Shown here: positions 1 through 31,617 of the stretch, piece by piece
How positions within the stretch are numbered: position 1 is the first letter of the stretch
Layout: every line of letters starts with the position of its first letter
Source: a virus
Direction: 5' to 3' (one strand)
IMG/VR virus record: IMGVR_UViG_3300048836_000136
Coordinates: 1-31,617 of that record
DNA length: 31,617 bases
The notes under the pieces: model-generated
Database searches by the model: none
What the model saw: only the letters and a program-made list of their open reading frames with translations
Told to the model about the DNA's origin: nothing
Made by a program: the position numbers and the translations under genes

Positions 1-87
1 GCAAGAAACTACCCCGACCTAATCGACGCATCTTACAAACCAAATACAGAAGTGAGTCAACCAATCCGGCCGCTTGGTTTGTCATGA
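1..87 (+). CDS. C-terminal end of an unidentified protein (partial at window start)
   Basis: Frame 1 is open from the first base and ends at a TGA at 85-87, giving 28 residues that end in PIRPLGLS. No domain can be recognised. The stop codon falls exactly on the 3' end of the tRNA-derived attachment segment. If the window is an integrated prophage, this is the end of a host gene convergent with the tRNA. If the molecule is a circular phage, it is the end of the last late gene. The open frame is short enough to be chance, so confidence is modest. Confidence 0.35.
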   Translation, partial: ARNYPDLIDASYKPNTEVSQPIRPLGLS

Positions 88-126
88 CCCTGGTAGGATT
101 TGAACCTACAACCAATTGATTAAGAG
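85..126 (-). other. Attachment-site core: 3' half of tRNA-Lys(CTT)
   Basis: Read on the minus strand this is the anticodon loop (CTCTTAA, anticodon CTT), the 3' anticodon stem TCAAT, a 5-base variable loop, a perfect T arm (GTAGG / CCTAC around TTCAAAT), the acceptor 3' strand CAGGGTC and discriminator A, with no encoded CCA. The matching 5' half (D arm, 5' acceptor) is absent: beyond the anticodon loop only 3 of 5 stem bases fit. Such a truncated tRNA next to an integrase is the usual mark of tRNA-targeted integration, where the phage copy restores the 3' end of the gene at the other junction. It could be attP of a circular phage or one junction of a prophage. Confidence 0.8.
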
Positions 127-207
127 CTAATAGGCAAACCCCAATTTAATGAAATTTAACCTTATTTATGGGCAATTTATGCCCCTTTAATCCCCCAGAA
201 AGACTTT

Positions 208-229
208 AATACGCAAACAATACGCAAAC
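208..229. repeat. Two tandem 11-bp repeats (AATACGCAAAC)
   Basis: Two perfect, abutting copies lie between the attachment segment and the integrase stop codon. A near copy with one change (AATACGTAAAC) lies at 1582-1592, on the other side of the integrase gene, and the first seven bases recur at 1343-1349. Direct repeats close to the core site are typical of integrase arm-binding sites. The copies beyond the integrase overlap promoters, so a repressor operator is the main alternative. Confidence 0.5.
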
Positions 230-230
230 A

Positions 231-1328
231 CTATTCACTTAAGAGAGCCTCAAACTGATCCGCTACGTCTCTCTGCATGGATGGAATAACGCTCGAATAC
301 GTATCCAGGGTCAAGCTAATTTGTGAATGTCCTAATCGTTCCTGCACGACCTTTGGATGTGTTCCTGCGGAGAGCAGAAGTGTAGCATGGGTATGACGAA
401 GATCGTGGAAACGAATATCGGGTAACTTTTGGGACTCTATCACACTTTTAAAATGTCGCACAACATTTCTGGAGCTTATGGGTTTACCGGTAGAAGTGGT
501 GAATAAGAGGGATTGATTACCTTCCAACGATTCAATGTGTCTCCGTAAGACCGTGACCGCAAACACTGGAAGTGTGATCTGTCTACGTGATCTTTCAGTC
601 TTCGGCTCAGAGATGACAGATCCCACACCTTGCACCTGAGTTATCTGGTGGCGGACATTGACCACACCGCGAGCCAGATCGACATCGTTTCTGTGTGTAC
701 CTAGGATTTCACCTTTTCGCATTCCAGTGTAGATAGCAAGGACATAGATCGGATACCACCTGTGATTCTCGACAGCCTTTAAAAACTGCTTCACCTCGGT
801 AATAGTCCAGACTGTGTGTGATCTACGCTCCACTCTAGGAGGGTCTACAAGATCGCAGACATTTCGCGTAACTAATCCCCATCTAAGAGCCTGATCCAGA
901 CACTTATGCAATATGGCATGAAGGTACTGGACTGTTCGCTTTGAAAGACCCTCGTTTAACTTCTTGGAATAAAACGACTGGACTTGTGCCGGCTGAAGAT
1001 TGCTTACTCGGATATTACCCAGCTCGGGAATGATGTGATTTCGTATGAGAGATGAGTTGGCTTGTAGGGTTGTGGGACGCAGTGTGTGCGAGGCAACCTC
1101 TCTCATGTACCAATCCAAAAAGTCAGCAATTTTTATCTTATCGTCAGAAAGAAGTACGCCTTTGGCAATTTTACTTCTTTCCTCCGATAACCAATCGATA
1201 GCTTCCTTTTTGGATTGACTGGATTTCGAACGTCTTTTACCGTTAGGCAGGGTGATTTGTGAAACCCATACTTTACGTTCCTTTGACCAGTATAATGACC
1301 CTTCACCTTTTTCGCGTCTTGACTGCAT
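231..1328 (-). CDS. int: Phage integrase, tyrosine recombinase
   Basis: 365-residue site-specific recombinase that would insert the phage at, and excise it from, the tRNA-Lys target beside it. An N-terminal AP2-like arm-binding domain (about 8-55, basic, GSLYWS...VWVSQ) is followed by a SAM-like core-binding domain (about 66-150) and the catalytic domain (about 170-365). The complete catalytic set is visible: R204 in TGMRKGEI, K243, H308-x-x-R311 in FHDLRHTHAT, H334 in GHS and nucleophile Y344 in LDTYSS. The length is normal for Tn916/L5-like integrases, so the protein should be active. The ATG has AAGGTG about 9 bases upstream. The gene reads towards the attachment site and has its own promoter overlapping that of the divergent gene at 1375. 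Confidence 0.96.
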   Translation of the reverse strand: MQSRREKGEGSLYWSKERKVWVSQITLPNGKRRSKSSQSKKEAIDWLSEERSKIAKGVLLSDDKIKIADFLDWYMREVASHTLRPTTLQANSSLIRNHIIPELGNIRVSNLQPAQVQSFYSKKLNEGLSKRTVQYLHAILHKCLDQALRWGLVTRNVCDLVDPPRVERRSHTVWTITEVKQFLKAVENHRWYPIYVLAIYTGMRKGEILGTHRNDVDLARGVVNVRHQITQVQGVGSVISEPKTERSRRQITLPVFAVTVLRRHIESLEGNQSLLFTTSTGKPISSRNVVRHFKSVIESQKLPDIRFHDLRHTHATLLLSAGTHPKVVQERLGHSQISLTLDTYSSVIPSMQRDVADQFEALLSE

Positions 1329-1338
1329 TAACTACACC

Positions 1339-1369
1339 TTGACAATACGCCTTGCCGTAGGTGTATTAT
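1339..1369 (+). promoter_or_regulatory. Rightward promoter for the small HTH-like gene
   Basis: TTGACA (1339-1344) and TATTAT (1364-1369) are 19 bases apart, which is long for sigma70 but the same as at 22513-22543. The -10 ends five bases before the ATG at 1375, so the transcript would be leaderless or nearly so. The -35 is embedded in TTGACAATACG, which recurs at 1577. Confidence 0.5.
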
Positions 1370-1392
1370 ACGTCATGGTGGGACCCCTTCAA
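1365..1392 (-). promoter_or_regulatory. Integrase promoter
   Basis: On the minus strand TTGAAG (1392-1387) and a perfect TATAAT (1370-1365) are separated by 16 bases, placing the transcript start near 1358, about 30 bases before the integrase ATG. The -10 box shares its bases with the -10 of the opposing promoter at 1339-1369, so the two polymerases should exclude each other. Confidence 0.65.
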
Positions 1393-1551
1393 GAAAAGAA
1401 AGACAGAAACCTCGAGTTCTATAAGAGGTGGAAGATTGACGGCGAGTCTCTAAATGATTTGCTGGTCGAATACAAGATTTCCTACCCTCGTGCATTTGTT
1501 ATCAAAAAACAGGTGGAGAAAAAATACCCCGACGAAATTGGTCTAGTTTGA
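1375..1551 (+). CDS. Small HTH-like protein, possible integration/lysogeny regulator
   Basis: 58 residues from the ATG at 1375; a longer frame starting at 1252 would run through the integrase gene and is unlikely. The core (about 11-50) has the spacing of a helix-turn-helix: KDR..EFYKRW, then SLNDLLVEYKIS, then YPRAFVIKKQVEKK. This resembles small regulators and sigma region-4-like helices, but no family can be named. Its position directly opposite the integrase, with an overlapping promoter, is where phages often keep a directionality factor or lysogeny regulator. That role is inferred from position. No classic CI/Cro pair is seen in this window. Confidence 0.6.
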   Translation: MVGPLQEKKDRNLEFYKRWKIDGESLNDLLVEYKISYPRAFVIKKQVEKKYPDEIGLV

Positions 1552-1576
1552 TCTAGTTTGTTATAACATTTGCTTA

Positions 1577-1608
1577 TTGACAATACGTAAACATTATGTC
1601 AATATAAA
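1577..1608 (+). promoter_or_regulatory. Early promoter region
   Basis: TTGACA (1577-1582) is followed by an overlapping AATACGTAAAC repeat (1582-1592) and an AT-rich stretch with CAATAT (1600-1605, 17-base spacing) running into TATAAA (1603-1608). The ATG of the first early gene is at 1611, so with the 17-base spacing the transcript would start almost at the ATG. The repeat over the -35 would let a repressor or integrase block it. Confidence 0.5.
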
Positions 1609-1610
1609 TC

Positions 1611-1796
1611 ATGACAAAAGCAACAAGAGCCAAAAAAGCAGTCAAGCAAGCGATGGAATATATACGGCTCATCAACATCACCACGACCACTGAACAATCT
1701 AAAGACCTAGAAGCCTGGCTCGACAGACTTTATAGCACTGGTTACGAAGATGGTCAGATTGACATGCTCGAAAGGCAGATAGAAAGGAACAAATGA
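1611..1796 (+). CDS. Hypothetical protein, first gene of the early operon
   Basis: 61 residues, no recognised family. Basic N-terminus (KATRAKKAVKQ), then mixed helical sequence (EQSKDLEAWLDRLYSTGYEDGQIDML). No SD is present; the start sits right behind the early promoter. The stop overlaps the next ATG (ATGA), indicating translational coupling. Confidence 0.6.
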   Translation: MTKATRAKKAVKQAMEYIRLINITTTTEQSKDLEAWLDRLYSTGYEDGQIDMLERQIERNK

Positions 1797-1993
1797 ACGA
1801 CTACAGCGACGAAAGAGCATACGAAGACCAATTGACCGACTGGAAGATAGACAGAGCCAGAAGGCTAGAAAGAGCAGTAGCAATCTACAACAACGCCATC
1901 AAATGTGTAGATGTTCCAGACATGACAGACGATGAATTGATTGAATGGGCTGAGAGAGAGCCTAACGATTATGAAGGGGGTGAACCATTTTGA
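1793..1993 (+). CDS. Hypothetical acidic protein
   Basis: 66 residues, strongly charged and probably helical, with an acidic C-terminus (DDELIEWAEREPNDYEGGEPF). No family recognised. It overlaps the previous gene by four bases and the ssDNA-binding protein gene by four bases, so it belongs to the same operon. Its last codons carry the strong AAGGGGGTG ribosome site used by the following TTG start. Confidence 0.6.
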   Translation: MNDYSDERAYEDQLTDWKIDRARRLERAVAIYNNAIKCVDVPDMTDDELIEWAEREPNDYEGGEPF

Positions 1994-2571
1994 CATTTTT
2001 ACCAGAAGGATACCAAGTACCAGACGCAACAACTGGATATATGAAATTCAAACAGGGAGAGAACCGTTTCAGAATCCTATCCAGTGCAATAGTAGGCTGG
2101 GAAGCATGGAACGAAGTTGAGGGCGGTCGAAAGCCTATCAGGTGGAAAGACGGCGAGACTTATGACATTTCAAAGCTCGACGAACCAGAAAAGATTAAAC
2201 ACTTTTGGGCTTTTATCGTTTGGAACTACGGAGACAAAAAGATTCAGATTCTTGAGGTAACTCAAAAAGGAATCATGAAATCTCTGAAGTCATTGACTGA
2301 TGATGAGGACTGGGGCGATCCCAAGAATTACGACATCGTGGTGCAACGCGAGGGCGAGGACTTAAACACTACTTACAGTGTACAACCAAAGCCCGCGAAG
2401 AAACTGGAAGATGAAATAACAAACGCTTGGGAAGAGGTTAAAGACAGCCTAAAACTTGAAGCCTTGTTTGAAGGTAAAGACCCATTCGAGAAAGTTAGCG
2501 GATGGAGCGAAAAAGACAACGAAGCAGTGGACAAAGTGAATGATCCAAAAGATGAGGACATTCCATTCTGA
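1990..2571 (+). CDS. Phage single-stranded DNA-binding protein
   Basis: 193 residues. The N-terminal pattern (YMKFKQGENRFRILSSAIVGWEAWNE, given here only as key words: GYMKF, QGENRFRIL, VGWEAW) is that of phage OB-fold ssDNA-binding proteins, which begin by binding-fold strands around G-x-N-x-x-R-I-L. The C-terminus is acidic and ends DEDIPF, the classic tail by which SSB proteins recruit replication partners. It would coat single strands during phage replication and recombination. The TTG start at 1990 is supported by a strong AAGGGGGTG nine to ten bases upstream and by the four-base overlap with the preceding stop. No polymerase or helicase is in this window, so replication enzymes come from the host or from outside. 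Confidence 0.8.
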   Translation: MTFLPEGYQVPDATTGYMKFKQGENRFRILSSAIVGWEAWNEVEGGRKPIRWKDGETYDISKLDEPEKIKHFWAFIVWNYGDKKIQILEVTQKGIMKSLKSLTDDEDWGDPKNYDIVVQREGEDLNTTYSVQPKPAKKLEDEITNAWEEVKDSLKLEALFEGKDPFEKVSGWSEKDNEAVDKVNDPKDEDIPF

Positions 2572-2613
2572 TCTTTGTGCAATCCCACTCGGCATGAAAA
2601 AAGCGGGGTGGGG

Positions 2614-2820
2614 ATGCAGAAAGCTCAAAAGCACATTAACTTATCAATCAATCGGCATGAACAGTGCAACCACCTTATATGTGGCTCTGTGGAATGGACA
2701 ACTCGCGAGGAAGACCTAAGCGGACTGTTCGAGGTGACAAACTTCCTTATGTTGCAACATTGTTCTCAAGTCTCTAATCGTATGTGGGGACTTGAGGATG
2801 GCGATTGGTTGATAAATTAA
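2614..2820 (+). CDS. Hypothetical protein
   Basis: 68 residues from the ATG at 2614, preceded closely by a G-rich GGGGTGGGG. A TTG at 2575 would give 81 residues. No family recognised; the middle is acidic (EWTTREEDLSGLFEV) and the end rich in W and D (WGLEDGDWLIN). A 41-codon frame from 2594 overlaps it in another phase, so which one is translated is not certain. Confidence 0.45.
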   Translation: MQKAQKHINLSINRHEQCNHLICGSVEWTTREEDLSGLFEVTNFLMLQHCSQVSNRMWGLEDGDWLIN

Positions 2821-2839
2821 AGCTAAAAAAAATGAATCT

Positions 2840-3346
2840 ATGAATTTCGGTAAAGACATCACCAAAATAGTCACAGTTATTATCATGCTCGTGCAGTTCC
2901 CTGTCTACGGAAAGTATTTTCTAAACACCACACACACAATATCCCTTGAGAATCCAAATCCAATAGTTGTAGAAGTGGAAGCCAAAGAACCCGAAGTGAC
3001 ACCAACACCAAGCGATCCTGTCGAAGCCTACATTCATGAGGTATTCGGAGATGACGCAGGGGTAGCAGTTGCGGTGGCTAAGGCTGAGAGTGGGTTTGAA
3101 AACGACAGAGAAAACAAATCACCAGTCGAATGCTCAATTGGGTTATTTCAGATCAATCTAGCTAAAGATCACTGTAACGGAAAATGGGTGCATGCCTCCA
3201 AAGTACCAGGCGAAACAATGGATGAGAAAGTTGAATGGCTTAAAGACCCATACAACAATATCGACATGGCAAAACGAATTTTTGACGCTTCAGGCTTCAG
3301 ACCCTGGAGCGTTTTTACTAACGGCTGGTACGAGACATTTCTATGA
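2840..3346 (+). CDS. Membrane-anchored lytic transglycosylase/lysozyme-like protein
   Basis: 168 residues. A hydrophobic segment at about 9-24 is a signal anchor, followed by a Pro/Glu-rich linker (40-60) and a lysozyme-fold domain (62-168). AKAESGF with the likely catalytic Glu83 and IGLFQIN (100-106) are the hallmark motifs of SLT/goose-type transglycosylases, which cleave the MurNAc-GlcNAc bond of peptidoglycan. The YNNIDMAKRIFDASGFRPWSVF end also matches the family. Likely role: endolysin with a signal-anchor-release type export, or an entry lysozyme. Its site in the early block is unusual for a lysis gene. No SD; the stop overlaps the next gene by four bases. Confidence 0.8.
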   Translation: MNFGKDITKIVTVIIMLVQFPVYGKYFLNTTHTISLENPNPIVVEVEAKEPEVTPTPSDPVEAYIHEVFGDDAGVAVAVAKAESGFENDRENKSPVECSIGLFQINLAKDHCNGKWVHASKVPGETMDEKVEWLKDPYNNIDMAKRIFDASGFRPWSVFTNGWYETFL

Positions 3347-3561
3347 AATATCAAGATAGACCAACACAGGAACAGAAGTTGTTGGAGATGTTGCGACTAC
3401 GAGGAAGTTATGGTGTGTATGCATGGGAGATAATTAAAGACCTAAATATTTTACAATATAATGCCCGTGTTTTCGGGCTAAGACGTAAGGGTTACAAGAT
3501 CGTAAACAAGAAGCCTGGTCTATTTGTGTTACAGGAGCGAGGACAAACAACGCTGATATGA
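3343..3561 (+). CDS. Small winged-helix protein
   Basis: 72 residues. The pattern QEQKLLEMLRLRGSYGVYAWEI..DLNILQYNARVFGLRRKGYKI is that of phage winged HTH proteins of the HTH_55 type, where LRRxGY marks the recognition helix and wing. The conserved core occupies about residues 9-58. It probably binds DNA as a regulator or acts in replication; the target is unknown. It is coupled to both neighbours by four-base overlaps. Confidence 0.65.
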   Translation: MKYQDRPTQEQKLLEMLRLRGSYGVYAWEIIKDLNILQYNARVFGLRRKGYKIVNKKPGLFVLQERGQTTLI

Positions 3562-3674
3562 ACCTTGAAGAACACAATCAAAAGACATTCGAGGCGGTGG
3601 GCTGGATAGTTAAGCTGGGATTTGCGCTATTTTGGGGTGTTATTATTGGAGCAATGATTGCAATGTGGCTATGA
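3558..3674 (+). CDS. 38-residue single-pass membrane peptide, holin/pinholin-like
   Basis: A short frame starting at an ATG that overlaps the previous stop (ATGA) and ending by overlapping the next start. The first 12 residues are polar, and residues 15-38 form one strong membrane segment (WIVKLGFALFWGVIIGAMIAMWL). Size and topology suit a small holin or pinholin, and the lysozyme gene is two genes upstream. Function is inferred only from these facts. Confidence 0.6.
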   Translation: MNLEEHNQKTFEAVGWIVKLGFALFWGVIIGAMIAMWL

Positions 3675-3916
3675 ATCAATCTGAATACATTTTAAAGTCA
3701 GCTCAAAAACTGATGGACTACAAACCAAGTCAGGCAATGGCGAGTTGGCCGATTATTAAATCCAAGTTCCTAACGGCAGTGATTGAATATGTCGAAGGAT
3801 CAGAGAAATCGTCTTTGACCCCACTATCCCAACTTGGGGGCATGACCATCAGTCTTACAGAAGAAGAAAAGCTAAACATTGTGGAGGAGGCAAAGAAAAT
3901 ATTTGAAATAGAATGA
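3671..3916 (+). CDS. Hypothetical protein
   Basis: 81 residues from the ATG that overlaps the preceding stop; an upstream start at 3632 would overlap the membrane-peptide gene entirely and is less likely. Probably helical (YILKSAQKLMDY, IKSKFLTAVIEYV) with an acidic C-terminal helix (LTEEEKLNIVEEAKKIFEIE). No family recognised. It is coupled to the 2H phosphoesterase gene by a four-base overlap. Confidence 0.6.
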   Translation: MNQSEYILKSAQKLMDYKPSQAMASWPIIKSKFLTAVIEYVEGSEKSSLTPLSQLGGMTISLTEEEKLNIVEEAKKIFEIE

Positions 3917-4488
3917 AACAACTTAGTTCACATCAATTCAAAACCGTATACAAGTGGCTTGGGATTGATTTGGACAATTTGGGTTGCATTATGTTGGACA
4001 TCGAACCCCTGGGGAGTATGTGGAGTATTGAAGCGGAAGGTGCGGGGGCCATGCTCTATTATGCAAAGAACAAGAAAAGATTTTGGATCGACGGCTGGGT
4101 TGCTGATAAGAGTCCTCACGTTACTCTGTTGTACGGTTTGTTATCATCTGGTCGAGCATTAAAAAGCCATGTTAGCCGAGTACTTAATGGTTGGAATTGC
4201 AGACGAGTTGAGATTTCAGATGTTGGATATTTCGACAGTCCATATCCAGATGAGCCATATTGGTGCATCGTGGCACACATTAAAGTTGATGATGTATTGA
4301 CAGAGGGACATCGCCGCCTTGAGTTTCTACCCCACATAAACACGTTTACGGGCTACAAACCACACATGACAATATGTTATTTGAGCAAGTCTCCAGGAGA
4401 AGGTTACAGGGACGCAATGATTGATAATTTTCGCAAACATTGGGTTGGGAAGAAGATGTTGGTCAAGGGTGTAAACTTTGGTAAGTAA
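3913..4488 (+). CDS. 2H phosphoesterase superfamily protein
   Basis: 191 residues containing two H-x-T motifs about 80 residues apart: PHVTLLYG (H69, T71) and PHMTICYL (H151, T153), each after a hydrophobic strand context. Paired H-x-T/S motifs define 2H phosphoesterases, which open cyclic or 2'-5' phosphodiester bonds. Bacterial relatives include the LigT/ThpR RNA enzymes; phage relatives include Acb1, which destroys cyclic nucleotides to defeat CBASS defence. The placement among small early genes suits either RNA repair or counter-defence. Sequence alone cannot tell which substrate is used. Coupled to the upstream gene by a four-base overlap. Confidence 0.75.
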   Translation: MKQLSSHQFKTVYKWLGIDLDNLGCIMLDIEPLGSMWSIEAEGAGAMLYYAKNKKRFWIDGWVADKSPHVTLLYGLLSSGRALKSHVSRVLNGWNCRRVEISDVGYFDSPYPDEPYWCIVAHIKVDDVLTEGHRRLEFLPHINTFTGYKPHMTICYLSKSPGEGYRDAMIDNFRKHWVGKKMLVKGVNFGK

Positions 4489-4489
4489 A

Positions 4490-4669
4490 ATGACAAAAGT
4501 AAATTTCTGGAAATACATGACCAAGAAAACCCCTATCTGTCCTGTGTGTGGCAAGAAAATCCCCTTCAACAGCAGGATGATAAAATATTGCAGTACGAAG
4601 TGCAGTAGGGAACACAACAGGCTGAGGATGGCCCAGAGGAGATTAGACGCTAAAAACAAACAGCAATGA
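4490..4669 (+). CDS. Small zinc-ribbon protein
   Basis: 59 residues from ATG 4490, one base after the previous stop; a TTG at 4478 would add four residues. Four cysteines, CPVC (C17, C20) and CSTKC (C34, C38), make a treble-clef or ribbon zinc site, followed by a basic helix (REHNRLRMAQRRLDAKNK) that could contact nucleic acid. Resembles the many small phage and host zinc-ribbon proteins of unknown role. The stop overlaps the VRR-NUC start. Confidence 0.6.
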   Translation: MTKVNFWKYMTKKTPICPVCGKKIPFNSRMIKYCSTKCSREHNRLRMAQRRLDAKNKQQ

Positions 4670-4992
4670 AACTGACATACAAAAGCGAAAAAGAAGTCGT
4701 CAACTCGATTATCCATTACCTCATCGGTAAGGGTCATCTCGTATGGCGGGTGAACGCTGGTATGTCAGAGAAGACATCGACGAAGGGTAAGAGATACATG
4801 ATCCGCTTGGCTCCCAAAGGCACAAGCGACATCATAGGTGTTGCTAAGGACGGCCGATTCATTGCGGTTGAGTGCAAGTACGGTTCAAACAAGACCAGTA
4901 TGTTTCAGGATATGTTTCTTGAAGATGTCAGAAAACGCGGAGGGTACGCGGTGGTTGCTTATGGCATTGAAGATTTGCCCAAAGAACTATGA
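4666..4992 (+). CDS. VRR-NUC domain nuclease
   Basis: 108 residues, essentially only the PD-(D/E)xK-type VRR-NUC domain. Visible elements are E10 in the first helix, GKGHLVWRVNAG, the catalytic D55 in GTSDIIG, E69-C-K71 in IAVECK, and Q81 in FQDMFLEDV with the GGYAVVAYG strand. Stand-alone VRR-NUC proteins are common in phages and cut or trim branched DNA during recombination and packaging. All expected catalytic residues are present. Four-base overlaps on both sides place it in the early operon. Confidence 0.85.
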   Translation: MKLTYKSEKEVVNSIIHYLIGKGHLVWRVNAGMSEKTSTKGKRYMIRLAPKGTSDIIGVAKDGRFIAVECKYGSNKTSMFQDMFLEDVRKRGGYAVVAYGIEDLPKEL

Positions 4993-5171
4993 AATACTTT
5001 TTAACCAAAAACTGGCTCTATATCCAGCACGATGAGCACAGCCTCCAAGGAATACCGATTGACAATCTGTCCAACGATGAGCTGGGCGAGAAGATCCGCG
5101 AGTTAGCCGAAACAGGAGCAGAGTATGATAAGGATATACATATTGATTGGAAGATAAATATTAAAAAATGA
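4989..5171 (+). CDS. Hypothetical protein
   Basis: 60 residues without a recognised family. The first half looks like short strands (YFLTKNWLYIQHDEHSLQGIPID), the second is acidic and helical (DELGEKIRELAETGAEYD). Held in the operon by four-base overlaps at both ends. Confidence 0.55.
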   Translation: MKYFLTKNWLYIQHDEHSLQGIPIDNLSNDELGEKIRELAETGAEYDKDIHIDWKINIKK

Positions 5172-5536
5172 GCATCTTTTGGGACATGGCTCGTGAGTAC
5201 CACGCCCCCGACAACGAGAGCGAGGTTCTTTGCGAACGATGTCCTTTTAGGGTCAAGATTCTTACTATCGATCCCCCCGAAAGCGAAAAACCAATATTGG
5301 ATCAAGTTAGAGACCTCAGAGTCGATTACTGCAATCTTCATCAGATACCCGATCCTCATGCTCGACAAGAACAGGTCATGCTAATCATGGGTTACAACCA
5401 CGCCCTAAGTGATGTAGCAAAACTCTTGGTCCGAGGCATTCCCCAGATTGTGGAGAAGATGGATGGTACATGCTTGGATGATGAAGCAGACAGGGAGCGA
5501 TTTATAAAAGCACTATATGGAGCAGACAAAGACTAA
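5168..5536 (+). CDS. Hypothetical protein with a possible zinc site
   Basis: 122 residues. CERC (C22, C25) and CNLH (C55, H58) could form a zinc-binding pair around a short insertion; the C-terminal half is helical (QVMLIMGYNHALSDVAKLLVRGIPQIVEKM). No family recognised. Its last 20 bases overlap the start of the HNH gene, a longer overlap than elsewhere in the operon, consistent with that gene having been inserted later. Confidence 0.55.
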   Translation: MSIFWDMAREYHAPDNESEVLCERCPFRVKILTIDPPESEKPILDQVRDLRVDYCNLHQIPDPHARQEQVMLIMGYNHALSDVAKLLVRGIPQIVEKMDGTCLDDEADRERFIKALYGADKD

Positions 5537-5999
5537 AAAGATACGACTCACAAGAGGCAAATACGCCCTGATAGACGCGGCCGACTTTGAGAGGGTTAAT
5601 CAATACAAATGGTTTTGTGACTTTGCGGATTATGCAGCACGAGATATTAAGATCACGGGGAAGCATAAGAGGGTTTGGCTTCACAGATGGCTATTGGAAG
5701 CGAAGAAGGGTGAAATCGTAGACCACGTTAATCAGGATACGTTAGACAATCGCAGATCAAATCTAAGGTTTTGCACGATCAAACAGAATTGTAGGAACGC
5801 CAGACTTCCGGTGAGCAACACCACTGGATACAAGGGAGTTAGGGCAGGAAAGACGGGGAAGAACTTTTCAGCGTTTATCAAGGTTAACAGGAAACAAATC
5901 CACTTGGGTATGTATTCCACTCGTAAGGAAGCCGCCAAAGCGTACAACCGTGCAGCACTCAAATATTTTGGAGAATATGCAAGTTTGAATCCCATATGA
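5517..5999 (+). CDS. HNH endonuclease with AP2 DNA-binding domain
   Basis: 160 residues. The N-terminal part (about 8-50) is the NUMOD4-like start seen in such proteins (IRLTRGKYALIDAADFERV..YKW). The HNH core follows: H56 in LHRWLL, IVDHVNQDTLDNRRSNLR with H70, N78 and N82. An AP2 domain runs from about 102 to 158 (TTGYKGVRA, IHLGMYSTRKEAAKAYNRAA). This architecture is that of free-standing, homing-type endonucleases common in phages, which spread their own gene by cutting uninterrupted alleles. All key residues are present. The coding frame abuts its neighbours without disrupting a recognisable gene. Confidence 0.9.
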   Translation: MEQTKTKKIRLTRGKYALIDAADFERVNQYKWFCDFADYAARDIKITGKHKRVWLHRWLLEAKKGEIVDHVNQDTLDNRRSNLRFCTIKQNCRNARLPVSNTTGYKGVRAGKTGKNFSAFIKVNRKQIHLGMYSTRKEAAKAYNRAALKYFGEYASLNPI

Positions 6000-6766
6000 A
6001 GGAAGGAATATTGATTAGCGGGTCAGTCAGAGATATAAAGCGTCCAGGTGTTGACGATTACAACGCTCATGAGGCGATACGGTCAGCATTGGAGAAGAAT
6101 TTAAAATTTGAACACCGCGATCTGGTCATGGATGTTTACAGACGTACTGATATTATTTGCCAGAGGTTGTTCCCAGTGATCCACACTCCTTCATTTGAAG
6201 GAAGATTGCCCGCACCAATAGTATCTGTTGAAGACGAGCGCAACTGGAAGGTCTTGGCTTCTTACCGACTTGTCCCAGATGGCTACGGTCTTGATCACAA
6301 GCTGACTTTAAACGAAGAACATATCAAGGATGGAAAATGGGTTTGGGGTGAATGGTCACTCTACGAAACCATAACCCACGAGGTTGGGCATGAATATCAC
6401 CAAGTGTTGGGGAAAGATCCGTACCGACCAGGCGATAAGGTTACTCATAAGCCCGAATTTAGGGCACTTATGGCGAATTTGGGGATTCATTGTGATGCAA
6501 GGGGAGTACACACAGCACCCGCCGACGAGGATAAACCTTTCGCAATTCTGATGAGGGAGTGGGGAATAGCACGCCCAGACATGGAAGGGATCGACACAGG
6601 CAAACAAAATTGGTTCTTCTCTCAACCAGACACCCCAGAGAAGAAGGGCAGATCAACACTAACAAAGTACGAATGTCCCTCCTGCGGCTTGAAGGTCCGT
6701 TATGGTAGACAAGACGAGCCATTTTTGATGCACGTACCGTGCGGGGAGCTGTTGGTAAGGAAGTAG
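5996..6766 (+). CDS. SprT-like zinc metallopeptidase
   Basis: 256 residues. The zincin motif is HEVGHEYH (H128, E129, H132), with the third ligand most likely H151 in THKPEFRALMANLG, a pattern diagnostic of SprT/SPRTN-type peptidases. A C-terminal zinc ribbon follows (CPSC at 227-230, then HVPC around 246-249). SPRTN relatives degrade proteins crosslinked to DNA; small SprT proteins in phages have no proven role but plausibly clear DNA-bound host proteins. The 70 residues before the motif are less conserved. Last gene of the early block; the start overlaps the previous stop by four bases. Confidence 0.8.
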   Translation: MKEGILISGSVRDIKRPGVDDYNAHEAIRSALEKNLKFEHRDLVMDVYRRTDIICQRLFPVIHTPSFEGRLPAPIVSVEDERNWKVLASYRLVPDGYGLDHKLTLNEEHIKDGKWVWGEWSLYETITHEVGHEYHQVLGKDPYRPGDKVTHKPEFRALMANLGIHCDARGVHTAPADEDKPFAILMREWGIARPDMEGIDTGKQNWFFSQPDTPEKKGRSTLTKYECPSCGLKVRYGRQDEPFLMHVPCGELLVRK

Positions 6767-6795
6767 AACAGATATGCGGATTTACCTCAGTGTGG

Positions 6796-6801
6796 TATAA
6801 C
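6796..6801 (+). promoter_or_regulatory. Extended -10 promoter for the methyltransferase
   Basis: TGGTATAAC fits an extended -10 (TGnTATAAT), 28 bases before the TTG start at 6830. No clear -35 is seen. It suggests the modification gene is transcribed separately from the early block. Confidence 0.4.
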
Positions 6802-6829
6802 TTCACAATCTTCGGTAGGGAGTTGGGTA

Positions 6830-8146
6830 TTGACCACTAAAAACGGAAACGGCACTTCATTTAGCGATCCTGCATTTGCAACTAACAAAACGTCTCCCGT
6901 ACACAGGTGGGTCCCTTGGATAGCGGGGTTCTCCAGAGATTTCGTGCAAGGCGCGCTCAAGACATATTTGCATCACAGCCGAAGCACTGTACTAGATCCA
7001 TTTGCGGGAGTGGGTACGACTTTAGTTGAGGCTGTTCTTTCGGGACATAACGCGGTTGGTTATGAAATCAATCCCTACGCTTCATTGGTGTCACAAACAA
7101 AACTCAATGCTTACAAGGTAGACGTAAACCTTTTTAAAAAGACAATCGAAGCTTTTATTGCGTTTATGTTTGACGCAGGTTTTTCTGGTCGTGAACCTGT
7201 CTCCGAACCTCCAAAGGGATTTTCTACACGATCCCCGTTCTATAGTCCTGAAGTCTTACGCAAAGTTCTGTTCGTTCAGGATTTCATCATAACCATTGAT
7301 GATCAGGAAATACGGGATTTATTCCGTATTGCTTTTGCTTCGACAATGGTGACTTACTCTAATTATTCCTATGAGCCTAGTTTAGGTAGGCGTGTCAGTG
7401 CAGGTAGGGCGGATGTATTAGACCACGATGTTGCCGGCGAGATGGAACGTAAACTAAACACAATGCTTGACGATATTTATTGGTTTAGAAACACAATTCC
7501 CGATATCAGTGTCGAATCCAAGGTGTTTAATCAATCTTTCTTTGAGTACGCAAATTTTTTAGAAAGAGAATCGGTTGATGTTCTAATAACTTCACCTCCC
7601 TATGTGAACAACTATCACTACAATAGAAACACCAGACCGCACTTGTATTGGCTTGGTCTCGCTGAAAAACCTAAAGACTTTGTACCCTTGGAAGAAAGGA
7701 ACTTCGGCACCTTCTGGCAGACGGTCAGAGAAAAACCCGAAATACCTTTGGATTTTACATTGCCCGATTCAGACCTTGAAGAAAGACTTGCCACGCTGCG
7801 AGAACTAAATAAGGAAAAGGGCATTTACGGAGGCGGGGGCTGGGCTAACTATGCCACCGTCTATTTCAATGACTGTTTCAGGTTTGCACAGGGAATGGAA
7901 TACTCTTTGAAATCAGGAGCCACCGCTTTAGTTGTGGTTGGACCAAGCATCTTACAGGGTGTGTTTATTCCGACAGACCTTTATCTAGGGCAAATCGCGA
8001 AATTAACGGGATTAGAGCTGGTCGAGATACACATTCCCCGAACAACTAGAGTTGGAAACAGTATAATCCAGTCAGATATCAGAGTTGGTAAGGCAGACAC
8101 ATCGAAACAACTCTATGAAGCAGTGGTGGAAATCAGGAAGTCTTAG
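6830..8146 (+). CDS. DNA methyltransferase, TSPPY type (modification subunit)
   Basis: 438 residues. SAM-binding motif I is LDPFAGVGTT (55-64), followed by GYEINPYA (motif II region), and the catalytic motif IV is ITSPPYVNN (253-260). The order I then IV and the S-P-P-Y form point to an amino-methyltransferase (N4-cytosine or N6-adenine). The TTG start at 6830 is supported by GGGAG about ten bases upstream and by the family-typical N-terminus (SDPAF..NK..PVHRWVPWIAGFS). It converges with the nuclease gene, overlapping it by 14 bases, so the two form a restriction-modification pair. T-rich codons look somewhat unlike neighbours, consistent with an acquired cassette. Confidence 0.9.
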   Translation: MTTKNGNGTSFSDPAFATNKTSPVHRWVPWIAGFSRDFVQGALKTYLHHSRSTVLDPFAGVGTTLVEAVLSGHNAVGYEINPYASLVSQTKLNAYKVDVNLFKKTIEAFIAFMFDAGFSGREPVSEPPKGFSTRSPFYSPEVLRKVLFVQDFIITIDDQEIRDLFRIAFASTMVTYSNYSYEPSLGRRVSAGRADVLDHDVAGEMERKLNTMLDDIYWFRNTIPDISVESKVFNQSFFEYANFLERESVDVLITSPPYVNNYHYNRNTRPHLYWLGLAEKPKDFVPLEERNFGTFWQTVREKPEIPLDFTLPDSDLEERLATLRELNKEKGIYGGGGWANYATVYFNDCFRFAQGMEYSLKSGATALVVVGPSILQGVFIPTDLYLGQIAKLTGLELVEIHIPRTTRVGNSIIQSDIRVGKADTSKQLYEAVVEIRKS

Positions 8147-8774
8147 AATCAAGCAAAGTGAAATAACTGTCAATCTTATCTAATATTGGTTCAACAGTGC
8201 GTGGAGAGCTTTCCATTTTAGATACGAACGAACGCCCTGGGTGAATAGAATCCCATTCCGATTGAAGTTGTCTGGCTCGACCTTTACCTGGATCATGAAT
8301 ACCGAAGCCATCTACGTAGGTGTTCCATAGTGGCCTAAACTTTGCAATTAGAGCTGATTCTACCGTACGGATTAACCCCGTCTCCTTGCCAAGCATCAAA
8401 ACAAAACGACATCTAAAATCATCAAGAGACAAGTTGTTTGCACTCCCTATACTTCTGGAGTGCTCTCTCAGGCGACCATGAACCCTCGTGCTAGTAGTCT
8501 CTTCTACCCTCCCTTGACGCACTCCCTTTGAACTTGCTTGTCCAACATAGATCGGGATCTGCACACTGGGTCGATTCAGTGTGCCCAGACGTTGATATAT
8601 CCCATCTTGCCCCACAAAGTAAATTGCATAGACACCCTCGCCTTGAAACGAGAAGCCTGGGGGTAGGTTGTAAACTGGTGTACTAAGGAAAAAGTCAATC
8701 GCTTCGTCTACAACCACTTGAAGAACTGAAGACTTGAACAGATGGTTGATTGGGTTAAATTCACTCGACTGCAC
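8133..8774 (-). CDS. Eco29kI-type restriction endonuclease (GIY-YIG fold)
   Basis: 213 residues. The two signature strands are GVYAIYF (47-53, Tyr49) and IYVGQ (75-79, Tyr76), followed by the helix RLREHSRSI (R101/R103, H105), then TVESALIAKF (Glu139) and PLWNTYVDGFGIHDPG with Asn151. This set of Tyr, Tyr, Arg, His, Glu, Asn is what Eco29kI-like GIY-YIG restriction enzymes use, and the DGFGxHDPGxGR segment also matches that family. The GTG start has GGGAGG just upstream. No inactivating change is seen. The cognate site cannot be inferred with certainty; the Eco29kI site CCGCGG occurs in this window at 18933, 25518 and 29272, so self-protection would be needed if specificity is shared. Confidence 0.88.
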   Translation of the reverse strand: MQSSEFNPINHLFKSSVLQVVVDEAIDFFLSTPVYNLPPGFSFQGEGVYAIYFVGQDGIYQRLGTLNRPSVQIPIYVGQASSKGVRQGRVEETTSTRVHGRLREHSRSIGSANNLSLDDFRCRFVLMLGKETGLIRTVESALIAKFRPLWNTYVDGFGIHDPGKGRARQLQSEWDSIHPGRSFVSKMESSPRTVEPILDKIDSYFTLLDSKTS

Positions 8775-8789
8775 CGAAACCTCCCGACT

Positions 8790-8803
8790 GGATTTTAAAA
8801 TCC
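8790..8803. promoter_or_regulatory. Perfect 14-bp palindrome (GGATTTTAAAATCC)
   Basis: It lies between the divergent restriction gene (start 8774) and the packaging operon (start 8840), 16 bases upstream of the nuclease start codon. Its size and position fit a dimeric operator controlling nuclease expression, but no controller protein is adjacent and the core TTTTAAAA is common in this genome, so chance is possible. Confidence 0.35.
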
Positions 8804-8839
8804 GATCCTAGCCGAGAAGTTGAAATTGACCAAGGAGAA

Positions 8840-9046
8840 ATGGTAGACTTGCAAAGCTTTTATCCAATGAAAGATCAGAAACCAATAGTGTTTACAGCAG
8901 ACAAGATTAGGATTTCTGGCCCCCGCATCGACGGCTCATATACCGTCACCTTCGAGACCGGCGAATACGAACAAGAGAAGATTTCGGAAATACTAAAACT
9001 TCCCCAGCAAGCAGTTGTGGAAGTATCTGTCCATGTCAGAACCTAA
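8840..9046 (+). CDS. Hypothetical protein, first gene of the packaging operon
   Basis: 68 residues, predicted mostly beta (KPIVFTADKIRISGPRIDG, SYTVTFETGEY) with a short helix. No family recognised. The ATG has a strong AAGGAG four bases upstream. It overlaps the small-terminase gene by 14 bases. Confidence 0.6.
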   Translation: MVDLQSFYPMKDQKPIVFTADKIRISGPRIDGSYTVTFETGEYEQEKISEILKLPQQAVVEVSVHVRT

Positions 9047-9413
9047 TGAACAAAAATCAACAGAAATAGAGGAAGTATTTGAACCTACCCCCCTAATGCT
9101 CAAATGGCTTGATACCGCTATTGACCTTGGTTACACGGCTTCGATCACAGATGTAGCTGAAGCATCCGAAATTAACCGAGGTACTTGGTATCTGTGGGTG
9201 AAAGATCCGAAATTTGTTGAGTGGTGGGATTCGCAATGGCAGAAATACCTTACTCTTAACAGATGGAAGCTCGACGCAATAGGCATGAAACAGGCTGAAC
9301 GAAACTTCGATTACTGGCACGACATGATGGAGCGTACAGGCAATTTACAGCAAAAACAACAATTGGGAAACATGACACAAGTTAATGTCAGTCTAGATAA
9401 ATACATGAAATGA
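9033..9413 (+). CDS. terS: Putative small terminase subunit
   Basis: 126 residues from ATG 9033 (a TTG at 9015 would add six). An N-terminal HTH is visible: SITDVAEASEINRGTWYLWVKDPKFVEWW, the arrangement of phBC6A51-type homeodomain terminase small subunits (helices, then W-x-x-D-P-x-F). The rest is helical with a Q-rich end. It would recognise phage DNA and load it onto the large terminase, whose gene begins four bases before this one stops. Assignment rests on the HTH type and position. Confidence 0.65.
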   Translation: MSEPNEQKSTEIEEVFEPTPLMLKWLDTAIDLGYTASITDVAEASEINRGTWYLWVKDPKFVEWWDSQWQKYLTLNRWKLDAIGMKQAERNFDYWHDMMERTGNLQQKQQLGNMTQVNVSLDKYMK

Positions 9414-10363
9414 TCGCATACAAAGAGTTCATCGAGGACAACTTTCTTATCATCAACAAGAAGGGTGAAATTGTCCCCTTTAAACTCAATGACACACAGA
9501 ATTACTACTACAATCTCCTCTTAGCCGATTACCCCGATTTACAAGGCGTACGCGAAAACATCCTCAAGTTTAGACAGCCTGGATTTTCTTCTCTAATCGA
9601 CGCTATCTTTACGGTTGACTTCATATTCGCGGAACACGGCAAGACCCCATTAGTTGATGCTGATATCGTGTCGCACAAGGAGAAGGAAACCAAGGTGCTA
9701 TTTAAACGCGTTGACTTCTTTCTTGATTCCTACCTTGAAAAACAACATATCAACCGAAAACTATTCCTTGAGACCGATACAGGACTCCAGATCGTGGGCA
9801 GACGTGGAGCAGTCATAAACGTCCAGACTGGTAACGCCAAAGTATCCGGCCGAGGTGGAACTAAGCAGAATCTTCACTGGTCCGAGGTAGCCTTCTATCC
9901 CAACACGGAAATATTAAGTGCTGAGGACTTGGTAACAGCAGCCGAACAGCAGGTTGCTGATGGGATCGGTAAGATATTCAGAGAGTCTACGGGAAACATC
10001 GCTGGAGACTTCTTCGCTTCAGAATATGAACGCGGGAAAGCAGGAGAAGGAGAATTTAAAAGCAGGTTCTTGTCATGGTGGATTCACAAAGAATATTCAC
10101 TTACTCCTCCCGACGACTGGAGGCCCACGCCCGACTACAAGAAGCTGATGGATGATAACAAGGCTTCAAGAGATCAATGCTACTGGCACTTCAAGAAGGT
10201 ACTTAACTCTAAGAATGAGGCAAAGATCAGGCGCGAATATCCAATGGATGACACTGAAGCATTCTTGATGGGTGGAGATATGTACTTCAATGCGGAAGTA
10301 ATTAAGATGTGGCACATAGGCAATATCAAGAAACCAATTACAGACAAACCAATATATGTTTAG
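9410..10363 (+). CDS. terL: Large terminase, ATPase part
   Basis: 317 residues, the packaging-motor domain. An adenine-binding Q is near KLNDTQNYYYN (24-34). The Walker A-like loop is KFRQPGFSSL (53-62), the deviant R-Q-x-G-x-S/T form seen in large terminases. Walker B with catalytic Glu159 is NLHWSEVAFY (154-163). The protein stops at residue 317, just where the nuclease domain would begin; that domain is encoded by the next gene in the +1 frame. The family is normally one polypeptide of about 450-550 residues. The split could be real (coupled start) or a frameshift, programmed or artefactual. Confidence 0.85.
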   Translation: MIAYKEFIEDNFLIINKKGEIVPFKLNDTQNYYYNLLLADYPDLQGVRENILKFRQPGFSSLIDAIFTVDFIFAEHGKTPLVDADIVSHKEKETKVLFKRVDFFLDSYLEKQHINRKLFLETDTGLQIVGRRGAVINVQTGNAKVSGRGGTKQNLHWSEVAFYPNTEILSAEDLVTAAEQQVADGIGKIFRESTGNIAGDFFASEYERGKAGEGEFKSRFLSWWIHKEYSLTPPDDWRPTPDYKKLMDDNKASRDQCYWHFKKVLNSKNEAKIRREYPMDDTEAFLMGGDMYFNAEVIKMWHIGNIKKPITDKPIYV

Positions 10364-11006
10364 ACAATTTAGACCGATAGAAAAGGGTGAATTTATCATC
10401 ATTGCTGCCGACTGTTCGCAAGGTGGACTAGATGACAACTTCGCTCAATTCTTTAGTAAGACAAAGTTAGATTTTCCTCTCGTGTATCAAATGAAGGGTG
10501 TAGCAGCCGAGATGACTACTGCCATTTACCCCGTATTAAATCGGATCTTTGACGTTACTGGAGTCAGACCCTTAGTTGCATTTGAGCGTAACAATGGAGG
10601 GGCTTCAGAGATGCAGAGACTCGACGTGTTAAATCGTGAAAGCAAATATGATATATTCAAGATGGTCACAACGGGGACTGCCAGAACAGAGACTGAACGG
10701 ACAACCGATAAATTGGGTTGGGATACCAACGTAGCAACGCGACCTACAATGCTTGGGGACTGGAAGGTTGCTTTTGACGGCCGGCTTGTAACGATCTATG
10801 ACGAGCCGACACTTAACCAACACAAGACATTTGTTGTTAATAAGAGGGGTAAGCCAGAAGCGGCGAGTAACCAAAGGGATGATGCAGTAATGGCTTGTTC
10901 TATTGCTTGGCAGATCCATCAGATGACGCAATTGCCGAGTACTGGGAGTTTCAATTATCAAGAACCGGAATGGGCTAATGAAATGCCGTCTTGGTCACAA
11001 TCATGA
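10356..11006 (+). CDS. terL: Large terminase, nuclease part
   Basis: 216 residues with an RNase H-like nuclease fold. Likely metal-binding acids are D19 in IIAADCSQGG, E77 in VAFERNNGG and D175/D176 in NQRDDAVMA, the usual D-E-D layout of terminase nucleases that cut concatemers. The ATG lies inside the last codons of the ATPase gene (ATGTTTAG), an eight-base overlap suitable for termination-reinitiation. There is no SD. The first residues (FRQFRPIEKGEFIIIAAD) read as a natural continuation of the linker after the ATPase domain. Confidence 0.82.
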   Translation: MFRQFRPIEKGEFIIIAADCSQGGLDDNFAQFFSKTKLDFPLVYQMKGVAAEMTTAIYPVLNRIFDVTGVRPLVAFERNNGGASEMQRLDVLNRESKYDIFKMVTTGTARTETERTTDKLGWDTNVATRPTMLGDWKVAFDGRLVTIYDEPTLNQHKTFVVNKRGKPEAASNQRDDAVMACSIAWQIHQMTQLPSTGSFNYQEPEWANEMPSWSQS

Positions 11007-11896
11007 GAATACTGATGCTGACATACGAAAGAGGGGTTGACCTCGAAGATTTTACTCTACCCACGGGTAAGAGAATCCAGCATCAGGTAATGTATACGGA
11101 TTGTAACGAAATAGAGAAGGAGGGATTAGGAACAGTATTAGCTTGGATCAGGGAGTTCAAACCCGAACTTATCATAGAGAGGGAGTTCAACGATGGCAAG
11201 GCGATCTACACTGACATACTTAATGAGTTTCCAAACGTGAAGAAGGCAGCTTGGCTAATAGATACGCATTGTTCGTGGGAGAGGCATAGCCAGTACGCAA
11301 AACAGTTTGATTACATCTTCTTGGCTATCAGTAAGTTTGTGGAGCCGATCAAGAAAGCGGTCGAGCACGACAGGGTTTATTGGCTACCGCTTTGCTATCC
11401 AACTAAAGTAAGCACCATTAGACCTAACTATGGCCCTGTTAAGTGTCCAGTTAGCTTTGTGGGTAGATTCGGTAAATCGCACCCAACAAGAACGCTTTAT
11501 CTCTCTGCACTTGCCGAGAGGTATGGAGGCGACTTCTTGTGTGTTACTGATTACGACAGAGCAAACGCCATAATCAGAAGCTCAAAAATTTCCTTTAACT
11601 ATTCCCTAGATGATGATCTTAACTTCCGTGTGTGGGAAGTGTTGGGCGCGGGTACGGAACTGGTAACAGACAGCGTTACTGACTTGCATAAAGTTAAAGG
11701 GTTGGAGCACCGAGTTCATGTATTTAAAAACATAGACGAGATGATCGAACTTACTGACAGGATACTCGCCGATGATCCATCAACAACCAAGAACGCATTA
11801 GATAATCAAAATTGGGTCAAACAAAAACATTGTCTAATACACCGCCATTTGGCGATGTTAGACATGATCGAACATGGTAGCCAACACGAATACTAA
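11003..11896 (+). CDS. CgeB-like glycosyltransferase (GT-B type)
   Basis: 297 residues from the ATG overlapping the terminase stop (ATGA). The N-terminal half has RILMLTYERG and KAAWLIDTHC; the C-terminal half has the CgeB/DUF3880 pattern: SFVGRFGKSHPTRTLYLSAL, then NAIIRSSKISFNYS, NFRVWEVLGAG and TDLHKV. Such proteins use nucleotide sugars to decorate surface glycans or proteins (spore coat, flagella, S-layer). Here it opens a run of six surface-chemistry enzymes set between terminase and portal. The acceptor is unknown. Confidence 0.75.
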   Translation: MRILMLTYERGVDLEDFTLPTGKRIQHQVMYTDCNEIEKEGLGTVLAWIREFKPELIIEREFNDGKAIYTDILNEFPNVKKAAWLIDTHCSWERHSQYAKQFDYIFLAISKFVEPIKKAVEHDRVYWLPLCYPTKVSTIRPNYGPVKCPVSFVGRFGKSHPTRTLYLSALAERYGGDFLCVTDYDRANAIIRSSKISFNYSLDDDLNFRVWEVLGAGTELVTDSVTDLHKVKGLEHRVHVFKNIDEMIELTDRILADDPSTTKNALDNQNWVKQKHCLIHRHLAMLDMIEHGSQHEY

Positions 11897-12605
11897 ACCA
11901 TATCTAGTTAGCAGCGCCTCGATGAGTCCAGGAGTTGAGGGATATGTGGCATCACTAAAGAATTTAAAAGACAGTGTGAATTGGATATCGGTTGAGTATG
12001 ACCCGCCTCTTGAAGTCTCTGAGGTGGATTCACTGACAAACCTTATTCGAATAGAAACGCACAGATCCTACTCAGGACATCTTCAAAGGTTTACCGATCT
12101 TCTGGACAAACTAACAACAATGGAAAATGGTTGGTATATCTTCACGGACACAGCAGACGTTCGTTTTCAAGCACCAATCCCGAATTTAAAATCAGTCGAT
12201 AAACCGATCATTGCCGTGAGCGAAGGGATACTACACAAGGAACATTCGTGGTGGACAGGGATGATTGAAGAATATCCCGAATTTAGGCCACTATTGGATG
12301 AGCCAGTTCATAACATGGGTGTAGTGGCGATGCGAGGATATATGTTTTTGACGTTCCTTAACTATCTACGAAACGTAAACTCTGCCGGCAGGTATGCACA
12401 CAACTGTGATCAAGCTCTATACAACTTATTCCTATTAGAGTGGAAAGACGAAGTGGCATACCATCCATCACTTATGACGTGTCTGTTTGATAATTGGTCT
12501 AAGGGTAATGTGCTAAAGAAAGACGGACTATTTGTGAATCGGGAAGGTGAACCGTACTCGATTGTCCACGCAAACGGCAATCACAAGAACTTACTTGAAT
12601 GCTGA
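11874..12605 (+). CDS. Putative GT-A-fold glycosyltransferase
   Basis: 243 residues. WYIFTDTADVRFQ contains a DxD-like metal and nucleotide-sugar site after a hydrophobic strand (about residues 88-100), and the later PVHNMGVVAMRG and CDQALYNLF segments match the acceptor side of GT-A enzymes, where the protein reads an N-x-G-V strand and a D-Q pair. The C-terminus ends SIVHANGNHKN, as in nucleotide-diphospho-sugar transferases that coordinate metal with His. The exact family cannot be named. It overlaps the previous gene by 23 bases and the next by seven. Confidence 0.6.
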   Translation: MVANTNTKPYLVSSASMSPGVEGYVASLKNLKDSVNWISVEYDPPLEVSEVDSLTNLIRIETHRSYSGHLQRFTDLLDKLTTMENGWYIFTDTADVRFQAPIPNLKSVDKPIIAVSEGILHKEHSWWTGMIEEYPEFRPLLDEPVHNMGVVAMRGYMFLTFLNYLRNVNSAGRYAHNCDQALYNLFLLEWKDEVAYHPSLMTCLFDNWSKGNVLKKDGLFVNREGEPYSIVHANGNHKNLLEC

Positions 12606-13117
12606 AGATAAACGACGGGAGAAAGAAGGTATATATCGTTCTAGGACGTAACAGTTCGGGGACATCTTTTTTATCTAAGGCACTTGTAGATCAAGGTGTC
12701 GATATGGGGAATACACTAATAACCGATCCTCCAGTCTATGAAAATGAATTGTTTTTGAGATTCAATGAAAAAGTATTATCTGAAGCAGGAGGGGACTGGA
12801 AGAACATCCCGCCAATGGAGGACATAGAACGCGCTTTTAATGCCAACAAGGAGCACGCCAGATCAATCCTGTACGCCAACTATGGCAAGGACAAATGGGG
12901 TTGGAAAGATCCAAGGAACTCAATAACGGGTCATCTGTGGATACGCCTACTTAAAGAGATAGATCCCGAACTTGATATTTATCTTATCTGCATATTCAGA
13001 GATACGGATAAGGTTGCACGAAGTCTTGCGGCCGACAACTACACCGACATGGTGGAATTAAGCAGGGTGTATAATGAATCGGTTGTCAGGATCGTTAGAG
13101 AATTTACCAATACATAA
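12599..13117 (+). CDS. Sulfotransferase-like protein
   Basis: 172 residues. The N-terminal phosphate-binding loop GRNSSGTSFLSKAL (16-29) follows a beta strand (VYIVL) and matches the 5'-phosphosulfate loop of PAPS-dependent sulfotransferases. WGWKDPRNS and ICIFRDTDKVARSL correspond to the second strand and the 3'-phosphate site (R and S after the strand). It is short against typical 220-300-residue enzymes but ends naturally. Likely role: sulfation of a sugar built by the flanking glycosyltransferases. A P-loop kinase is the alternative. Confidence 0.68.
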   Translation: MLKINDGRKKVYIVLGRNSSGTSFLSKALVDQGVDMGNTLITDPPVYENELFLRFNEKVLSEAGGDWKNIPPMEDIERAFNANKEHARSILYANYGKDKWGWKDPRNSITGHLWIRLLKEIDPELDIYLICIFRDTDKVARSLAADNYTDMVELSRVYNESVVRIVREFTNT

Positions 13118-13690
13118 ATGGAGGAAGATTTTTATTCAGTAGATTATTTTGGGAAGTTGAACGCAGTCGAGGAAGTTCAAGCGCAGGTGCTAGCCGATAC
13201 GGTTATCGGTTTGTATCATCCTCAATCTGTTATTGATCTTGGTTGTGCCACGGGGATATATCTTAAGCCATACGCCGACAAAGGAATAGAGGTTAAGGGA
13301 CTGGAGTTGTCAAAGAACGCTCTCGATTCTTCAGTTTGCGTTATTCCCGACAAGATAGAGGTTGCAGACTTGCGCACTCCTATTACTTTGGATCGTAAGT
13401 ACGATGTAGCGGTATGTCTTGAGGTACTGGAACACATCAAAGAGAAGTACAGCGATCAAGCGGTGGCGAATATCTGTAACGCCAGTGATGTTTTAATTGT
13501 GTCTATGGCTAAGCCAGGTCAACCGGGGGAACATCACCACACGCTCATGCCTAGGCAATGGTGGTTTGACAAGTTCCAGAAACACAGTTTCACGCCCCAC
13601 TACGATAATACCGCCGTGATTTACGACAGTTTAGAGAACTCACCATCACATACCAACTGGATAGATAACATAATTGTTTTTAAAAGATGA
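13118..13690 (+). CDS. Class I SAM-dependent methyltransferase
   Basis: 190 residues of the small Methyltransf_11/23 type. Motif I is VIDLGCATGIYL (38-49), the acidic residue ending strand 2 is in GLELS, and the post-I and IV regions are KIEVADLR and YDVAVCLEVLEHI. The end is rich in His (GEHHHTLMPRQWW), typical of enzymes methylating sugars or small molecules. No DNA-binding part is present, so it fits sugar or glycan O-methylation rather than DNA modification. It begins directly after the preceding stop and overlaps the next start by four bases. Confidence 0.8.
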   Translation: MEEDFYSVDYFGKLNAVEEVQAQVLADTVIGLYHPQSVIDLGCATGIYLKPYADKGIEVKGLELSKNALDSSVCVIPDKIEVADLRTPITLDRKYDVAVCLEVLEHIKEKYSDQAVANICNASDVLIVSMAKPGQPGEHHHTLMPRQWWFDKFQKHSFTPHYDNTAVIYDSLENSPSHTNWIDNIIVFKR

Positions 13691-14373
13691 TAAGCGCAGT
13701 CGTACCCTTTTTTAATAACGAAGATGGTTTAGCCGCTACGCTTCTCATGCTTCAACAGCAGACACTCCTACCTGATCAAATCATCATACTCGACTCCTCT
13801 AAAGACAAACGTGGATTGGCACTCGCCAGACGATACCGCTTACCAGAGGTAAAGATCGTGGTCGAGATACATAAAGGCAACATCTACCAAGCTTGGAACA
13901 AGGGAATAGAACTTGCCGGATTGTCTGATTGCCTAATCATTAACGACGATCTTCTACTGCCACTGGACACGATAGAGATACTGGACAAAGCTACACGCCT
14001 TGTTCCCGCAAGTGCTCTCGTGCCAGAGACACCGCCAAGACATTTTAAAAGCGATCACGTTGAGGGGGGCTTCACTTGGTTGTCTGAAGTGTCGGGAGCC
14101 GATATGACCGATTGGCTTACTGGTTTTTGCTTCTTACTCCCCAGAAAGACTATCGATAAGGTAGGTCTATTCGATGAGAAGTATGACGTTTGGTTTGGAG
14201 ATACTGATTATGAACGAAGGATTTTAGAAGCAGATGGATCGGTTGTCAGGCTGAATGGACTGTGGGTCTATCACTTCGGATCAAGCTCTTACGGCCGACT
14301 GGATCAAGAGAATCTAAATACAAGAATCGAAAGCGACAGACTCTACTTTGAAAGCAAATGGGAAAGAAAATAA
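13687..14373 (+). CDS. Family 2 glycosyltransferase
   Basis: 228 residues with the GT-A fold. The N-terminal strand ISAVVPFFNN, LPDQIIILDSSKD, NKGIELAG and the metal site INDDLLLP (about 85-92) are the standard GT2 order. The C-terminal DWLTGFCFLLPRKTIDKVGLFDEKY and FGDTDYERRI carry the acceptor-side E/D. GT2 enzymes of this layout add single sugars to glycan chains in the cytosol. No membrane segment is present. Overlaps the methyltransferase gene by four bases and the next GT2 gene by 16. Confidence 0.85.
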   Translation: MISAVVPFFNNEDGLAATLLMLQQQTLLPDQIIILDSSKDKRGLALARRYRLPEVKIVVEIHKGNIYQAWNKGIELAGLSDCLIINDDLLLPLDTIEILDKATRLVPASALVPETPPRHFKSDHVEGGFTWLSEVSGADMTDWLTGFCFLLPRKTIDKVGLFDEKYDVWFGDTDYERRILEADGSVVRLNGLWVYHFGSSSYGRLDQENLNTRIESDRLYFESKWERK

Positions 14374-15014
14374 GTGTACTGATTACGTCACATCCTGCGG
14401 TTGAAAAATACCTTGAGGAGTGTGTGCAATCAGTAAAAGCTCAGACCAGACAGCCAGACGAGATAGTTCTTGTGTTGGATGGATATGTAAGACCCTATAT
14501 TTTCCACGACGTAACAACTATTGCCCGTAGTGTAAACAAAGGGGTTGCATATTCCCGAAAACAAGCAGCGTTGGTATCTAGTGGGAGTCATATACTGTTT
14601 CTCGATGGAGACGACACCATACCAGAAACATTTTTAGAGGAGATGGAAAACACCGATGCAGATATTGCTTATCCAGATACTTTATTGTGGAGCTACTGGA
14701 GCAGTAAGCCTAAAGAGAATGTCTTACACAGATCACCAAAAAGAATCACCGAGAGACTGATGCTAAGACACAACAGAATCGTTGTGACCAGCCTAATGAA
14801 GCGCGAGGTATTCGACAAGATAGGCGGCTTTGACCCCAAGTTGCCTGTTTTTGAGGATTACAAGTTTTTCCTTGCAGCACTAAAGAAGGGATTTACTTTT
14901 AAAAAAGCGAATACCTACATGAAGTACCGACAAAGGCAGGACTCAAGAAACCGTGTGTCGTTGGATATTAGAAGGGACACGTACAACAAAATAGTTCGTT
15001 GGTATCATGCCTAG
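14358..15014 (+). CDS. Family 2 glycosyltransferase
   Basis: 218 residues. KISVLITSHPAVEKYLEECVQSV and QPDEIVLVLDG form the nucleotide site, ILFLDGDDTIP (about 74-84) is the D-x-D metal site, and GGFDPKLPVFEDYKFFLAALKKG is the usual C-terminal acceptor and catalytic-base region (E-D). The protein is not closely similar to the neighbouring GT2, so this is not a simple duplication. Its last eight bases overlap the start of the region-4-like gene, linking glycan enzymes and regulator in one operon. Confidence 0.85.
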   Translation: MGKKISVLITSHPAVEKYLEECVQSVKAQTRQPDEIVLVLDGYVRPYIFHDVTTIARSVNKGVAYSRKQAALVSSGSHILFLDGDDTIPETFLEEMENTDADIAYPDTLLWSYWSSKPKENVLHRSPKRITERLMLRHNRIVVTSLMKREVFDKIGGFDPKLPVFEDYKFFLAALKKGFTFKKANTYMKYRQRQDSRNRVSLDIRRDTYNKIVRWYHA

Positions 15015-15336
15015 ATACAAGCCAATCAAGTTCATTCCGAGGTCTTACAACTTCTCCACATTTGAGGATGGGGTTGTAGATTCTATGATAGGTAAAGACG
15101 AGAATGCCCTGGAAGAGTTTGAATTGGAACAGGCGATGGTTGCCATGCTTAAAAGCCTCCCCAACGATAGATACAGAGTCTTATTCCTCTTACAGATTCT
15201 CCGCAACGACGGCTATCGACTACCCCACGAAGCCCTATACAAGCATATATTCAAAGTCCATCGATCTTGGTACTTCAGAATGGTCAAAAGAATGAAGAAG
15301 TTTGTGGGTCAACTTTATAATCTCAACACGACTTAA
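15007..15336 (+). CDS. Small protein resembling sigma-factor region 4, candidate late regulator
   Basis: 109 residues. After a basic N-terminus, residues 35-105 follow the plan of sigma70 region 4: an acidic helix ending EQAMVAMLKSLP, NDRYRVLFLLQIL, a turn at NDGYRL, then an HTH (HEALYKHIFKVHRSWYFRMVKRMKKFV) with recognition helix near 84-98. Regions 2 and 3 are missing, so it could not act alone as a sigma factor; it might join or displace region 4 of the host sigma to change -35 choice. Support comes from position: it is the last gene before the first late promoter, whose -35 lies in its final codons. No database confirmation was possible, so another HTH protein is the alternative. Confidence 0.55.
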   Translation: MPRYKPIKFIPRSYNFSTFEDGVVDSMIGKDENALEEFELEQAMVAMLKSLPNDRYRVLFLLQILRNDGYRLPHEALYKHIFKVHRSWYFRMVKRMKKFVGQLYNLNTT

Positions 15337-15356
15337 AGCGTGTTACACCGCATACT
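15329..15356 (+). promoter_or_regulatory. Late promoter, portal gene
   Basis: CGACTT (15329-15334), 16 bases, CATACT (15351-15356), then eight bases to the ATG at 15365. The predicted transcript starts at or just before the ATG, so it is leaderless. Same layout as the elements at 24190, 25378, 25632, 28528 and 29782. Confidence 0.7.
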
Positions 15357-15364
15357 AAATCTAT

Positions 15365-17353
15365 ATGGCAAAGTCAGGCGATGCAAAAATAGCAAGCATA
15401 ATAAGAAACAGGTTTACAAAGCTCCACAGCGATCAGGTCGAGATATTCGATGAGGTCGAGAAGTTCCACGCCATGTATCGCTCGATAATGACTCAAGATG
15501 AATCTTATCCTTGGGAATATCAGTATGTTGATCCCCAGATATTCCCACTTCTTAGAAACACCTTGGCACGTCTGAACCCAGACGGAATGCAGATATATCT
15601 TGAAGGCCGTGAGGAGATGGACGACGCCGTAAGGCGAGTCAATCAGGAGTTGGTTAATTGGGAGCTTGGAGAAAACAGCAAGACGATGGTGCTTTACCGA
15701 AATCTCTTCAGAGGGTTGCTCGCCGGAAGGGCATACCTTTCAACTGGTTGGCACTATGAACCGTCGATAGTTATCTCTCCAGACGGCACTAAACAAAAGA
15801 TGCTTCACGATATTGTCAATCGTGCCGAGGTTAAAAACGTCCGCTTCCAAGATATGTTCATTCCAAACCGCAACATCCCAGAACTCTATGAACAGCCTTA
15901 TCTTATTGAACGAGTCTCGATGTCCTACGGCGATATGGAAGATGACAACGAGATGCAGGAACGCGAAGTGTGGAAAAAAGATGCTTTGAAATACATCAAG
16001 GACAAAAAGGTATTCTCCACACAGGTCGATTATGGGGTTGATCTGATCCAAGAAGACGGTCTGTCTAAGGATGATCGGTTCATCCGAAGCCAATACGTGT
16101 CGCTTATTAAAATGCAGACCAAAGACGGTGATTGCTTCTACATTCTTGAAGACGGCAAAGATACGATTGTGAACACAGACGACGGAAGCGAGTATCTTCA
16201 CAATCACTACAACTACATAGATTGGGCTCCATTTCCTGAAGACGATGAATACTTCTCGCTTGGAATAGTACAGCCTGTAGCCGATCTACAGGAGGCTATG
16301 TCTTCGGTGTTGAACCAATATTTGACCACATCCAGAAACGCAGGGAATCCAATGACTATCATAGGAGGAACGGCAAATGAACAAACCCCAGACTGGATGT
16401 TTGTGAAGCGTCCAAATGGCATTGTGCGTGTCAAAGGCGACATCAACCAGATAAGAGAATACGCTACGGCCGATCCTTCGCCTTCCATGCTCAACATGAG
16501 GAACGAACTGCAAAGAACTTTCGAGAGAGCAAGTTCTATGAGTTCGCTTTACTCATCGGGTGTAGCTACAGGTGCAGCCGGCCAGATCAACACAACAGCA
16601 AGGGGTGCTTCAATAATCAATCAGAACATCGACACCAATATGCAGTTATTGGTTTCAATCTTTGGTGCGATGGCTCTAAGGCGTATCGGAGAGCACTTTC
16701 TTGAACTGAACGCACAGTATATTACCGAGGAGCAAGTCATAAGAATCACAGGTAAGAGTAGGCAGAGCGAGTTACTGAAGGTCTCTCCCGATGAAGTCAG
16801 TGCTAACTTCGATGTCTTGGTATCAGAGAAATCCATGCTCAGGCAGACACCAGAAATGCGACAGGCGACACTTCTTAACATCAAAGGTGCGCTCGATAAA
16901 GAAACTCAAGTGAAGCTCGACAAACGGCCGATTTATAAAGCTATATTGGAAGCTAACCCAGATACTCAAGACCTGGCTGAAGAAGTGATAGTCGATACTG
17001 AGTTCGTATCTGAAGAACACATCAATTCACTTTTGAAAGGAATAGTGCCAGAAGTATCTCCCGAAGATGACCATAAGATGCTTATCATGCTGGTACAAAA
17101 GCACCTGATGGATAATGACTACGATGACTCTATGCTCGATCTGTTTAACCAATACATGAACGAGCTACGAAAGTGGGTATCGGCTAGTAACCCTAATTTC
17201 CTACAAGCACCACCACCTCAACCACCACCGATGCTGCCCTCGAACGAGGAAGATTTAATGGCTAGTATGGCAAGTGGCGTAGAAATGGGCGGTAATCCCA
17301 CTGAAGGGCAAGCGGTAACGATACCCGAGGAAACTTTAGAATATGGAGTATGA
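15365..17353 (+). CDS. Portal protein
   Basis: 662 residues, the length of P22-like/podoviral portals. The core has the usual helical stem region: FSLGIVQPVADLQEAMSSVLNQYLTTSRNAGNP (key parts: GIVQPVADLQEA, VLNQYL), and the N-terminal half has FRGLLAGRAYLSTGW and RFQDMFIPNR typical of portals. The C-terminus is a Pro-rich tail (PPPQPPP). Twelve copies would form the DNA gate of the head and hold the terminase during packaging. Start ATG at 15365 fixed by the promoter just upstream; there is no SD. The stop overlaps the next ATG. Confidence 0.88.
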   Translation: MAKSGDAKIASIIRNRFTKLHSDQVEIFDEVEKFHAMYRSIMTQDESYPWEYQYVDPQIFPLLRNTLARLNPDGMQIYLEGREEMDDAVRRVNQELVNWELGENSKTMVLYRNLFRGLLAGRAYLSTGWHYEPSIVISPDGTKQKMLHDIVNRAEVKNVRFQDMFIPNRNIPELYEQPYLIERVSMSYGDMEDDNEMQEREVWKKDALKYIKDKKVFSTQVDYGVDLIQEDGLSKDDRFIRSQYVSLIKMQTKDGDCFYILEDGKDTIVNTDDGSEYLHNHYNYIDWAPFPEDDEYFSLGIVQPVADLQEAMSSVLNQYLTTSRNAGNPMTIIGGTANEQTPDWMFVKRPNGIVRVKGDINQIREYATADPSPSMLNMRNELQRTFERASSMSSLYSSGVATGAAGQINTTARGASIINQNIDTNMQLLVSIFGAMALRRIGEHFLELNAQYITEEQVIRITGKSRQSELLKVSPDEVSANFDVLVSEKSMLRQTPEMRQATLLNIKGALDKETQVKLDKRPIYKAILEANPDTQDLAEEVIVDTEFVSEEHINSLLKGIVPEVSPEDDHKMLIMLVQKHLMDNDYDDSMLDLFNQYMNELRKWVSASNPNFLQAPPPQPPPMLPSNEEDLMASMASGVEMGGNPTEGQAVTIPEETLEYGV

Positions 17354-18279
17354 CAATTCGAGAGGTACTGGACTATCTAAAAAAGACAATTGAGAGTGTA
17401 GCTGTTGCGTCAGTTAAGTCTTTAAAAGCCCATAACTACGACGTTTCTGTAACAAACCCCATCAGAATAGAGAATCTCCCCGGTACACAGAAGATAGAGG
17501 GACGTGTTGAGATCGACCAGAAGCCGATGCTTAGTGCGATCAATGCCGTAGTTACTGCACTTAAAGAGGTCAAAAAAGAAGTCGGTTCGATTGAAGTGCC
17601 TGAATCGGTGGATATTAAAAACTTTCCTAAAGCACCTGAGCCAGTCAAGGAAGTAACAGTTAAAAACCAGCCGAAAGATATTTCAGTGAACAACCTGAAT
17701 GCAGTTACCAAGTTGCTTCAAGCGATCGAAAAGGCTATATCCAAATTGCCCACCAAGTACCCAGAGATGAAAGTTCCTCCATTCCCAGATATTCCCGCAT
17801 ATCCTACGGAGATTAGAATCCAGAATCCCGTAAAGAATGTGACGGTCGATAACTTTGAGGCTTTGGTTGGTAAAGACCCCAAGCGATACGTGCCAGTCAG
17901 ATTGTCCGATGGAAAAGAGTTCTATAGTGCGATGGAGCAAGTAGCTTTGTCCTCGGGAAAGTACGCTTATTCAAATCAACAGGGAGAACGCGGTCAGGCT
18001 TTGATGGACCCTAACAGACGTGTCATGATGTTTCCAGACGAGTACCGTCTGAATGACCAGAGGGAGATTGATAGCACCAAATACTTGGGCTATGAAGACC
18101 GCTATTCCAATTGGTACATCATAAAGATGACTCAAGGCTCGACAGAAGAAGATCAAACCTTCAGATTTGCTACGAATACGAACAATTCGACGATCAATAC
18201 CTATGCAGGAGCTTGGAACAACAAACTTACCCTTCAGTATGACCGCTACAGTGTAGCCTTCGCGGTAATAGCTATCTAA
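17350..18279 (+). CDS. Virion structural protein with V-x-V-x-N-x-P repeats
   Basis: 309 residues. The middle carries several copies of a V-x-V/I-x-N-x-P unit (VTNPIRIENLP, DIKNFPKAPEP, VTVKNQPKDISVNNL, IRIQNPVKNVTVDNF), which is typical of beta-rich phage head-tail or fibre-base proteins, alternating with helices (AVTKLLQAIEKAISKLP). The last 120 residues form an unrelated domain rich in Asn and Thr ending in beta strands (KLTLQYDRYSVAFAVIAI). Translationally coupled to the portal gene by a four-base overlap. Exact role unknown. Confidence 0.65.
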   Translation: MTIREVLDYLKKTIESVAVASVKSLKAHNYDVSVTNPIRIENLPGTQKIEGRVEIDQKPMLSAINAVVTALKEVKKEVGSIEVPESVDIKNFPKAPEPVKEVTVKNQPKDISVNNLNAVTKLLQAIEKAISKLPTKYPEMKVPPFPDIPAYPTEIRIQNPVKNVTVDNFEALVGKDPKRYVPVRLSDGKEFYSAMEQVALSSGKYAYSNQQGERGQALMDPNRRVMMFPDEYRLNDQREIDSTKYLGYEDRYSNWYIIKMTQGSTEEDQTFRFATNTNNSTINTYAGAWNNKLTLQYDRYSVAFAVIAI

Positions 18280-18332
18280 ACCACTTCAGTCTCTAAACTG
18301 TTAAGAGACATGATCAAAGGGGGTGATAGTTA

Positions 18333-18776
18333 ATGGCATCAGCAATACCAAACAGTGCAAAAGCAAACTTAGTAAACGGAACAATCGATCTGAACACGCA
18401 CGATATCCGTGCAAGACTTTGCATGACGAACACTACTTGCGATACTGAAGTAGACGCAATCGCCGATCTAGCAGATTACACGACTATCGATCCCTGTGAC
18501 GCAACCGGCTATGTCGACGTTCAATTGGGAACCGAAGCGGTCAATGTAGACGATACGAATAATCGAGCAGAGTTTGATGCAGACAACACAGTCTTTTCAG
18601 GATTGGGTGGAGACGCATCAAGAGATATCCAGGGTGTATTGATCTATAAATACGTAGATGGCACAAACGCCAACGATTTACCAATAGCGTTTATTGACTT
18701 TACGGCCGATATCCCAAGTACAGCAACACAGATTGACATTCCTTGGGACGCAGAAGGAATACTTCAAATAGCATAA
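18333..18776 (+). CDS. Small virion structural protein
   Basis: 147 residues. The order G-T-I-D-L-x-T-x-D-I-R-A-R-L (15-29), DLADYTTIDPCDATGYVDVQLGTEAV, then DADNTVFSGLGG, GVLIYKYVDGT and PIAFIDFTADIP..IDIPWDAEGIL fits a phage family of small beta-sandwich virion proteins often found beside portal and capsid genes. A strong SD (AAAGGGGGTGAT) precedes the ATG by about seven bases, unlike most late genes here. An intrinsic terminator follows. A weak CCACTT-like element (18281) lies upstream but lacks a good -10. Confidence 0.7.
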   Translation: MASAIPNSAKANLVNGTIDLNTHDIRARLCMTNTTCDTEVDAIADLADYTTIDPCDATGYVDVQLGTEAVNVDDTNNRAEFDADNTVFSGLGGDASRDIQGVLIYKYVDGTNANDLPIAFIDFTADIPSTATQIDIPWDAEGILQIA

Positions 18777-18795
18777 CCGCTAGTTGAAGCAGATT

Positions 18796-18847
18796 AAGGG
18801 CTTTGGGTGTGAACCGATCATATCGGGATGCCCTGAAGCTCTTTTTT
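18796..18847 (+). terminator. Structured intrinsic terminator
   Basis: AAGGGCTTT (18796-18804) can pair with GAAGCTCTT (18835-18843) and is followed by a run of T residues (18842-18847). Inside lies a perfect hairpin CCGAT-cat-ATCGG (18814-18826). The left arm can instead pair with GCCCT (18830-18834), so two folds compete. It separates the small structural gene from the fibre genes. Confidence 0.65.
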
Positions 18848-18868
18848 GTTAGCAGTAAAATTTAAAAT

Positions 18869-19675
18869 ATGGCATGGTCATATACAGAAAGTGGAAACAA
18901 CACAGCATCGGGTTCGTGGGCAGTATCAACACCCGCGGCTGTAGCTGGTGATTTAATCATTGTAAATATTGGTTGGGACGATAGCACCTCGACAACGGGG
19001 TTAACTCCGCCTGCTGGTAAAAACAGTGAAACTGCTGTTGTTGTAGAAGATGTGCGTGTCTCCTCTAATACTTCAGTCAGAGGGAAAATCGTCTATTACA
19101 TATGTACTGGAACTTGGACAGCAGGAACAATTACTTTTACCCCATCAGCAAGCGAACAATGGTCTGCGGTAGTTATTAAAGTGCCCGCCGGAGAATTTGA
19201 CGCCACTACCCCAGTGGGAGCAGACAACTATTTTGAGTCAACAACTACAGACGCAACCCCCGATCTTCCTTCTTTAACAGCAGGCTCGACAGACGGTAGT
19301 GGCACAGTTGTTGGTTTCATGGTGGGAGATGTAGATGATGCAGACGGAACAATAACGGGGTGGACAAGTAGAGCTAGTACTGACAGGGGAGCCGTGGGCG
19401 TTGATTTATGGACTAGAAACGCAGCAGCAACTGATAGCGAAAGTATTTCCGCTGCAACAGGAGCAACTTATCCGTCAGCGAGGGACTATGTATCGTTTAT
19501 CTACATAGTCAGGGTTCAACGGTCACCATCCGTAGCACTAAATACGCCTACAGACGTCTCGGCAACAACCGACACAACTCCCACATTTGACTTCACTGGA
19601 ACTGATCCGAACGGAGACAGTATTAGATATCAAATCCAAATTGATACGGTAGATACATTTGATTCTCAAACCTAA
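18869..19675 (+). CDS. Fibre/adhesin-like protein, interrupted at its C-terminal domain
   Basis: 268 residues, Thr/Ser-rich and beta. Residues 1-220 form one jelly-roll-like domain (GDLIIVNIGWDDS, WTAGTITFTP, SAVVIKVPAGEF, YVSFIYIVRVQ). Residues 223-268 are the first half of an Ig/Fn3-like domain (SVALNTPTDVSATTDTTPTFDFTGTDPNGD, then YQIQIDTVDTFDSQT), which stops abruptly. The expected second half (PLIDAVSGTDSGF...YYWRVRGIDPTGS) is found about 660 bases downstream, in the next gene. So this looks like a former single fibre gene with a second jelly-roll module inserted. A TAAAAT (18856-18861) seven bases before the ATG could drive a leaderless transcript; its -35 is poor. Confidence 0.75.
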   Translation: MAWSYTESGNNTASGSWAVSTPAAVAGDLIIVNIGWDDSTSTTGLTPPAGKNSETAVVVEDVRVSSNTSVRGKIVYYICTGTWTAGTITFTPSASEQWSAVVIKVPAGEFDATTPVGADNYFESTTTDATPDLPSLTAGSTDGSGTVVGFMVGDVDDADGTITGWTSRASTDRGAVGVDLWTRNAAATDSESISAATGATYPSARDYVSFIYIVRVQRSPSVALNTPTDVSATTDTTPTFDFTGTDPNGDSIRYQIQIDTVDTFDSQT

Positions 19676-19676
19676 T

Positions 19677-22511
19677 ATGGCTTATTCAATAGTACAAACA
19701 AAAACGGGAGATAGTGGTGGATATGTAACTTCAACAAACTTGTCCTTTGATAGTAGTACCACTACAGGAAACACGATTTTAGTTGCGGTTGCTTATAACA
19801 GCGATCAGTTGGGAACTCCAGATGTTACAGACAATAAGGGCAATACCTATACAAAATTGGCGGGTGGAGCGGGTGCGGGAGACACGTCGGGTGAACTGTG
19901 GTGTGCTTATAACGTGACGGGTGGTGCTTCACACCAAATAACCATTGAATTATCTGCAAATTGGCACGATGTCGCCATTGTCATGCGCGAGTATTCGGGG
20001 CTTACAACAGCAAATCCGTTTGACGTTAAAGCAGAGGGGACAACGGCTTCTGGTACTTCTCATACGTCAGATACTACAGCTTCAACCAGTCAGGCAAACG
20101 AGCTAGTGGTCGGTGTTATCGCCATAAATGCCAACAGCACATATACGGCAGGCGGAGGGTATGGAAACTTGTCATACCAAGACGGAAGCGACTTATACGA
20201 GTCTGTAGCGATGGAAGACAAACGCGTGACCGCTACGGGAACACAACAGGCAACAATAACATCTAGCGCAACAGCTTCGGGTTACTTTATTGTTGCAACA
20301 TTCAAGGAAGCGGCAACGGGAACGCCCCTAATTGATGCCGTTTCTGGCACTGACTCAGGCTTTGCCAATCCCGACAATGGTGGTGACACTGATCCATTCA
20401 ACTCGGGCGAGAATATCCAGTTTACAGTACAAGCTGGAGATACCTTGGCTTCAAGACTTTATTATTGGCGTGTAAGGGGTATTGATCCAACGGGTTCTAA
20501 TACATACGGAGCTTGGGCAACCACGCGATCATTTTATGTAACAGTCGCAGCTTCAACTCTAACAGACAATTTCAACGACAATTCGATAGATACAGCAAAG
20601 TGGATGGAGGATGACGATGCTGAAATATTGACCGAGACAAGCGGCCAGATTCAGATTGTACCATCGGGGACGGGGTCTGAATCTTCAGGGATTTATTCAA
20701 ACGCATATCTTGATTTAACTGGCAGTAGTGTGTACGCAAAGTTGGTCAGTGTGGACGCTAGTTTGTCGTACAATTCAGTGGTTATAAATCCAGTGTGGCT
20801 TTATAGCTATACTGATGAACTCATGGTCTGGTGGGAGGTTGTCGGAAACGGCGACCTAATTCAGTGCCGTGATGATCTTGACGAAGGAACTCCCTATTAC
20901 TCAGTCGCTTACAACTCAACCAATCATAAATATTTCAGGATCAGAGAGGCTTCGGGTACAACCTATTGGGATTTCTCGGCAGATGGTTCAAGTTGGACAA
21001 ATGCGTATTCTAAGGCGAGTGATATTGATTTATCGCTTGTTCAATTCGCTTTATTTATCAACGTAGACACAGAAGCCGCTGGAGAGGTCATAGTATTTGA
21101 CAATGTAAACTCGACTGATGGGGAGACTTCAGGGGAAGAAGAAGCAGAAGTAGCACCAGTGACAACTACGTTGTCGCTACCAAGCGTAACAGCTACCTAC
21201 GCTGGTGTTTGGAATGCTAGTGTTTCACCTGTTTCGGTAACATTGACACCACCTTCAGTTACGGCCACATACATAGCGACATACAACGCCTCGGTAAGTC
21301 CTGTCTCATTGACTTTGAGTCCAATCGAAGTGACAGCCACTTATGCAGGTGTCTGGAATGCTTCAGTTAGTCCCATATCTCTAGCACTAAGCACAGTCGA
21401 TCCAACTGCCACCTATCAGGGAGTTTGGAACGCCTCTGCAAGTCCGGTGACAACTTCGTTGTCTTTGCCGGCAGTAACAGCAACCTACGTACAAGCCGAG
21501 ACTGCTTCAATTAGCCCCGTAGCGATTACAGCAAGTCTGCCGGCAGTAGCGGCGACTTACGTACAACAGGAAACCGCATCTGTCAGTGCTGTTGCGGTTA
21601 CTCTATCGCCAGTAGCGATTACAGCGACGTATCAAGAAGTGGTAAATGCCTCAGTTTCTCCTGTTTCACTTACGATGAGTTTGCCAGAGGTTACTGCTAC
21701 TTCCCAAGCGGGATCAGAAGCTGAGGTGAGTCCAGTGTCACTAACTTTGACACCGCCCGAAGTGACAGCAACATACGTTCAACCGGAGACGGCAAGTGTG
21801 TCGCCATTGTCAGTCAGTCTATCGGCCGTCTCGACCACAGCCAGTTACGTACAAGCAGAGACAGCCTCTGTATCACCACTTCAGCTAACGCTTGGTGTCA
21901 ACGATCCAATAGCAACATTCGTAAATGAACAGACTGCCAGTGTCGTACCATTAGTTGTTTCACTGTCGGTAGTTTCTACAACAGCTACGTATTCGCAAAT
22001 TAACACAGCTAGTGTTTCACCCGTAGCGGTAACAACAAGTATTCCCGATGTAACGGCTACGTATGTCCAAGTAGAAACAGCTAGTGTAAGTGCATTGTCG
22101 GTATCACTTTCGATACCAGGTGTAACGGCAACCTACACGGGGGGTGCGGTGGCGGGAATCGAACCAATAATAATAAGTCTAAATCTTCCCGAAATTACGG
22201 CAAGTTATGTAGAAGTAGACGAAGCAGAAGTCGCTCCAGTATCGTTGTCACTTGGTACACCGGAAATCGTAGGCGAATGGGAAAGTGTCAGAACTGCTAG
22301 TGTCGAGCCAGTTGGATTATCAATTTCATTGACTTCTGTAACGGCAGGGTACGATGGAATCTTCACAGCAGCAGTGTCGCCAATGCAATTAACAATTAAC
22401 CCCACAAGTGCCAGACCGCTTCATAACGGACTATGCACAGACAGTGATTTTATACTTGTAGACGGCCGCCCAGCGATCTTACTATTCGACGACTTCTATA
22501 CTCGCATCTAA
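19677..22511 (+). CDS. Large repetitive fibre/adhesin protein
   Basis: 944 residues from ATG 19677, one base after the previous stop (a TTG at 19659 would overlap that gene). Order: jelly-roll-like domain (about 1-215), the second half of an Ig/Fn3-like domain (PLIDAVSG...YYWRVRG, 220-295), a concanavalin/LamG-like domain (about 298-485: DNFNDNSIDTAKW, YFRIREASGTTYWDFSADGSSW, VIVFDNV), then 17 exact 24-residue repeats and a unique end. Likely role: tail fibre or surface-binding spike that recognises host glycans. The high Thr/Ser/Ala/Val content makes it a plausible target for the phage glycosyltransferases. No SD; probably coupled translation. Confidence 0.8.
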   Translation: MAYSIVQTKTGDSGGYVTSTNLSFDSSTTTGNTILVAVAYNSDQLGTPDVTDNKGNTYTKLAGGAGAGDTSGELWCAYNVTGGASHQITIELSANWHDVAIVMREYSGLTTANPFDVKAEGTTASGTSHTSDTTASTSQANELVVGVIAINANSTYTAGGGYGNLSYQDGSDLYESVAMEDKRVTATGTQQATITSSATASGYFIVATFKEAATGTPLIDAVSGTDSGFANPDNGGDTDPFNSGENIQFTVQAGDTLASRLYYWRVRGIDPTGSNTYGAWATTRSFYVTVAASTLTDNFNDNSIDTAKWMEDDDAEILTETSGQIQIVPSGTGSESSGIYSNAYLDLTGSSVYAKLVSVDASLSYNSVVINPVWLYSYTDELMVWWEVVGNGDLIQCRDDLDEGTPYYSVAYNSTNHKYFRIREASGTTYWDFSADGSSWTNAYSKASDIDLSLVQFALFINVDTEAAGEVIVFDNVNSTDGETSGEEEAEVAPVTTTLSLPSVTATYAGVWNASVSPVSVTLTPPSVTATYIATYNASVSPVSLTLSPIEVTATYAGVWNASVSPISLALSTVDPTATYQGVWNASASPVTTSLSLPAVTATYVQAETASISPVAITASLPAVAATYVQQETASVSAVAVTLSPVAITATYQEVVNASVSPVSLTMSLPEVTATSQAGSEAEVSPVSLTLTPPEVTATYVQPETASVSPLSVSLSAVSTTASYVQAETASVSPLQLTLGVNDPIATFVNEQTASVVPLVVSLSVVSTTATYSQINTASVSPVAVTTSIPDVTATYVQVETASVSALSVSLSIPGVTATYTGGAVAGIEPIIISLNLPEITASYVEVDEAEVAPVSLSLGTPEIVGEWESVRTASVEPVGLSISLTSVTAGYDGIFTAAVSPMQLTINPTSARPLHNGLCTDSDFILVDGRPAILLFDDFYTRI
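21144..22367 (+). repeat. 17 tandem 72-bp (24-residue) repeats in the fibre gene
   Basis: Each unit has exactly 24 codons with no indels. The consensus is A-S-V-S-P-V-x-(V/L)-(T/S)-L-S-x-P-x-V-T-A-T-Y-x-x-x-x-x (letters with x mark variable sites). A partial eighteenth unit starts at 22368 (AAVSPMQLTINP). The units have diverged at DNA level, so the array is old rather than a recent slippage. Two predicted strands per unit suggest a beta-solenoid or fibrous shaft. Confidence 0.92.
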
Positions 22512-22512
22512 C

Positions 22513-22543
22513 TTGACATCAAGAATTAGTGAAATGGTACAAT
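22513..22543 (+). promoter_or_regulatory. Sigma70-type promoter after the fibre gene
   Basis: TTGACA (22513-22518) and TACAAT (22538-22543) are 19 bases apart, the same spacing as the promoter at 1339. The -10 ends six bases before a GTG at 22550, predicting a leaderless transcript. It does not carry the CGACTT late element. Confidence 0.55.
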
Positions 22544-22549
22544 CAGAGT

Positions 22550-22948
22550 GTGAGGAGAAGTTTCAAACGAAGGGTTTTTAAAAAGCCGTTCATCACAAAA
22601 GAAAACTACGACCAAATCATTGAGAATGCAGAGGCCGCTTCCGAGTTACTTGAATCGAAGCGGTTTTCTTTTTTTATAGACTATCTCAAGGATGCTCAGA
22701 GTTCGATAACCCAGATGATCCTAGAAAATAGAATAATGACAGTACAGGAACACGTCAGGATATCCGACAAGTTAAAGCGCGTATTTACTACTCCTAAGAA
22801 AATTCAGATAGACGAGCTTGTTGGACAGTACAAGTTTATCGGACAGGTGATAGCCGATCTTGAGAACACAGCCAGAATGAAGCAAGAGGTCGAAGAAGCC
22901 TTGAAGAAGAAGGAACTGATAATGGATGACGATGAGGAACAAGTTTGA
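22550..22948 (+). CDS. Hypothetical helical virion-region protein
   Basis: 132 residues if the GTG at 22550 is used. A GTG at 22529 would add seven residues but overlaps the -10 box, so it would lie upstream of the transcript. Very basic N-terminus (RRSFKRRVFKK), then long helices (YDQIIENAEAASELLE, FIDYLKDAQSSITQMILENRI) and an acidic C-terminus (MDDDEEQV). No family recognised. Its position before the scaffold and capsid genes suggests a head-assembly or virion-internal protein. A terminator-like hairpin lies inside the coding region at 22635-22675. Confidence 0.6.
   Translation: MRRSFKRRVFKKPFITKENYDQIIENAEAASELLESKRFSFFIDYLKDAQSSITQMILENRIMTVQEHVRISDKLKRVFTTPKKIQIDELVGQYKFIGQVIADLENTARMKQEVEEALKKKELIMDDDEEQV
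22635..22675 (+). terminator. Terminator-like hairpin inside a coding region
   Basis: CCGCTTC (22635-22641) pairs perfectly with GAAGCGG (22657-22663) and is followed directly by a T-rich tract (22664-22675, one C). It encodes part of a helix and K-R-F-S-F-F, so it could be a coincidence. If functional it would terminate transcripts about 110 bases after the promoter at 22513 unless ribosomes cover it. Confidence 0.35.
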
Positions 22949-23252
22949 CAAGCCTCTCGATCAGTGGATAGAGGAACCAAAAGAAATTGAATACGAAACA
23001 TACGTAGTCAAGGACGGCAAACCCCAAAAGGAAAGAGTCAAAGAAACGGTATACGAGAAAGTTAAGTATCTAGACGCACCAACCAAGAAATTCACGTGTG
23101 CTCCAGGTCAACACGACTACTTCATGTTTGACAGAGTTCGACACGTCGCCAAATGTAACAAGTGTCCGAAGCACAAATTTCTATTCGCATCATCCCAGAC
23201 GATCAGAAAAGGAAAGATAATGGATCGCCTAACGGGTCAGGTATTCGATTAG
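22926..23252 (+). CDS. Small zinc-binding protein
   Basis: 108 residues. N-terminal half is charged (EEPKEIEYETYVVKDGKPQKERVKE). The C-terminal half has C58, H63 (CAPGQHDY) and CNKCPKH (C77, C80, H83), a probable zinc site, followed by a basic tail. This pattern recurs in small proteins encoded near phage capsid genes, but the role is unknown. The start overlaps the previous gene by 23 bases. Confidence 0.6.
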   Translation: MTMRNKFDKPLDQWIEEPKEIEYETYVVKDGKPQKERVKETVYEKVKYLDAPTKKFTCAPGQHDYFMFDRVRHVAKCNKCPKHKFLFASSQTIRKGKIMDRLTGQVFD

Positions 23253-23256
23253 ATAG

Positions 23257-23285
23257 CGACTTAGACAGTCCACAACTGTTAAACT
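23257..23285 (+). promoter_or_regulatory. Late promoter, scaffold gene
   Basis: TAGCGACTTA is present in full (CGACTT at 23257-23262). The -10 is weaker: TTAAAC at 16-base spacing or TAAACT (23280-23285) at 17. The predicted start near 23290 coincides with the 5' strand of the leader helix. Confidence 0.55.
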
Positions 23286-23288
23286 TGA

Positions 23289-23350
23289 TCTAACGAAAGT
23301 CGCAGAGCTTGACTTCGGGAGATCGCCTCCCGTAATCAAAAAGCGTTAGA
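23289..23350 (+). ncRNA. Structured 5' leader, possible three-way junction
   Basis: P1 pairs TCTAACG (23289-23295) with CGTTAGA (23344-23350). P2 is AAGTC/GACTT (23297-23301 with 23311-23315). P3 is CGGGAG/CTCCCG (23316-23321 with 23327-23332) with a five-base loop, directly abutting P2. The start codon is at 23361. Single-stranded joining sequence (TAATCAAAAAG) precedes the 3' strand of P1. It does not match a riboswitch or ribozyme consensus I know. It may be an mRNA stabiliser or translational control element of the scaffold gene. Confidence 0.5.
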
Positions 23351-23360
23351 GTCAGCAAAC

Positions 23361-24164
23361 ATGAACGACGAAGATTCAATAATAGAGGGTTCGGAGGAAC
23401 TAGACACTTCAGAAGATACTTCAAGTGAGGATACACAGGACGTAGAGGATGTAGAAGAAGATTCACAAGCTAACGGCGAGGCCACCAAAAGCGTTGATGT
23501 GGAAGAAAGCAAAGAAGAAGTGACCAGTAAGGGAACCAAGCTTGATCCCGATCCAATGTCCAGAGCAAACCAGTTGAGAGCGAACGCGGAAGCTCGTACG
23601 AGGGAGTACGAGTCATTACTGAACGATCCCCAGAAACTAGAAAACTATCTAAAGGTTTTAAAAGGCGAACAACAACAATCCCAAGGTGAGGAAATATCGC
23701 TTGATAAAGTAGAAACCACAGAAGATTTACAGAAGTATCTTAAACAAGAGAGAGAGAAAGACAAAGCAGAGATAGCATCGGTTAAAGACGAACTGGCAAA
23801 GACGGCTCAGTTGAATCAATACGATACGCAGTTGTCCGCAATCAGGAAGAAATACCCCGACATGACAAACGAACAGGAGAATATCATCGGTGATATCTTT
23901 GAAGCCTCTAACTTTGTTCAGTCGGGCAATCAGGTGAAGTATGAGCCAAGGGTCGGTCTGTTGGATGTCGCCGACAAGGTGATGAGTTTGAGTGAGTCAT
24001 CACGTAAAGAGGGAAGCAGACAAGCCCAGACTATTGTACGGAGTGCCACGGCAGGACGTGTGAAGTCGGGAACAGTAACCGAATCAAAAGCCGACGAAAC
24101 CAAGATGAGCGCAGAGCAGACTATCGCCCACAGAATGCAACAAGCAAGCAGAAAACGAAGCTAA
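23361..24164 (+). CDS. Capsid scaffold-like protein
   Basis: 267 residues directly before the major capsid gene. Residues 1-60 are extremely acidic (DEDSIIEGSEELDTSEDTSSEDTQDVED), 65-150 are helical and charged with coiled-coil character (EARTREYESLLNDPQKLENYLKVLKG, EREKDKAEIASVKDELAK), and the C-terminus is basic (IAHRMQQASRKRS), the usual docking element of scaffolding proteins on the coat. It would guide procapsid assembly and then leave. No protease domain seen. Confidence 0.75.
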   Translation: MNDEDSIIEGSEELDTSEDTSSEDTQDVEDVEEDSQANGEATKSVDVEESKEEVTSKGTKLDPDPMSRANQLRANAEARTREYESLLNDPQKLENYLKVLKGEQQQSQGEEISLDKVETTEDLQKYLKQEREKDKAEIASVKDELAKTAQLNQYDTQLSAIRKKYPDMTNEQENIIGDIFEASNFVQSGNQVKYEPRVGLLDVADKVMSLSESSRKEGSRQAQTIVRSATAGRVKSGTVTESKADETKMSAEQTIAHRMQQASRKRS

Positions 24165-24189
24165 CTTAGCTACTTCTCTCGACTTATAG

Positions 24190-24217
24190 CGACCTAATCT
24201 TTGTATCTACATATACT
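24190..24217 (+). promoter_or_regulatory. Late promoter, major capsid gene
   Basis: TAGCGACCTA holds CGACCT at 24190-24195, then 16 bases and TATACT (24212-24217), the best -10 of the set. A second CGACTT sits just upstream (24179-24184). The transcript would start near 24224, giving a leader of about 15 bases without SD. Confidence 0.72.
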
Positions 24218-24238
24218 GTAAGTAACAGTTAGAAATAT

Positions 24239-25402
24239 ATGGCAGCTAACACAACATACGGACAGCAATCAACTTTCTCAGGTGCAGAGTCTAATCTTCG
24301 AGTAAACATCGAAGACATGATCGCCAAGTATCCTGATTGGCAATTCCCCCTTCTGAAAAGATGGGATTCCAAAGTCTTCAAGAATGCAGTTAAATCTCAC
24401 AAGTATGAATGGACAGAAAGAGATTTAAGAGCAGTTAAAACCACAGTCGCATCAGAAACAGTAGCAGCAGATGCAACAACCTTTTATGTTACCGATGCAG
24501 GAGTATTCAATGTTGACGATGTTCTGAGAGCACCAGATGGTGAGCAGATGATCGTCAAAGCCGTTTCGGGTGGAACTCTTCTAACAGTCGAAAGAGAATG
24601 GGGTGGAACCACAGGCGAAACAATGGTACTCGGTGAGACAGTTTACCGAAGTGGTGTAGCATCGCCTCAAGGTAAAGACGCTGATGACATGGTTATCCAA
24701 GCAACCGAAGATCTTTACAACTACACTCAAATATTTGAAGATGTAGTTCATCTTTCAGGGACACAAAGAGAATCTCTTATCCACGGCGATGAAAACTCAA
24801 GCGAATTGATCTCAAGAAAACAAAAAGAACTCATGGAACAATTACAGGTTGCACTTCTTCTCGGAAGAAGGGGTAAAGACGCAGCAGAGAAAAGAACAAC
24901 TCTTGGAGGTCTAAAATTCTTCATCGACACTTATGCAGCCGACAACAAGATTGACTTCGGAGGTGCATCAACATGGAGCACAGACGCTTCAGTAGTTGGT
25001 AAATTCGAGGATGCAATCGAGAAGATCGCCGACAAGATGGGTGATAAGCCAACTATCTACATGGGTTACAAAGCCATGAGGAAGTTTAGAATGATCGACG
25101 ATGACCTTATCAGATCTACCAGAAGCGACAAAAAGAGAGGTGTCGGAGCAGTAGACGGTTATCTCTCACAACTCGGAGAATTGGATGTAGTCATGCTTCG
25201 AGAAAGAACCGGAGCAATGAGTGACTCAATCTTCTTTGTAGATGAATCTCATGTAGGCTACAAAGCAATGAGAAACAGAGGATGGTTCACAGAAGAACTC
25301 GCAAAGACTGGAGACTCTTACAAATGGCAAGTATTAGGTGAATACACTGAGAAAGTGGGAACACCAAAGGTACATAGCTACCTATACAATCTAGGATTAT
25401 AA
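24239..25402 (+). CDS. Major capsid protein, SU10 type (HK97 fold)
   Basis: 387 residues. The N-terminus (SNLRVNIEDMIAKYPDWQFPLLKRWDSKVFKNAVKSHKYEWTERDLR; key words DMI, PLLKR, EWTERDL) and the body (MVIQATEDLYNYTQIFEDVVHLSGTQRES, KELMEQLQVALLLGRRG, TLGGLKFFIDTY, PTIYMGYKAMRKF) match the SU10/DUF5309 capsid family. The C-terminal strands (VDESHVGYKAMRNRGWFTEELAKTGDSYKWQVLGEY) complete the P-domain. It forms the icosahedral shell. Codon use is regular and purine-rich, as in a highly expressed gene. No SD in the short leader. Confidence 0.9.
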   Translation: MAANTTYGQQSTFSGAESNLRVNIEDMIAKYPDWQFPLLKRWDSKVFKNAVKSHKYEWTERDLRAVKTTVASETVAADATTFYVTDAGVFNVDDVLRAPDGEQMIVKAVSGGTLLTVEREWGGTTGETMVLGETVYRSGVASPQGKDADDMVIQATEDLYNYTQIFEDVVHLSGTQRESLIHGDENSSELISRKQKELMEQLQVALLLGRRGKDAAEKRTTLGGLKFFIDTYAADNKIDFGGASTWSTDASVVGKFEDAIEKIADKMGDKPTIYMGYKAMRKFRMIDDDLIRSTRSDKKRGVGAVDGYLSQLGELDVVMLRERTGAMSDSIFFVDESHVGYKAMRNRGWFTEELAKTGDSYKWQVLGEYTEKVGTPKVHSYLYNLGL

Positions 25403-25405
25403 AAT
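25378..25405 (+). promoter_or_regulatory. Late promoter, small gene after capsid
   Basis: TAGCTACCTA (core CTACCT 25378-25383), 16 bases, TAAAAT (25400-25405), six bases to ATG 25412. One base of the core differs from the consensus. It lies inside the last codons of the capsid gene. Confidence 0.5.
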
Positions 25406-25411
25406 AATAAT

Positions 25412-25576
25412 ATGGCAACAGCATCAGGACGAGAAATATACGTAATAGGATTCGAAGCAGACGGCGACAGAGAAGTAACTATCGTCGAGGATGGAAATGA
25501 ACATGATTTCCCAGCAGCCGCGGAGTACACATACGCAAGCGAATTAACCAGATTCCCATACGAACTAACAGCGTAA
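25412..25576 (+). CDS. 54-residue hypothetical protein after the capsid gene
   Basis: Short acidic protein starting MATASGREIYVIGF and ending RFPYELTA. It probably forms a small beta sheet (REIYVIGFEADGDREVTIVEDG) and is encoded right behind the capsid gene with its own promoter and a terminator after it. Small acidic beta proteins at this position are often head decoration proteins; that function is only suggested by position. Confidence 0.7.
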   Translation: MATASGREIYVIGFEADGDREVTIVEDGNEHDFPAAAEYTYASELTRFPYELTA

Positions 25577-25596
25577 TTCTACAAAGGCATTATTGA

Positions 25597-25620
25597 AACC
25601 CCTTTAGCGAGGGGTTTTTT
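25597..25620 (+). terminator. Intrinsic terminator
   Basis: AACCCCT (25597-25603), loop TTAGCG, AGGGGTT (25610-25616), and continuing T residues to 25620. A textbook rho-independent terminator 20 bases after the small gene's stop, separating the capsid unit from the adaptor unit. Confidence 0.9.
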
Positions 25621-25631
25621 ATTGCTTCTAA

Positions 25632-25659
25632 CGACTTAACTAGCCTTGAACTCTATCAT
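25632..25659 (+). promoter_or_regulatory. Late promoter, adaptor gene
   Basis: CGACTT (25632-25637) in TAACGACTTA, 16 bases, TATCAT (25654-25659), seven bases to ATG 25667. It follows the terminator at 25597, which independently argues for a promoter here. Leaderless prediction. Confidence 0.75.
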
Positions 25660-25666
25660 AGTAGTA

Positions 25667-26356
25667 ATGGCAACTTCTAAAAGTCAAACGATATCAACCT
25701 TAGGTGAATGCTTACAAGCAATGGCGCGATATGCAGGGGGTTCAGTGCCGGCGACTACCGATACCAAGTACGACGATTGGGTAAGATCAATCCAATTGGG
25801 TCAAGAAGATGCAGCCAAACGTGGATTTTGGGGAAGGCTCCTTACTAAAGACGATCTAGCCATAACAGCCAACGCAGACACGGCATTACTACCCGATGAC
25901 TTCCACAAACGCAATGGAATCTTTGTATTGGAAGTAGATGGGGAGGATTGGAATGATCCCGCAAACGAATCTGGACAAGTGCTACACGTCGAGACAAGGC
26001 CCGCCGATGCCAAGTGGCTTGTACGCTTCACGGGCTACACACCAACCGCCAGTGCTACCGGCACGCTTTGGTACTTTTATAATCCTCCAGTTCCTGAAGA
26101 TGAATCTGATCCTCTATATCTCGACGGAGAGATGATTATGTTTTATGCCCTAACAGAACACTTTAGGGCCAAGAAACAGTTTGGAAGCTTAGACGATGCA
26201 CGTCTTGAATACAATAACCGCTTCTCAGAGTTAATAGGCTTAGAGATGCTTCCATCACCGCACGAACTGTTGAGTTGGAAGCCATTTAACACATATCTTA
26301 ATCATCCGCGAACTGAAAATATCTATTACTCACGTACAAGACGTTCTAGAAGATAA
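25667..26356 (+). CDS. Head-tail adaptor-like protein
   Basis: 229 residues from ATG 25667. A TTG at 25646 would add seven residues but lies upstream of the -10, so the ATG is preferred. Helical N-terminus (STLGECLQAMARYAG, DDWVRSIQLGQEDAAKRGFWGRLL), then beta-rich middle (GIFVLEVDGEDW, WLVRFTGYTP, GTLWYFYNP) and helical ALTEHFRAKKQFGSLDDARLEYNNRFSEL. This order (helices, beta, YLxGEM..YALTEHFRxKxQ) is that of small podoviral head-completion proteins placed between capsid and stabilisation genes. The start of the next gene is two bases after its stop. Confidence 0.6.
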   Translation: MATSKSQTISTLGECLQAMARYAGGSVPATTDTKYDDWVRSIQLGQEDAAKRGFWGRLLTKDDLAITANADTALLPDDFHKRNGIFVLEVDGEDWNDPANESGQVLHVETRPADAKWLVRFTGYTPTASATGTLWYFYNPPVPEDESDPLYLDGEMIMFYALTEHFRAKKQFGSLDDARLEYNNRFSELIGLEMLPSPHELLSWKPFNTYLNHPRTENIYYSRTRRSRR

Positions 26357-26358
26357 CT

Positions 26359-28302
26359 ATGGCAAGAGTCTATGGCAAAAGAAGATCAAACCCCGAAGTC
26401 AAAACCAAAGGAAGTAGAGGGTTTGCTAAGGGGTTAAATCAAATCTCCTCACCAACTGCGATCAAAGACAACGAACTCGCGGAAGCACAGAACGTGAACT
26501 ATATTGAAAACGGTGTGGTAGAGAAACGCCCTGGCTCAATAAACCTTGGCAGTGTAAGGGGAAGCTCGACAAAGATTTATTCATTAAAAGGAGTCTATGG
26601 AATCGGCGGGGCAGATTACTTTATCCGCATATCCGATGACGGCATCGCACAAAGGTATTCGTTTGGTTCGAGTACGTGGGTAGACATAGCCGGTTCACCA
26701 ACATTTTCTGTCGTTAGGACGACCATCCTTCAAGCATATTCTTCTGTCTATTTTTTAAATCCAGACGATACGATGGTGAAATGGGACGGAACGACATGGA
26801 CAACATTTACCGCACTTGCTAATCCCAGTGTTGACCCGACAATCGCAAAGACCGGCAGCGCCACGGGTACGACAACGTGGTATTACAAGTATCTGTGGGA
26901 GAACGAAGTAGGACACACTGGATCATCTAATTCTGATTCGTTAGGCAGTATGCCCGACGAACTGGACTCGTCTACATATATAACTGTTACTCTACCGGCC
27001 GCGCCTTCAGGCACGATAAGGACAAGTATCTACAGGGGAACAATTGATGGTGAAGAAATATTCTTAACCTCAATTCCCGCTTCACAAACGACATTTGATG
27101 ACAAGGGATTCTTTGAACCCGATCCGCTCTATGCAGCACCGACAGACAACACAACCGCAGGACTTCAATTCAAGTTTGCGGAAGTCTACAACGATACCCT
27201 AATAGGTGTAGCCACCAACTTATTCTCAGACCTATCGGCAAACGATTACTATCTAGCCTTTTCCGCTGGAGGCGACAAGTTCGATTCATTCGGCCGTGCT
27301 GATGGTGGAGGCTATTACGGATGGCGTGTAGGTGACGGCGATCCCATCAACGGGCTCCATTCGTTCCAGTCAAAGTTATACACTTTTAAAAGACAGAAGG
27401 TGGGAGCATTCACCTTTGACGAATCAGGTGGATCAGTACAGGACATCAATCTGGCCGTGGGTGCGGTGTCTCACAACTCCATTCACGCAGCCGGCAACGA
27501 TCTACGATTCTGGAGTAACGAAGGTGCTATGAGTCTGGGGAATGAGCCTAACTTTGCTGACATCATTCGTACCAAAGTGCTTTCGGCTAAGGCAGACCGC
27601 ACCGTACAGGCGATGACTGCTAAAGATTTTCCCAATATTTCGGGCGTTTATTACAAGGGCGTATCGCTTTGGGGAATACCACTAGGCGAACCAGACGAGG
27701 GCATCACTTCAACTCTTGCTTACTTTGAGAAGTATGTGGCGTGGTCTGAATGGGTAGGGCTTACCCCTAACATCTGGTCGAAGTTCATAGACGAAGACAA
27801 CGTGGAAAATATCTACTACGGTGATGCAAAAAGCGGGAATGTGGTCCAGTGCTGGCAGGGAACCCACGATAGGGGTAGTGCAATTGTCTACCGCGTAGCA
27901 ACTAAACAGTGGGACTTAGACGTGCCCTTCAGATACAAAGCTGTGGGACGTGCTTATTTGATCTTCAATAGTGTTACTGGAACCAATACCGATGTAACAG
28001 TTGTTGAGGACGGAGAGCGAAGCACGATCAATGCACCCGTCTACGGCAACACAGGAGAGCAAGGGTTTGGCATCGATATGTGGGGAGATGTTGAGTTTGG
28101 CGACTCTTCAGGAGAGTATTCGGGCGACACCACTGGTCTACTAATCCGCTATATCGACATTGAAAAGGATGTCCTCTCGATTCAGATAATCGTCCAGAAT
28201 GACGGTATTACCGACCAAATTGCACTAGCGGGCGTGTACTTCGATTACAGTCTAAGCGATGCAGATTTGCCTTCAGAATGGGGACTCCGAAGAACTAACT
28301 AG
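26359..28302 (+). CDS. P22 gp10-like stabilisation protein / tail hub
   Basis: 647 residues. GFAKGLNQISSPTAIKDNELAEAQNVNYIENGVVEKRPGS is the family-typical N-terminus (key parts GLNQISSP, AQNVNYI, EKRPGS) and the body is a long succession of short beta strands with W/Y/G-rich turns, as in a beta-propeller. Such proteins cap the portal-adaptor and form the podovirus tail tube or hub. TTWYYKYLWENEVGHTG and RTSIYRGTIDGEEIFLTSIP show an inserted Fn3-like segment. It ends against, and overlaps by eight bases, the convergent membrane-protein gene. Confidence 0.8.
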   Translation: MARVYGKRRSNPEVKTKGSRGFAKGLNQISSPTAIKDNELAEAQNVNYIENGVVEKRPGSINLGSVRGSSTKIYSLKGVYGIGGADYFIRISDDGIAQRYSFGSSTWVDIAGSPTFSVVRTTILQAYSSVYFLNPDDTMVKWDGTTWTTFTALANPSVDPTIAKTGSATGTTTWYYKYLWENEVGHTGSSNSDSLGSMPDELDSSTYITVTLPAAPSGTIRTSIYRGTIDGEEIFLTSIPASQTTFDDKGFFEPDPLYAAPTDNTTAGLQFKFAEVYNDTLIGVATNLFSDLSANDYYLAFSAGGDKFDSFGRADGGGYYGWRVGDGDPINGLHSFQSKLYTFKRQKVGAFTFDESGGSVQDINLAVGAVSHNSIHAAGNDLRFWSNEGAMSLGNEPNFADIIRTKVLSAKADRTVQAMTAKDFPNISGVYYKGVSLWGIPLGEPDEGITSTLAYFEKYVAWSEWVGLTPNIWSKFIDEDNVENIYYGDAKSGNVVQCWQGTHDRGSAIVYRVATKQWDLDVPFRYKAVGRAYLIFNSVTGTNTDVTVVEDGERSTINAPVYGNTGEQGFGIDMWGDVEFGDSSGEYSGDTTGLLIRYIDIEKDVLSIQIIVQNDGITDQIALAGVYFDYSLSDADLPSEWGLRRTN

Positions 28303-28501
28303 AAACATGTAGTCTGATCTTCTCAAGAACGATCAATACTGAAAAACTGAAAGCTAGATAGATAGGGTATAAAAAGAATAACGTCGTCACATTCCAATCG
28401 AGACCTTCATAGGATGCGGGGTTGTCGAGTCCTTCCCACCACATCGCCACAGTAAGTAAGATGGCAGCGTAGAATCCCCATCTGTAAATCTTTAGTCTCA
28501 T
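28295..28501 (-). CDS. Two-pass membrane protein on the opposite strand
   Basis: 68 residues from ATG 28501 (a GTG at 28516 would add five). Two membrane segments: WGFYAAILLTVAMWW (about 8-22) and TTLFFLYPIYLAFSFSVLIVL (about 39-59), with short charged ends. It is the only minus-strand gene in the virion region. A TATCAT-like box five bases upstream of the ATG (plus 28507-28512) could drive a leaderless transcript, but no -35 is clear. Possible roles: holin, lysogenic conversion or superinfection exclusion, all inferred from topology and orientation. Confidence 0.6.
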   Translation of the reverse strand: MRLKIYRWGFYAAILLTVAMWWEGLDNPASYEGLDWNVTTLFFLYPIYLAFSFSVLIVLEKIRLHVSS

Positions 28502-28527
28502 ACTCAATGATAACACGGCTTGTCTAG

Positions 28528-28555
28528 CGACTTACTTAGTTTTTTCCGTCAAAAT
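28528..28555 (+). promoter_or_regulatory. Late promoter, ejection-type gene
   Basis: TAGCGACTTA with CGACTT at 28528-28533, 16 bases, CAAAAT (28550-28555), seven bases to ATG 28563. The ATG at 28554 lies inside the -10 and so cannot be the start of this transcript. Confidence 0.72.
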
Positions 28556-28562
28556 GGTATAT

Positions 28563-29777
28563 ATGGGGTTTCTCGACGATTTAAAAAAGCAAGCATCAGC
28601 CTTTGGACAGTTGTACAAAACTACTGGAGTCAATATTGGCCCACTCAAGAATGTACACGCTGGGTCATGGGGTGGACTTCCAGATGTTGGTGCAACTGAA
28701 TGGGTTAAAAGTGCTAGGGCTTCAGAACCAACAACGAGTCCGATCCAAGGACCTTATGGTCAGACTTCATACACGACTCCGTACGCAAATGTTAATTACA
28801 CAAATACTTCAGGTGGTGGTGGTGGTACTGGAGATGTACTTGGTGCTAATACACAAGCTCCAACAGCTACCTCAACAGGCGATAATGGACAAGCAGAAGC
28901 GGAAGCACAACGTCAAAGGGAGTTGGATATTATAAGGCAAAGACTAGAATCTTTTAAAAGTAGAGCATCGAGTGAACGCGAACAAGCTCAAGGAAGATTC
29001 AATGATTTTAAAACTTCTGCTGGATCACGTTTCCAGACCCTTAGAGACCAACTGTCAAATACCGTATCTTCTTCTTTAGAGAATCTTGGACAAGAGAAGG
29101 TGAATACTCAGAACCTCTACGGCAGAGCAGCAGGAACAGCAAGACAAGCTATGGAATCAGCCGTTAGAGGCAATCGTACACAGGCTAGAGCACAGAATAG
29201 ACTTAACTCCAGTTTCTACGATGACAGACAAGCCGACACAAGACTTCAGTTTGGTAAGGGTATCGCAGACACCGCGGCAGAAGAAGCGGGCAAAGTAGCG
29301 GGTATTGGTACAAGGGAAACAGAAACAAAGAATTACGGCGAGACAGAGACACAGAAGCTCGGTCAAGAAGAAAACGATCTAGTTACCCAAGCACAACAAC
29401 AATTGAACGCTGATCTTTCTGAGGCAGAACAACTTGAGAGAGTTGGACTTATTGATTATGCCTCTGCTGAAAACGATATCTTGTCCCGACATGCTTCACG
29501 GCTCGACGCGATCAGAAATTACATTGATAACCGAAACCTAAGACTTACAGAACTCGCAGCCACCTACGGAAACCAAATAGGTAATTTCCAAGCGATCACT
29601 CCTGAGCTAAGTAGCACTCTGTCAAACAATAGTGCTTTGAATAATGTAAACACATTGGCAACCAGTTACAACACACCAATGACCCCAACAGCCACAGCAG
29701 GAAACAAACTTGCTTTCAAGGGTTCTACAGATGAGAACCAGAGAAGGCTTGAAGAATTAGGACTCCTCTTTGCTTAA
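28563..29777 (+). CDS. Coiled-coil internal/ejection-type virion protein
   Basis: 404 residues. After a Gly/Ser/Thr-rich low-complexity stretch (about 45-105), residues 110-355 are long charged helices with many Q, E and R (QAEAEAQRQRELDIIRQRLESFKS, NTVSSSLENLGQEKVNTQ, DLVTQAQQQLNADLSEAEQLER). This is typical of podovirus proteins held inside the head and ejected into the host to make the channel. Small residues dominate (GRAAGTARQAMESAV). No transmembrane segment. It is next to a larger protein of the same kind of composition. Confidence 0.65.
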   Translation: MGFLDDLKKQASAFGQLYKTTGVNIGPLKNVHAGSWGGLPDVGATEWVKSARASEPTTSPIQGPYGQTSYTTPYANVNYTNTSGGGGGTGDVLGANTQAPTATSTGDNGQAEAEAQRQRELDIIRQRLESFKSRASSEREQAQGRFNDFKTSAGSRFQTLRDQLSNTVSSSLENLGQEKVNTQNLYGRAAGTARQAMESAVRGNRTQARAQNRLNSSFYDDRQADTRLQFGKGIADTAAEEAGKVAGIGTRETETKNYGETETQKLGQEENDLVTQAQQQLNADLSEAEQLERVGLIDYASAENDILSRHASRLDAIRNYIDNRNLRLTELAATYGNQIGNFQAITPELSSTLSNNSALNNVNTLATSYNTPMTPTATAGNKLAFKGSTDENQRRLEELGLLFA

Positions 29778-29781
29778 GTAG

Positions 29782-29809
29782 CGATTCACGTCCACTCGTG
29801 CCGTAGAAT
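29782..29809 (+). promoter_or_regulatory. Late promoter, large internal protein
   Basis: TAGCGATTCA with CGATTC at 29782-29787, 16 bases, TAGAAT (29804-29809), seven bases to ATG 29817. Slightly divergent -35, good -10; leaderless prediction. Confidence 0.65.
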
Positions 29810-29816
29810 GAAATAT

Positions 29817-31617
29817 ATGGCACTGCTTTCTGATATCTACAAAAACCGAAAGAAAATTGTATCGGGTGTTGGTAGGGGCCTTGGTGATGTATTTGGCACT
29901 TATGCAAGAACTCTTGGTGAAGCCGGTTATCAGGCTGGAAGGTTCGTAACTAATCCTCTATACCGAAAGTCTATCTTAACCGGTGGGCAGGGTATGTCAC
30001 CAACTGAGTTGCAACAAGCCTCTCAACTAAACAACACGCGCTTTCTTAGACCCGATCAGATCCAAAACCGAACACGAACGGCCGTAACGGGTGGAACAGG
30101 AACCGCCAAGGCAATGCTTGGAGCTTACGGCTTAACCGCAGGGCTACCAGCCGTAGCCTCAACGGCAGCGGTAAGTGGACTCATTAACACTGGAATAGCT
30201 AAAGCTACAGGTGGTGATCCTTATGAAGCGTTTGGATATGGGGTGGGATCATCTTCTCAATATGGCGGACTCAATAGACTCACCGGCCCATTTATAGATC
30301 AGCGTGTGGCAAAGCTCGGTCTGGGAGGAAAAAGCTTATTAACTAGAACCCTAAGAAGGGCGGGAGCGAGTGCAGGGTTTAATCTGGGGGAGGATGCCTT
30401 ATTCACAGCAGGAACCGAAGGTCGAATGATAACACCCAAAGAGGCATTGGCATCACTTGCCATCGGTGGAATCACTGGGCCACTTTCAAGACGTTACAAC
30501 CCAACAACAGGATTCAAAAAGGAGTTGGTGGAGAATTTAAAAAAGCCTGTAGGGAAGGTCAATCTACGCGAGATGCTTTCGAGGAAGGCTTCAACTAAAA
30601 GCAATTTACTTACACCAAAAGCCAGATCACGTTATGAGTTACCTGAAGGAAGACCGATAAGGACAACAGGAGGCAAAAGCCTTGAAGACCTCAAGACCGG
30701 CGATTCTGTAAAGCTCGATAGAAGATTCGGATCAAGAGAGACAATGATTGGGAGAAACGGTCAATCAGCCTATGGAGCAGTTGCGGGTATTGAACCCTAT
30801 CAAGACGAAGATGGTAAATGGCAGGTTCGATTCAACCCCGAAAAAGCAGCCCTAGGTGTGGGAGGTATGGTACTTGGTACAGGGGCAATAAAGAAGCTCG
30901 ACGACCTAAAGACTGGACTTGGCGATGAAACAGATATCAGAGGACTAACAAGTGTTGCAAGGCAATCGAAGACTTATGACGAGTTCGTCTCCAGAGTCCA
31001 AGACACCCTCTCGCTTTCGCCTGAAACAATAGGAAAACTACAAGATGCCAAGTTGTCGTTAAAGGACTTCTACAATCAGGCAGCGACTACTACCCAAGGA
31101 GGAACACAAAAGACACCAAAAGTAGGGGGAACAGTAAAAGCCAGCCAACTACCCGAATCCACAATGACCGCCCGTTCACTAGATGACGTGTTGCAAGGAA
31201 AGCAAACAACACTATCAAGCCAAAAGAAAACAGGATCAGAAATCCCACTACAAAGTGAAACAAAAGCGGTACAAAGTAATCAAGGAGCATTAACCGAAGA
31301 TATCATTTCCGAAGGGAGGAAGTCAATTGGGTCTACCGCAGACGAACCCAAAGGGGGAACAAAGAAGGTTCTCGACGACCTCTACACTCAGTGGGTAGAT
31401 CGTTACCATCCAATCAACAAAGCCGGTGCGAAGGTCAAGACATATCTTAAGACCAAGAATGCCCAATTACGACCAGAGTACGACCCAGAATATCTATTAC
31501 GTAGGCTTACAGGTGCAGGTGGAGTGGCGGACTATCGCTTCAAGACAGAACTCAACCCGATTTTAAAACAGATGGAGGGTTCGGGTATTGAGAAGTTGGA
31601 TATGGATACATACCTTG
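29817..31617 (+). CDS. Large internal/polyvalent virion protein (partial at window end)
   Basis: 600 codons are open to the window edge. The N-terminal region is Gly/Ala-rich and hydrophobic near 98-130 (KAMLGAYGLTAGLPAVASTAAVSGLIN), suggesting membrane insertion after ejection. The middle is Gly/Lys/Thr-rich. Near the edge, KKVLDDLYTQWVDRYHPINKAGAKV and EYLLRRLTGAGGVADYRF resemble the linkers of very large phage polyvalent proteins, in which many enzymatic or structural domains are strung together. Domain content downstream is unknown. It is probably an ejection protein of the podovirus type. Confidence 0.7.
   Translation, partial: MALLSDIYKNRKKIVSGVGRGLGDVFGTYARTLGEAGYQAGRFVTNPLYRKSILTGGQGMSPTELQQASQLNNTRFLRPDQIQNRTRTAVTGGTGTAKAMLGAYGLTAGLPAVASTAAVSGLINTGIAKATGGDPYEAFGYGVGSSSQYGGLNRLTGPFIDQRVAKLGLGGKSLLTRTLRRAGASAGFNLGEDALFTAGTEGRMITPKEALASLAIGGITGPLSRRYNPTTGFKKELVENLKKPVGKVNLREMLSRKASTKSNLLTPKARSRYELPEGRPIRTTGGKSLEDLKTGDSVKLDRRFGSRETMIGRNGQSAYGAVAGIEPYQDEDGKWQVRFNPEKAALGVGGMVLGTGAIKKLDDLKTGLGDETDIRGLTSVARQSKTYDEFVSRVQDTLSLSPETIGKLQDAKLSLKDFYNQAATTTQGGTQKTPKVGGTVKASQLPESTMTARSLDDVLQGKQTTLSSQKKTGSEIPLQSETKAVQSNQGALTEDIISEGRKSIGSTADEPKGGTKKVLDDLYTQWVDRYHPINKAGAKVKTYLKTKNAQLRPEYDPEYLLRRLTGAGGVADYRFKTELNPILKQMEGSGIEKLDMDTYL

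Follow-up and report, generated by a model that had tools for sequence, protein, structure and literature searches.

Results

Gene organization of the locus

The window analyzed here is the whole stretch of bases 1 to 31617 (31,617 nt) of the IMG/VR contig IMGVR_UViG_3300048589_000210 (39,794 bp), and scans beyond position 31617 used the full contig. An integrase at its left end is followed by a terminase/glycosyltransferase block and then by a virion module that continues past the right edge. The genes referred to below are as follows:

15007..15336, plus strand: rg4, encoding a 109-aa stand-alone sigma-region-4-like protein and proposed late regulator (family located upstream of portal; model match to sigma region 4)
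15365..17353, plus strand: portal gene (SU10-type; PF23899, E = 1.6e-18), the first late gene
23361..24164, plus strand: scaffold-like gene upstream of the major capsid protein (MCP) gene, named from its place before MCP, with homologues in relatives
24239..25402, plus strand: MCP gene (SU10_MCP; PF17236, E = 3e-39)
25412..25576, plus strand: p25412, small virion-module gene with homologues in relatives
25667..26356, plus strand: p25667, virion-module gene with homologues in relatives
28563..29777, plus strand: p28563, virion-module gene with a proposed start at 28563 rather than 28554
29817..31617, plus strand: large virion-module gene that runs past the window

The end of the gene upstream of rg4 is overlapped by rg4. 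Further small helix-turn-helix (HTH) proteins are encoded in the window, for example at 3343-3561 (HTH_39). Assignment of Rg4 as the small terminase was dropped because the HTH protein at 9015-9413, encoded upstream of the large terminase gene, fits better. Searches of phage reference records returned only distant matches for MCP and no real match for Rg4. As to the host, one MCP relative (52%) sits in a Patescibacteria MAG contig, but rg4 was absent from the 380 Patescibacteria genomes searched.

Late promoters of the virion module

A sequence-only reading of this DNA had described TAGCGACYTA-like boxes upstream of seven virion genes. All seven were found where it had placed them, and an eighth copy lies beyond the window:

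15329..15356, plus strand: portal late promoter, CGACTT-N16-CATACT, beginning within the last rg4 codons and syntenic with the portal promoters of relatives
23254..23285, plus strand: late promoter upstream of the scaffold-like gene, TAGCGACTTA, with -10 TTAAAC (N16) or TAAACT (N17), leadered
24167..24217, plus strand: MCP promoter, three tandem 10-nt boxes followed by -10 TATACT
25375..25405, plus strand: late promoter TAGCTACCTA-N15-TAAAAT within the MCP 3′ end, 37 nt upstream of ATG 25412
25629..25659, plus strand: late promoter TAACGACTTA, -10 TATCAT, 38 nt upstream of ATG 25667, with syntenic promoters in many relatives
28525..28555, plus strand: late promoter TAGCGACTTA, -10 CAAAAT, 38 nt upstream of ATG 28563, syntenic with position 19431 of the relative G002
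29779..29809, plus strand: late promoter TAGCGATTCA, -10 TAGAAT, 38 nt upstream of ATG 29817
34188, beyond the window: eighth box copy, TAGCGACCCA, 38 nt upstream of ATG 34226 of a tail-fibre gene (p34226)

The spacing of exactly 16 nt between box and -10-like hexamer, also part of that reading, was seen at six sites, namely the portal promoter, 24190 (CGACCT, TATACT), 25378 (CTACCT, TAAAAT), 25632 (CGACTT, TATCAT), 28528 (CGACTT, CAAAAT), and 29782 (CGATTC, TAGAAT). At 23257, for which a gap of 16 or 17 had been given, the hexamer is indeed TTAAAC at 16 nt or TAAACT at 17 nt. The first late promoter begins at 15329 and rg4 ends at 15336, placing the former inside the last rg4 codons as proposed. 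CGACYT as the box consensus describes most sites, with departures at 25378 (CTACCT) and 29782 (CGATTC), and a stray CGACTT assigned to 5588 is truly at 5582. The tandem boxes of the MCP promoter start at 24167 (TAGCTACTTC), 24177 (TCTCGACTTA), and 24187 (TAGCGACCTA). The site at 34188 was found only once the pattern was fixed and is an out-of-sample confirmation. The observation of box-bearing virion promoters is confirmed, and it reaches wider than first described.

The late class lacks a TTGACA-like -35 of the sigma-70 housekeeping type at 16-18 nt; its -35 is GCGACY in the window or [C/T]ACAA in relatives. At the five close cases and at portal, the -10 lies only 6-8 nt from the ATG, so the late transcripts should be leaderless or nearly so, and we infer this arrangement for the leading late mRNAs of the window.

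The bare pattern CGACYT-N14..19-TANNNT did not exceed chance expectation in the window (3 occurrences versus 2.83 expected); as a test, this count was dropped for its chance-level result, and positional tests were used instead. The box alone, with at most one mismatch, occurred 7 times against 2.53 expected, a number reached in 1 of 100 shuffles. The 39.8-kb contig has 1176 ATGs, both strands counted. When TAGCGACYTA was scored 37-39 nt upstream of each, only five ATGs had a box matching at 8 or more of 10 positions, and all five were virion gene starts (25412, 25667, 28563, 29817, and 34226). About 0.1 would be expected by chance among 48 gene starts, as calculated from the base rate of 0.0021. 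The significance of the late box thus derives from its position relative to the ATG, not from the bare-pattern count. Many other box-like matches sit in the tandem repeats of the gene at 19659-22511, where they are a by-product of repeat Ala-Thr-Tyr codons that spell GCGACTTAC.

That early promoters carry TTGACA, as the same reading had stated, is well shown in relatives, in which TTGACA-N17-TAnnnT is common at early genes and is in several cases followed by a leader with a GAAAGG- or AGGAG-like (Shine-Dalgarno-like) sequence. It is poorly shown in the window, where two TTGACAATACG copies near 1323 and 1578 lack a good -10 at 16-18 nt; the copy near 1578 forms TTGACA-N14-TGTCAA and may be an operator.

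Corresponding promoters in relatives

About 50 contigs were gathered through relatives of MCP, portal, and Rg4. None of them contained a CGACYT promoter, and the missing box at first resembled a refutation, but alignment of the orthologous upstream regions reversed this. The portal, p25667, and p34226 orthologues of about 20 relatives have promoters in equivalent places, of the form tAGn[C/T]ACAAA-N14-TAnTAT-N6-9-ATG. Alignment of the regions upstream of portal revealed a conserved GAGTCACAAAGAG, with TAnTAT 17 nt on and the ATG 6-9 nt further. This element is coding in L011, L059-L061, L067, and L049, where it encodes the C-terminal residues of the protein before it (SHKE; ESHKE at the rg4 3′ end), whereas it lies downstream of the upstream gene's stop codon in L037/L058, L046/L070, and L077, which argues that it is conserved as a DNA element. 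The variants ACACAA, TCACAA, TTACAA, or ATACAA recur upstream of the p25667 and p34226 homologues in G008, L046, G015, G017, and others, and p25667 and p34226 carry promoters in the window phage also. A profile of 24 sites reads tAGn[C/T]ACAAA-N14-TAnTAT, its perfect ACAA columns being by construction because the sites were picked for holding ACAA. A control on reversed sequences yielded 7 matches, far below the true strands. The window's TAG-CG-AC-TT-A aligns to TAG-AC-AC-AA-A of the relatives, the window spacer being one base shorter.

Another version of the box was present in G002, whose capsid protein is 69% identical: TTACCCTA-N17-TANNNT occurs at five virion genes, namely portal, scaffold, and the homologues of p25667, p34226, and p28563. 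In L017, a 20-kb piece, the same pattern was found 4 times versus 0.01 expected. The window promoter at 23254..23285 is syntenic with G002 site 8238, which precedes the G002 scaffold gene, and the scaffold promoter is the leadered one in both phages, about 100 nt upstream of the gene. At 23257, 24190, and G002 8238, the distance from box to -10 is kept and that from box to ATG is not, indicating that these sites are promoters rather than translation signals. The weak site at 23257 is supported by the G002 scaffold promoter, which is equally leadered with a fixed box-to-(-10) spacing. These comparisons support a predicted, distinct class of late promoters that is syntenic across relatives and unlike the TTGACA promoters.

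The Rg4 family and its predicted fold

Relatives of Rg4 were recovered with strong E-values in searches of the fetched loci. The gene was detected in 15 of the 18 relatives searched and adjoins portal wherever mapped; in at least 14 lineages it immediately precedes portal, and the first late promoter falls within or just past rg4. The family consensus is ILxNLxxREKxVFxFQLLRDxGYxIDHGSFAKTLxxSRxxYMxxLxxVRxK. The 109-aa window protein had no Pfam match and no significant family match, and Sigma70_r4 was absent among the Pfam matches of eight Rg4 members. Curated profiles matched weakly (best NCBIfam sigma, E = 0.003; PHROG sigma, E = 0.01), and the weak NCBIfam matches of members were mostly sigma models, including "positive control sigma-like factor" (NF005385). 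RinA, ArpU, and DUF1492 family models did not appear among the Pfam or NCBIfam matches of members. Sigma70_r2 was found in 0 of 15 phage records, with the same search positive in 11 of 14 control genomes. Compared with full-length phage sigma factors of the 7-11/phiEco32 type, Rg4 (109 aa) has no region 2.

A model of the window protein built from three sequences was poor (pLDDT 49). AlphaFold2 on the central member L059 with 14 sequences gave a family model with a pLDDT of 73.9, reaching about 90 over the HTH part (residues 60-110). Of 50 VIA-align rows for this model, 49 carried titles of sigma factors or of polymerase complexes containing sigma, at Z scores of 5.7-6.7; among them were sigmaE region 4 bound to -35 DNA (2h27), SigR region 4 (5fgm), and SigD region 4; the sole non-sigma row was EsrB, an HTH domain. 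Z scores under 8 in VIA-align and Foldseek E-values near 0.1-1 are weak taken alone. NtcA-type HTHs were also among the structure matches, and those in BFVD included a transcriptional activator and, weakly, a DUF1492 protein. In hhalign comparisons, the probability was 49% with E. coli sigma region 4, whereas the controls reached 1% (sigma region 2) and 3% (the CRP helix-turn-helix). The tri-helical HTH fold of sigma region 4 is present in the family model, at middling Z. The modeling supports a sigma-region-4-like fold for the Rg4 family. The region-4-like fold that the sequence-only reading had given to the gene ending at 15336 was recovered in the family model; because the model of the window protein itself is poor, the fold is attributed to it through the family.

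Association of rg4 with the box

In 12 of the 16 distinct portal regions that carry rg4, [C/T]ACAA lies 17 nt upstream of the -10. The other four comprise G014 (ATTCAA), the window (GCGACT/CGACTT), and G009 and G011, both without a clear promoter. Retention of the gene in relatives that lack the box had been named as evidence against the link, and this check came out in favor of it: relatives with rg4 and a legible portal promoter mostly have a non-TTGACA box, the shared one in those 12 of 16. In an 18-kb fragment of G005, rg4 was not found, and TTGACA promoters precede portal and scaffold. The special box TTACCCTA is present in G002 although rg4 was not detected in its 26-kb fragment, which lacks the early region, so the link between rg4 and the box is not one-to-one in these data. 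Divergence of the box correlated with that of the recognition helix (rho, 0.79) and equally with that of the rest of the protein (0.83). This covariation therefore does not single out the recognition helix from common descent, and it was dropped as evidence, being inseparable from phylogeny.

Discussion

On balance, our data lean modestly toward a stand-alone Rg4 that reads the -35 of late promoters, with the host sigma reading the -10, in an early-to-late switch. Rg4 would presumably be produced along with the terminase operon and would supply -35 recognition at the virion promoters, while the housekeeping sigma of the host would keep reading an ordinary -10 (TAnnnT). The sequence recognized would be TAGCGACYTA in the window phage and tAGn[C/T]ACAAA in most relatives. 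Transcription would start at the ATG or within a few bases of it, making the first late mRNAs largely leaderless. We infer from sequence and predicted structure that Rg4 may bind box DNA, dock on the polymerase, and act late, most likely taking the position that sigma region 4 has on the beta flap and -35 box. A more specific form of this reading is put forward tentatively, as possible but short of probable: the free sigma domain would displace host region 4 at the beta flap, so that the intact host holoenzyme would acquire a different -35 preference with no new sigma factor involved, and a family-wide -35 code would diverge fast while promoter places, the -10, and leaderless starts stay fixed.

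Replacement of region 4 is favored by a box that is single, non-palindromic, and at a fixed spacer, whereas the triple box upstream of MCP and the precedent of Ltr favor a bound activator. Rg4 would then work like an ordinary activator such as Ltr/RinA or MotA, bound to DNA at a site overlapping the -35 and contacting host sigma region 4 or the polymerase, and would replace no sigma domain. We regard this as unlikely, though with appreciable weight: the layout is identical to that of phi13 Ltr, the final early gene directly upstream of its late promoter (PMC13123087), the three tandem 10-nt MCP boxes suit cooperative binding, and BFVD returned a transcriptional activator and a DUF1492 protein among its matches, but at most promoters a lone non-palindromic box sits at -35 with an invariant spacer of 16/17 nt, in the manner of sigma region 4, and the structure matches are overwhelmingly to sigma region 4.

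The promoter class could also be real and be read by a host alternative sigma or by another phage HTH protein, such as that at 3343-3561 (HTH_39), with Rg4 acting otherwise at the terminase/portal boundary. G002, with its own box and no detected rg4, and the additional small HTH proteins of the window are consistent with this; however, the G002 sequence is a fragment without the early region, at least 14 lineages have rg4 together with the promoter, the predicted fold of Rg4 is that of a -35 reader, and a host sigma would leave unexplained why orthologous places have differing boxes and an unchanged -10. Such a reader therefore appears rather improbable. That the boxes are chance matches or coding or translation signals instead of promoters fits the chance-level count of CGACYT-N14..19-TANNNT by itself, but it is very hard to reconcile with the positional enrichment, the out-of-sample site at 34188, the synteny with other boxes, the noncoding location of the box in several relatives, and the four TTACCCTA-N17-TANNNT sites in L017 versus 0.01 expected.

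Several known systems share parts of the proposed arrangement. The window's head genes (SU10-type portal and MCP) take their name from the phiEco32 group. In phage 7-11 of this group, the late sigma SaPh711_gp47 forms a holoenzyme with core polymerase, and the late promoters, bipartite as GTAAtg-(16)-aCTA, occupy genome positions similar to those in phiEco32 but have another sequence (PMC8948821). The rg4 phages likewise conserve the place of late promoters with a changed sequence, but phage 7-11 has a full sigma factor, whereas here only a region-4-like domain and a housekeeping-like -10 are seen. T4 gp33, a sigma-4 mimic of 112 residues that binds the beta flap and serves late genes, reads no DNA sequence and has as partners gp55 (sigma-2-like) and the sliding clamp (PMC2988020). 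Rg4 resembles it as a small phage sigma-4-like protein tied to late genes; T4 late promoters lack a -35, whereas those of rg4 phages have a conserved -35 box, so Rg4 falls outside the gp33 type. In phi13, the early module ends with the gene for Ltr, which immediately precedes the late promoter activated by this protein; that promoter needs its TATA box (sigmaA-type) and has four direct repeats as likely binding sites (PMC13123087). The position of the regulator gene directly upstream of a late promoter (here in or just past the rg4 3′ end) is common to both, but the Ltr/RinA type has one late promoter with four repeats, whereas several single-box, leaderless-type promoters occur here; Ltr/RinA proteins belong to Gram-positive phages, and Rg4 has no significant family match to them. 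The B. subtilis SigO-RsoA pair is a two-subunit sigma with its domains on separate proteins, and the prophage PBSX encodes Xpf, a sigma-family positive control factor with both sigma2 and sigma4 (PMC10141391). Like SigO-RsoA, Rg4 has a sigma domain on a protein of its own, but no partner protein was found here.

The interpretation in the sequence-only reading, which had set this switch apart from full phage sigma factors and antiterminators, is supported in part. A difference from every known switch would be too strong a claim, since precedents exist in T4 gp33, in activators of the Ltr/RinA type, and in split sigma factors. What is new is that a sigma-4-like domain standing alone occurs together with a readable -35 box and -10s of the housekeeping type, and the literature searched held no description of the rg4 family. 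If the proposed switch is true, one free domain altering only the -35 preference of host polymerase suffices for early-to-late switching. The data also suggest that the leading late genes are leaderless and that the early genes of relatives have Shine-Dalgarno leaders. Motif and gene together provide a handle for mapping early and late programs in phages of uncultivated bacteria, where transcripts are unmappable. The family offers natural regulator/box pairs (CGACYT, CACAA, TACAA, and possibly TTACCCTA), and the -35 reading code of region 4 is therefore testable by swapping.

Repeat protein and promoter motifs

The large virion-module protein encoded at window positions 19659-22511 carries numerous near-identical repeats of the form SVSPVSLTLSPxxVTATY. 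Motif counts are inflated because the Ala-Thr-Tyr codons of these repeats spell the core of the late-promoter box, GCGACTTA, again and again. A separate class of late promoters occurs in a close relative.

Late promoter class in the relative G002 (L017/L018)
TTACCCTA-N17-TANNNT: sites 5318, 8238, 10782, 17711 and 19431

Ends of the contig and relatives

Beside the integrase gene at the left end, the minus strand of window positions 80-160 resembles the 3' half of a tRNA-Lys-type gene and contains GATTTGAACCTACAACCAATTGATTAAGAGC; no complete tRNA was reported there by ARAGORN. This tRNA-Lys-like stretch probably serves a temperate phage as its attachment site. Directly upstream of the first rightward genes, TTGACAATACG occurs in two copies (near 1323 and at 1578-1603), and the second, at 1578-1603, makes up the motif TTGACA-N14-TGTCAA. 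This motif has the look of a repressor operator, one that overlaps a start of the leaderless type. Beyond the window, a minus-strand gene (L016:9337-10434; contig about 38336-39433) encodes a product whose N-terminal stretch is HTH-like and which also has a transmembrane segment and repeats of EVTRIVEEVPVTVEVT/TPTPTP, a make-up that we take to be of a style associated with Chloroflexota; this gene may represent the host flank of a prophage.

Among the relatives' loci, an HNH-type endonuclease gene (L012:1206-1691) lies between two genes that adjoin each other in the near-identical L011 and L013, which points to a recent homing-endonuclease insertion. A capsid relative (52%) is encoded on L023 (DCTD01000029.1), a 3.9-kb contig in a Patescibacteria MAG bin, and this binning provides a weak hint as to the host range of the phage family.
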